Below, piece after piece: positions 1 through 64,000 of a DNA stretch of 64,000 nucleotides. Both the position numbers and the translations under genes were made by a program. Under the pieces are notes generated by a model. It saw only the letters and a program-made list of their open reading frames with translations, did not search any database and was not told where the DNA came from. The stretch covers positions 1,269,100 to 1,333,099 of the forward strand of contig NC_049984.1 in assembly GCF_000003815.2 (NCBI RefSeq). Reading direction: 5' to 3'. This DNA comes from Branchiostoma floridae. Lineage: Eukaryota > Chordata > Leptocardii > Amphioxiformes > Branchiostomatidae. Positions within the stretch are counted from its first letter, which is position 1; the number at the start of each line of letters is the position of its first letter.

Positions 1-666
1 TAGTGCATAATAAGGCTCTGCTATGTAGCTCTCTGTACATTCTCTCCTTATTTGCTTCTCCACTTAACAAATGACAAATCTGAGTATCAGAGGGCAAGAT
101 CAGGCTCCAAGGCACAATTCTGAGTTTCTGATTCTACCTTTTTTTTATAAATAATCTGACCAGTTGGTCCTTTTTCATAACTTGTCTCAGCTCCGACATG
201 TATCATTTGTCTGGAATTTTTGTTCCAGTTTCTGCCAAATGCTCCATTCTGGTAGCCTCAGGGTACCTATCCAGATAGTAGTTCACTCCTATGTTCACTT
301 CTGCTATCCGCCTGGAGATCTGCACATTCAAACCGTTTGGTGGTGATGCCAGTTGATAAGCGAATCAAGGATTAGGTTCTAGAGCGCTCGTTTGATGACA
401 ACAGGCTCTCCGCAAGCGGACGGAGGGCTTGTCCGGTGTTGGAGCGATCGCTTGAACCCATTCCACAATTCGCTCATGTGTAGGGACCGATCGGCGACTG
501 CCTCCAAAATTTTGACAATTCCAGACATTAAGAAGGTCAGGGATCCCAGACAGAACAGCAGAGAAGCGATATACACATAGTGCATAATGAATGTCAGAGC
601 TAGAAGCAACTGTATATAGTATATACGGAACTACTTTTCGGATGGTACCCAGGCTACCATTCTGGC
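1..666. other. 3' flank of the acid phosphatase gene
   Basis: Non-coding sequence downstream of the minus-strand phosphatase stop codon. It is AT-rich with no ORF resembling a protein; short frames here have no recognisable domain. The stretch next to the stop probably holds the 3' UTR, but I see no canonical AATAAA on the minus strand close to the stop, so the cleavage site is not placed. Confidence 0.5.
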
Positions 667-3600
667 TCATTCCTCCCCGAACGGGCCGTGGCGGTGCTGA
701 ATGACCTGGGCGGAGTCGATGACCTGCCCGTTGACGGCGAGCACCTGCTCCCAGTGCACGTGGGTCGAGTTCTGCACGCGGAGGCGTCCGTACCCGTACA
801 GCCCGGGAACCCACGCTCGGTACGCTGACCACGGGCCTGCAACAACAGTTGAGTGTTAGATAGTCAAGTGCATAAATAATGCACGCGGAGACGCCCGTAC
901 CCGTACAGCCCCGGAACCCATGCACGGTACGCTGACCACGGGCCTGCAACAACAGTTGAGTGTTAGATAGTCAAGTGCATAAATAACGCACGCGGAGGCA
1001 CCCGTACCCGTACAGCCCGGGGACCCATGCGCGGTAAGCCGACCATGGGCCTGCAACACAGTCACAGCATAAGACATATGAACAACCATATGCTAACTAA
1101 GGCAGTTCTTTTGAATTTACACTCAGTACAACTGAACTGAACAACAGGTAGTGGCAAGGCAAACAGCCAATGCCTTACAAATATAACTGTACATAAGAAG
1201 CCCATAATGTAGCCTATGCATTGCCATTGCTGACGAAATAAAGGGTCAATACATGTACATCATGAATACAAAGAAAAAGCATTATAAATCTAGGGCAATG
1301 CATATACATGTACATGTAGCCAAAGAAATACATACATGTACTAGTCTACCTGAATGACACATGATGAAAATGAATGACACATGCATATCAAACACATGGC
1401 ACATGCACAACATATTTAAGTAAATCTATATTGTATTGACACTGCAAATGCTTTCTGAAGTTGCAATACTTGTAGCAAGTTATAGCATATTGTTACAAAC
1501 ACAATGTAAAATGTAATATAGTAGTAGAATCCATTTTTTATCTACACGTCTATTCTCACCTTTGGGGCCCATCATGGGGTTTAAGATGACAACATGGTGA
1601 ATAACACATTCTCACCTTTGGGGCCCATCATGGGGTTTATGCAGACAACAAGGTGAATAACACATTCTCACCTTTGGGGCCCATCATGGGGTTTATGCAG
1701 ACAACAAGGTGAATAACACATTCTCACCTTTGGGGCCCATCATGGGGTTTATGCAGACAACAAGGTGAATAACACATTCTCACCTTTGGGGCCCATCATG
1801 GGGTTTATGCAGACAACAAGGTGAATAACACATTCTCACCTTTGGGGCCCATCATGGGGTTTATGCAGACAACAAGGTGAATAACACATTCTCACCTTTG
1901 GGGCCCATCATGGGGTTTATGAAGACAACAAGGTGAATAACACATTCTCACCTTTGGGGCCCATCATGGGGTTTATGAAGACAACAAGGTGAATAACACA
2001 TTCTCACCTTTGGGGCCCATCATGGGGTTTATGCAGACAACAAGGTGAATAACACATTCTCACCTTTGGGGCCCATCATGGGGTTTACGCAGACAACAAG
2101 GTGAATAACACATTCTCACCTTTGGGGCCCATCATGGGGTTTATGCAGACAACAAGGTGAATAACACATTCTCACCTTTGGGCCCATCATGGGGTTTATG
2201 AAGACAACAAGGTGAATAACACATTCTCACCTTTGGGGCCCATCATGGGGTTTATGAAGACAACAAGGTGAATAACACATTCTCACCTTTGGGGCCCATC
2301 ATGGGGTTTACGCAGACCCCGTCGAACTCGTTGCACCCGGCGGCCCCGCTGATGATGTGTACTGGCGCGCGCGGGTCGCGGTAGTGCGTGCCCACCAGGG
2401 TGGAGTTATAGACTGGCCACAGCCGCTCGTAGCTGTGCTCGTGGGCCTCGATGATGAGGTCAACACCCTGCTGGTAGAACAGGTCCTCCAGACTAGAAAT
2501 AGCACAAAACATGCGTCAATATCAAAAAACATACCAAACCCTTACCTCCCTCATGACCTCAATGAAAAGCGGCCTGCTGGCCGATTTGAGCTTCTCATGA
2601 ATAAATAAAGGTTCAAACAAACTAGGGTGAACAGAGACACATGGAAGACTAGCTGACTGCTGCCTACCCGTGTCAGGGATCCCAGCAGCAGTATAATCAA
2701 TAGTGGACGTTACTACTACAATGTACTACAATACTGCAAACATCAAACACTATAAAATAATAAAATTCCTTCTTGCTTTATTTTAGTGGTAGAATACCAT
2801 TCAGTACAACATTTTCCAAGCTATCCTACATATACTAGTCTATTTTGAATTGGTCACAACTGTAATCATCTGTGATGAAATTGTTTAGGCCCAAATTGAA
2901 AAATTGGACTGAGAAAGAGAACATGGTATAACACTAAGAAAAACTGCAAGGATGATGTTGATGCCAACACACACATACACAGCACAACATCAATTTCACC
3001 AGCTAAAGTATAAGTAATGCACAAAATAGCACCTACCCTGCTCTGACTCTACTTTTTGCAGTGGTACAGTCGTCCCCGTCCACATTAGAGCAGTACATGG
3101 GCCTGTGCCCGAAGGCGATGATCCAGGGGTGCAGGGTTCGATTCTCGGCGCTGTTAGCCTCGGTCAGGTCCTGCAGCAGCCATTTGTACTGCTCCTCTGC
3201 AGGGCTGTCGGTGAAGTACACTTCTGAGGAGTAACTGCGAGGGAAAAAAAGACTTTCCTGATTGATTGTTCACTAACTCGTTATCCACTTATCCATTAAA
3301 AGTATTTTTAATATATGTTCGACTGTGATTTCACTCAATGCAATTGTTTATTTGTTTGTTTTTGTATATTTGAAATATGTTTTTGTATATTGTATAAATT
3401 TTATTTATTCATGAGGAGCTCAAATCGGCCTGCAGGCTGCTTTTCATTGATGTCATGAGGGAGGTATGGGTCAGATAAAATGTGATTTCAATTGTTACAA
3501 TTGTGTTCATGTTCTTGAGGAGAGGGCTTCACAAGCATTAACGGTTTTCTTTTTTGATCCATCCTCAATAAATAAATGTGAATAAAGTAAAATAAGATAA

Positions 3601-6600
3601 GGATAAAAAAAACAGGGATATGACAAAAATTGGAAACGGCAGTAAATTTAGAACATAGTGATTCCTATTGCTGCTGCAAGTGGGCATTGTGGAGATGCAA
3701 AAACCTCGTTGAGAAAAACGATTGTAGTTGTGTAAAGATGGACTAAAATCTTAAACACTTTAGCAACCAGGTGAAGCTTAGTCATTACAGAATTAAGAAA
3801 ACGAGTTGTAATCATCTAATGACACTAAAATCATGACCACGTCATGGTACGTCAATAGACCTCTTTCCAAATTCTGGTTAATTGTTGGACAAAAACTAGG
3901 GTCAGGGGTAAAACAGTGATGTTATAAAATATACATGGTTTATTGCTCGGCCACCATTTGTACCCAAAGCGACAGGGTTTGAAAAACCGTAGTCTGGTCT
4001 GTAGAAGCAAGCAGGAAGATTTTTCACATTCGTGCATCGGATTGTAGAATGAAAAAAGATGATTGTGCTCCACAGAGCTGTGTTTGCATTGCCTGACTTG
4101 TGCTTACCTGATGAAGTGGGCCCTCCCCAGGTTGAAACTGTACCACATCTTATCCATGGTCCCGGGCCAGGGGGACTGGGGCATGGAGAACCGGGTCAGG
4201 TAAGGGTTGAAGTCAAACTCGATCTCTGGGGAACAAATCAGAACCGGGTCAGGTAAGGGTTGAAGTCAAACTCGATCTCTGGGGAACAAATCAGAACCGG
4301 GTCAGGTAAGGGATGAAGTCAAACTCAATCTCTGGGGAACAAATCAGAACTGGGTCAGGTAAGGGTTGAAGTCAAACTCGATCTCTGGGGAACAAATCAG
4401 AACCGGGTCAGGTAAGGGTTGAAGTCAAACTCGATCTCTGGGGAACAAATCAGAACCGGGTCAGGTAAGGGTTGAAGTCAAACTCGATCTCTGGGGAACA
4501 AATCAGAACCGGGTCAGGTAAGGGTTGAAGTCAAACTCAATCTCTGGGGAACAAATCAGAACTGGGTCAGGTAAGGGTTGAAGTCAAACTCGATCTCTGG
4601 GGAACAAATCAGAACTGGGTCAGGTAAGGGTTGAAGTCAAACTCAATCTCTGGGGAACAAATCAGAACTGGGTCAGGTAAGGGTTGAAGTCAAACTCAAT
4701 CTCTGGGGAACAAATCAGAACCGGGTCAGGTAAGGGTTGAAGTCAAACTCAATCTCTGGGGAACAAATCAGAACCGGGTCAGGTAAGGGTTGAAGTCAAA
4801 CTCAATCTCTGGGGAACAAATCAGAACCGGGTCAGGTAAGGGTTGAAGTCAAACTCAATCTCTGGGGAACAAATCAGAACTGGGTCAGGTAAGGGTTGAA
4901 GTCAAACTCGATCTCTGGGGAACAAATCAGAACCGGGTCAGGTAAGGGTTGAAGTCAAACTCGATCTCTGGGGAACAAATCAGAACCGGGTCAGGTAAGG
5001 GATGAAGTCAAACTCAATCTCTGGGGAACAAATCAGAACCGGGTCAGGTAAGGGTTGAAGTCAAACTCGATCTCTGGGGAACAAATCAGAACCGGGTCAG
5101 GTAAGGGTTGAAGTCAAACTCGATCTCTGGGGAACAAATCAGAACCGGGTCAGGTAAGGGTTGAAGTCAAACTCGATCTCTGGGGAACAAATCAGAACCG
5201 GGTCAGGTAAGGGTTGAAGTCAAACTCAATCTCTGGGGAACAAATCAGAACTGGGTCAGGTAAGGGTTGAAGTCAAACTCGATCTCTGGGGAACAAATCA
5301 GAACTGGGTCAGGTAAGGGTTGAAGTCAAACTCAATCTCTGGGGAACAAATCAGAACTGGGTCAGGTAAGGGTTGAAGTCAAACTCAATCTCTGGGGCAC
5401 AAATCAGACCCGGGTCAGGTAAGGGTTGAAGTCAAACTCAATCTCTGGGGAACAAATCAGAACCGGGTCAGGTAAGGGTTGAAGTCAAACTCGATCTCTG
5501 GGGAACAAATCAGACAATGGAGGTCAGTGTAGGCAGGCAGCAGCCTGAGAGTGATTGTCCTGGTTAAATGAATAAAAAATGAATGAAATGAATTAATGAA
5601 TGAATGTTTAAATATATTCAATAGCACGACAGGGACATCTGTAAAGTCTGCATTTATAAATACTCTCTAACCTTTAACACATACACACTGAAGTAGGCAT
5701 TTGGAAACCAATGCTCTTTGGTTTACATGTTAGACGACAGGGAGAAGGTTAAATGTATCTAGTATCTAGAGATATACATGTGTATGGGAGGTAGGAAAGG
5801 AGGAATTGGCCATGTGATATGATCAATACAATTAAAGCAAAACTCGACAATCTGTAACTTTCACATTTATTGACAATTCCCATACAGTAATCACTGGGCA
5901 GAGGAAATGAGACTGGGTCATGACTGTTGATTCAAAGGATAGCAGTGGCAGTAATACATGTAGACACAACAACTTTAACCCTTCAGTACTTCAGTACAAA
6001 ATAAAACCATTTTCAAAATCAAGATTTCAGCTTGAAGGATACTGAAAATTTTCTAAATATTTTCTAAACTAATGCACTTTAAAACTGTTCCAGAATCAAG
6101 ACAAATCAGGTGTGTCACTCTGTAACCTGACACCATGTGAGACAGTAAACAATCCTGTTACCATGGTTTCCTGGACAGGTCATGTAGGGCAGCTTGGTGG
6201 CAATGTCCTGGATCCGGTTCATGAAGTCATCACCGTACTGGGGAAAATACAAACAAATAAATAAACAAAAAAACAAAATTACTAAATCCTGTTCATAAAG
6301 CATTCACCATACTGGGGAATAAAATTATGACCACGTCAAAAATTATGACCACATCATGGTAAATCATGACGGGGAAAGTGTTCAGCACTGCCTAGCATCA
6401 TGCTGAAGAGGCTAAGCGGATCTCCAAGTAGAAGTTGGGGTTGAGGATGGTAATGTGTTCTGTCAAATGGATTGAGAGGCATGACATTACAACCAACATT
6501 ACAATCTTCACCCCACATCTGCTTGGAGATCAAGATTAAGCCCAGGGTTGGACAAGTCCACTAGACCGATCGTCCCGGGCAAGTGAAAGCGCTGATCGGT

Positions 6601-9600
6601 CAAGTGCATGTCCTACCCCACTTGCCCCATCAGGCAAGTAAGATTTTTCGATGAGTCAGATTCTGTTATACATGTTATATGATCATGTACTTCTACTTGT
6701 TCCTTTTTACAGTCATGGCATCAAGCATTGTTCAACACAGAAGTGCCAATAGTGTAAGAAGTTCAATACTGGAAGTGAAAAAACAAAGAAATTTTCTTTT
6801 CACCATTAAAATTTTGGGCAAGCGAAATGTTTCTTCGGAAAGTAAATTTTTAATGTACTTGCCCGATAGGACAAGTGAATTTAAAAAAACTTGTTAAGGC
6901 CTGAAGCCCTCCCCACCTTTCCCCCCTCGGTGTGCAGGTCATATGCAAAGTCCCCCACGTGCAGCATCATGCTGGAAAGGTAAAGTCTATCTCCAAGAAG
7001 ATGTTGGGGTTGAGGATGGTAATGTGTTCTGTCCGACAGCTGCCACAGAGGCATGACAGAAAATGTTATCATCTTCCACCCCACATCTGCTTGGAGATCA
7101 AGACTACGACATACGCACCTTTCCCCCCTCCGTGTGCAGGTCGTATGCGAAGTCCCCCACGTGCAGCACAGCCGCGTACTTTCCCGTCTCCGCCTCGTGC
7201 TTCAGCCGGGCCAGACTCGGCGCCCCGCCCACGCGCCCCATGTCTCCGTACACGAGCAGCTCCGGTGACCAGTCCTGATGGGCAAATTTATAAATCAACG
7301 AACAATCAAAAATTAGAATCTACATATTACAAAAGATGTGTTCTTACCACAGACTTTTGAAGAAAGGAACATTTCGATTTCATCAAAAACCAAACTAAGG
7401 AACTTCTCAAATCCATAGCATTAAAAGTTTAAACAATGCTAATCATTGGATACGCTTGGCTTATAGAACACAAAAATATCACATATTCTTCTTGGTACAA
7501 TCAAACAGGGGTTAGCTTTATGTAAACTAAGACTTAACCAATATGTGTTTTACGTCGATGAAGGTTAGACAGCTAGATAATGAGCCAAATATGCCAAAAA
7601 GCAGTTACTCAAGCTACTGGATAAGATTTTGGAAACAGTCAGACGTTTCAGACAGCAATCTGGTGTCTTTTGTCAGTGACACTGAAGATTTGAAGTGTTT
7701 CAATTTTGTTTACTGAAATCTCTCCTCCCAAGTTGTCGCCGGGATTTACTTTTGCGGTAGTGGGAAAATTTAGTGTTTGCGGTGGTTTTGACGGTAGCGA
7801 CATAGACTGCAGTCTCATACTATAATGGAAAAATGTTTGCGGTGGGTTTAAGTTCGTTAATATAAAACCACCACAAACATTTCTGCATTTTACAGTACTA
7901 AAACCCTGACCCACCAGATCGTCCCTCTTGGCGGTGAACAGGAAACCCGGGCTCACATCTTCATCACACAGCACCTTGTAGGAGTAGGACCTGCCTGGGA
8001 GCAGACCCTGCAGATTAAACAGCAATTCAGTTTTACAGCACATACCAAACCAGACCAATATGATTGCAGTACAATATGGAAGAGGCATTAATTTTGTAAA
8101 AGCCCACTTCCCTGTACATAAGGGCAATTTCATCTAGATAAAAAAAAAGTATAATGAGATACATGTATTATCTAGTGATGTGAAAACAGTGGCCACTCTA
8201 AATTTGTAATGACAGACTTGAACTGTCCGGTAATAGGAATGTAATATACAGAATTCAAAACAGCTTTTATACATAAGTCTGACTATGTGCATCATAGACA
8301 TTGACGAAAATGTGATGAGGGATACATGTACTTCAGAGATGGTTGAGCCAAAAACTGGCCACCCATAAGATATTCCCAATGACACTGGAGCTTCAACCTA
8401 CTGCAATGTTTCTCTTTTAGCCAATGTGAGGTGACTGTACATGATATTTTGTATTTATAAAAAATTAATAAACTGTATTTATAATAAATAAATAAACTGA
8501 ACTGAACTAACCTCAGACCCACTACACTACTCTCAGGCAATATCTGGAAGCCTGGCCAGATTTTGTATTTATAAAAAATTAATAAACTGTATTTATAATA
8601 AATAAATAAACTGAACTGAACTAACCTCAGACCCACTACACTACTCTCAGGCAATATCTGGAAGCCTGGCCCTCCATATTGTTGATGTATGTGTACGTGT
8701 TATGTAAAAGGCTAGTTAAAGATCTAGCTAAGCATGTCTGGTCCACAGTACAGTCTTACCGTGAGAACTGCCCTATAGATGTGTTGCAGCCCTTACCGTG
8801 AGAACTGCCCTATAGATGTGCTGCAGCCCTTACCGTTAGAACTGCCCTATAGATGTGCTGCAGCCCTTACCGTGAGAACTGCCCTATAGATGTGCTGCAG
8901 CCCTTACCGTGAGAACTGCCCTATAGATGTGCTGCAGCCCTTACCGTTAGAACTGCCCTATAGATGTGCTGCAGCCCTTACCGTTAGAACTGCCCTATAG
9001 ATGTGCTGCAGCCCTTACCGTGAGAACTGCCCTATAGATGTGCTGCAGCCCTTACCGTGAGAACTGCCCTATAGATGTGCTGCAGCCCTTACTTAAAGAT
9101 CTAGCTATGCATGTCCAGTTCACAGTACAGTCTTACCGTGAGAACTGCCCTGTAGATGTGTTGCAGTCCCTCGTTGTTCCCATACCAGAAGTTGTTGTAG
9201 ACTGCAGCGACCTCCTGGCTGTAGTTCCCCGGAGCTATCCCATACTGCACCCTTCCTGTCCCATGAGACTTTGTGGACCACATGACCACCATCTGGCTGG
9301 AGGCGTTGCCCCAGGAGATGTGGATTTGCTCCGGCGTTGTGTCGGGCGCCTCGGTGGGCAACACCGGCCAGCCCCAGCTCTCCCAGGGGTCCTCCCACCC
9401 CGTGTAAGGGTAAAGGTCATTGTCATACTCCTGACTGTTGTACCAGCTGGGTATGATTGGGTTGTCTGTCCCTAGCACCTCCTCAGCACTTTCGTCTATA
9501 GCATTGTCACTTTCAGTGTCTTCTGCTGCATTGTCATTGGCAGAGTTTCCTTCAGCATTTCTACCTGCATTGTCTTCGTCATTGGCATTTGCAGCATCTT

Positions 9601-10910
9601 CATTCTGTTTGGGAGTGGCTGTAACTGACTCCTGAATTTTTCCACCAGAGCTCTCTGTGGCTCCTCCTTCTACATTTTCAGTAGTAGAATTTTGAAGTCT
9701 TCCTTGTGTGAGATTTTCTCCACCGCTCCCATAGGATACAGTCAGGCTGGGTGCAACCAGCCCCTCAATTTCAGCAGCATAGTTTTCTGTGGCGCCAGCG
9801 CTTGAGTCTTCCTCTAAACTGATCTTGACACCATTGTTCAGTGGACCAGAGCCCCCACCCTGGTCTGCAGTGCCTTCATCATCACTGGACAGTAAAGCCT
9901 TCAGGAAGTCTGAGTCAACAGAGAGACGTTTCCTGTTGAGGGTCTCCTCTTTGGGTACCCCTCCAACATCAGTGTCAACTCTGCTCTCTGATTGGCTGTC
10001 ATCTCCATCATCAGTATCAGCTCTGCTCTCTGATTGGCTGTCATCTCCTTCATCAGCATCAGCTCTGTTGTCTGACTGGCTGTCATCAGCTATTGCAGAT
10101 TCTGGTGTTGGTTGGGGAACGAGCACAGGACCTGGAAGGTTCAAGGGCACAAAGACTGAACAATCTCTTGCCTTGCTTAATTTGAAGTGGCTACATCTGA
10201 TATAAATTTGAGACAGCACCATGTGCAAGAACAAACATAAATGTATTGCACTGATTCCATCATTTTCTTATCTTTCCTATCTTTTGAATTGAACGTGTCA
10301 GTGGCACCAAACTTACAAGTATAAGCCTGCTCATGGTTCCAAGTGCACATGCACACCAAAATGCATTGTGGGTAAAAGGTCAAAGGTGAAGGCCTCTAAC
10401 TTGTAAACATTTCTTGTCTACCTACATTACATTTCAGGCTTCAGCCTGTTTTTCAGGACTCCCTACACATATATAGAAACAGACACCATACAATACTTGG
10501 GTACTACACAGTAACTACATGTACCTGACTAGCTCTTGTCTACACCATGTTTAATAGGTTGACCTGAAAAACAAGTCATTGACCTGGGTGTGCCAAATAA
10601 ACAAAAACAGTGAAAACAGAAGTCCAGTGGTGTTTTGTTTATGTCTTAGGGGCCTTCAACTTTGACATATGACCCATGATGCACATTGCTGTTCTTGTAG
10701 ATTTGGAAATACAACATGTAGAAACAAACTTATTCTCCTGGGCGGATAATCCTTACCGAATCCCTTCAGCAGTGTGCCCAGCCAGTCAAGGTCAATGTGG
10801 TGGTCCTGCACCAGACCCCCCACGTCTGTACGGTTGGTAAGGTCCACAGGAGTGAGCAGCACACCTGACAGGTGAGACAGGAGGAGAAGGAGTACCAGCT
10901 CAGTCTGCAT
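667..10910 (-). CDS. ACP7: purple acid phosphatase, acid phosphatase type 7-like, secreted
   Basis: Nine coding exons on the minus strand, joined by GT-AG sites with consistent phase: 10910-10757, 10131-9137, 8007-7915, 7274-7119, 6237-6162, 4225-4108, 3234-3037, 2492-2287 and 836-667. The sum is 2166 nt, or 721 residues plus TGA. The family hydrolyses phosphomonoesters at a binuclear metal centre. Order of parts: signal peptide (residues 1 to about 20, Leu-rich), acidic Ser/Asp/Glu/Asn-rich insert (about 55-300), Ig-like N-terminal PAP domain from about 317, metallophosphatase domain, then a C-terminal WSAYRAWVPG segment. All five metal-ligand blocks are visible: GDMG (about 425), GDFAYD (about 455), GNHE (about 490), FGHRPMYCS (about 574) and AHEHSYERLW (about 614). 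Vertebrate ACP7 is nearer 440 residues; the excess is the acidic insert in exon 2. The start at 10910 is the ATG directly before the hydrophobic signal. Five of its exon edges lie in tandem arrays (separate entries). The product and exon chain are secure; transcription start and UTRs are not. Confidence 0.93.
774..1055 (-). repeat. 107-bp tandem repeat on the last-exon acceptor of the phosphatase gene
   Basis: Three copies with a 107-bp period (a landmark falls at 774, 881 and 988). On the minus strand each unit carries the cag acceptor plus the first codons of the terminal exon (GPWSAYRAWVPGLYGYGR-like). Only the copy ending at 836 runs into the true exon; the other two are intronic partial exons with intact-looking acceptors. 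Confidence 0.85.
1056..1550. other. phosphatase intron 8, unique part
   Basis: AT-rich intronic sequence with several short ACATGTACATG-like stretches. I see no exon or mobile-element ends here. Confidence 0.5.
1552..2315 (-). repeat. 56-bp tandem array on the exon 8 splice donor
   Basis: Thirteen to fourteen copies of a 56-bp unit, near identical, differing mainly in one base (atgcag versus atgaag). Read on the minus strand each unit contains the last codons of exon 8 (NPMMGPK) followed by the GTGAGA donor. The authentic donor is the copy at 2286-2285, next to the rest of exon 8. Every other copy is a decoy donor inside intron 8. Confidence 0.92.
2535..2625 (-). repeat. dispersed short repeat, minus-oriented copy
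   Basis: A segment whose core reads, on the minus strand, as GAAGCTCAAATCGGCC followed by a CAGGCCGCTTTTCATTGA-like stretch. Similar cores occur at about 3395-3475, 40650-40735 and 47225-47285 on the plus strand. This makes it a small interspersed repeat family with copies in introns of different genes. Confidence 0.6.
3395..3475 (+). repeat. dispersed short repeat, plus-oriented copy
   Basis: Contains the family core GAGCTCAAATCGGCCTGCAGG and continues into a tttcattgatgtcatgaggg stretch, within phosphatase intron 6. It is the same family as the copies at about 2535, 40650 and 47225. No ORF and no clear terminal repeat are visible, so the class of element is undecided. Confidence 0.6.
4190..5512 (-). 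repeat. 53-bp tandem array on the exon 6 splice acceptor
   Basis: About 25 copies of a 53-bp unit. On the minus strand each unit is a pyrimidine-rich stretch ending ttccccag followed by codons for EIEFDFNPYLTR. The copy nearest 4225 is the real 5' edge of exon 6, which continues into FSMPQSPWPG. The others lie in the upstream intron as acceptor-plus-partial-exon cassettes. Units differ at a few positions (cgatctc/caatctc, accg/actg), so this is an expanded and slightly shuffled array. Confidence 0.93.
5520..6110. other. phosphatase intron 5, unique part
   Basis: AT-rich intronic sequence between the acceptor array and exon 5. Nothing coding or repetitive is recognised. Confidence 0.45.
6397..6540. 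repeat. diverged duplicate of intron sequence flanking exon 4
   Basis: This roughly 145-bp stretch matches 6964-7110 with substitutions. Both contain ggttgaggatggtaatgtg and end in ccccacatctgcttggagat. It marks an old segmental duplication around exon 4. Confidence 0.7.
6905..6990 (-). pseudogene. partial duplicate of phosphatase exon 4 (GDFAYD metal-binding segment)
   Basis: On the minus strand this reads MLHVGDFAYDLHTEGGK followed by a GTGGGG donor-like site, repeating the last 17 codons of exon 4 (7119-7274). It has an AG upstream (tttccag) but lacks the 5' two thirds of the exon. Inclusion in addition to exon 4 would repeat a catalytic block, and inclusion instead of it would remove the GDMG block. 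It is most likely a non-functional duplicate left by the same event that duplicated the flanking intron, though its codons are undamaged. Confidence 0.75.
7740..7898 (-). mobile_element. partial MITE related to the copy at 19100-19311
   Basis: The right end reads catttctgcattttacagta, the reverse complement of the left terminus of the 212-bp MITE at 19100. The interior shares the tgtttgcggtgg motif. The opposite terminus is not clear, so this looks like a truncated or rearranged copy in phosphatase intron 3. Confidence 0.6.
8447..8674. repeat. 114-bp tandem duplication in phosphatase intron 2
   Basis: Two near-perfect consecutive copies with a 114-bp period, each holding tttataataaataaataaac and ctcaggcaatatctggaagc. 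It is intronic and non-coding. Confidence 0.85.
8756..9175 (-). repeat. 37-bp tandem array on the exon 2 splice donor
   Basis: About nine intronic copies of a 37-bp unit plus the authentic exon end. On the minus strand each unit holds CTGCAG, then 24 nt encoding HIYRAVLT, then GTAAGG. A micro-exon-like block is thus bounded by AG and a good donor in every unit. The real donor is at 9136-9135. Confidence 0.9.
9900..10100 (-). repeat. coding tandem repeat in the acidic insert
   Basis: Within exon 2, a roughly 42-bp unit repeated about three times encodes DDSQSESRADTDDG-like 14-residue repeats. It forms part of the acidic, probably disordered, region specific to this phosphatase. Confidence 0.75.
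10132..10756. other. phosphatase intron 1
   Basis: Intron between the signal-peptide exon and the acidic exon. Donor CG|GTAAGG and acceptor CCAG|GTCC join in phase, giving LLKGFGPVLVPQP. No repeats or other features are seen. Confidence 0.85.
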
Positions 10911-11835
10911 CCTCCTGTACAATCATAGAGAACAAACTGTGTCAGGTTCACAGGTGTGAGCAGCACACCTGACAGGTGAGACAGGAGGAGGAGGAGGAGT
11001 ACCAGCTCAGCCTGCATCCTCCTGTACAATCATAGAGAACAAACTGTGTCAGGTTCACAGGTGTGAGCAGCACACCTGACAGGTGAGACAGGAGGAGGAG
11101 GACTACCAGCTCAGTCTGCATCCTCCTGTACAATCATAGAGAACAAACTGTGTCAGGTTCACAGGTGTGAGCAGCACACCTGACAGGTGAGACAGGAGGA
11201 GGAGGACTACCAGCTCAGTCTGCATCCTCCTGTACAATCATAGAGAACAAACTGTGTCAGGTCCACAGGTGAGCAGCACACCTGACAGGTGAGACAGGAG
11301 GAGGAGGAGTACCAGCTCAGTCTGCATCCTCCTGTACAATCATAGAGAACAAACTGTGTCAGGTCCACAGGCGAGCAGCACACCTGACAGGAGGAGGAGG
11401 AGGAGTACCAGCTCAGTCTGCATCCTCCTGTACAATCATAGAGAACAAACTGTGTCAGGTCCACAGGTGAGCAGCACACCTGACAGGTGAGACAGGAGGA
11501 GGAGGAGTACCAGCTCAGTCTGCATCCTCCTGTACAATCATAGAGAACAAACTGTGTCAGGTCCACAGGCGAGCAGCACACCTGACAGGAGGAGGAGGAG
11601 GAGTACCAGCTCAGTCTGCATCCTCCTGTACAATCATAGAGAACAAACTGTGTCAGGTCCACAGGTGAGCAGCACACCTGACAGGTGAGACAGGAGGAGG
11701 AGGAGTACCAGCTCAGTCTGCATCCTCCTGAAGATCATAGAGAACAAACTGTGTCAGGTCCACAGGTGAGCAGCACACCTGACAGGTGAGACAGGAGGAG
11801 GAGGAGGAGTACCAGCTCAGTCTGCATCCTCCTGT
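10838..11835 (-). repeat. about 102-bp tandem array of the phosphatase start/signal-peptide segment, first block
   Basis: Roughly ten copies, 95-105 bp each, of the first-exon start region. On the minus strand each unit contains ATGCAGACTGAGCTGG followed by codons for a Leu-rich signal peptide ending SHLSGVLLT. Unit length varies mainly through the number of gga (Leu) triplets and a tgtgag/tgag difference. The copy at 10910 continues into the true exon 1. The others lie upstream, so each could supply an alternative start only if spliced or read into exon 1. Interrupted at 11835 by a LINE and resumes at 15943. Confidence 0.92.
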
Positions 11836-14800
11836 CTCTTCTTCTTGTTCGTCCGTCGGCGTCGACGATGACCAAGGCATCACGTGTCTCGTCAGGATCC
11901 GTGAGTCCCGCTGCGGCCGATGAGTCCAACACGAGCTCCGAAGGCCCCGCCACAGACAGGACACAGGCGGGCCGCCGAAGTAGCAGCAGATGGTGCGGGA
12001 ACGGCTCCGGACGCTCGCTCTCTAACAGCATCATCGATTCTGTTCTGCTCGTGAAGTGTTGCGCCACTGTTGACGTGGCCCCGCCAGGCAGAGCGGCCAA
12101 GGGCCGACGCCCCCCAAGACCGAGTGTCTATGTTGAAGCCCTTTAGAGCGGCTTTTAGCGTGTCCTTGAATCGCTTTTTCTGTCCCCCCTGCGCACGCTT
12201 GCCTTCTGCAAGCTCACCATAGAGGAGCCCCTTGGGCAGGCGTGTGTCTGGCACTCCCACCACGCGGCCCGCCCATCCCAGCCGGGCTCTCCCCAGCAAG
12301 GCGTGGACGCTCCACATGCCGGCCCGGGAGAGAACCTCCGTGCCAGGCATCCCGTCCCGCCATGTGATCCCCATCAACCCCTTCAGACAGTTTATGTGGA
12401 AGCGATGAAGCCTTCTGGCATGGCGTGCACAGACAGTCCATGTCTCGCAGGCGCAAAGTAAGGTCGGCAGTACAACTGCCCTGTACACCCCCAGCCCCGC
12501 GGACAGTCCGACGCCTCCCCCCTCCCACACCGAGGCACGCAGCCGGCCGAAGGAGGAGCCCGCCAGGGCAACTCCCGCATCCACCCCACCGTCCACGCCG
12601 GCAGACCCGGACAGCGTGCCACCAAGGCACCTGAACCTCCCAACCGCTCTCAGAGCCTCTCCGCCGACAGCGACCACTGGTTCCAAGTAGGGCCCTTGTG
12701 GTGCAGGTTGGTACAGGACCTCCGTCTTCTTTGTGCTTATTGTCAGACCAAAGTTGTCTGAGGCAATGGAGAAACGGTCCATGCTCTGCTGCATCTTCAC
12801 CTCTGAAGCAGCATTCAGTGCGCTGTCATCCGCGAAAAGGAAGTCCCGCACTGACGTCTCCTGGACCTTCGTCTTCGCCTTGAGCCTCTGCAGGTTAAAG
12901 AGCCTGCCATCAGTCCGGAAGCGCACCGGGACGTCTGCGCCGCCATCGTCAGCGTAGGCACCTGACAACATGGCCGCAAACATCACGCCGAAGAGCGCGG
13001 GGGCGAGAACGCAGCCCCGCCCGACTCCGCCCGTCACCGCAAACGCGCCGGATGAGTCGCCAGCATCCAGCACCCCGGCCCGCATTCCGCCACGGAATTG
13101 ACGCACCATGCTGATGAATTTGCTAGGGCAGCCATACCCTCCCACAATCCCCCACAATCCCTCCCGACCCACACCGTCGAAAGCCCCTGTCAGATCGACA
13201 AATGTTGTGCAAAGATCCCCGCTCCGCCCCCGACACTCCTCCCGAAGCTGCCTCGCAGCAAATATCATGTCGGCCGCTCCTCGCCCTCCGCGGAAACCAC
13301 ACCGACCCCCAGGCAGGCGTGCATCCACGCGCTGGACGAGTCGGTCCAGGAGCACCCCAGCAAGAACTTTCCCCGCCATGACGAGTAAGGAAATTCCTCT
13401 GTGGTTATCACAGGACCGTCTGCCACCTTTCCCCCTGTAAAGGTGTACAACTGAGGCATCTTTGAATTCCTGCGGGATGTCATTTTTCTGCCACAGGGAC
13501 TGAAATAGCTCTGTAAGTTTCTCCACCAAGACCGGTCCCCCCGCCCCGCATACCCCGGCTGGGACGGAGCCAGAGCCCGGCGCCCTGCCATTTGAGAGAA
13601 GATGAATTGCATGATGGACCTCCAGTTCAGTTGGAGGTTCATCCAGAGAGCCATTGACAGGCACCTGAGGCATGTCATTGATGATGTCATCATTAATGGA
13701 GGAGGGTTGATTTAGGACCTTTCTGAAGTGCTCAGCCCACCCCGCCAGGATTTCACCCCCGTCGGTCAGCAGGGTGGCACCACCTGCGGCCAGCAGTGGC
13801 GAAGCCCCAGAACGAGGAGGCCCACAGATGGCCTTCAAGGCATCGTAGAAGCACTTTGTGTTGTTCTGGTCTGCAAACTTCTGCATCTCGCCTGCCTTGC
13901 CACTGAGCCACGAGTCCTGCATTTCCCTCAACCTGGCCTGCAATCTGTTCCCGATGGCATTGTAGACTGCTTTCCCGGCAGCAGACTTGCTGTCTTGTTG
14001 GAGGGCTCTGTAGGCTTTTTGCTTCTCGTCAAGCAACTCCTGAATCTCCTCATCGTTTTCGTCAAACCAGTCCTGGTGCTTTCGTGACTGCTGACCTAGG
14101 TGAGAGAGTGCGGTGTTGTAGACCGCTTCTTTGAAAGCTGTCCAGTTTGCTTCTGCATCCTTTGCGGAGAGGTCCAGATCCCTCAGTTTGCTGTCAAGGT
14201 TTTCACTGAGTGTGCTCCGCACAGAGTCTTGCTTTAGCATGCTAGTGTTCAGTCTCTTGTTGGCTGGTTTGCCTTGTGGGCGGCGCTTGGGTTTCACGTG
14301 CATGTTAAGCTTTGACCGGACGAGCCTATGATCTGTCCAACAATCTGCACCACACATGGACTTTGTCACTCTGACATCCTGAATATCCCTTTTCCTGACA
14401 ATGACATAATCGATGAGATGCCAATGTTTGCTACGTGGGTGCATCCAGGACGTCTTGTTACGGTTTGGCTGGCGAAAGATTGTATTAGTTATGACAAGGT
14501 CATGGGTTGCACAGGTCCTCAGCAGTAGGTGACCATTACTGTTGCTTTTGCCTATACCATGTCTACCAAGGATCCCCTCCCATGTTTGGTAATCTGAGCC
14601 AACCCTGGCGTTAAAATCACCAAGGATAACTAGCTTGTCTTCCTTCGGTACTTCTGTTATGAGAGCCTCTAAGTCTTCATAGAATTTGTCTTTGGTTTCC
14701 TCAGAATTAGTCATTGTTGGAGCGTAGGCGCTGATGAAGGTGGCCTGACATTTTCCTGTGACCGGGACTCGGAGGGTCATGAGCCTGTCATTTACACCTT

Positions 14801-15942
14801 TGGGTAGGCTTGTGAGCCTGTTGATCAAGTTTGACTTGATGGCAAAACCCACCCCAGCTTCACGGCGTTCCTCACTACTGCGCCCGCTCCAAAAGAATGT
14901 ATAGCCGGCTTTGACTTCAGTCAGTTGCCCTTCATTTGCAAACCTAGTCTCACTAAGGGCTGCAATTTGGATATTGTATCTTTCAAGTTCCCTCGCGACA
15001 AGTGCTGTACGTCTCTCGGGTCGATCTACCCTGGAGCTGTCCATGAGCGTCCGCACATTCCATGTGCCTATGGTGAGTGGTCTCACCAGCGTTTTCTTCC
15101 TTGTGTGCTTACCGCTGTGTTGGGATACCCTCCTGCCACGGCGAGCAGGCCAGGGAAGGTGAAGCAGACTATTTTTAGGGCACCTTTTCTAGCCCCTTCC
15201 TCAGGCTATGGAGGTGAGCAGAGTGATCCTGAAGAGGGCTGCTCAGACGCCCAGGGGGCTGCCGAACTCCACTGCTGCTTCGGTCCAGTAGAGAGCGACC
15301 ATATGGCCTGGGCCGCCTGTGTGGGGGTTTGTGGCTACAGCTCCCAGTGCATCCTCACCTGCTGCTTCACCGCTCTCCCCTCGCCACAGGACTTGAGATC
15401 AGTAGGTTAGTGCACGTGATGTCATGACTAGCGCGTGAATTTGATTTAAGTGAGGGAGAGTTGCACTTAGTCGTCAGCCTCACTCTCTCTTCCCGCTTCC
15501 CATCCGGTTCCAGTGGCAGGACACGCGTCGAGACGACTGGGGATGAGATGGGCGCAGTGGATGACCAGGACGCTTTCCATGCCTTGCCCTGCTCTTTAGC
15601 GCTCCACAACACTGTGCTGTCCCCGCTTTCCTGCCCGTTGGACCTCTTACATGTGGGTCTCATTCGCACCCTCCACCGAGTCCAGTCTTCGCATGCAGGG
15701 ATAGGCATTCCCGCCGTCATTCACCGGAGGGTTTACGACCCAACCGGCTACCCTCTACCTGGTTCAGCCCGCCTGCCAAAGCGGTTGCCCGGGGTGTGGC
15801 CGCTGCGCATGCTACAGCTTCTGGGAGCCACAGGTGAGAGCTGGGTATCAGATGGGAGCCAAAGCAGGATGAGCTACCCAAACGGGCATGGCAGGCCCCC
15901 CCTGCAGAGGTACTGACCCTACCTGACACCCCATACACCCCA
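11836..15942 (-). mobile_element. APE-type non-LTR retrotransposon (LINE), apparently near full length
   Basis: A 4.1-kb minus-strand insertion splits the signal-peptide array. The 10-bp word ATCCTCCTGT occurs just outside both ends (11826-11835 and 15943-15952), consistent with a target-site duplication, although the word is also part of the array unit. The 3' end (low coordinates) is a short UTR ending GACGAACAAGAAGAAG-like. The 5' part (about 15190-15940) holds no convincing protein. It carries one long ORF (separate entry). Confidence 0.88.
11892..15086 (-). CDS. LINE endonuclease/reverse transcriptase polyprotein
   Basis: An open frame of about 1064 codons. N-terminal apurinic-type endonuclease blocks are TWNVRTL, ALSETRF, ISAYAPT, VILGDFNARVG, LIDYVIV and TDHRLV. 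The central reverse transcriptase has FVDLTGAFDGV (motif A Asp) and FLFADDSALNA (catalytic FADD box). The C-terminus has CPVCGGAFGARVGLIGRSGTH, a C2H2-finger-like block whose first His is replaced by Arg. Elements of this kind nick the target and prime cDNA synthesis. No in-frame ATG precedes the TWNVRTL block: the frame opens after a TAG near 15190, 15086 is a GTG, and the first Met comes after the first endonuclease motif. The true start is therefore uncertain or lost. The frame is otherwise undamaged, suggesting a young copy. Clade assignment (RTE-like or another) is not attempted with confidence. Confidence 0.9.
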   Translation of the reverse strand: MRPLTIGTWNVRTLMDSSRVDRPERRTALVARELERYNIQIAALSETRFANEGQLTEVKAGYTFFWSGRSSEERREAGVGFAIKSNLINRLTSLPKGVNDRLMTLRVPVTGKCQATFISAYAPTMTNSEETKDKFYEDLEALITEVPKEDKLVILGDFNARVGSDYQTWEGILGRHGIGKSNSNGHLLLRTCATHDLVITNTIFRQPNRNKTSWMHPRSKHWHLIDYVIVRKRDIQDVRVTKSMCGADCWTDHRLVRSKLNMHVKPKRRPQGKPANKRLNTSMLKQDSVRSTLSENLDSKLRDLDLSAKDAEANWTAFKEAVYNTALSHLGQQSRKHQDWFDENDEEIQELLDEKQKAYRALQQDSKSAAGKAVYNAIGNRLQARLREMQDSWLSGKAGEMQKFADQNNTKCFYDALKAICGPPRSGASPLLAAGGATLLTDGGEILAGWAEHFRKVLNQPSSINDDIINDMPQVPVNGSLDEPPTELEVHHAIHLLSNGRAPGSGSVPAGVCGAGGPVLVEKLTELFQSLWQKNDIPQEFKDASVVHLYRGKGGRRSCDNHRGISLLVMAGKVLAGVLLDRLVQRVDARLPGGRCGFRGGRGAADMIFAARQLREECRGRSGDLCTTFVDLTGAFDGVGREGLWGIVGGYGCPSKFISMVRQFRGGMRAGVLDAGDSSGAFAVTGGVGRGCVLAPALFGVMFAAMLSGAYADDGGADVPVRFRTDGRLFNLQRLKAKTKVQETSVRDFLFADDSALNAASEVKMQQSMDRFSIASDNFGLTISTKKTEVLYQPAPQGPYLEPVVAVGGEALRAVGRFRCLGGTLSGSAGVDGGVDAGVALAGSSFGRLRASVWEGGGVGLSAGLGVYRAVVLPTLLCACETWTVCARHARRLHRFHINCLKGLMGITWRDGMPGTEVLSRAGMWSVHALLGRARLGWAGRVVGVPDTRLPKGLLYGELAEGKRAQGGQKKRFKDTLKAALKGFNIDTRSWGASALGRSAWRGHVNSGATLHEQNRIDDAVRERASGAVPAPSAATSAARLCPVCGGAFGARVGLIGRSGTHGS

Positions 15943-17415
15943 ATCCTCCTGTACAATCATAGAGAACAAACTGTGTCAGGTCCACAGGTGAGCAGCACAC
16001 CTGACAGGTGAGACAGGAGGAGGAGGAGTACCAGCTCAGTCTGCATCCTCCTGTACAATCATAGAGAACAAACTGTGTCAGGTCCACAGGTGAGCAGCAC
16101 ACCTGACAGGTGAGACAGGAGGAGGAGGAGGAGTACCAGCTCAGTCTGCATCCTCCTGTACAATCATAGAGAACAAACTGTGACAGGTCCACAGGTGAGC
16201 AGCACACCTGACAGGTGAGACAGGAGGAGGAGGAGGAGTAACAGCTCAGTCTGCATCCTCCTGTACAATCATAGAGAACAAACTGTGTCAGGTCCACAGG
16301 TGTGAGCAGCACACCTGACAGGTGAGACAGGAGGAGGAGGAGGAGTACCAGCTCAGTCTGCATCCTCCTGTACAATCATAGAGAACAAACTGTGTCAGGT
16401 CCACAGGTGAGCAGCACACCTGACAGGTGAGACAGACAGGAGGAGGAGGAGTAACAGCTCAGTCTGCATCCTCCTGTACAATCATAGAGAACAAACTGTG
16501 TCAGGTCCACAGGTGAGCAGCACACCTGACAGGTGAGACAGGAGGAGGAGGAGTACCAGCTCAGTCTGCATCCTCCTGTACAATCATAGAGAACAAACTG
16601 TGTCAGGTCCACAGGTGTGAGCAGCACACCTGACAGGTGAGACAGGAGGAGGAGGAGTACCAGCTCAGTCTGCATCCTCCTGTACAATCATAGAGAACAA
16701 ACTGTGACAGGTCCACAGGTGAGCAGCACACCTGACAGGTGAGACAGGAGGAGGAGGAGTACCAGCTCAGTCTGCATCCTCCTGTACAATCATAGAGAAC
16801 AAACTGTGTCAGGTCCACAGGTGAGCAGCACACCTGACAGGTGAGACAGGAGGAGGAGGAGGAGTACCAGCTCAGTCTGCATCCTCCTGTACAATCATAG
16901 AGAACAAACTGTGACAGGTCCACAGGTGAGCAGCACACCTGACAGGTGAGACAGGAGGAGGAGGAGGAGTAACAGCTCAGTCTGCATCCTCCTGTACAAT
17001 CATAGAGAACAAACTGTGTCAGGTCCACAGGTGTGAGCAGCACACCTGACAGGTGAGACAGGAGGAGGAGGAGGAGTACCAGCTCAGTCTGCATCCTCCT
17101 GTACAATCATAGAGAACAAACTGTGTCAGGTCCACAGGTGAGCAGCACACCTGACAGGTGAGACAGGAGGAGGAGGAGGAGTAACAGCTCAGTCTGCATC
17201 CTCCTGTACAATCATAGAGAACAAACTGTGTCAGGTCCACAGGTGAGCAGCACACCTGACAGGTGAGACAGGAGGAGGAGGAGTACCAGCTCAGTCTGCA
17301 TCCTCCTGTACAATCATAGAGAACAAACTGTGTCAGGTCCACAGGTGAGCAGCACACCTGACAGGTGAGACAGGAGGAGGAGGAGGAGTACCAGCTCAGT
17401 CTGTATCCTCCTGTA
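15943..17415 (-). repeat. tandem array of the phosphatase start/signal-peptide segment, second block
   Basis: About 14 further copies of the same roughly 102-bp unit, continuing the block broken by the LINE. Many units are identical except for gtgtcagg/gtgacagg and the number of gga triplets. Some of these differences recur together, suggesting expansion in multi-unit blocks. Long apparent frames through this block are artefacts of unit lengths divisible by three. Confidence 0.92.
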
Positions 17416-19099
17416 GGTGGACAATCAAAACAGCCTCATGAAGTCCTGTATTATCAATCTGGGTCATTGTGAAAAGTTCTTCATTTTTTAGTAAGTCCAT
17501 CACATTAATCATAACAATAATACTAGTAGATAAAGATCCCAAACACAAAGGGAGACACGCCTTGTCAAATCATAATGGCACGTGGGAAGAGAGTATGAGA
17601 AGTATAATTGTTCAGTAGTTAAACTTTAGGCTTTTGCTAGGCCCCTTTAAAGTTAAGGTATTGGACGTGTTTAATTAATTTTCTTGCCAGAACAATGGGG
17701 GACAAAGTGACATCTTTTTTTTGTACATCATACTACTACTACATGTAGGTATAAAAAATTGTACATAAGACTTTAAAAGCAAATTTTCTTGACAATGCAC
17801 ACACAAAAAACAGTTGGCATGACAGGACTGAAAACGTGTTCTGGCACAGGGCTGAGTAAAATATTCAGAGAACAGACTCATTAACCTGACGTGCGCATGG
17901 TTCTACACTGCTTCAATATGAGTTCTGGTCAAACGATACCTTCCACACCTTCATACATATGGAATAATGACACAGTTACATAAACACATGTTTGTACACA
18001 TGTATATCACAGTTTGTGTTTAACAATTCGTCCACCTATACTGAACGCACAAATATATGTAGCTGTTAACAGATAACAGTAACAAGACCTATCTGTTTCA
18101 CAGATTTACATTAAAAGTCCATCCATTGCTTCTTCTAGTTCTTGCGAAATTTTCATCATATAATTATAAATGAACAAAAAAGTAACACCGAAACATTATT
18201 TAACTATAACCTTTCTGAAAATGAATAAAGTAAAGATCTTAACATACCTTATATGCATTCAAGACTAGAATACTTAGAAAATTCTCCTTACTAGTCCTTG
18301 CTACGGTTTGTCTCTGCACTCATACTCACACAAACAAGGTAACACTAGAAACTGCTGATTAACAAGGGATCATCAGTGCAGTTCAATGTTCTTTCCAAGT
18401 AAAAGAATCCAACTGAATGTTTATTGTGTGTGCCAGATTAAAAGGTAACTTAATTCTATGTCAGCTCGTGAACATGTTCCTCTGTAGTATATATCAGAAG
18501 TGATGATTTACAAATTAACAAAGAACAAAAAGACAAAACAAGGACAGTCTGCCCTGGTGAAAAGCTCAATTATAAACTTCTAACAAGTAACATGCTACCT
18601 TCACTTAAACACTCTTGTAGGAATTTTAGATTTCAGAATATTTACACTTAACCACAGTTCAAAGACTGCTTTGAAACACAAACAATTTTAATTTGAAGTT
18701 TTGAGATCCTCCCCACTGTAACCTGATAAGAGAAAATTACATTAAAGTAAATTTCCAGGTGGGAAACTGCCAAAAAATTTCATTTGTCCTAGTAAGAGAT
18801 TACCTGCATGCACAACAGAAACTAAGTGTTTGTGTGTTAAACACAGGCTACTAGTACTAGTATTTCTTTAGGGACAAATACTACTGGTAGTACACACGTG
18901 TACAGGTATGACAAAACTGGTTATTACATGCAAAATTGAACATGCAGTGAGTAAGGTGTGCTTTCTCTCCTTCTACTGAGCAGTGAGATAACCAGCCTGT
19001 TCTGTGGGCATTGGGGGGACGGGCATTCGTCATTTTAAACTCATCATAACACACAAGTTGTGGTTTTGCACTGGGAAGTTTCTTATACCGGGAAAGAAA
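17416..19099. other. intergenic region upstream of the phosphatase gene
   Basis: AT-rich, with no coding frame of note. The phosphatase promoter may lie here, or within or upstream of the array, but I cannot place a start site. Confidence 0.4.
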
Positions 19100-19311
19100 T
19101 ACTGTAAATGCAGAAATGTTTGCGGTGGATTAATGTTCGAGGTTTTCGCGTTGGCCATTTCACTGCGAATTTAAAAACACCTTTTTTTTTTTTCCAGGGC
19201 ATTAAGATACTACAGTGCATGGTGCTACCGCGAAATTAAAACCACCGCGAAAAGTCCTTTATCCCGCTACCGTGAAATTAAATCCACTCGAACTTAAATG
19301 CATTTACAGTA
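19100..19311. mobile_element. 212-bp MITE with TACTGTAAATGCA termini
   Basis: Terminal inverted repeats: TACTGTAAATGCA at 19100 and TGCATTTACAGTA ending at 19311. The interior is GCGAAATTAAAACC-rich. The outer TA at each end fits a TA target duplication. A partial relative lies at 7740-7898. Confidence 0.8.
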
Positions 19312-20773
19312 GCTAGGAAGGTTGTAGTCTCACCAACAGATTAACGACCTAGAGAAGGCCGGCAGAGGAGACTAATAAATAACAGTCTTTCCCTATGTAT
19401 GAAGGTGTGAAAGGTATCATTTTCCTTGTCATAAATTAAAATGAAATGAAATGTCTGAACAGGTAACTAATTAATGCATCATACAAACATGTGCTCAGGT
19501 CAATTAGTCTGCTTCTCTCCGTTGTTGTTTACCAGATCTCCGCTCAACATACGTCAGAAGACGTTTTAGGGATAAACCACTTGTTGCGGGAGGGATGTCT
19601 GTAAATTTTTGTGCTCATGCAACCTTCACAAGTTCTAAATGCCTTTCAGGGGCTCACTTGTAGGCTTACTGTCGTTTTTCTGACAGACCATATTTGATTT
19701 TGAGCAGATTTTAGTAACATTTCACCTTGATGTATTATTAGTATTACACCCAATAGTAGTAGGCAGCCATTTTGAGTGGTGAGGCTGTTCAGGTGCTCAA
19801 GGCACCTCCTCCAACATGGGACCACCATTTTACGTCCCTTCCGAATGCAATCCCTAAATAAGCACTATTTTGCACACCAAATATCCTACATGATAATGTG
19901 GAGTTGTGGAGCCAGAAGACACCTTCTGGTCACAGTTGGAACTGCATAGTAGGTTTGAATCCTATATACTGCCGCCCCTACCATATTTTCATGTGTGGTG
20001 GAAGAGACACCTGGCTCCTAGAAGCAGAAATGCACTCTATCATCCATGTAGACATTTACTATATAGTTATAGTTATACTGCAAACCGCCTGCAGATTGTT
20101 GCCTCCATGTACTATGTTTTGGGTGGGTGTGTTTGTTGGTGTTGGTGTCTGTCGCAAGTTATTTGAATACTGGACATCTCTAGTAGAGTGGCAGGAAGTG
20201 AGTTGGAAGATCAGGAGTGGTGGAACTAGTGGCATCACAGTTGAACAAAAAATAATTAAATAGGTTTGAAACTTTGACTAGACTAGTAGACCATTAAAAA
20301 AATTTCACCAGTGCAGGGAAACAGTTTAACTTTGAGGTCTGTCTGTTGCAATATTAACAACAAATGTGACATCTTTGCAATCAATTGATGAACTACCACC
20401 ATGAAACAAAACATACGAGAAATGGAACCTTGTGTTCTTCAAACTATTGTTTTGGTTTGTTTCATGTATATCATTACAGTATATACAACCATATCCTGCA
20501 ACAGCTACATGCATGTTGTTTAGCATCAACACAATAGGTCGGGTCTGGATCTGTATCGACATGGCAGGTATAACCACCCTTCAGCGTAACACATCAGCTA
20601 GGCAATGCCGGCCTTTGTGGTGGTAAAACTCCCAGGATAATACTAAATGCTATAATACAATTATTAGTAATATTACTTGTTTATCACATGTTGGGAAACC
20701 TGGTATTGTGGTGGGTTTGTCCTTAGACGTCATGCCCCATGCGGGGTTTTGTCTAATAATATGTAGATAGATG
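19312..20773. other. intergenic, nothing recognised
   Basis: No supported coding or mobile feature. Short frames lack any domain-like composition. Confidence 0.4.
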
Positions 20774-20863
20774 TTGCGTTGTCGGTCATGTTCGGTGATG
20801 TTTCGGTAGCGATTCCGAGCGTTCTTTTTTATGGCCGAACCGCTACCGAACATGACCGACAGG
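20774..20863. repeat. imperfect palindrome
   Basis: The left arm TGTCGGTCATGTTCGGT and the right arm ACCGAACATGACCGACA are perfect reverse complements. Inner segments (tttcggtagcg and cgctaccg) are partly complementary. It could be a very short foldback element or a structured regulatory segment. Confidence 0.7.
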
Positions 20864-21243
20864 CGACAGCGCTTCGGAAGATTTCGGGGAGCGCTGGCGA
20901 ACAGCCAAGATGGCGGCCCAGTAGTAAAAACAGTGAGGAAATTTGTAACAGGTCGTGTTGTGGAGTACTTAGGGGTTTTTGAAGACGGCTAACCCCCCAA
21001 TACAGTAGGCAAGACTCCAGGGAACGTGCATCTACTACCGGAGGAAAAGGTATCTCCATGGAGAAGATACGCAAATACCGTTATGCTCAATGTGGCTCGC
21101 CCCAAGGTCGCAGAGAAAAACAACTTTGAAAGCTTAAATTACGTTTTTGAATTACGTTTTTCTCCTTGCAATCGTTGCCCCAGCTATTCACATACTAGCC
21201 CTTTTCCCCCGAGTCAGATTTGGTTCATAATTTTCTCCAAATA

Positions 21244-22165
21244 CAGTCAAACCTGCCCAAGACGACCACCCGGGGGACCGGAAAAAACGGTCGATTTGGA
21301 CAGGTGGTCGCTGAGAAGAGTATCGACTCAAAACATGCCCGATGCAAAGTAAAATTGTTTCCGTTGTGTTTAATGGCAAATAGCAAGCACACTACTCGCA
21401 CGCAAAGAAGCAAGCTCTTTATTGTCAAATACAACACGCACAATGTAAAATGTAAATTTGACCCCAAGCTTTTTGTACACTAACGTTTTAGACAGTAAGG
21501 GAACTTTGATGCTGTCAGTTAACATACAAGCCTTTAAAAGGCTTTATACGTCGCTGTGTTCTTGATCGCCGTATCTGAAATAACTACGGTGCACCTTTCG
21601 AATTCGATGCCCGGTACGTCCCGATAGCGTACTTACATTGTACCCACGGGCGAATGTACAGTACAGTTGGGCAAAAGCACTCACACAGATCTTTCTTAAA
21701 AAAAGTATGAGGCTATATACGTAACGACGTTTCAGCATTCGTTCACTTTATAATAATATAGACTTTAAAAAAAACTTGTTACAACTAGATTCGGATTTTC
21801 TTACAACGAAATTTCCTCCCATATTACAGTAGACTGCCCCATTGACCCACCCATTGACTGCCGCCATCCTTATTCTAAACAATACATCGTAATGGCAGTC
21901 AAAATCCGACGCAAACTGACCGATTTCGGCACAAAATCGCGCTAGTTATCATAAAAAATCGATGAAAACCTCAATTTTGAAAATGATGCGGTCGTTATGG
22001 GTCCCAATTTGGGCCGGTCGCGGTCGCGTTGGCCAGGTGGTCGTTGAGAAAAGGTCGCTTTAATAATGCTTACGTCAATGTGAAAAAAAATCGGGATCGA
22101 GAAAAAGCGGTCGAAATGGGCAGGCCGTCGCTGAGAAGAGGTGGTCGCTCGGGCAGGTTTGACTG
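21244..22165. mobile_element. 922-bp non-autonomous DNA transposon with CAGTCAAACCTGCCC termini
   Basis: Starts CAGTCAAACCTGCCCAAG and ends with the matching inverted GGGCAGGTTTGACTG, flanked by TA on both sides. Subterminal copies of ggtcgctgagaagag occur inside both ends. No transposase frame is present. TA duplication with a CAG start fits a pogo/Tigger-like element, which is inference. Confidence 0.85.
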
Positions 22166-22734
22166 TATGAAATAGCCAACTACCTTCATATTGCAGAGCA
22201 ACAGATGGCACAAAGTAGAAAAAAGCGCAAAAACATTAAACGAGAATGATACAACAGGCAGTCTGTCTTATTCACCAAATCATCTATTCCTGAAGGTATC
22301 CTGAAGGTTTTATAAATGTTATAGGTTATATATGACATTTAGTTTTGCGCCCCCCTCCCACCGACAGAGGAAAAAAAAACAAATTTCTCACCTGTTACGT
22401 AACCATGCTTCCTGACTGACCATTTACCGGTGTCTCGGACAGCTGTTCGTTATAACAGACATAAAATCACAACGTCGTTCTGTCAGCTTCTCTCTGTCTG
22501 GGCAGAATTCTGGCGACGCGACGACAAAAATTTCTGTCGTGTGACCACTGGGTGATTCCGGGTTTAGGTCAAAGGTAACACATAGGCTGGTAAACACAAC
22601 CCTTTTGTTTTAGGGAAACATTCAATAAACAATATCATTTTTTGACAGTAGCTTATTTCATTGACTTTTAATTTTATCCCTCTGCCCTTACAACTACAGT
22701 GGTTGTATATTTTTATTTGTACAGGCGGATTTAA

Positions 22735-25700
22735 ATGCTGACCCCGTCTGACCCCAGCAGGAGAGCCCCGCCATCTTTGTATTCCGCCATGGCGCCGGTG
22801 ACCAGGAACAAGCGGCGGAGGCTTCCCCTGCCCAAAACAACCAGAAAACGCCGCAAACCCGCCAAGAAACAGGCGGCAGTTCCCTCAGAAACGGCGGGGC
22901 TGAGTCTCATGGGCCTGAGCGATGAAGTTATCGACCACATCCTGAGTTACCTGCAGGGAAAGGCGCTGTTCAACGCCGCCCAGGTCTGCCGGAAGCTCCG
23001 GGCGCTGGTGGACGCGGAAGGATTCTGGAGAAGAAAACTGCAGGTGGGGACAAATATCATAGTCTCTTTTGTTCTTTTCATATCATTCTAATAATCATAA
23101 CTTACTCTACTTTCTTATCAGGAATTCGTGACACAAGAACTCAACATTCATCGCGAGTTTCTAACGGGACTGCCATGATTATAGCGGCCATGGCAGTTCG
23201 TACCGGAACTGTTCTTCCTTTGTTTTGAATATTCATATCTTCCGTCTGTCCTTGTTTCGGTACCACCGGGCAAATTTAGACTCTATAAAGTCTTCTTTAT
23301 GTCTCAACCGGTTTCCTACATAGTTTGTTACAGATAATTTCACAGTAAAGAAGGGTAAAACTGTACCAACCTCCTTGACTGTACCAAAGACAGTCCGTTA
23401 TGTCTGTCCCTGAACCGGACATGAATAACAATGATTTTACACGCATTGTGTCCCTTTGGGCAGCTTTGTCTTTATTCTACCCTCCCTTGGGGATTAAAAA
23501 CGGGATCTTTTTACAGAGATTTTTATGAAGTCCTCATCGAAACTTCCATCCTGACATACACGGAGTTGTAACGGTAGTTTCAAGTTTGTAGCGCTGACGT
23601 GCGGGTGTTTTGTTATGACGGGTGGGGATGTTTTGTTGACATTTCGGCCGGTAAAACCGGACGGAGGTGACAGGTAATCCGCACACCTGGCCACACCTGA
23701 CGCGGCAGCCGAGGACACACCGTTGTCAGACCGGAAGGTAAAAATTAGAAAGCCTTCAAAAAATTAAGAAATCTTCTCAATAATTTCTTTTAGACAATTG
23801 TTGAATAGTCTCCTTATGTGACCAGAAATTTATTATTTTGTAGGCAACAAGACAAAGCAGGTACATGTAGAGGAGTCTCTCTTTAATTTGAATAGACCAA
23901 CTGAAGGTTACCCGAAAAGTCAAGGCCTGGGCAAGGTTAATGTAAAAGTTAATGTAAACATATAGTCATTGCTGCTTTTGCAACAAGATGTTATGTAACA
24001 ATATACAACATACATAAGACAGGTACTTGTTAATGTATTATTTTTTTATTGCTGAAATCAGCAATAAATTGTTGAGTAAACAAATATTTTGTGGTCACAG
24101 ATTGAGTGCAGGTGGCCTTGTGGACAGACAAAGGCTGTCTTACACTGGAGGTCAAACTTTACAATCTCCAACACATTAAAAATCATGTATCCAACAAAGC
24201 ATTACAAGCAACACGTTTAACAAGTTAGCATAAACATTAGACATCGCTGTTATTGCAACAAGATAGCATAAAACAAGACAGTGATACTTTACACAAGACA
24301 GGTAGTTGTATCCTATCTTGTGTAGATAATATATAATTATATTTGAGAGGAAGAATGTGCACGTGTGTATACCTGCATACCAAGTCATTGCATTTCAACA
24401 ATGGGCTAAACCATAGGTAATGTACTAACTTGCAAGTCACATGCCCCTGACATACAAGATACAGGACACCCATTAGATCGTATCAGCCCCACGGGTCTGG
24501 GAACACATGTACATGTACACGCAATATAATTATTGCAACAGTCAGTGACTCAGTCTCACTAATTTCTGCAAATTCAATTCAGAAAGAGCAATTATAACAT
24601 TGCTGACATGATGATGTTTGTTCTAGTTGGGGGCTCAAATGTTTTTTTTTTAAATTTGCATTAAACTGATGTTTTACTGTCACTGTCATGTCTGTCACTG
24701 TTTATCAATTATCTTTCCCACATTGCAATTTGCATCTTGAAAAAATTGGCAAGAGCTATCCACCATATTGAGACCACACCAAGTCATTTCATTGGTTGTT
24801 GGGATAACAAAGCAAAAAGTATATCTAAAACTTGTAAGACACAAGAAAAGGGATGTCTGTAGTACACAGTCATGTAGTTTCACTTTCAGGATACAACTTC
24901 TCTTCTGTTTGCCTCTTGTGTTGCTTCTTGCTATTAATTTTTACTTTATAGTTAAGTGTCTGACAACCAGGAAAATGGATTGAAGCATAATCTTATCACT
25001 GGTCACCAATCAAGACATGGAACTGCATTATGTATGTACTACCCAGAAGATGCGCCTGCCTCATGTAGACAATCCCATCGTTATGACAGGTGTGCCATTG
25101 TCACGGTGTAATGTGGCAGGAGACATCTGATGTGAGTCTGAACAATGTGCTCACATTTAAACATTGATGGCTGCACTAACAAAAATCACTACTGGTGTTC
25201 CAGTGTCAGCTATGAAAATACTTTATTCATGATGCACCATTTCTCCTACTAGTGAAGTATGCATCAGGCCTAGGAAAAAAAAATGTTGTGTTTCCTGTTT
25301 CAGTCCTGAAAAAATTAGGGACGGTAGGTAGGGATTATCTTCTTTTTTCTTGTATTTTTTTTTAGGCTGGCCAAAATTCTAGTGATACATATTTACAATA
25401 CAGTTGAACAAAGTAAACTGAGATGTAGGATGACACTTGTCTTTCAATGTCAAACTTTAATTTTGTCCATGATAGATACATTTATCCTTCATTAGATGGG
25501 ACAAGCAGTGTTTTACTTCAATAGGAAGCAGGCTGAATAAAAATTGTAACTGCAATCTATGTGACTCCACTGCCCACCCCCAAAAAAAGTCTAGGGTCGG
25601 CAGGTTTTTTTAGGGTAGGTAGGGAAACAGGAAACACAACATTTTTTTTCCTAGGCCTCAGTGTTGTGCAGTTGAGAACTACATTAGGCCAAAGTGTACG

Positions 25701-28700
25701 TAAATCAAGGCTAAAAAATAAAAAAGGAACATTATTCCAAATGTTAAAGCTGTTCAAGCACAGATAGATATGTGTGTGTGTCATAATATTATTACTGTTT
25801 TGTGTTGCCTGATGTTTCAAAACTGCTACATGAAAGAGAGTGGACATATAATATTTTACTTATGACTAATACAGTATTTTATGAATCCTGAAAAGACTAG
25901 ATTAGTACTAGTGATTGATTGCTTGTAAACCAAACAGCCAGTACATGTACTCGTACTTAATTGCAGATTAATCAGTGATATTTTCAGTTGGGAGGCTAAA
26001 TTGTAACAGCAAGTTATGGTGAATGGTTGAAAGCAAGAATGACATTGAACTTGCAATCGGATATCTCCATAGATAGAATTACGGGAATATCTATGTCTAT
26101 CTACTATTTATATTGTGATTTCTATTTATATCTTCAATCCATCCGTCTATGAATATATCCATCAGTCTATCTGTATGCCTTAATGCCCTTATGTATATAC
26201 ATACGTACATGTATACTATATCAATTACATGTGTATATGAGATATGTATTTAGATCTGTATTTAGCATGTATGGCCCATGTGTGGAGGCAGTAGGTACAT
26301 GTATGGTATTATGTAATAGTCACTATGAGACCACACCAACTGTTACAATAGCACGTATTTGTTATTTCCTCAGAGCACTATACCAACTTGCTCAAGGAGC
26401 AGCCCAAAATACTTTGAAAGTTTAATTTGTCGTTTAAGAAATCCTGAAGCCTTGAGATTTGAATCCTCTTGACTTGTATCCACACATTGAGTTGATTCCG
26501 CCTCTGTCTGTGGTGCAGCAGCTGGAGTCAGTATGCAGAGTGTTTTTGTAAACTTACCGCCACCTTTTAACCTACTTATCTCAGATCTAGCCTCATCTCA
26601 CCTCATCTCTGTGCAATCAAACACATTGTAACACAAGTACACACTAAAGTGGTCTGTTATCTGAGATTATCACCCTGGAGCGTACCATTTGAGCAGATTA
26701 GGGAGGGGTAGATTGATTTTGATTAGATAGCGGAAAAACAGAAGGTAAAATTACACGTTATAGACTTAGAGTTACAGTCATAATGTGATGGTTGGGAGTC
26801 CTTTATAAGCTGTGTATAGAACATCAGCTCTCAAATTGCTACTAGTAAGCTGTTTTAACACTCTCTACCTACTTACTTACAACTTGGAAATGAAAGCGAA
26901 AGAATTGAGCATATTTACACAATACACAAGTCATCTGATTGTTTGGGGAACTTGTAAACAATGAGGAAGGGACAGCAAAACTGCAATACCTGTTNNNNNN
27001 NNNNNNNNNNNNNNNNNNNNNNNNNNNNNNNNNNNNNNNNNNNNNNNNNNNNNNNNNNNNNNNNNNNNNNNNNNNNNNNNNNNNNNNNNNNNNNNNNNNN
27101 NNNNNNNNNNNNNNNNNNNNNNNNNNNNNNNNNNNNNNNNNNNNNNNNNNNNNNNNNNNNNNNNNNNNNNNNNNNNNNNNNNNNNNNNNNNNNNNNNNNN
27201 NNNNNNNNNNNNNNNNNNNNNNNNNNNNNNNNNNNNNNNNNNNNNNNNNNNNNNNNNNNNNNNNNNNNNNNNNNNNNNNNNNNNNNNNNNNNNNNNNNNN
27301 NNNNNNNNNNNNNNNNNNNNNNNNNNNNNNNNNNNNNNNNNNNNNNNNNNNNNNNNNNNNNNNNNNNNNNNNNNNNNNNNNNNNNNNNNNNNNNNNNTCG
27401 CGCATGGCGATTTTTGACTGATCGCCTTGCAAAATTGAGAAAAGCCTAGGACTTCAGACGTACCAGAATTGTAGTATGTAGTATGGTGGTCATGGAAATG
27501 TAAACATTTGAAACAGGGGATAAAAGATTGTTGAAATATGTTCCTCGGAAAATGACCCGTGAGTCGTGGAAATCACTTCCGGGTTCGTGTTTTGTGTCCA
27601 GGAATTTGGAAAGTTTGGTGGCCGATGCAAACTGATGTGTGAAACAAGCATTGTTTGAGCTTAAATGATGTATCATGTGTAACATGTGGGGGTTGTGAGA
27701 TAGCGATGTGATACTAGTAGTTACCTTCGCCAAGAAGGTTATATTTTGGGTAGCGTTTGTATGTGTGTGTGGTTGTAGAAGACCACCATAACTCAAGAAC
27801 GCCTAGATGGATTGTATTGATATTCGGTATGTGGGTAGGTCTTGTTGAGACCTGGACACGATAAGATTTTTGGCCCTCTAGTGGCCTGTTACGGTACTGC
27901 AGCGGAACTTCCTGGTTTGATATCTCGAGTTCTGGACATGCTGCGGCTATGAATCTTGAGTGGTAGACAGCTCTTGATGCTGTTAGTAAGTGGCATAGGT
28001 TTGGGCCCCCTAGCGGCTTATTTTGGAACTGCAGGCCAGGTTTAGACTTAGGTGTCAGACTTTTAAAGGGAATAACTCAAGAAGGGGTTGACGGATTGTT
28101 ATGGTTTTTGGTATGTGGATAGGTTACGTGATGCTTAATATAATTACATATTAATTATGAAGAATTATGCAGAGTGGAAGCTAATTTGCATAATAGATTG
28201 GGAAATTGTCTAAACATGCTCAGTTCAATTATAGGACCATTACAACATGTGACCTTTGTAACTGAGAAAGAGAAGAATATTGATAGATATACATTATGCA
28301 AAATAAATACCTAATTTGCATAATTAATGAGAAAATGCTATAATGTCATTTTGGTAAATGACGGGAACTTCTTACTTGTAGCATTTGGAAGTTATGTACA
28401 GGTAGACACCGATGAGCACATACTATACACATTAGGTCCTAATTTGCATAAATTGGCAGAAAAGGTGACAAAAATCTCCTTTCTCAACATATATTGCGCA
28501 TGTCTATTTAGGTAACCCGCTCGATTCTATCCATCTTCCTTCCCTCCCCCCCCCCCCCCCCCCCCCCCNNNNNNNNNNNNNNNNNNNNNNNNNNNNNNNN
28601 NNNNNNNNNNNNNNNNNNNNNNNNNNNNNNNNNNNNNNNNNNNNNNNNNNNNNNNNNNNNNNNNNNNNNNNNNNNNNNNNNNNNNNNNNNNNNNNNNNNN

Positions 28701-31700
28701 NNNNNNNNNNNNNNNNNNNNNNNNNNNNNNNNNNNNNNNNNNNNNNNNNNNNNNNNNNNNNNNNNNNNNNNNNNNNNNNNNNNNNNNNNNNNNNNNNNNN
28801 NNNNNNNNNNNNNNNNNNNNNNNNNNNNNNNNNNNNNNNNNNNNNNNNNNNNNNNNNNNNNNNNNNNNNNNNNNNNNNNNNNNNNNNNNNNNNNNNNNNN
28901 NNNNNNNNNNNNNNNNNNNNNNNNNNNNNNNNNNNNNNNNNNNNNNNNNNNNNNNNNNNNNNNNNNNNNNNNNNNNNNNNNNNNNNNNNNNNNNNNNNNN
29001 NNNNNNNNNNNNNNNNNNNNNNNNNNNNNNNNNNNNNNNNNNNNNNNNNNNNNNNNNNNNNNNNNNNNNNNNNNCATGTGTGACTTGCTCTAAGTGGTGC
29101 GCCGCATCCGGACCATGAAAAACGGCCGTATCTAGATGCGTACGTGCGCGTATGACTCTACATAAGTTATTAATTCATACCCGCGTAATACTAGTAGTCA
29201 AACATATAGCATATGCAATTTTAGAATAGAGAAATATCGATAGACATAAAATAATACAAATTGTTATCTAATTTGCATAATCACTGAGAAATTGTTATAA
29301 TATCAAAGTGTTTAATGTAGCCTGATTGAATCTCGCTTATAGCAGCCCGCCCAACATTGGCGGGCCCTCTAGAAGGGGCCAGTTACAGCCCTGGACAGCA
29401 GAGTTTGCGTTATACAGACTATGTTTAATGATGATAATTTTATTCTTGCAACATTTGGCAACTACGACATTTGAACGTTATCAGACACAGATCAAGTAAA
29501 TTAGGGTCTCATTTACATAAATTAATTGAAAATACTACATTAGCTTTCGTTGCTAAGACTTACATATTTTTGTCTATCTATCTATCTATCTATCTATCTA
29601 TCATCTATCTATCTATCTATCTATCTATCCATCTATCTACATATCTATATATCTATCTATATATCTATATCAATACTGGCTTAAACCCTTTTTAAGCATA
29701 TTGTTATTTAGCTAGAGAGGATGCTCAACTGATATCATTCATGTAAAATGAGGCCCTGATTTGTAAAATCGAAGCATTTACATTAGTTCATCCTTCACTC
29801 ACAAGGGACCCCCTTTGACAGCAATGCTCTATGAACATCCATCGCCAGACGAATGGAATACGACTATTAAAACCCATTAACAACGACAATCTGTAAAACT
29901 TATAAACATTAAAACCGTCGCTATGGCAATAATTTTAATTGCCACACTTTTTGATTATGTCAATATTTATCTTTTATTCATTCATTAAGCTTTACAGATT
30001 TAAAAGGGAAAAACTTGTTTCACTTCATTTGATAACATAAATGTTCACAAGTCTCATGCTGCTTCAGCTCTATCATCATGCCATTCTTGGTTGTGTTAGA
30101 GTCTATGGTTGGGTAACAACATGCATATGTACCCTCGGTAGGCAGCCTGGGGCTAGCGCTGATTTATGAAGAGCTTTTCCTTATGCTGTGTGGACAATAT
30201 TCTCATGAATGACACATTAGCATCCAAAATCGTGTCAACATAGACCAGCTTCTCTCATCCCCCTGAGTAGTCATCCTGTGCAGTTTTGACTGTATCACTA
30301 ACTAAAATGCCACAGTTTCCCACATATTGTTTTAATACAGCTATTAGGGCACAACCCAACATATGTGCAATTTGTCCTTACGTTTTTTTGGGAGGCCACA
30401 TCCGCCACGTTTTTCTGGAAACATGGGGACGACTGGGAGAGCAGGGAGGGAGTACATCAACGCACGGCACACAAAGTTTTGGCTGCGCGTTAAGGTCTAC
30501 GGCGTGTCTCTAAACTCCAAAATCCGTCGGATTCCCTACGAATTTGTACGGAGGAGGTACTTACCACTTATGGATCCCAAAAGATTGCCAGCGGTTTGGC
30601 ACGTAGACAGCACATATTTGCACGTACGGCGGGCTGTGCCCTTAGCTTAACTGGTTGTGTGTGTGTGTCTGTTCCAGATGGCTGTACAACCACGGCACGT
30701 CCACCTTCGAGCTGGGCTGGTACGCACTCCTCCGCGCGCCGCCCGGACACACCTACATCATGACCACCAAGGCCAAACAGGTCTTCAACGTGGAGCAGAG
30801 AGATCTGGAGAAAATTTACAGAGGTTCGTCTTGAATGAAAAGTGTTCAGTTTCAATACATGATTGGGAACCGCATTTCATCTCCAAGCAGATTCTACGGT
30901 GGCATGGTCAAAACTATCCACATAGCTGACTGGATATTGTGTAACGTTGTTCGACANNNNNNNNNNNNNNNNNNNNNNNNNNNNNNNNNNNNNNNNNNNN
31001 NNNNNNNNNNNNNNNNNNNNNNNNNNNNNNNNNNNNNNNNNNNNNNNNNNNNNNNNNNNNNNNNNNNNNNNNNNNNNNNNNNNNNNNNNNNNNNNNNNNN
31101 NNNNNNNNNNNNNNNNNNNNNNNNNNNNNNNNNNNNNNNNNNNNNNNNNNNNNNNNNNNNNNNNNNNNNNNNNNNNNNNNNNNNNNNNNNNNNNNNNNNN
31201 NNNNNNNNNNNNNNNNNNNNNNNNNNNNNNNNNNNNNNNNNNNNNNNNNNNNNNNNNNNNNNNNNNNNNNNNNNNNNNNNNNNNNNNNNNNNNNNNNNNN
31301 NNNNNNNNNNNNNNNNNNNNNNNNNNNNNNNNNNNNNNNNNNNNNNNNNNNNNNNNNNNNNNNNNNNNNNNNNNNNNNNNNNNNNNNNNNNNNNNNNNNN
31401 NNNNNNNNNNNNNNNNNNNNNNNNNNNNNNNNNNNNNNNNNNNNNNNNNNNNNNNNNNNNNNNNNNNNNNNNNNNNNNNNNNNNNNNNNNNNNNNNNNNN
31501 NNNNNNNNNNNNNNNNNNNNNNNNNNNNNNNNNNNNNNNNNNNNNNNNNNNNNNNNNNNNNNNNNNNNNNNNNNNNNNNNNNNNNNNNNNNNNNNNNNNN
31601 NNNNNNNNNNNNNNNNNNNNNNNNNNNNNNNNNNNNNNNNNNNNNNNNNNNNNNNNNNNNNNNNNNNNNNNNNNNNNNNNNNNNNNNNNNNNNNNNNNNN

Positions 31701-34700
31701 NNNNNNNNNNNNNNNNNNNNNNNNNNNNNNNNNNNNNNNNNNNNNNNNNNNNNNNNNNNNNNNNNNNNNNNNNNNNNNNNNNNNNNNNNNNNNNNNNNNN
31801 NNNNNNNNNNNNNNNNNNNNNNNNNNNNNNNNNNNNNNNNNNNNNNNNNNNNNNNNNNNNNNNNNNNNNNNNNNNNNNNNNNNNNNNNNNNNNNNNNNNN
31901 NNNNNNNNNNNAAGCCAATCTGTAGAACAGAAGTAGAAATGTACTAGTAACTGACATGACAGGAGTGAGGGATTGGTGTTGGACAGTTTGTGCCGTTAAG
32001 TACACAATGTACAGTTCTATTTTGCCTTAGAAGCACAGATTTTGCTGATTTGTTTGTTTGTTGTACTCTGCAGGCCTGGTTGGTTCCCAGGTGGACCTGC
32101 GTCCAGCCAACAACAAGGTGTACAAGTGGAGCGACATCTACGACTACCTTCTGGACCGTGAGGAGGGGCGGGAGGGCCTGCAGCTGTACGTCCTGAAGCG
32201 CTGCGGAGCCGTCAACACGATACAACAGCAGTACAAGCTGGCGCGCGAGAGGTGCCGCGCCGGAGAGTTCAAGTCCTTCTACGACTCTCTCCCGTCTCAC
32301 GAGCGCGGAATGTTCACCATGACGGGGCAGAGGGACTACTACTTCAGGGTGGGGCCGGCGGGGTCCGGGCCTCACCTTCACCACCGCCTCACCATAGACT
32401 TTGTGGACGGGCAGCTTCACCGTGGCATGGAGACGGTCAAAGGTTACATGCACGCGCTGTTCCGACTGGTGAACTACCTGAAGGACGATATGCGGATCCC
32501 GGAGTGGGACGCGGAGCACGAGGCCATGCGGCTGTGCAACCTGCACCTGTACCACGCGCTGGTGCCCGCGGCGCAGGACCGCGTGGTGACGGACTCGGAG
32601 TTTTACGAGCGCGGCGTGGCGTTCCTGGAGAGGTGGATGAGACTGTACCACTGGAGGGTCCACGACGACATCCTCAGGTGCCTGGACATCCTGCATAGGA
32701 AGGACATGATCAAGGAACACCCCAAGTTCAAGTACGTCATCTTAACAAACATCTAGCATACTGGTATAACACATGATCAAGAAACACCCCAAGTTCAAGT
32801 ATGTATCATACATTCATCTAACATACTAGTATAACACATGATCAAGGAACACCCAAGTTCAAGTATGTATCATACATTCATCTAACATACTAGTATAACA
32901 CATGATCAAGCACCCAAGTTCAAGTAGGTCCAACAACATTCATCTAACATACTAGTATAACACATAATCAAGGAACACCCCAAGTTCAAGTATGTATCAT
33001 ACATTCATCTAACATACTAGTCTAACACACGATCAAGGAACACCCCAAGTTCAAGTAGGTCATCTTAACATACATCTTACATATAACAGACATGATCAAG
33101 GAACACCCCAAGTTCAAGTATGTATCATACATTCATCTAACATACTAGTATAACACATGATCAAGGAACACCCCAAGTTCAAGTATGTATCATACATTCA
33201 TCTAACATACTAGTATAACACATGATCAAGGAACACCCCAAGTTCAAGTATGTATCATACATTCATCTAACATACTAGTATAACACATAATCAAGGAACA
33301 CCCCAAGTTCAAGTAGGTCCGACAACATTCATCTAACATACTAGTATAATATATGATCAAGGAACACCCCAAGTTCAAGTACATGTAGGTCCAACAACAT
33401 TATCTAACATATTACTTTTTATTAGTATAACAGACAGGGTCAAGGAACACCCCAAGTTCAATTAGGTCAACTTTACATACCTCTAACATATAACAGACAT
33501 GATCAAAGAGCACACCAAGTTCTACCTACCTACCTAGTACTTAGTCCCTTGACCTCCAGGTCGTTGGGGGGACAAGGTAGCCATGAAGATAGAGAGTTGC
33601 CTCCAGGTTCGTCTCTCCCTAGCCAGGGTTATCCTCTCCTGTAGGCTGAGGGACGTCCAGTTCAAGTACATGTTTGTACCTCCAAGTTGAAGTATGTACA
33701 TAACCCTTAGTCATATTTATATGTATCAGTTTATATTTTACCAGCCTAGGGTGGCTTCTTCAGTGACCAAGCCGTGTCACAGGAATGTCCCTAAACCTGC
33801 TGACTGAGGTGCGAACATCCTGAGCTTCAAATCCCCTTCTGTAGCCAGCAGGTCACTGAAGAATGTCTGAAAGAAAAGTATCCCTATCCAACGATAATCA
33901 TTCTCTGTCTCACAGAGCCTTTATGAAGGAGGGGAGGGAACAGGACTTTAAGAACTGGTGTTTATGATGTTAACACTTGTCTGTCCTACAGAGCCTTTAT
34001 GAAGGAGGGGAGGGAACAGGACTTTCAGGACCTGGTGTTTATGATGTTAACACTTGTCTCTCACAGAGCCTTTATGAAGGAGGGGAGGGAACAGGACTTT
34101 AAGGACCTGGTGCTTATGATGTAATAACACTTGTCTCTCACAGAGCCTTTATGAAGGAGGGGAGGGAACAGGACTTCAAGGACCTGGTGTCGTACTTCCG
34201 GAACATGACCAAGTTGTACAAGTGCCTGCAGCCCTACTCCTGTCTGAAGAAGATCTTCAAGCAGGACTCGGCCGAGAGTTTCAGCTCCTTCATGGAGAGT
34301 CCCGGCAGGTTCGCCAGCGAGATCAAGGGTTACTATAGCGCAGGTAAATAACAACAAAGGGTTACTATGGCGCAGGTAAATTTCAACAAAGGGTTACTAT
34401 AGCGCAGGTAAATAACAACAAAGGGTTACTATAGCGCAGGTAAATAACAACAAAGGGTTACTATAGTGCAGGTAAATAACAACAAACTACATTCCACCAA
34501 AGATAACTGCTCTGTCGAGTAATTACATCAGCAAGGAAACATTGTGAATGTTAGCAGCATCATTTCTAAGAGTCCAACTGTGAACATCTAAACTTGTTAC
34601 TATAAATAGATCAATAAATACAATAAAGTTTCAATGACCTCTTTACTGCTGCCTATTGCCACAACTAATATATAGATAATTTTTAGCCAAAGACATACGA

Positions 34701-35189
34701 AAGTGTGCTTAAGTTAAGGTTTAACAGTATACTTCCATTGATTATGTAACTTCTTGACTTATTTTGCCAGGAGTGTTGTTTGGCCCAGTCCCGTGGTTCA
34801 GTAACAGTTATGACATGTTTTGCCAGGAGTGTTGTTTGGCCCAGTCCCGTGGTTCAGTAACAGTTATGACATGTTTTGCCAGGAGTGTTGTTTGGCCCGG
34901 TCCCGTGGTTCAGTAACAGTTATGACATGTTTTACCAGGAGTGTCGTTTGGCCCGGTCCCGTGGTTCAGCGAGCCGAAGCAGGACTCGGACTTTGCGCCG
35001 GTTCGGCGTACGATGGACGAGTTCCTTCAAACGGGTCGGGCGGCCACGCTGACGAAGCTTCTGACGCTGCTGTGTGACAAGTCGGACCGGATCCTGGACC
35101 GGCAGAAGGCGGACACGGACCAGCTCAGGAGGAGCGCCCGCCAGGTGGTGAGCGACGAGTGCAGGGACAGGCCAAAGAAACACTATTGA
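22735..35189 (+). CDS. F-box protein of unrecognised family (partial model across assembly gaps)
   Basis: Supported exons: 22735-23043, 30678-30823, 32074-32731, 34144-34343 and 34939-35189 (TGA). All downstream junctions agree in phase. Exon 1 ends in phase 0, while exon 30678 needs two bases from its predecessor. At least one exon is therefore missing (see 30445-30556, or the N runs). The likely start is the second Met (22789, Kozak-like ccgccATGg). The protein begins with a basic tail, then an F-box (LSDEVIDHILSYLQGKALFN, residues about 40-80 from 22735). F-box proteins normally bind SKP1 and recruit substrates to SCF ubiquitin ligases. The remaining roughly 418 residues (WLYNHGTSTFELGWYALLR, then an alpha-helical region rich in Leu/Arg/Glu) match no family I can name. 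The helical segment around FKDLVSYFRNMTKLYKCLQP faintly resembles a cullin-type helical repeat, but this is weak. Four of its exon edges carry tandem arrays. It is transcribed divergently from the phosphatase. Confidence 0.82.
23044..26994. other. F-box gene intron 1, first part
   Basis: AT-rich intronic sequence with no supported exon. It includes short runs similar to each other (ggaaacacaacatttttttt near 25290 and 25630, in opposite context), which may be an old repeat. The missing F-box exon could lie in the gap that follows. Confidence 0.45.
26995..27397. other. assembly gap (403 N)
   Basis: A run of N inside F-box gene intron 1. It could hide an exon. Confidence 0.99.
27720..28500. repeat. 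degenerate interspersed repeat sequence
   Basis: Contains internally similar segments: cataactcaagaacgcctaga and gaataactcaagaaggggtt, each followed by a gtatgtgggtagg/gtatgtggataggtt stretch. It is then followed by repeated aatttgcataattaatgaga-like words that recur after the second gap (about 29268). This looks like a transposon-derived non-coding repeat. Its ends are not defined. Confidence 0.5.
28569..29074. other. assembly gap (506 N) preceded by a poly-C run
   Basis: A run of N immediately after about 20 consecutive C. The homopolymer probably caused the break. Confidence 0.99.
29572..29672. repeat. (ATCT)n microsatellite
   Basis: An interrupted tetranucleotide ATCT run of about 100 bp in an intron. 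Confidence 0.95.
30445..30556 (+). CDS. candidate missing exon of the F-box gene
   Basis: An open stretch encoding REYINARHTKFWLRVK, then a VYGVSLNSKIRRIPYEFVRR-like segment. It is preceded by gagcag and followed by AG|GTACTT. Its phase-2 end fits the next exon (AG+A gives Arg, then WLYNHG), which is the reason to propose it. Its phase-1 start does not fit exon 1 directly, so a further exon would still be needed. The donor is weak and no family match supports it. Confidence 0.35.
30957..31911. other. assembly gap (955 N)
   Basis: A run of N between F-box exons 30678-30823 and 32074-32731. The two exons join in phase (AGA G + GC CTG), so no exon need be hidden here. Confidence 0.99.
32706..33500 (+). 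repeat. 65-bp tandem array on the F-box exon donor at 32731
   Basis: About 12 copies of a roughly 65-bp unit. Each holds the last codons of the exon (MIKEHPKFK) with the AAGTTCAA|GTA donor context, followed by a catacattcatctaacatac spacer. The authentic junction is the first copy (32731/32732). Later copies degenerate gradually towards 33500. Confidence 0.9.
33905..34218 (+). repeat. about 76-bp tandem array on the F-box exon acceptor at 34144
   Basis: Four copies with cacag|AGCC boundaries at 33916, 33992, 34067 and 34144. Each contains a pyrimidine tract, the acceptor and the first codons AFMKEGREQDFKDL. Only the fourth runs on into the full exon. Confidence 0.92.
34327..34486 (+). repeat. 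32-bp tandem array on the F-box exon donor at 34343
   Basis: Five copies, period 32 bp (34327, 34359, 34391, 34423, 34455), each with GGTTACTATAGCGCAG|GTAAAT. The first copy is the real exon end and the remainder are intronic donor decoys. Confidence 0.93.
34759..34970 (+). repeat. 56-bp tandem array on the F-box terminal-exon acceptor
   Basis: Four copies (AG ends at 34770, 34826, 34882 and 34938; period 56 bp) of ttttgccag plus the first codons of the last exon (GVSFGPVPWFS). The fourth copy is the true terminal exon. Upstream copies carry ttg for tcg and break off after TTCAG. Confidence 0.93.
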
Positions 35190-37853
35190 ACTCTTACTGA
35201 CCGCTTTATAATTATCATCTGTGTTGTAGACAACCAAGCTCTTATTCTTAATCTATAAACATTGGTCATTCCTTCTGTCTTTCTTCCTGAGGGCTGTTAT
35301 GACTGCTTGTCCTAGGGAGGTTAGCAGAAGAGTTGCCTTTGCCTTGGTAGGTAGGAACAGGAACTTGTTTCAGGTACAAGAAAACTGAAATGTCATATGA
35401 TCTGTGTATGATCTACCAACCTGATGAAACTGTCCATGGTTGTTTGTAGTATGGTTTGACTGTAGATCTACACTTAATGTAAATGTACTTTTCTAAACAT
35501 TCTGCTATGCGACTCAGGCCATCTGGTGGGTACAGGTATTTTGGCCGTTCTCCAAAAGTTGCACAACTGAAAATTTCAGGCAGCCCTTTCCTCTCAAGTT
35601 GTGGTCAAACCATACTACAAACGTTACCACATCGTATGTATAGACTATTTATTTGCTGTTGATTTTCTACAACTGAGAATCAGGACCATATTTTTCCAAC
35701 GTTTCAGTCATAGTCTGCTATTCTCCTTCGGTTGGTGACTCGTGAAAATGTCACTGGTCTAATTTATTATGACATAGTTTCTATGGTAGGACCACAGAAG
35801 CTATGGCTTACAGTCTATCTCTAGGAAGTGGCAGACCATGGCCTGTTATATAGGAGAGTATGCTCCTGATATTTGTCCTGTAGCAGTTATATGTTACTAC
35901 TGAAGACTGGTATTGATACAGCCAGCCACTAACTGCATCATGTTTCCATAAGTCTGTTGTTGTGTTCAACAACGTATCAAACTGTGTGGCAAAGGCCAAT
36001 CTCATCGTATCTTTGTAGGAGTCTATCGAAAAACTACCCTTTTTTCACTTCAGATTTTTTGACTGGAAAGGCAATTTACATTATTGCAATAAAACCAAGC
36101 AAGAGAGGCCACATTTTGTAGCAGACCAAGCACGACGTGTCACTGGATAACACGATCCTTTGTACAAAACCAGGTAGTCTATTCAAGACCAGCATTTCGG
36201 TGACCATCTATCACCTTCCTCTGTTAACAACGACACCTTCTTGAAAATCCTAACAGGACTGGTCAGAATCGCTCTGAGGAATACAAAGCAGCAGATGGAG
36301 TGCTGCACATTGCATAGGATAGCTAGCCGACCACTATGTGCAACCATGTCATGATCGTGACTTCTTACTTCTCGTATAAATTGTGCAACCAACCAAACGT
36401 GCTGTCAAAGTTGCCTTCATGAAAGTTGTAATAAGATATTGTTAAGTTGTACAAGAGTTCTGAGGCAGGCAAGACTGCACATTCAATCATAATCTTATTT
36501 GCTTAGTAACACAAAATAAGCCCATATTTGACATGATATCTCAGGACTATATGTACAGTAGCAGTAAGTTTTCAGTTTTGTTAAAAAAAAATGTCATGAT
36601 TTCGAATCATGAGAAAGAAAACCGAAAAAGGAAAGAGCAAAAGTGTAGAATCTGGAAAAGCTGTTTCCGATGAGAGGGGCTCATCTCAGGACTTCTGTAA
36701 CGTTTCCTCACCAAAAATAGTTTGTTTATGTGCAGAAAACTGACAAGGTGCAGTTATAGTGTAAGTGTTGAGTTATGTGAAAGCAGTCTTACATTAACCA
36801 CCCCCCCATGGTGCTAACCACAGTTGATTTCTCACAGCTTGTTGGAAAACTTGTTGTATTTTTTTGTTGCTATCTTACGTTATATTTGTTGTTTTGACAG
36901 ATTACCATAGAGGTATATTATATATTATGAATATTATATATCCGGTTCTGAGACAATAACTTGTTGAAGCAGATATGGAGCTGAGGCCGGGCACAACCAA
37001 TTCTTTCACTGGTTCTCGGAATGTAGATAACAAAATTGAAACGCGAGACAAGTCCAATGACAGAATTATCACTGGAATTTCTACTAACGTACACTGCCAC
37101 TTGCCACTATGATATAACGTTGTGCTAGACGTAGAGCCACATTGGTCCATTCCTTTATTGAGAACCAGACATTAGAATTGGTGAAGCCTGCTAACAATAG
37201 GAGCTTTGTTAGATATAAGTCAGTATTACAACAGAAACCTTCTCTGTGCTTTCCAAGCGAAGTGTATTTCTGCAATAAGTTGTCGCATATCAGAGAAATA
37301 TTGGTGATAATGTATGCAATGTGCCCAACAGAAAGCTGTTGATATGTTTGATTTTGTTCTAAGATTAACCATGTTATTGTCGTTCATGATTTTCATGTTA
37401 AACTTTCCTTATGTTGAGTGTCGGACATTTGAATGAGAAAGGTTCGTTATCGCTTTCTTGTTAACCATATATAACTATAAGAGCATTGCACGGTAACAAT
37501 CACACGTCGTCCGATTATGCAGCCGTGTCAGTGGACTGGTTCAGATTCATACAGTCTGGTCTGACTCTGACTACCCATGTCAACATTTTGTAATTAAAAC
37601 ATCATTGCAATAATGCAAAGTCAGTTCTCAGGCCTGTTCTTGTTGAACATCATAAGTCTATGTGCACATGGACACAATGCGTAGCAATATTGTAGATGTA
37701 TCGCTACAATGTTGCAATCTGCTGTTACCGCAGGTCAAAGTTGCAGGTTGTACTACATGGTGGCATAAATTTAGTATCGTGACGTAAGGCTGGCCAAGGG
37801 GTTTAGCAGAGCGTCATTCCAGCCACTGGCAAGTGACACTTCTCTGCCGTCAT
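35190..37853. other. intergenic / F-box 3' region
   Basis: No supported gene. It is AT-rich with scattered short frames lacking domain features. The F-box 3' UTR must begin here. Confidence 0.45.
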
Positions 37854-38345
37854 AACAATACCTGGATATTGACAATATTCGGCACAGGACGGCCGTCACA
37901 AAACTACGAATCAGTTGCCATAAATTTCACATTGAAACCGGAAGACATAACCGCACTCCTCTAGAACAACGAATATGTAGATACTGCAATCTAGATAAGT
38001 TAGAAGACGAACATCATTTTGTAGTAGAATGTAGTTTGTACAAGAAAGAGAGGGCTGAACTCTACAGACTAATAGAACCCATGTTCCCCCACTTCATACA
38101 TCTAAGTAACTTAGACAAATTTATATTCCTTATGAATCTAGACAAACCTTTACTTATAAAGCATATCTGTTCTTACATTTTCAATATCACAAAGAAACGA
38201 GAAGAAGCCGATGTACGCAGTAGAATACGATTCTTGAGTAGTGTAGATTCATTGTATCATGTTGTATCGTTTGTTGTGACCTGTACTGAACCCAGTGGGT
38301 ATGTATGTACAATAAAGGTCTTCATTCATTCATTCATAACTCCTT
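37854..38345 (+). mobile_element. 5'-truncated LINE, 3' end with C-terminal ORF fragment
   Basis: A plus-strand frame reads LDIDNIRHRTAVTKLRISCH, then a segment with CRYCNLDKLEDEHHFVVEC (a C-x2-C...H-x3-C knuckle typical of the tail of LINE ORF2) and an SLYKKERAELYRLI stretch. It ends in AATAAAGG and (ATTC)n. The catalytic domains are absent. It is a dead-on-arrival copy. Confidence 0.82.
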
Positions 38346-38568
38346 GGACAGCTTTATGATGCTATTTTATGCCACCGAAGAATTTTCTTGGAGATAGCCA
38401 CATGCTGTTTCTGGAATTAGGTTATTGCAAGGAGTAAAAGGGATCTTGATTCTTGTACATGAAATGTTGCTCCATATACAACAGGATTCACTCCAGGAAT
38501 TGCAAGAAAATTTATTGTGCCACATTCGGGGCCATTCGGGTGGGAATTCCAAACGGACCTTATATCAC

Positions 38569-38911
38569 CTTCACATGAGAAGGATTGAGCCAAAAGCAGT
38601 CAGAATGAAAATTCTTTTCTATTCCTAGGAATTCGTAGTGTATTCTAGAAATTCTCACTGCATTCCAGATATTCTTTTGTCCACATTCGGGCAGGATTCG
38701 AAGTGGCTTGCTGTTTCCGTTCTCCATCGAATGAGATAAGAACGTTTCGAATAATGTTGGAATTTTGTCAAAAACTTTCGAGCCAGCCAAATGAACGGGC
38801 ACAAATATCTGGAATAACGTGAGAATTTTAAGAATACACTACGAATTACCAGGAATAGAAAAGAATTTTCATTCTGGCGGTATTCCGGCTCATTCTTGCT
38901 CTCGTGTGAAG
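38569..38911. mobile_element. 343-bp foldback MITE with about 90-bp terminal inverted repeats
   Basis: The left arm starts CTTCACATGAG and the right arm ends CTCGTGTGAAG. The arms stay complementary with few mismatches through the gaatgaaaattcttttctat segments and the ctacgaatt/aattcgtag segments. There is no coding frame. Flanking sequence shows weaker extended symmetry, so exact ends may be a few bases further out. Confidence 0.85.
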
Positions 38912-39715
38912 GGGGTTGTATCAGTTATTGGGACTAGTAGCATGCAGACGGTTTATGGGGTGACAATATGCAGTTCCGTGGTGGACAGACCTGTGCCTGA
39001 GATGGTTTCCAAACATTGTGGTGCATAAATTTGATATTCCCTCGATCATCCCTGACGAGCTGGCTTAGGCCAGTTTAATTTGTGGATTACGCACGCGCTC
39101 ATTAGTGTCGTCTGATTTCGGAAAAAAAAAAAAAATTTTTTTTGCAGATGGTGAACACGACGAGGAAGTACCAAATGAGAAAATATATATTGTGGTACAC
39201 TTAGAAGTGACAGAAGTGTCCACACTAGTGTCACTTTGTGCACCTCTTTAATACAGAAATAGAAGACTTTTTGGCATGTTTTGTCGGCTCTGGTCTTGTT
39301 ACACCATTTATGATATCTATTTTGAAAATCTAGATAGCCTTTTTGTGTATCTTGTTGTTTTTTTCTTCCTAATGAAATTTTGAGGACACAGTGGATGTCA
39401 TCCATAAGATTTACTTTCTTGCTCTTCGGAATAGCTTTAGACAAATTAGATGTGGGTATTGATCAGAGGCGTCTGCAGGCTGATCCGCATGTGTAAGGGG
39501 GTCTGCATGCTCTACGTACTAGTATCAAAGGCGTAGGCAGCCTGTTTTTATTTCCCGTAATTCGTAGGGAAAACCATTTTGTCTACGTAATTCGTAGCGA
39601 GGCGACCAAATTTAGCGTAATTGCCTTCCTTAATTTAGCGTAATACGTACTAGGGAGTTCTTCCGAATTCAGCGTAAATCGTTGTCGGGACCCCCCATGC
39701 AGACCCTCGTGTAAC

Positions 39716-39800
39716 CACATGTGCAGGGGGGGGGGGGCATTTAGACCTGCGCTTTCTCCACTTATCCTCACATAGGCACAGATCAGCCAATCACGTCGCA
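39716..39800 (+). promoter_or_regulatory. possible opsin promoter region (CCAAT box)
   Basis: A GCCAATCA motif lies near 39785, about 90 bp before the candidate opsin ATG, in a locally GC-richer stretch. No TATA box is evident. This is positional inference only. Confidence 0.3.
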
Positions 39801-39876
39801 GCTCACACCTGTCCGATTTCAGCGGATCAAAGCACACAAGGCTCTGCAGCTGATCAGACGGTGCCGTGACCTCGCC

Positions 39877-40953
39877 ATGGCCACCACGCCGGCAGACCGG
39901 CTGGACGGCCTCACACCGGCGGGCCGGGGCGCGACCACCGCCTATCGTCATCGGCGTGTATCTCATACTCATAGGTAAGCTGAGACACGGGGGTACGACT
40001 CCCGCTCTATCAGATGGATAACGACTAGTCGTTTTTCTTCTATTTGAGCCGTTGATGCAACAGTTGAAATAGAAAGAATCTAGTATGGCCTACGGTTTTT
40101 AAGGTTATTCATCCAGGTTAACAACATTTGATGAGGACAATTCTATCTTTACAACTGGATACGACACGAAGGTTACTTCAGGACGTTTTGAGTGGCATCC
40201 ATCAAAGTCTCTTCACTCTAGTGACGATGAAGAAGAGTGATGGATGTCGCAAACGTTCGAAAGTAATCTCTGAATCGTATCCAGATGTAGAGATTGAACT
40301 TTTCTTAAAGACTCACCCCCAGTGCATGCAATAATCAACCACAATGTTGTTGTTTTTTTCGTTCAGCAGTTCAATAGCTATATATTGTACGAATTTCAAA
40401 GCTCTTTGGAAAAGCAATTAACTTGCAAATTACCAGTAGCTGATTCCTGAAAATATCTAGTACAATTGTAAGGTTTTGTATTCTTACCTTAGATGCCTTT
40501 TTTACCCAAGCTCCTGCTATCAAACTATGCTTGACTGTGTTTGTGTTTATTTTTTAACGTGTGTTTGTCTCTAGGATAACTCGTAGAGGTTGTCTGCATC
40601 ACTGTTCTCTGGCTGACGCCCACTTCAACCGGAACTCCACCGGGACTTTTTGTTTGAACCTTTGTTTATCAATGAGAAGCTGAAATCGGCCTGCAGGTCA
40701 CTTTTCATTCAGGTTATGAGGAAAGAGGGACGGGTCAGACAAAGTATAAAGTACACTTTACATAGTTTAAAGACCTAAGTTTGTACACACAATTTTACAT
40801 ACGTGGTACAAAATACATAATAGTGAAAGCTGCTACATGATTCGAGTCCGTTCATTTTGGTCTTTTCCGTTACTTAAGAGTATCTTAAAGGAAGCCAGAT
40901 TTGGGCCTGTGCGTATGTCCGGTGGTAGACTGTTGCAGACAAATTTGTGGCTC

Positions 40954-40984
<31 letters not shown>

Positions 40985-43900
40985 CAATCCCCCGACGGAC
41001 AGGGGTGCAACTTAGTCTCTACCAGACCCCATAGGTCGCTGGGAAAACCATAGAAAAAATAGAGGTAAGCTAGCCAAAGAAGTACAGCCGGCTAGGGAAC
41101 AGCTTGTGGATCGGATAATGTTTTTACTGGCCGGCCGACTCCTCTCGCGTACTCTTGACTCTATATTTGTCCAATTTCTACTATCAGTCCACCGAGCCTG
41201 GTAGAGGCTAGGTGCAACTGCGATCGAGGCACCAGCAGGCGCAGGCATGCGAAACAGGGCCATCACAACGATGGCCTCACGTTTGCATATTCTACCAATA
41301 CCATGTTTGCGGCGCGTTGGTATCTGTATTCAAGCTACAATGTATAGATTTACACGGTGTATGCACACCTGGCAATTATTTACTTTATGATATTTCAAAG
41401 ACCTTTTCTGTAACAAGACCATAATATATAATCTTTTTCTTCTTCTGTTTAAATCTACACGTAAACCTTTTCAAGACGAAGTCTTTTAACATTTAAAGTC
41501 ACTTCATTTCTATTCATTGTTTTAATTCCCCAAATCTGAACATTTACGCCGTCGGCGAGAAATTCAATGACTACTAGTACATGTAGTACTTCAAGTGTAG
41601 TCCAGAAGTCTTGGGGAAATGTGAATACAATAAGTACTTAAATCAATATCGGAAAACCTCTGAGTTGATTGCCCAAATTAGAATAGATGTGGCGAAGATG
41701 AAGACAGGGTTATGTGTGAACCGCGGATTTTACGGCTCAGGTGCTTCTGGTCGGATTAAAACGCGGCATGTGCATGTGATAATCTCCCATCAGATTTATT
41801 TGTGGCATAAGCCGTCCAAAAGTGTTCATCAGCTACTGTTGGACACTGCTTGACCGACATTTGATACCGCCTTATGCCGCAGGTAAATCTAATGGGAGAT
41901 TCGGCGTGTGCGCCGTGAGTGAGCATGCAATTATGAACCCTCTTACCATTGTTATGTATAAGCAACCACGTAGATATTAGTTTTGATTTCCTGTACATGT
42001 ATTACACCCGAACTTGCCATACATTGTACCCGTACAATTGTTGCGCAATAAAGATTGATTTGATTTGATTTTGATTATCTCCCGTCAGATTTACCGGTGG
42101 CATAAGACGGTATCAAAATGCCGCCCTAAAAGTTTTCATCAGCCACTGTTGGGCACTGTTGGGCACTGTATGGCTGGTCTTATGCCATCGGTAAATCTGA
42201 TTTAATCTCCAAGCTGATCCTACGGTAGAATAAGACAGTATCAAAAGCTGGCAGAGGAGTAAAGCCAGCCTAGGAGTGTGTTTCGCTACAAGGCAAATGG
42301 ACACATTTTGGCTGACTACACTACTTGGCCAGTTTGGTACACACCCATGCCATTGTAGGATCCTCTTGGAGATTAAATCTGACGGGAGATTCGGCGTGTG
42401 CGCCGTGAGTGCGCATTGCTTGTCTCCAGTGCAATCTCCCAGAGAACACGCTCACACCGTGCGCTGAATTCCCGGGCCTGGCGTCCGATCTTCTGCGGGG
42501 TACAGGTCATACGGCCGGGGGATTAACAGCGAAGTCAGAAATCTCTCATTTGCATAAACTGTCCTTGATATTCAACTGGTCCTTTGTGGTAGTTATTTAC
42601 ACAGGGAAGTGAAAATGGAAAATAGAAATAGAGGAAAAAGTGAATAACAACTTTGATGATCCGTGTCGATAGATAACTCATGATAACGTTAATGAGATTC
42701 CTACCGGCAGAGACCGACATGAAAGTGTTGCTCCAAGAACAGGCGGGACCCGCGGCTGTATCCAGCTGAAGAGTTGATAACTCAAAGGATGCGTCGTTTT
42801 GGAACTTCTGGCAAAGCCTAATGAGAATCCACAGGGAAGCTTTTAAATCAATGGATGGCGGAAGATATCACAGATGATGAACAAACAAGGTAGGAAATAG
42901 AACAGTGGCTAGTGGGAAACCTCCTGCAACCGTTACAGATAGCGTGTTGTGTCCATATGCACCCAGGGGTCTGGATCAACAGGTTTAAGGGTTCGAATTC
43001 AAGCCAACTGTCAATTTTTTTTTTAGTTTTAGAAACTGGTTAACCTGCAACTGGTATCAGTGCATCTCTGTATGAACTGGTGCACCTTGCAAGTCACTCC
43101 ACAGTCTGTGGAGAAAAGCCAAACGGTCCGTAGTGATTATCGGTACTTTAACCCGCTGTCAGCACACTACTACTGACCTTCATCAGCCAGAGTGCTTTTC
43201 TTTGAGTTCTTTTTAACTTCTTGCTAATCACAGAAGGCCATTATTTAAAGCCGCAGGGTTGCAAACTAAGGCAGATGTCTGGACTGAAGGTGGGGATTAA
43301 ATCAAAAGTATTTCGGCTAAAGGCCCGGGGCACTTGTGCGATCACAAAATGGCCTGCTGTGATTGGTAATGAGGAGTAGCCGATGATTCTGATCATTACT
43401 TTTCTCTCAGCTTTACATCCCGCAATTGTCGCCGGGTCCTTTTGTTGTACGACTTTTGATTCATTTTCCTTCGAGGCCAGACCACCCTACCAAATTCATT
43501 TTTTTTGTTTCTCTATTCTTTCTTCTGTTACGTTAAAACATGTGGGCAAATTTTCTTATATTGAGAATTTCAAGAATGGTTAAGAAAATAAATAGAAAGA
43601 TTCCTTCCTTGAAATGTCTCATTCTCACCACAAGGACCACTTTCTTAAGTTCTTTTTCTTAAAAAACGGAAGGTCTGTATCCGTGTATGTAAATGTTGTA
43701 GTATGTATTACTCATGACAACGCATCCAAGTAGCCCCCCCCCCCCATCCCAGTGTTTCTAGAGGTTTGTTACATCGCAGCGCGTGGATGTCGCGACATGT
43801 CCTTGGTACTGAAGTGTGACGATTTAGCGGAGGTACCTTTCTAGTTCTGATACGTGGCGTTTGCCAAAACACAACGCATACAAAAATGGTAGACATACAA

Positions 43901-46900
43901 ACGAAGAAAAAACGTGGTGTATATCCTATCTGGTCAATCTCCAAACAGATGTCGTTGTAGATAGTCTAGTCGTACCGGTTTTTGACAGTCATACTCCATA
44001 GGTCGCTGGAAAAACTGTAGAAATGGAACAAATAGAGGAGTAAGCCGGCTAGAGAACAGCGCGCGACCACGGGATCCCTGGGTCTCGCGCTGTTCCCTAG
44101 CCGGCTGTACTTCTCTCACCGGCTTACTCCTCTATTTGCTCCACTTCTACGGTCTTTCCAGCGACCTATGGAGTCTGGTAGAGACAAGTACACCGGCCCC
44201 AAGACAACAACCCTGACCACAAGCCCGCCTTGCTGCAGGTACCGGCGCCATCCTGGGGAACGGGCGGGTGCTGTGGCTCTCCTACCGGTGCAGGGCCAGG
44301 CTGCGGCCGGTGGAGATGTTCGTGGTGAGCCTGGCGGTGGCGGACGTGGGACTCTCCCTGGTCGGCCACCCGTTCGCCGCCGCCTCCAGCCTGATGGGCC
44401 GCTGGTCCTTCGGCTCAGCCGGATGCACCTGGTGAGCAACAACAATACAGATCTCCTTCACGACATTCTTTTTTATAACACTTTTAAGTGTACATTATAC
44501 TAGTTTTGTTGGGTTTGGCTTACTTAAAAGTAGCACAACATAGTCATAGAATGTAGTTTTTAGCACCTTTTTACTTTCCTTATTATACGTGTTGTTTGTA
44601 CCCCTGCAATTAGCCCTCGGGCACGAACTTATTATAAACATTATAAACATATTTGATATTTGTTTTACTCAAGTAAAAACATACAAGCAGCTAGACAAGG
44701 TTATTGCAAAGGACTTATAACTAACTTCTGTTGTATATTTCTGTTGTTATATTTTGTATTGTTTTAAAATGGACTCCAGGACGACTAGTGATTTATCATT
44801 AATGCAGATCTCAATAAACCAAACGGTGACAGGGAAAACGGAACACAACAAGGTCAAAACTGGTCTCTATTCTACTCTGCTCTGCTCTGCTCTGCTCTGC
44901 TCTGCTCTGCTCTGCTCTACTCTACTCTGCTCTACTCTACTCTACTCTACTCTACTCTGTGCTATAGTGTACTGTACTGTACTGTACTCTGCTCTGCTAC
45001 TACTCTGCTACTACTCTGCTCTGCTCTGCTCTGCTCTGCTCTGCTCTGCTCTACTCTGCTCTACTCTGCTCTGCTCTGCTCTGCTCTGCCCTGCTCTGCT
45101 CTGCTCTACTCTACTCTACTCTGCTCTGCTCTGCTCTGCTCTGCTCTGCTCTACTCTGCTCTGCTCTGCTCTGCTCTACGCTACTCTACTCTGCTCTACT
45201 CTACTCTACTCTGTGCTGTAGTGTACTGTACTGTACTCTGCTCTACTACTACTCTGCTCTGCTCTATTCTGCTCTACTCTGCTCTACTCTGCTCTGCTCT
45301 GCTCTACTCTACTCTACTCTACTCTACTCTACTCTGTGCTGTAGTGTACTGTACTCTGCTCTGCTCTGCTCTGCTCTGCTCTGCTCTCCTCTGCTCTCCT
45401 CTGCTCTGCTCTGCTCTACTCTACTCTGCTCTGTGCTGTAGTGTACAGTACTCTACTCTACTCTGCTCTGCTACTACTCTGCTCTGCTCTATTCTGCTCT
45501 ACTCTAATCTATCCTACACTACTCTATTCCACTCTACACTACTCTACTCTACCAGTAATTGAACGGTGTTATATCTGTTTTAGGTATGGCTTCGTTGTGT
45601 TTTTCTTGGGCATCGCCAGTATCGCCAGCATGACGCTCATGAGCATTATGCGCTTCATGATTGTCTACAAGAGATACCCGGGTAAGGCGGTCCCCGTCAT
45701 GTCATAGTAATGTCTAGAGCTTCTGAAATACTTTACGCCAACATTGACAAGGGGACGCGATAGTGAATCATAGGAGCCGATGCAACTTGATTGGAAGAGG
45801 CGTTTATTCCATGATGCTCACACAATCACAGCCATGATAGAAGAGAGCGAAGAGGATCATGGGATCCCTGACAGTGGAGGCAGTGACGTCACTAACTCAT
45901 CAACATAACCCAATGGCGTGATTTCTCTTTATCTTCTTATTTCTCTCTTTCTCCTTTTTACAAAACTATCGTGTGCTAAAAATTGGGAAGAACAATAAAT
46001 GCAATGTCTAAAAAAAATCAAAGCCTGTTGTCTACTTTTCGTAATGAATGGTATAAATACTAAAAATCTGCAAGGTGTGCATTAACAATAGTGAGGTCCA
46101 TGAAATAATCCCCTTAACAATACTTGGGAAATCTAGATCTAATGAAAAGACAGATATAACATTACAAGATACGTGAAGAAAAGTGTTGACTAATGAGGTA
46201 AGGTTTGTTAAACACAATATGAAAGATAACTTGTAACATCAGATTGTGAATACATTACGGACAAATGAAGAAAACAGTTGAACTGAAATAGATTGTCAAT
46301 GTTTTTCTGTGAGATAATGTCTAGCTACCATAAAGGGAAAATACAATATCGATTATCTGCAGAAGAAAGAGAAAAAAAATACTGGTAAAGCAGAGTTCTG
46401 TTTGGGCAAAGTTCGTGACTGTCAAAGTTCTGTGACTCTCTTGGCCGGAGGTGTTAACGGTTACAGTTCGGCGTGAGCGATGTTCTTCTCGGCTGAAGCA
46501 TAAAGTGCCTCTTGGCTGGTATACAGTTCAGCGTAGATGATATTCTTCTGAGCTGACACAGTTCAGCGGTGATCAGACGAAGTTTGTAGAGCGGAGTTCG
46601 TGGGGGAAAGTCCGTGGGCGGTCCGCGTCAAATCAGGTAGGACGTTATGTTGAAGGTTGAACGAAAGAAACATGGCGGTTGGTGAATTTTGACGTTGTAC
46701 TCACACGGCCGGGGGACACTGGGAAGATGCGGGGTTTTGCCGGATAGGTAAGCCGAGTACTACTCCCTGCGACTTCTATGAGTCCTCTGGGGGTTGTTCA
46801 GCGAAGCTGGCACAGGGATGAGGTGTAGACACGCATAACTTCCGACCAAGGGCTCCGCCGAGGAGCTAAGACCAGATCCCCTCCTGCACATGTGATGGCG

Positions 46901-49900
46901 CCATTTGTTAACCTACATCCTCATTTGCTAGTGGCTTCCCGTCCACTCAGAGTGCGATCTCCCCTGCTCAAAGTTCGGGTTTGGGCCTGGGTATCGTTTC
47001 CCAGCCGCTGCACACCACGCCAACATTGACAAGGGGACGCGATAGTGAATCATAGGAGCCGATGCAACTTGATTGGAAGAGGCGTTTATTCCATGATGCT
47101 CACACAATCACAGCCATGATAGAAGAGAGCGAAGAGGATCATGGGATCCCTGACAGTGGAGGCAGTGACGTCACTAACTCATCAACATAACCCAATGGCG
47201 TTACTTCAGCAATTGTTTGTCTCGTTTATTGGAACCCGTCTGAGAAGCTCAAATTGGCCTACAGGCCGCTTTTCATTGTTGGCGTGTGTGTGTGTTTGTT
47301 TATATGTTTGTTCGTCTGTTTACTAAATAACGTTATACAGTAACTGTATTGGTAAAGGTATCAGTGAGCACTATAATCGTAGCACTAGATCAAAGGAAGG
47401 GATCCTTTGCCTACAATGTACATTTTAAAAAAGCTGACAACCTCGATTTTTTTTAGATTTATCTCTCCAATATTTCTTCTACTAATTCTGAGAAGACACG
47501 ATAATATTGGTGACCTCACGTGTGTGAAGGAAAGTTTATTTTCCCCGTGATTTTTGGTGACCTCACGTGTGTGAAAGAAAGGTTATTCTCCCCGTGATGT
47601 TTGGTGACCTCACGTGTGTGAAAGAAAGGTTATTCTCCCCGTGATGTTTGATGACCTCACGTGTGTGAAAGAAAGGTTATTCTCCCCGTGATGTTTGGTG
47701 ACCTCACGTGTGTGAAAGAAAGGTTATTCTCCCCGTGATGTTTGGTGACCTCACGTGTGTGAAAGAAAGGTTATTCTCCCCGTGATGTTTGGTGACCTCA
47801 CGTGTGTGAAAGAAAGGTTATTCTCCCCGTGATGTTTGGTGACCTCACGTGTGTGAAAGAAAGGTTATTCTCCCCGTGATGTTTGGTGACCTCACGTGTG
47901 TGAAAGAAAGGTTATTCTCCCCGTGATGTTTGGTGACCTCACGTGTGTGAAAGAAAGGTTATTCTCCCCGTGATGTTTGGTGACCTCACGTGTGTGAAAG
48001 AAAGGTTATTCTCCCCGTGATGTTTGGTGACCTCACGTGTGTGAAAGAAAGGTTATTCTCCCCGTGATGTTTGGTGACCTCACGTGTGTGAAAGAAAGGT
48101 TATTCTCCCCGTGATGTTTGGTGACCTCACGTGTGTGAAAGAAAGGTTATTCTCCCCGTGATGTTTGGTGACCTCACGTGTGTGAAAGAAAGGTTATTCC
48201 CCCCGTGATGTTTGGTGACCTCACGTGTGTGAAAGAAAGTTTATTCTTCCCGTGATGTTTGGTGACCTCACGTGTGTGAAAGAAAGGTTATTCTCCCCGT
48301 GATGTTTGGTGACCTAACGTGTGTGAAAGAAAGGTTATTCTACCCGTGATGTTTGGTGACCTCACGTGTGTGAAAGAAAGGTTATTCTCCCCGTGATGTT
48401 TGGTGACCTCACGTGTGTGAAAGAAAGGTTATTCTCCCCGTGATGTTTGGTGACCTCACGTGTGTGAAAGAAAGGTTATTCTCCCCGTGATGTTTGGTGA
48501 CCTCACGTGTGTGAAAGAAAGGTTATTCTCCCCGTGATGTTTGGTGACCTAACGTGTGTGAAAGAAAGGTTATTCTACCCGTGATGTTTGGTGACCTCAC
48601 GTGTGTGAAAGAAAGGTTATTCTCCCCGTGATGTTTGGTGACCTCACGTGTGTGAAAGAAAGGTTATTCTCCCCGTGATGTTTGGTGACCTCACGTGTGT
48701 GAAAGAAAGGTTATTCTCCCCGTGATGTTTGGTGACCTCACGTGTGTGAAAGAAAGTTTATTCTCCCCGTGCAGGCCAGTACCCCACCCGCCGGGCCAGC
48801 TGCGTCCTGGTCACCGCCGCATGGCTATACGGGCTCTTCTGGGCATGCGCACCACTGGCAGGTCAGTATCAACGTTTGATGCGGTTATACAATGTCAAGA
48901 ACAACGCCGCATCTTACCCATAGACTTTCTTCGTTTTTATATTTCTATAGACAGGTAGGAAACTGTTGTTTAAGACGCACATCATGGTGTCAATTCGGAC
49001 TTGCATCAGTCAGGTTCAAATCAGTTCTATCAGGCGAAACTGGGGAAACATGTCGCAGTTATAATATGGACAGCATCAGCATTCCCAACCTCTCGGGTGT
49101 TCTATGGAACCAGGTTCTGAAATTCAACACCATGTTAGCAGTGCTGCGTTTAGTTCCCGTGCTGTTCTATAGAACCAGGTTCTGAAATTCAACACCCTGT
49201 TAGCAGTGCTGCGTTTAGTTCCCGTGGTGTTCTATGGAACCGGGTTCTGAAATTCAACACCCTGTTAGCAGTGCTGCGTTTAGTTCCCGTGCTGTTCTAT
49301 AGAACCAGGTTCTGAAATTCAACACCATGTTAGCAGTGCTGCGTTTAGTTCCCGTGCTGTTCTATAGAACCAGGTTCTGAAATTCAACACCATGTTAGCA
49401 GTGCTGCGTTTAGTTCCCGTGCTGTTCTATAGAACCAGGTTCTGAAATTCAACACCCTGCTCGCAGTGCTGCGTTTAGTTCCCGTGGTGTTCTATAGAAC
49501 CAGGTTCTGAAAACCGATACCTTCAACACAGAGTATATGTCGCACTTCATTTCAGCGTTCAACGCAGAGATCCTAATTTTTGGAACAGATAGATAGAGAA
49601 CATATTCTGTCATTTTGGGCATTTTTGTCGTTCCTTTTTTTCTTTTCTTCATTAATTTCTTTCTGCGCACTCCTGTTCTCCAGGCTGGAGTCAGTACCAA
49701 CCGGAGCCGTATGGCCTGTCGTGCAGCGTGGACTGGGGCGGCTTCAGCAGTGACGCCGGCGGCAGCTCCTTCATCATCTGCATGCTCCTCTTCTGTACCG
49801 CCGTCCCTGTCGTCATCATGGTGACGTCATATGCCGCCATCTTTGTCATCTACAGACAGGCGCAGAAGGGCGTGGTCCTGAACCTGCAGGTTAACGCTAC

Positions 49901-50989
49901 GTTCGGCGGGAAGAGGCAGAGGACGGAGAGGAAGCTCACGCTGGTATGGTTGGTGGTACTTTTGGTTGCTGGGCAAGACAAGATCAATAATGCGGTAATA
50001 TGCGCACCTAACGAAGGAAGATCTGTTCAAATATCTTATGTCATCATCTAACTACGATATACTGGAATAACTATGTGAGTTTGTCTATACATGCTTCAAG
50101 AAGAGAGAAGAAGCACATACTTTGTAGTATATGTATAGTTTTCTGTTTACTTCCTTTATACCAATCTGACTGCATTTAGCCCCAATGGGGCATGAGTATG
50201 CAATAAACTTCATTGGCATTGTCATTGTCATTGGTAATGCCGATTAAGGCATGCGCAATACAATAACCCAACTAGTGCCGATCGCGTACTATGCCTGAAT
50301 ACAATTAAGAGCAAAAGACAACCTAGCACGATTGGGCCGAACACCACACAATCCCACCAGATTCAGATTCAGCTAATATTGCATTTGTCTTGGCATATGA
50401 CATTTTCAAATATCACACAAAGTGCTCCACAGATTACAGTATGTCAAATCCACGATCAATCGACATTGATTGTAATTTACTCCACACTCATGTTCATGTT
50501 AAAGAACCCCCGCACGTGCGATGGTGCAAATCCTTCTGTAATTGGTGATTCTCTACAGATCACCCGGAACCAAGGAAGAATAGTGACATATCAGTCACTA
50601 GTGGAGATCTGTATCAAACCGAACCAGTCGCGTGTGTCCACAGATAGCGCTGGCCGTGTGTGGCGGGTTCCTACTGGCCTGGCTGCCCTACGCAGTAGTG
50701 GGGCTGTGGGCCAGTGTCGCCGGGGTAGATGCAGTACCGCTCGCCCTCGCTAGTGCGGCGCCCCTGTTCGCCAAGAGCAACAGTCTGTGGAACCCCATCA
50801 TCTACCTGGGAATGAACGAGCGCTTCAGGTCCGAATAATTTATACCTATTCGAAATCTTTAGCTGCTGGCGCTTTTCCCCAAACCTATCCACTCTTATGT
50901 CTCATAATGTCGTTTCTTCACTTTCAGTTGGACTTTCTAAAATCTCTCTCTCTCTGTTTGTATGTGTGTGTGTGTGTGTGAGTGTGTGT

Positions 50990-51052
<63 letters not shown>

Positions 51053-51463
51053 TGTGACAATCTCTGCCAGATTGGCCACATCTATAGAATGAATAAGAAA
51101 CTACAATCTGTATCGGTCAGTAGACTATGTTAACTCCTATTTGATATCAGCGTCGGCTATGCCTACGGCGAAAAAGTCCTATGCGAAAATGACAGTAGCA
51201 CATGAATGAACCATGAAAACTACCCAGCTTATGGAAGTGCACGTCACTGTTTCAGGTCCAACATGTGCGCCTGCCTCGCCAACACGCCTGTGGCCCAGAC
51301 GGCGGTGCGCATGCGTGCTCAGCAGCCCGAGGTTGCCCTCCGCCTGAGCCCTCGGGACCCGCTGGTTTCCGGACAGCCCTCGGGCTCTGCGGTGGTTTCT
51401 GTCCCGGGATCCTCTGCGGTGGTTTCTGTCCCGGGATCCTCTGCGGTGGTTTCTGTCCCGTGA
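39877..51463 (+). CDS. group-4 (neuropsin/Opn5-like) opsin, seven-TM photopigment GPCR
   Basis: Exons: 39877?-39974, 44239-44431, 45584-45681, 48775-48861, 49684-49943, 50644-50828 and 51256-51463. From 44239 onward the sum leaves an open frame of 342 residues plus TGA. Opsins bind retinal and signal through G proteins at the membrane. Seen here: TM1 end with LGNG, TM2 LAVADVGLSL, Cys at the start of TM3 (SAGCTW), E181-position Glu and disulfide Cys (EPYGLSC), TM6 FLLAWLPY, and TM7 FAKSNSLWNPIIY with the Schiff-base Lys. A helix 8 Cys pair is CACL. The E/DRY position is IMRF, without an acid. The first exon encodes IVIGVYLILIG in phase with 44239, but the Kozak-like ATG at 39877 is one base out of that frame and a TGA at 39851 closes the frame upstream. 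The start is therefore unresolved. The last 27 or so residues are a 9-residue repeat. Confidence 0.88.
40650..40735 (+). repeat. dispersed short repeat copy in opsin intron 1
   Basis: Carries the same core (gaagctgaaatcggcctgca) and gaacctttgtttatcaatga stretch as the copies at about 2535, 3395 and 47225. Confidence 0.6.
41018..41206. mobile_element. degenerate foldback element related to that at 43989
   Basis: Begins CTCTACCAGACCCC and ends in an inverted CCTGGTAGAGG. The interior shares ataggtcgctgg and gccggctagggaacagc with the better preserved element at 43989-44180. It is a diverged copy. Confidence 0.55.
41781..41903. mobile_element. foldback MITE
   Basis: The left arm AATCTCCCATCAGATTTAT and the right arm GTAAATCTAATGGGAGATT are inverted, and gtggcataag is paired with cttatgccgc inside. 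A tail, ggcgtgtgcgccgtgagtg, follows and recurs at about 42388. Confidence 0.75.
42000..42410. mobile_element. nested elements: LINE/SINE tail followed by rearranged foldback MITE
   Basis: At 42012-42075 a retroelement-like 3' tail (cattgtacccgtacaattgt, then caataaag and GATTTGATTT repeats) is followed by an inverted pair (ctcccgtcagatttaccggt versus accggcatcggtaaatctga-like) from about 42077. A second inverted pair is gattaaatctccaagctgat near 42203 versus ggatcctcttggagattaaa near 42359. The block looks like one foldback element interrupted by another. Confidence 0.6.
42880..43988. other. opsin intron 1, unique part
   Basis: No exon, repeat array or element ends recognised. Confidence 0.4.
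43989..44180. mobile_element. about 190-bp foldback MITE immediately upstream of opsin exon 2
   Basis: A near-perfect hairpin: ACTCCATAGGTCGCTGG on the left pairs with CCAGCGACCTATGGAGT on the right. The inner arms gaggagtaagccggctag and ctagccggc...ttactcctc also pair. Its right end lies about 60 bp from the splice acceptor at 44238. Confidence 0.88.
44868..45546. repeat. 680-bp (CTCTG/CTCTA)n pentanucleotide satellite
   Basis: An interrupted pentanucleotide array with occasional TACTA and GTGTACTGTA inserts, in the opsin intron directly upstream of the exon at 45584. It forms part of a very long pyrimidine-rich tract. The Leu/Cys/Ser/Ala frames through it are artefacts. Confidence 0.95.
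45734..47201. mobile_element. LTR-like element: identical 185-bp terminal direct repeats around 1.1 kb non-coding core
   Basis: 45735-45919 and 47017-47201 appear identical over 185 bp. The repeats start ACGCCA and end TGGCGT (short inverted ends rather than TG..CA). TACTT occurs just outside both ends (45729-45733 and 47202-47206), fitting a 5-bp target duplication. The core (45920-47016) has no protein frame. It could be a terminal-repeat retrotransposon in miniature (TRIM), a deleted LTR element, or a simple duplication. It lies in the opsin intron after exon 45584-45681. Confidence 0.55.
47225..47285 (+). repeat. dispersed short repeat copy
   Basis: The core gaagctcaaattggcctaca plus ggccgcttttcattg matches the copies at about 2535, 3395 and 40650. 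Confidence 0.6.
47505..48774 (+). repeat. 47-bp tandem array abutting the opsin exon acceptor at 48774
   Basis: About 27 copies of a 47-bp unit: ggtgacctcacgtgtgtgaa, then agaaaggttattctccccgtgatgttt. The last copy replaces gatg by gcag to give ttctccccgtgcag|GCCAG, the real acceptor. The array is therefore a multiplication of the polypyrimidine tract just upstream of the splice site. Units are nearly identical, with a two-unit-block variant (cctaac, ctaccc) recurring near 48315 and 48550. Confidence 0.93.
49095..49510. repeat. 65-bp tandem array in an opsin intron
   Basis: Six to seven copies of a 65-bp unit containing gttctatagaaccaggttct and gttagcagtgctgcgtttag. Unlike the other arrays it does not include a splice junction. 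The nearest exon begins at 49684. Confidence 0.9.
50145..50225 (+). mobile_element. probable LINE 3' tail
   Basis: ccccaatggggcatgagtat, then GCAATAAACTTCATTG and (CATTGT)n repeats. The polyadenylation-like word with a terminal short tandem repeat resembles the tail at 38300 and 42050. No ORF fragment remains. Confidence 0.45.
50949..51053. repeat. (TG)n microsatellite
   Basis: About 100 bp of TG dinucleotides with a few interruptions, in the last opsin intron. Confidence 0.97.
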
Positions 51464-51600
51464 TCCTCTGCGGTGATAGCTCTCCCGGGATCCTCTGCGG
51501 TGGTTTCTGTCCCGGGATCCTCTGCGTTGGTCTCTCTCCCAGGATCCTCTGCGGTGGTGTCTCTCCCGGGATCCTCTGCGGTGATATCTCTCCCGGAAGC
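51385..51600 (+). repeat. 27-bp tandem array forming the opsin C-terminus and 3' UTR
   Basis: About eight copies of a 27-bp unit (ctctgcggtggtttctgtcc, then cgggatc) encode SAVVSVPGS. The opsin frame runs through the first units and stops where one unit has CCGTGA instead of CCGGGA (stop at 51461-51463). The remaining units lie after the stop. Confidence 0.9.
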
Positions 51601-51967
51601 CACACTCTAGACACACGTAACGTTAAAATAGCTTTATACATGTGTAAATGGATATATTTACTCATGTGTAAATGGATGTATTTACTCATTTGTAAATGGG
51701 TGTATTTATTATTCAATTGAGTTTTGAATTCAGAATGACCACTGCTTCTCGGAAAGCCACACGTGGACATTAGCTGGTCCACTTCAGATGGACGCCGGCT
51801 GATCTCAGCAGGGAACATCACCAATCTGTCCTGACTCAGTAGGTTGTAAAGATGAGTCAACGGGAAGGAATCAGCTCCTTCTGTCTTACAAATAGATAAC
51901 GTCCGTCGTTAGTGACACTCAAGCACGCAGCAACGCTTCGCAATTCTAACTGCACCCTAATCCCTAG

Positions 51968-52053
51968 CCTGGAATCCAGTCTTGTTAGCTTTGTTTCGCT
52001 CCCGAAGGTCGCTACTCGCCGAGCGGAACAAGCTAACAAGACTGGATTCCAGG
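51968..52053. mobile_element. 86-bp perfect-arm hairpin
   Basis: CCTGGAATCCAGTCTTGTTA at the left pairs exactly with TAACAAGACTGGATTCCAGG at the right. The loop is ctttgtttcgctcccgaaggtcgc-like. It is probably a minimal foldback MITE in the opsin 3' region. Confidence 0.8.
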
Positions 52054-53466
52054 CGACCTAATCCCACCCGACCCTAATTCTGTTAGTCATATCAATTGTG
52101 TTGGCTTCCTTCTTTGTCATATCTGTATGTCTTAATGAATTAACTGTGTGTATATGGAACGTCCGTTATACGTACTAACGTAATTTGTAAATGGAGCATT
52201 AGGATTTTATTGCACTGACAAAATCCTTGTATAGCTAGAAACCTTTCTTTCCGGGAGAACTCCCAGTGTTTGATGACCCCAAAACTGCCTTTGCTTGGTC
52301 GCGGACTTCGTCACACTATACCGATTAAATCCACGTCGCTTCGGCCGCTAATACTAGCATAATGTGTAAGAATACGTATGTGCACGATGCTCCTATAAAA
52401 ATATGCCCTGCTACTTGTTACCCTGTGATTTTATAAATTTGTCAACTGTATTAAATATGCTAGTATTGTATAGCTACACTGACTAACTACAGCATGTTTT
52501 CTTCATAAATTTGTCAGCTGCATTACTGTGTAACTACACCGGCTAGAACTTACCTTATTTATTATCAAATCTGCCGACTGTATTAGTAGTACTGTGTCTA
52601 AAGCCCACACTGACAAGCTAAAGCATGTTTTCCTTATAAATTTGTCAGCTTATTACTGTGTAATTACACTGAATGGCCAGAAGTAGTAGAACTTACAGTA
52701 TGTTATTCTCAAATCTGCCAGCTGCATTACTGTGTAACTACACAAGCTAGAATTTTGAAAACATAGACATTATGATACCGACATTGATTTTGTATTGCTT
52801 GTCATTCTGCTAGTGTGATGTATGTTCCTGACAACTTCAGCTTCACCAGTACACTATGCTTTTAGTGTCCTAATTACCATTGAATAAACTGATTTCTTGC
52901 CTTCACACAAACATTGACTTAGTCTTGCAACAACTGTACTGAGTAAATCTTTTATTCATTACGGGTTCATATACATGCCATAGCACACACAGCAGCCAAA
53001 TCATTACTTCATCTTATCGATACTAGTAACATGAGTAAAGGGCATTTCCAGAAAACTTCCAGGTATGCTACAAAAATGTACCAGCAAGTGCAGATAACAG
53101 AATGGTAATGTTTGTTACTTGACTTGTGTTGCTAATAGCAATATCAATGACGTCAAAATGACGTCATGCATATCTAAGATACTAATTGGGCTCCACCATC
53201 TTGTACGTAAATTTTCCATACTTTGTACAATTGTTGCCAAAACAAAATTGTTAGGAAAACTCGCCAAATTTGGTGGCTCTAGCGTAAGCCGTTCTGGCGT
53301 TATGCGACACGAAAGTTGGCGGGGAATCAAAGCCCCTGACCGCCCCCCCCCCTGTCTGATGGGGTGAAGAGCACAAAGATACCCACAATCGAGGGTTTGG
53401 CTGGAATCAGTTGAATTCTCTTCAACCTTGTATAACGCGAACAAATTACATCGACAATCTAAATCA
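52054..53466. other. intergenic region after the opsin gene
   Basis: AT-rich with repeated aaatttgtcagctg/aaatctgccagctg-like words between about 52435 and 52760, suggesting a degenerate local repeat. An AATAAA at 52883-52888 could end the opsin transcript but is 1.4 kb past the stop. No gene is supported. Confidence 0.4.
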
Positions 53467-54133
53467 CAATCTGTTGTCTGAAACATTACAATTAATCCCA
53501 GGACCTTTCCTTGGGAAAGGATTTGTTACAAACATTGCCCAGACGAATGTGGATCGAATCTGCGCAGGAAGATTGTCTACTGTGACATGCGTGCAGTCAG
53601 TCTCCTCTGATATGTAGAAAGAGCCATAGCTATAGTCTTAAAATTGCCACAGCTATAGTCTTTTTATTGTCTACGGACAAAACTGAATGTTTTTACTATA
53701 GTCTCTTGTAATATGTCATAGCCATATCAGCAAGTGACATATTCACAAAACAGTACGACTGGCTCCCGTTTCATCAGGTTGGTACATCAATTGAACAACG
53801 TCTTATTCGCTTCACAATCTTTTTTTCAGTTCGTCCGCAACCATTTCAGCGACTATCTGTCGCCTGCATCAATACAAAATGAAACAATAGCACCGATAGT
53901 ATTTGTTGCTGAAACGTTTACGGAACAATTAAAACAAAGATTGTGAAATGACTGGCTTTTGTGTATACCTACATTGTAGCGCAGATTTTCATGATATTCA
54001 AGACTACGGGTCGTACAGAAAAGCAGAAGTTTGAATGTTTCCGTCACTGCTCAGACTCAGAACTACGATGAATTGGGCACGGATTAACAAGACAGTTGAC
54101 AAAACTATCAGCGGCAACGGCCATGAAAGATAA
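53467..54133 (+). pseudogene. relic of promoter plus first exon of the NHL gene family
   Basis: 53467-53635 resembles the sequence upstream of both NHL genes (54246-54425 and 59425-59605; shared words caggacctttccttg and ggttacaaa). From about 53990 a decayed first exon follows (agaagtttgaa, then ccgtcactgct and cagactcagaa). Its ATG at 54068 gives MNWARINKTVDKTISGNGHER before TAA at 54131, alignable to MEKMNNTADDSGSGTGHDIP. Nothing of later exons follows. It is a third, dead family member or a 5' duplication remnant. Confidence 0.75.
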
Positions 54134-54622
54134 GATAAAAAATAAGATTGAAAAAAAGTATCTAAAGTTTCAACCTGTTGTCTGAAACGTTATGAGTAAT
54201 CACAGCACGACCTTCCCTGTAAATGAATATAAAAATGAAAAGTTGCAATCTGTTGTCTCCAAGATTACAATTAATCACAGGACCTTTCCTTGAGAATTGA
54301 TGGGTTACAAAGATTGGCCAGACTAATATGGATCAAATCTGCGCGAGGTCCTGACTTTAGATTGCGTGGGATGATTGTCTGCTGTCAACATTGGATGCTG
54401 TCTTTCTCCTGTAATATGTATGAAGGGATATATAGTCATTGCCATATCAGCAAATCACACATTCACCAAACAGTACGACATGTTGTTGTGTAGACCTCAG
54501 ATTTGTACGACATTTAAGACTGCGGTGATGCAGAAAATCAGACGTTTGAACAGAAAATCAGAAGTTTGAACAGAAAATCAGAAGTTTGAACGCATCCGTC
54601 ACTGCTCTGACTCAGAAGTGCG

Positions 54623-57600
54623 ATGGAGAAGATGAACAACACAGCTGACGACTCCGGCAGCGGCACCGGTCATGACATACCCGACAACATGGACGCCACA
54701 CAGACAGACCTGCCTCACATCCGTGACTCTCCTGACTCGACAGCAGAACCGGTGGATCAACAGGATATCCATGGAGATGGTAGTCTGCACAGCCCAGATG
54801 TCCCGGTCCAAGAAGGCGGCGTCGACCAGAATGAAAATCAACCAGAAGTTATCGAACAGTCGCCAAACAAGGGCGATGGAAGCTCTGATCAGTACAAAGC
54901 ACAGCCTGCCGATAACGTCCAAACCCAGCCCCCAGGTATCCCGGTCAGCCCAGAGAAGCAGGAGGACATCCTACCCCGGCCCCACGGGATCCCGGCCAGT
55001 CCAGAAGAGCAGGAGGACATCCATCCCCGGTCCCACGGGATCCCGGCCAGCCCAGAAAAGCAGGAGGACATCCTACCCCGGCCCCACGGGATCCCGGCCA
55101 GCCCAGAAAAGCAGGAGGACATCCTACCCCGGCCCCACGGGATCCCGGCCAGCCCGGAAGAGCAGGAGGACATCCATCCCCGGCCCCACGGGATCCCGGC
55201 CAGCCCAGATCAGGGGGACAGGCCAAACGACCCGTTACCGGGCGACAATAGTGGCGCCTCGACTGGATACTACCGGTCTCAAAACGACGACGAACGTTCG
55301 TCGCTACCGGATGTCTGCGCTTGTTATGTTAACCTTGGCAAAGTGGTACAAAATCAAAGCCTTTACGTTGAAGGGCCTGCAAAAGTTAACGGAGATGAAC
55401 AGAATCAAGCACTCTATGCTGATAATTCATGTATGAAATCTGAAGAATCCCCGTCAAAGGACATCTACGATATTGAAGGGTACAACACAGGTAACGTAGA
55501 GCAATATCAGCTAAAGACTGGTCGTTGTAAAGAAACATTATCCCCTGCTTACCAAAGCGCTGTAGATGTCGATGATACCGGTACGGACATGCCAGTTGTC
55601 CACCAGGTCCATTATGTAAACAACCAAACAGAAGAACTCGACAAGAATGAAACCCGACCAAAGACACTCATCAAAGAATCGAAGAACGCTGAAATCTATC
55701 ATATCAATAAATTCAAATCAGAGGTTAAATCAGCGGAACAGAATCAAGCACTTTATGCTGATAATTCATGTATTAAACCTAAGGAATCCCCGCCAAGAGG
55801 CATCTACGATGTCGAAGGTTATAACGCAAATAACGAAGACCAATACCAGCTGGAGGATGCCTGCCATAGGAAAGCATTAGCCGCTGCTTACCAAAGCGCT
55901 GGAGATGTCGATGATACCGGTACGGACAACCAAACAGAAGACCTCGACAAGGACGGAAATACACCAAAGACCATCGTCAAAGAATCGAAGGACGCTGAAA
56001 TCTCTTATATCAATACATTTAAGTCAGGGAATGAAGGCACTGCGGAAAGCCCAGACGTTCCGATCCATAACACAAACAACGGAGCAGAAGACACTGATCA
56101 GAGCCGACCAGAGACTGGCATCAAACAGTCGAATGGCGCTGAAAGCTGCGATCAGAACAAAGCAGAAAACACGGCCATGCCAGACGATGAGTGCATCCTT
56201 CCGTACGCAGCTGCTTAGCAACAGGATGGGAAAACAAACGGCGAACAAGGCGTCCAACCGTACGCCGTCGCTTATGAAGAGCTGGAAGGACGTTATAAGA
56301 ACCAAACACCGACCGGCTGCTCTGCCTACCATTCTGAGAGTGTCCCTGGACACCCAAACGCTATTTCTGGTGAGTCTGGTGGTCTTTTCACATTAACAAC
56401 ATAGCAGTTAGAATCAACTATAAATGAATTTGAAAAAATCCATATAACGCCATGTTGGGTTGATTTGACAAATGAAAACCACACCAGTATGGCTAAAGTA
56501 AGGCTTATACAAAAATATTATACCCAGTTTCGTGGGTCCAGTTTGTCGTGAATAGAAGCGACAAAAGAAGAGAAACTGTACCAAGACAGATAAATCTTGT
56601 ATACCTACCTTTTGCAGAGTCTGTTGATGGCAAGAAGAACAGACTGCTTCCCAACCCCATGTACAGCGGGAACGCGCTACGCCCAAACCCCATGTACCGT
56701 GGCAACGCGCTACACCAAAACCCCATGTACGCCCCAAATGCTGCACAACAAAGGGCGGGTGGAGGTAAGATGCAGTTCGGTTGGTATGGTTCTTCCACTT
56801 TTATATTTCACCCACATCACTTTTGGATCAGTCCATTTTGCATCGGGAGCTTTTGTGAAATGAGCTTTAGTTGCTTGCAAATGTTGCTTGTCTGATGTTA
56901 CACTTACCTTGATGGTGTATTTTCCCCCTCTTTTACTCCTGCCTTGATTTCCAGGACACTGGTATGTCCTGATTCGATCCTGTCTGGCCCGTGTCATCCT
57001 TATAAGTGTGGTCGTGGTGACACTGACGGTTCTGACAGCTCTTATCATGGCAACCTTCATGTCAGGGCAGCGAGATGACCGCACACAAACGGCAAGTTGC
57101 ACATTTTCACACCCCTGATACATATCGTGTATTCATTGTCTGAGATATTGAAAAACTGTCATTCATTGTGAACCTCTGAAGAATAGGAAATAATAATGTT
57201 TTCATTAGAGTATGGGAGGATTTGAGCACAAATTCGTTAGAACGTCACTGCTTCATTTGTGTTAGTAGGGGTTATTCTTTGTCCTTGTCTTTCTCAGACT
57301 TGGGCAGGCCCTACAGATGACGTCACCTGTAAAATGGGAGGTGCGGCAGGCACAACCCGACACGTGGACTACACGTCATCTCCACCAACAAGCACTGAAG
57401 GTATAATGAATACTTCTTAAAATACCATTAAAGAGAGGAGAGAACGCTAAGATTCTGTTGGGTGTGTTTAATAATAACCTCATACCATGTATCTGATGTC
57501 AGTGGATAAAAGAATATTTCTATTATCGAAAAAGAATAAATGAAGTAAAACACAAGGGAAGCTGCTACCAACATGTATTCCTTTCCCCCCCAGGAATACA

Positions 57601-58444
57601 GAACAAAATCCTTGAACAAACAAAGATTGTCTTCGGTGACGAAGAACCGGGCAAGCTTTCAGGACCAAATGCTGTAGACGTGTCGCCTAGCAACGAGGTA
57701 TTTGTAGTTAATACCTTGAACAGGCGGGTCCAAGACTTCAGCATCACGGGCGCTTACCTCGGGCGGTTACCCAGCAGGGAAGGCTCAAAATGGGTAGAAA
57801 TAATAGACATCGCCATCGACGGGGGGGGTCATCTGTGGCTGGTGGGGAACAGCAACTCCTCCAGGCCGTCAGGGTTTGTTACTCGGTCCACGAAGACAGG
57901 GCAGCCTACGAAGACAAAAGAGGTACTTCGTCCTTCCTTCCTCAACAACTCTTTCTACGGCATTGCCGTGAACACACTTCGCGATCACGTCATCGTAACA
58001 GAGCTTTGGTCTGGCTACTCAGAAGTCAAAGTTCTACATTTTAACGGCAGCGTCGTTCGCAGGTTCAGGACTGAGCCGGGCCTGCAGTACCCCGGTCGGG
58101 TCGCTGTGGGGCGGGACGGAAACGTTTTTGTGTCCGACCATTCATCAAAACAGCGCGTGTTTGCCTATAACGAAACCGGCCACTACCTGTTCGATTTCGG
58201 TGGTGATGATATCGGTGGTGGGCAGGAGATAGAAATCACGGACATTTGTACGGACAGCTCAGGACACGTTCTGGTGAGTACCGGGCCAGGCGGGACGGTG
58301 GAGATGTTTACCCAGGACGGGCGGTACGTTCGCCGCGCCGCTACCGGCATGTTCCGGGCTGACGGTGTGGCAGTAGCACCGGGCGGACAGCTGGTGGTGA
58401 CGAGTTATGAGAACAATACCGTCACCATATTCTCACACTATTGA
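54623..58444 (+). pseudogene. type II membrane NHL-repeat protein gene, copy A, with in-frame TAG in exon 1
   Basis: Exons 54623-56369, 56618-56764, 56955-57091, 57298-57400 and 57594-58444 all join in phase. Exon 1 has TAG at 56216-56218 where copy B has TAT (PYAAAY). After it the frame continues to the donor with clear homology (QQDGKTNGEQGVQPYAVAY). Read literally, the product is a 531-residue soluble fragment; with the codon restored or read through it would be about 994 residues. Parts: disordered acidic tail with five to six 17-residue GIPASPEKQEDILPRPH repeats and two longer EQNQALYADNSC repeats; PNPMY repeats; one TM helix (RVILISVVVVTLTVLTALIM); a Thr/Ser stalk; an NHL beta-propeller. 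The third intron uses a GC donor (ACG|GCAAGT). It may be a nonsense allele, a young pseudogene, an assembly error or a readthrough gene. The intact downstream exons argue the event is recent. Confidence 0.8.
54934..55205 (+). repeat. 51-bp coding repeat in NHL copy A
   Basis: Five and a half units of 51 bp encode GIPASPEKQEDILPRPH with ILPRPH/IHPRSH and EK/EE variants. This repeat is absent from copy B, so it expanded after the gene duplication or was lost there. Confidence 0.95.
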
Positions 58445-58471
58445 TCCTGTAAAATTGTTCAGTGCTAAGAC

Positions 58472-58477
58472 AATAAA
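58472..58477 (+). terminator. polyadenylation signal AATAAA, NHL copy A
   Basis: A canonical AATAAA 28 nt after the stop codon. Further ATAAA words follow within 25 nt. Confidence 0.6.
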
Positions 58478-58519
58478 TGGTCATAAATAAAAAAATAAAA
58501 ACGTGGGATTTACCAAAAG

Positions 58520-58737
58520 AGATGCCATTAAACTACGCTAAGATTACCAACAAAATCTACCCCTCAAATACAGGTAAAAGCGTTTCAGAGGGTAACAGAA
58601 GGGGCGATCATACCCCCCCCCCCCCCAAGTTTATGTTTACTCGCCCCACAAAAAAGTTTCTTACCAAAAGAGATGTTTTTAAACTACGCTAAAATTACCA
58701 ACGAAATTTACCCCTCAAAATACAGGTAAATGCGTTT
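58520..58737. repeat. pair of about 75-bp direct repeats
   Basis: 58505-58600 and 58662-58737 share ccaaaagagatg, aaactacgctaa and acccctcaaa...tacaggtaaa words, separated by a poly-C-containing spacer. They lie downstream of copy A. Confidence 0.75.
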
Positions 58738-59424
58738 CAGAGGGTCTAGATTTCAAAATTTTCCCGGGGTGAATTCTAGCTTTGCCGATTTGGCCTTTGA
58801 ACTTACAAGGCCTTGAGTGGTAAGATATGTATGATATATTCTAAAAACATTAAAAAACGCAGCACCTTTGGGTTGACTCATACAAAGTAATACCACCGTT
58901 AATCTATAAGCCAGGAAAAGACGTAGTTTAATTTCGTGACAGGCAAAAGTAAAGTGAAAACAGACACAGAAAGTCCTCGCTCCTTGGTTCGGGATTTCTT
59001 ATGTTACTGTCAATTTCAGGTTGTGTGTCCTCTTTTATCGATTATCGAAGAGAATAAAGAAAGATTGAAAGAGGGAGTATTTTATGTGAAATGCAAGGTA
59101 GTCCGAGTTCTTTACGACTACGACTGAGTGAGTGTTCAGCTTTGTGGCTATTTTCTATAGAAGTAAATGATGAAGATACAGCAACATGAATTTACTTTCT
59201 TTATTTCCATTACAAAGGTGTTGACTATCTGAAAGATTTACCACAAAAATCAAAGAATAAAAGCTCACTACAATTTTCTCACCATATTCAAAGAATATAC
59301 AACTTCCATAGGTCAACTGAAATCGTCTACAATCTCGGTTTAACGTGAACCAATATAATCGCTGAATCTAGACAATGAATAGATAAAAATTGTTAAGATT
59401 GAAAAAGTAAAAAATGGAAGGTTA
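58738..59424. other. spacer between the tandem NHL genes
   Basis: The first 200 bp (ccgatttggcctttga, then aacattaaaaaacgcagcac) recur after copy B at about 63815-63945, showing that the duplicated unit (about 5.1 kb) included 3' flank. No gene is seen. Confidence 0.6.
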
Positions 59425-59758
59425 CAATCGTTTGTCTCAAACATTGCAATCAAATCACAGGGTTTTTCCTTGAGAATGGATTGGTTACAAATATTGGCCT
59501 GACTGATATGAATCAATTCTGCACAAGATCCTGACTTTAAACGCGTGGGATGATTGTCTGCTGTCAACATTGGATTCTGGCGATCTTCTGTAATATGTAT
59601 GAGGAACTATGGTCATAGCCAACGCAGTAAATCTCATTCACAAAAGAGTACGACTGCCAGTTGTGTAGACCTCAGATTTGTATAATATTCTAGCCTGCGG
59701 GTGATACAGAAAATCAGAAGTTTGAACGTATCCGCCACTGCTCTGACTCAGAAGTGCG
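59425..59758 (+). promoter_or_regulatory. duplicated upstream region of NHL copy B
   Basis: Homologous to 54246-54622 upstream of copy A and to 53467-53635. The blocks best kept are tccttgagaatggatt, gggatgattgtctgctgtca and cactgctctgactcagaagt just before the ATG. Conservation in three places suggests promoter/5' UTR, without a recognisable TATA box. Confidence 0.55.
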
Positions 59759-62700
59759 ATGGAGGCGATGAACAAGACAGCTGACGACTCCACCAGCGGC
59801 AGCGGTCATGGAAAACCCGACAACATGGACGCCAGAGAGACAGACCTGCCTCACATCCGCGACTCTCCTGACTCTACAGCAGAGCCTATAGGTCATCAGG
59901 ACATCCATGGAGATGTCGATGATGCCATTTTGAACAGCCCAGATGTCCAGGTCATTGATCATAACAACCAAAGCTCCGATCAAAGCCGACCAGAGACTAT
60001 CATCAAACAGTCGAATGGCGCTGAAAGCTGCGATCAGAACAAAGCAGAAAACACGGCCGTGCCAGATGATGGGTGCATCCGTCCGTACGCAGCTGCTTAT
60101 CAACAGGATGGGGAAACAAACGGGGAGCAAGACGTCCAACCGTACGCCGTCGCTTATAACGAACAGGAAGGACATTATGAGAACCAAACACCGACCGGCC
60201 GTTCTGCCAACAATCCCCAGAGCGAAAACAGAGCCGTAATAAACGATGACTGTATCCGTCCGTATGCTGTCGGGTATCAGCGGGATGCCGAAACAAACGG
60301 TGACCAAGAAGATGTGTATGCCGCCCAACCGTACGCCGTCGCTTATGACGAACAGGAAGGACATTATGAGAACCAAACACCGACCGGCCGTTCTGCCAAC
60401 AATCCCCAGAGCGAAAACAGAGCCGTAACAAACGATGACTGTATCCGTCCGTATGCTGTCGGGTATCAGCGGGATGCCGAAACAAACGGTGAACAAGAAG
60501 ATGTGGATGGCGTCCAACCGTACGCCGTCACTTATGAAGAGGAGGGTGGACATGATGAGAACCAAACACCGACCGACCGTTCTGCCATGGCCAACAATCC
60601 CCAAAGCGTCTGTGGAGAACCAAACAACGCCAGTTCTGGTGAGTTTAGTTTGTCACAGCAACAACATATGCCGTTTAGAAAATTCATATCAGCTTTTCAT
60701 GGATTTAAAGGAAATTATTTGTTATAGAACAACGGTATCTTCACATGTTGAGGATTTGATCATAAGAGACTGTTTACCGGAGAAATGTTTGAACAACATT
60801 CTATTTGCCCATTTCATCAATACTGCACACAATAATGTTGGTCAAGGCTCATATCCAGGGTCGTCGGTGTAGTGTTTTTAGGAAATAGAAGCGACAAGAA
60901 AAGAGAGGCCATTAAATCTTGTATTCCTGTCCATATGTAGAGTCTGTCGATGGCAAGACGGACAGTCTACTTCCCAACCCCATCTACAGCGGAAACGTGC
61001 CACGGCCAAACCCCATGCACGCCCCAAATGTTGCACAACCAGGGGCGGGTGAAGGTAGGACGTAGTTTCGTAGATTACATCTGCATCAAACTGAGTTTGA
61101 TAAACTATATTCTTCTCTACGCTGTTAAACTTGCCTTTGATGTTTACTTGTAATTTAGACTTTTTTTTACTTCTTCCTTTTTTTATTATTCATAGATGTA
61201 AAGCAGATCCTGCTTATAGAGGTCTTCTCCTCATGTACTTCTTTCTTGTTTTCCAGGGCACTGGTATGTCCTGACTCGAACTTGCCTGGCCCGTGTCATC
61301 CTTATAAGTGTGGTCGTGGTGACACTGACGGTTCTGACAGCTCTTATCATGGCAACCTTCATGTCAGGGCAGCGAGATGACCGCACACAAACGGCAAGTT
61401 GCGCATCTTCACACACCCCTGATACATACATGTACCGTGTACGCATTGTCTGAGATATCAAAATACTGTCATTGCTTGAGACCCTCTGATGAATAAGAAA
61501 TGATATTTTTTCCTTAGAATATGAGGGAAGTTTTGCACAAGTCTATACATATATGATAGAACATCGTTACGTAAAAGTTAACCTGTGTTAGTGTGGAAGT
61601 CTTTCTGAACAAAATAAGTTGAACTTACCATATTTTTCAAATGATCGACTCCAAGCTTTGTTAAGGAATGTCACAGAAGCAGTGGACTGTGCAATTCTTT
61701 GACAAAGACTGGATTCGATTAGTTGAATAATAGTTTAATTTTATTCAGATTACCGTGTATTCAGATTACTTGGATGCATGTTGTTTTTCTAATGACTTCT
61801 TCTTTGTGTTCCTCAGACATGGACAGGTCCTACTGTAACAGGTACTAAGGATGTTGTGTTTTATATCATGCCTACATTTTGTACTGTTTAATAGTTGCTG
61901 CCAGACATTGTACCATGTACAATTGTTGGACAAAGATTGAAGTTCTTTTTCTTTGAGGTAAAACTACAGATGACGTAACCAGTGAAACAGAAAGTGCAGC
62001 AGGCACAACCCGACAAGTGGACTACACAACTTCTCCTCCAGCCAGCACTGAAGGTAATACTTCATGAGTACTAGTGACCTTAAATACAGGAGACATTGTC
62101 CAAATTCTGTAAGATGTGTAACATAAGAAACAAGGTTATATTTTAGCTGATGCCAGTATATAAAAGTACAGATTACCTAAAAGAACAAAACTCAATGGCA
62201 AATGTTATCAACATATATTGCCTGTTTTCGCCCAGGAAAACAAAACAAAGACCTTGAACAAACGAAGATTGTCTTCGGTGAGGAAGAACCGGGCAAGCTT
62301 TCAGTACCAAAGGCTGTAGTCGTGTCGCCTAGCGACGAGATCTTTGTACTTGATACCTTGAACAGGCGAGTCCAAGTCTTCAGCATGACGGGGGTTTACC
62401 TCTACAGTTTGCTGAACGATAAAGTACCAAAATCGGCAATACTAATGGACATCGCCATCGACGGGAAGGGTCACCTGTGGCTGATGGGAAACCGCTTCCC
62501 CTCCAGGCCGTCAGGGTTTGTCATTCGGTTCACGAAGAAAGAAAAGAAAGAACAGGTTTTGTTAGCACTTAATCCTTCCTCCCTCAACAACTCTTTCTAC
62601 GGCATTGCCGTGGACACACTTCGCGATCACGTCATCGTGACAGAGCTTTGGTCTGGCTACTCGGAAGTCAAAGTTCTGCATTTTAACGGCAGCGTCGTTC

Positions 62701-63086
62701 GCAGGTTCAGGACTGAGCCGGGCCTGCAGTACCCCGGTCGGGTCGCTGTGGGGCGGGACGGAAACGTTTTTGTGTCCGACCATTCATCAAAACAGCGCGT
62801 GTTTGCCTATAACGAAACCGGCCACTACCTGTTCGATTTCGGTGGTGATGATATCGGTGGTGGGCAGGAGATAGAAATCACGGACATCTGTACGGACAGT
62901 TCGGGACACGTTCTGGTGGGGACCGGGCCAGGCGGGACGGTGGAGATGTTTACCCAGGACGGGCGGTACGTTCGCCGCGCCGCTACCGGCATGTTCCGGG
63001 CTGACGGTGTGGCAGTAGCACCGGGCGGACAGCTGGTGGTGACGAGTTATGAGAACAATACCGTCACCGTGTTCTCACACTATTGA
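59759..63086 (+). CDS. type II membrane NHL-repeat protein, copy B (intact)
   Basis: Exons 59759-60638, 60941-61054, 61257-61393, 61817-61841, 61958-62053 and 62236-63086 total 2103 nt, or 700 residues plus TGA, with no interruption. The N-terminal cytoplasmic tail (about 1-294) holds three roughly 63-residue repeats (CIRPYAVGYQRDAETNGEQ... HYENQTPTGRSANN). A PNP(M/I)Y/H-containing linker follows, then one TM segment (about 340-365), a Thr-rich stalk, and a C-terminal beta-propeller with NHL-type strands (PGRVAVGRDGNVFVSDHSSK, ADGVAVAPGGQLVVTSYENN). NHL propellers bind proteins or RNA; an extracellular one more likely binds a protein ligand, which is inference. The third intron uses a GC donor as in copy A. 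Compared with copy A, the stalk exon is split by an extra 116-bp intron. The start is the first ATG after the conserved CTCAGAAGTGCG block. Confidence 0.85.
61834..61967 (+). mobile_element. insertion creating an extra intron in NHL copy B
   Basis: Copy A exon 57298-57400 reads ...GGCCCTACAGATGACGTC. Copy B has ...GGTCCTAC, then 134 bp, then AGATGACGTA. CTAC flanks the insert on both sides (61830-61833 and 61964-61967), like a target duplication. The insert supplies the donor (CAG|GTACTA), the acceptor (TTTGAG|GT) and a few new codons (TVTGKT). It contains acattgtaccatgtacaatt plus gttggacaaagattga, similar to the retroelement tail at 42012-42060. Confidence 0.65.
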
Positions 63087-64000
63087 TCATGGAAACATGA
63101 GTCATTCAGAGCCCTGTCCTCCAGATCAAAACGTGTGTAGACATACATATTTCATGCGATGTCCAGTGCGATGTAAGTCGGCCTGTTCAGTGCATACAGC
63201 GCTGCAGTACTGCCAATGGACAGTTTGACAATGAGCATGATTTATTTGTAAAACATCAAAGCCTATACTGAGGCTGAATTGTGGGATACAGTAATACAAG
63301 GTATAGTGCTCATATAAATACGTTGGCAGTGGTTACTTTAGAGGAATGTACAGACTGTAGAGGATGGTAAAGTCTTTGTATTCCTACACTATTGAACCTG
63401 CAAACGTTTATACAGTGGTCTGTGTTGTCGACAGCATAGCCTTAGATGTAGCTGTAGATCTTAGAAGTGACTAAAAAGAATAAACTGTTGTGACTTATTT
63501 CATTACGTCCAGTCAGGAAAGGTGATACCTTTTGCCCTGAAGTGGCAGGTTATTTAGGCTCTCACAAAAAAAATCAACTTGTATGAAGGTGGACAGGATC
63601 ATTAATAATTAATCAAGTATGTTGATTTATTTTCGGGTCATGATGTACAGACAGCTATTGTGTGCATAGCTTCCAGGGTAGCCCAGTCCACTGATTTTTA
63701 TTGGGTCCTGCTAGAAAGAAGAACTATGTGTATGTAGTGGTAAATCCTGCCGTGCCTCGACACTTACAACCGTTTTAGTCGTTCCTGCAAAGCAATTCAG
63801 TCTCTTCGAAATAGTTTCGCCGATTTGGCCTTTGACTTACAAGGTTTCTAGTGTTAAAATATGTATGATGTATTTTCAAAACATTAAAAACGCAGCACCT
63901 TACGAAGAAGACAAATTAATACCACCAATAAGCCAGGGAGAGGTCGAGGATGATAACTATTCATTTTGCTCATATATGTGATTAATTTATTGCCTAGACT
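63087..64000. other. 3' flank of NHL copy B
   Basis: An AATAAA at 63479-63484 could be the polyadenylation signal. 63815-63945 is homologous to 58775-58920 downstream of copy A. There is no further coding sequence before the window ends. Confidence 0.55.

Follow-up and report, generated by a model that had tools for sequence, protein, structure and literature searches.

A cluster of tandemly duplicated exon/intron junctions, probably mirages, in two neighboring genes of the amphioxus Branchiostoma floridae

The stretch of DNA analyzed here, referred to as the window, comprises 64,000 nucleotides of Branchiostoma floridae contig NC_049984.1 (positions 1,269,100 to 1,333,099), including three N gaps that total 1864 bases. 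Tandem arrays were called with TRF, and exon/intron junctions were placed by gene models that drew on reading frame, GT/AG sites, and Pfam matches. A purple acid phosphatase gene on the reverse strand (667..10914) contains nine coding exons (667-836, 2287-2492, 3037-3234, 4108-4225, 6162-6237, 7119-7274, 7915-8007, 9137-10131, and 10757-10914), which are joined across GT/AG introns into a continuous frame of 721 amino acids. Its product matches Pfam Pur_ac_phosph_N (9e-18), Metallophos (7e-17), and Metallophos_C (3e-17), as well as purple acid phosphatases in the PDB (1e-22). On the forward strand, an open frame with an F-box (22735..23088; Pfam F-box-like, 7e-10) is followed by three 3' exons within 32074..35189 (32074-32731, 34144-34343, and 34939-35189), which have GT/AG introns and a continuous frame of 368 amino acids to the stop codon; Pfam and PDB searches with these exons gave no match. 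Position and strand suggest that the F-box frame and the 3' exons from 32074 onward form one gene, mapped at these two places. An opsin gene, also on the forward strand, has exons at 44240-44432, 45584-45682, 48775-48861, 49684-49943, 50644-50828, and 51256-51463. The last four of these match Pfam 7tm_1 (9.4e-19) and PDB rhodopsins (2.7e-22), and the exons of TM2 and TM3 were located by tblastn with a rhodopsin query, together with direct reading. GC content is 0.60 in exons and 0.39 in introns.

Nine tandem arrays, five in the phosphatase gene and four in the F-box gene, multiply a genuine splice site together with the adjoining exon and intron sequence, each in 3 to 25 copies. The functional copy is the first in all four donor arrays and the last in all five acceptor arrays, in transcript order, because this is the copy that is contiguous with the exon. 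By a hand tally, 91 of the 92 extra copies retain their GT or AG. An initial annotation made from the letters alone had listed, in three genes, at least ten arrays containing or adjoining a splice site or start codon; TRF recovers every array that it quoted and nine of them cross real junctions. These nine lie in two genes, and the opsin array only adjoins an acceptor.

Four of the phosphatase arrays lie at internal junctions or at the last exon (all on the reverse strand). The exon 9 acceptor array (773..1062; 107 bp, about 3 copies) contains two identical acceptors and a diverged third, outer copy, while the exon 8 donor array (1552..2317; 56 bp x 14) carries AAG/GTGAGA at 14 of 14 sites, the slash marking the border. 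When the genome was searched with the 56-bp unit (40 of 1601 candidates scored), the unit itself was found at its own locus only (3 of 42 rows), and the other 39 rows represented an interspersed repeat at the end of the query. A text search of the literature for the letters of this interspersed repeat gave no match, and a literature search on amphioxus MITEs supplied no sequence for comparison with it. The exon 6 acceptor array (4187..5514; 53 bp x 25) has an intact AG in 25 of 25 copies and a length of 25 x 53 + 3 bp, with TCT at both outer edges. The exon 2 donor array (8755..9169) has 10 sites in all, consisting of the functional copy, a second copy 81 bp on, and then eight spacings of 37 bp. 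Its 37 bp unit is made up of 32 exonic bases plus GTAAG, which is common to both edges, and the array is flanked by an 80 bp repeat with 91% identity.

The fifth phosphatase array had been described as repeating the start codon and signal peptide. The array is real, but its units start at TACAG/GAGGATG and reach the coding start, which makes it an acceptor array just before the start codon. It has 23 site-bearing copies, one of them a partial copy next to a LINE that splits the array and has array copies on both sides. The downstream part (10840..11835; 102 bp units) holds the functional copy at 10914, and the upstream part (15943..17415; 102/105 bp units) has an outer edge that is likely the ancestral end of the intron. 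The LINE, a non-LTR retrotransposon lodged within one array unit (11836..15942, reverse strand), encodes an endonuclease and a reverse transcriptase in a 1098-aa open frame (11892-15188; Pfam RVT_1, 3.8e-15; Exo_endo_phos, 3.3e-11), and direct reading of its edges revealed a 10-bp target-site duplication, ACAGGAGGAT. Further traces of junction copies occur in this gene. About 200 bp into the intron, the exon 4 donor has a decayed copy (6914..6966, reverse strand) that includes the exon end and 3 intron bases and is 94% identical over 53 bp to 7116-7168. A similar remnant, probably of the exon 5 acceptor (about 6265..6310, reverse strand), was recognized by eye, below the threshold of the repeat and copy scans. 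The initial annotation had overlooked both.

Four of the five junctions of the F-box 3' exons carry an array, and one does not. The first is a donor array of 65 bp units (32703..33381; AA/GTACGT) with 13 sites, 12 of which have GT, and it decays onward to about 33700. It is followed by an acceptor array (33908..34190; 76 bp x 4), a donor array (34325..34486; 32 bp x 5; G/GTAAAT) with AA at both edges, and a second acceptor array (34755..34969; 56 bp x 4). Edges were measured for seven junction arrays in the two genes, and three are clean, with 2, 3, or 5 bases in common, while the other four have edge overlaps of 7 to 60 bp that may represent diverged edge copies. The long overlaps had also suggested that filler DNA separates the copies, a notion that was dropped since the outer intron edges appear to be diverged sequence and not new.

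Of the 11 junctions mapped in the opsin gene, none is spanned by an array. Its intronic 47 bp x 27 array (47507..48774) runs up to an acceptor, as the initial annotation had stated, but the AG is not part of the repeated unit: the copies read GTGATG and the last alone reads GTGCAG. Purely intronic arrays are present in the window as well, namely a 114 bp x 2 array in the phosphatase gene (8446..8671, reverse strand) and a 65 bp x 6.4 array in the opsin gene (49098..49512), both of which are counter-examples to placement at junctions.

Placement of arrays within the mapped genes is not due to chance. Among non-exonic arrays with a unit of at least 30 bp, 9 of 12 span a junction, with 2.44 expected (P = 5.3e-5); for units of at least 18 bp, the count is 9 of 14, with 2.57 expected (P = 1.2e-4), and a rotation test of placement gave P = 1.5e-4 (28 junctions in each case). 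Wider gene spans with 33 junctions lowered the expectation to 2.21 (P = 2.3e-5), and matching GC within 0.05 raised it to 3.04 (P = 1.5e-4), against the same 9 observed. These P values are post hoc, as the window was picked for its pattern; the tests score the F-box gene only over its three 3' exons, and no junction array among the nine comes from the opsin gene. The preference for junctions reported at the outset is therefore borne out for these genes, also with GC matched. The accompanying statement that only a minority of arrays avoid junctions left uncounted those located inside exons (at 9500, 9961, and 51385) and inside long open frames (at 54923, 56653, and 60136).

Reading frame separates the two classes of array. 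The unit length is a multiple of 3 in one of the nine junction arrays, which thus show no frame constraint, and in all six of the arrays in exons (three) or long open frames (three), a contrast with a Fisher P of 0.0014 in which three of the six are presumed to be exonic. Use of the nearest extra site was modeled in silico for eight arrays; a stop would follow in seven, and the eighth would shift the frame, with no stop within the part read. The exon-derived part of the extra copies is no better conserved than the intron-derived part, with mismatches at 79 of 2598 and 22 of 1345 sites, respectively, or 56 of 2378 and 10 of 1285 after removal of one mis-anchored row. To judge from these sequence features, the extra copies look silent in splicing.

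Arrays of this kind have been published from amphioxus under the name mirages, reportedly first in a paper on amphioxus Adh in Nucleic Acids Research in 2002. As described in later papers, mirages are tandem duplications of exon/intron borders in Adh3, the globin genes BflGb6 and BflGb9, troponin C, and PGBD5; they vary in length, and many of their units carry AG or GT (PMC3087553; PMC3902484). In both the published cases and the window, units lie across an exon/intron border, involve donors or acceptors, and leave the functional site at the exon end. Each of the nine arrays has units holding exon and intron of a real junction, and many units have AG or GT; the opsin array, with its AG outside the repeated unit, is not of this type, and it differs from the array in the fifth intron of the B. 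lanceolatum op8 opsin gene in that it stops before the AG and contains no exon sequence. The window holds a striking cluster of an already published phenomenon, with a strong junction preference: nine arrays of up to 25 copies in two neighboring genes, one array containing a LINE, compared with one or two arrays per gene in the published cases consulted. Among these, the copy numbers of the PGBD5 arrays differ between assemblies (2 or 7, and 3 or 6).

Other repeat systems are more distant. Human duplicated genes also have minisatellites at exon/intron boundaries, but their variation is reported to alter splicing and form new introns (PMC2812944), whereas the frame and stop pattern of the window argues for an unchanged mRNA. 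The Rogers model, in which introns are gained when AGGT is duplicated in tandem, likewise involves duplication of splice-like sequence, although the copies in the window adjoin existing introns and no new intron was seen. Polyubiquitin genes with dual-specific splice sites share the combination of tandem repeats and splice sites, but their repeats are coding and their sites variably used (PMC10809524), unlike the mostly intronic, out-of-frame repeats described here.

The arrays are very probably amphioxus mirages, that is, duplicated junctions that have expanded and whose extra copies are silent. We infer an origin in which a short segment spanning an exon/intron border was tandemly duplicated and then expanded through slippage or unequal exchange. 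The clean edges of three arrays and the single locus matched by the 56-bp unit among the scored candidates agree with this reading, and the longer edge overlaps of four arrays weigh against it. The exon would keep using the copy directly adjoining it, and the remaining copies would lie silent in the intron although their splice sites look intact. If splicing pairs sites across the exon and favors the nearest one, the mRNA would be constant at any copy number, and arrays may persist for this reason. Duplication and tolerance by themselves predict equal numbers of arrays per base within introns and at junctions, an expectation that the junctions of this window exceed, so that something further is needed to explain placement.

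One possible, though not favored, source of the apparent preference is that GC-rich exons duplicate readily, exons keep only the in-frame cases, and junctions tolerate any length. The GC difference between exons and introns, the occurrence in the window of in-frame arrays within exons and long open frames, and the contrast in frame constraint all agree with this explanation. It is weakened by the GC-matched test, which moved the expectation from 2.2 to just 3.0 against 9 observed, even though such matching over-corrects, the GC of a junction unit being inherently mixed.

A mutational process directed to junctions, whether through co-transcriptional R-loops, repair, or microhomology at the splice consensus, is a doubtful alternative. 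It would account for the excess in the window with and without GC matching, for the GTAAG splice motif as the edge homology of the exon 2 donor array, and for the arrays at most of the F-box 3' junctions, but not for the opsin gene, and small samples of the same genome do not reproduce the excess. In 20 grid regions (200 kb, or 180 kb without N), 1 of 15 minisatellites is a clear mirage, and at 21 exon matches to Metallophos, the phosphatase family, no repeat spans a junction. A comparison of 9 of 33 junctions in the window with 0 of 42 Metallophos match ends (Fisher P = 3e-4) is rough, as not every match end is a junction and some of the loci overlap. One sampled 176 bp x 2 repeat resembled a junction case but, on reading, ends about 11 bp inside an intron and was not counted. 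An exon fragment at another sampled locus had no match in Pfam or PDB; it presumably resembles GPR107/108. Ab initio exon calling, trained on the window, was too weak for use: for the phosphatase gene it recovered 5 of 9 exons (3 of them correct at both ends), for the F-box gene 1 of 3 plus a call on the wrong strand, and for the opsin gene 1 of 6 with ends one base off, and in 200 kb it called 10 exons. The evidence for the centring on junctions that was initially termed systematic is thus confined to this window, and searches of open-licence papers showed no printed genome-wide test of amphioxus arrays against junctions, which may exist elsewhere.

Selection for splice-site decoys that tune exon use or trigger nonsense-mediated decay, the former suggested by the initial annotation, is very unlikely. 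Intact extra sites and the stops that most of them would produce are what decay-coupled control requires, but the high identity of young copies accounts for intact sites without selection, and the predicted stops and frame shift speak against tuning of exon use. In the published cases, copy number is unstable, and the mirages of globin genes and Adh3 seem, by RT-PCR, to be spliced normally (PMC3087553). An assembly artefact, with repeats inflated or two haplotypes joined, is scarcely credible despite the N gaps, given that copies within arrays differ by variants and indels and that the LINE with its target-site duplication has array copies on both sides.

If the excess is local, these probable mirages would still be the densest set among the published cases compared, and the window would still provide evidence, from reading frame and stop codons, for the silence of the extra copies. 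If junctions attract duplication, the genes would constitute a natural experiment in which splicing passes over up to 24 intact copies and uses the 25th. They would also bear on the birth of introns from repeats; mirages have been proposed as raw material for intron gain (PMC3087553). More tentatively, and with little expectation that it will prove correct, a process acting at transcribed borders through GTAAG-like microhomology might saturate some genes with silent arrays and so furnish raw material for introns.

Genes in the window were reconstructed from open frames together with GT/AG sites. The phosphatase (667..10914, minus strand) comprises nine coding exons that yield an unbroken 721-residue protein, in which Pfam recognizes three purple acid phosphatase domains and which matches PDB purple acid phosphatases at 1e-22. 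Assignment of the second gene to the F-box family was borne out by the plus-strand frame 22735-23088, which contains an F-box (Pfam, 7e-10). The array-bearing exons of this gene are three 3' exons (32074-35189), which have no Pfam or PDB match; their position and strand suggest that they are joined to the F-box exon. The opsin (exons 44240..51463, plus strand) was recognized by 7tm_1 at 9.4e-19 (Pfam) and by matches to PDB rhodopsins, and two further exons were located using a rhodopsin query. Its putative exon 1 (39877-39976, plus strand) has an ATG in a different frame from the transmembrane-like stretch, which may reflect a start elsewhere or an indel difference in the assembly, and the exon expected to hold the E/DRY motif (45584-45682, plus strand) reads IMRFMIVYK. 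The stretch 54611-63086 (plus strand) holds two adjacent gene copies with NHL repeats, ahead of which lie long open frames with in-frame repeats of 51, 33, and 189 bp.

TRF returned 38 rows over the window and recovered every array named in the initial annotation, which had placed at least ten of them at exon/intron junctions. Nine arrays multiply a genuine splice site with its exon and intron flanks. The phosphatase contains five of them and the F-box gene four, while the opsin array (47 bp x 27) falls outside this class, as it ends before the acceptor AG. In transcript order, the functional site is the first in all four donor arrays and the last in all five acceptor arrays because there it touches the exon body. 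By hand tally, the GT or AG is kept in 91 of 92 extra copies. The phosphatase exon 2 donor is repeated at two levels, an outer 80-bp repeat with 91% identity and an inner 37-bp unit consisting of 32 exonic bases plus GTAAG. The same gene also has one decayed copy of the exon 4 donor and, by eye, a likely one of the exon 5 acceptor.

The 102-bp array previously described as covering the start codon and signal peptide is real, but it is an acceptor array, since every unit opens with a 3' splice site that immediately precedes the start codon. It is interrupted by a ~4.1 kb LINE, a non-LTR retrotransposon (11836-15942, minus strand) with a 1098-aa open frame containing endonuclease and reverse transcriptase domains. 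The 10-bp target-site duplication of this element lies inside one array unit, and the LINE therefore inserted later than the array expanded.

Repeats of other kinds were also observed. The last opsin exon carries an in-frame 27-bp array (51385-51596, plus strand) that includes the stop codon and continues into the 3' UTR. A TCTGC pentamer array of >600 bp (44871-45552, plus strand) stops about 30-80 bp short of the opsin TM3 exon's acceptor. Within one opsin intron, two 191-bp direct repeats with 99% identity (45735-45925 and 47017-47207, plus strand) are separated by ~1.1 kb and could represent the termini of a mobile element. An interspersed repeat whose core reads AAGCT(C/G)AAAT(C/T)GGCC occurs at 2538-2600, 3417, 40677, and 47245, and copies of it made up 39 of the 42 matches listed in a genome search.

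Unit length is a multiple of three in one of nine junction arrays versus six of six arrays in exons or long open frames (Fisher P 0.0014); the latter comprise exonic arrays at 9500, 9961, and 51385 and arrays at 54923, 56653, and 60136, which lie in long open frames, are only presumed exonic, and have no Pfam match over the repeat. When eight junction arrays (all but the start-codon array) were translated through to the nearest extra site, seven ran into a stop and the eighth was shifted in frame. Among the extra copies, bases derived from the exon are no better conserved than those derived from the intron: mismatches numbered 79/2598 versus 22/1345, or 56/2378 versus 10/1285 without one mis-anchored row, in counts limited to indel-free copies (9/22 and 5/13 copies in the case of the two least regular arrays). 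These frame, stop, and conservation patterns are compatible with extra copies that are silent.

The proposal that chance placement is unlikely was upheld within the window, in tests that were all post hoc, reduced each array to one unit, and left out placements fully within exons. Junctions were spanned by 9 of 12 arrays with units ≥30 bp (2.44 expected, P 5.3e-5) and by 9 of 14 with units ≥18 bp (2.57 expected, P 1.2e-4), and a rotation test gave P 1.5e-4. Wider spans with 33 junctions predicted 2.21 junction arrays, or 3.04 when GC was also matched within 0.05 (P 1.5e-4). Repeated units contain 5 of 17 mapped junctions in the phosphatase, four of five in the 3' part of the F-box gene, and 0 of 11 in the opsin. 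Outside the three genes, TRF found no array with a unit ≥30 bp in the window, barring the three in long open frames. Clean edges in three of the seven junction arrays measured share 2, 3, or 5 bases (AA, TCT, GTAAG), and edge overlap in the remaining four is 7 to 60 bases. Ordinary tandem duplication using short homology, with the outer copies diverging later, probably produced such arrays.

The genome-wide extension of this proposal was not supported by samples elsewhere: no excess of arrays at junctions was seen in a regular grid of twenty 10-kb regions spread across five chromosomes (200,000 bases in total, including 19,646 N) or at 21 Metallophos-matched loci. The grid contained 15 minisatellites (TRF; unit ≥25 bp, ≥2.3 copies), at least one of which is a mirage, the published amphioxus term for a minisatellite-like repeat across an exon/intron border; this lower bound comes from flanks inspected for four of the 15. 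The example is a clear 86 bp x 3 acceptor array in region L026 (4113-4358, minus strand), assigned from frame and acceptor. The adjoining exon has no Pfam or PDB match and presumably resembles GPR107/108. Mirages are thus confirmed elsewhere in this genome. In region L024 (441-4020), a 43-bp unit holding CAGGTAAAC is present in >70 copies around an N gap, and no exon was recognized next to it. The Metallophos loci showed no exon-edge-spanning repeats and one intronic duplication within ~11 bp of a donor.

The junction arrays are confirmed, with corrections, and belong to an already known kind. Mirages were first described in Adh3 and are also reported from amphioxus globin genes, where exon/intron borders are tandemly duplicated in the manner of minisatellites; the repeats are unstable in length and somatically, splicing seems to be normal, and a contribution to intron gain has been proposed (PMC3087553). 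Repeats of 60 and 108 bp that cover splice sites are reported for PGBD5 in a paper that adds troponin C to the mirage genes (PMC3902484), and a B. lanceolatum opsin is described with a satellite-like intron and a last exon that starts with a repeat unit (PMC5802833). Beyond published mirages, the present arrays add their density and size, the placement test, the frame and stop evidence, and a LINE within an array.
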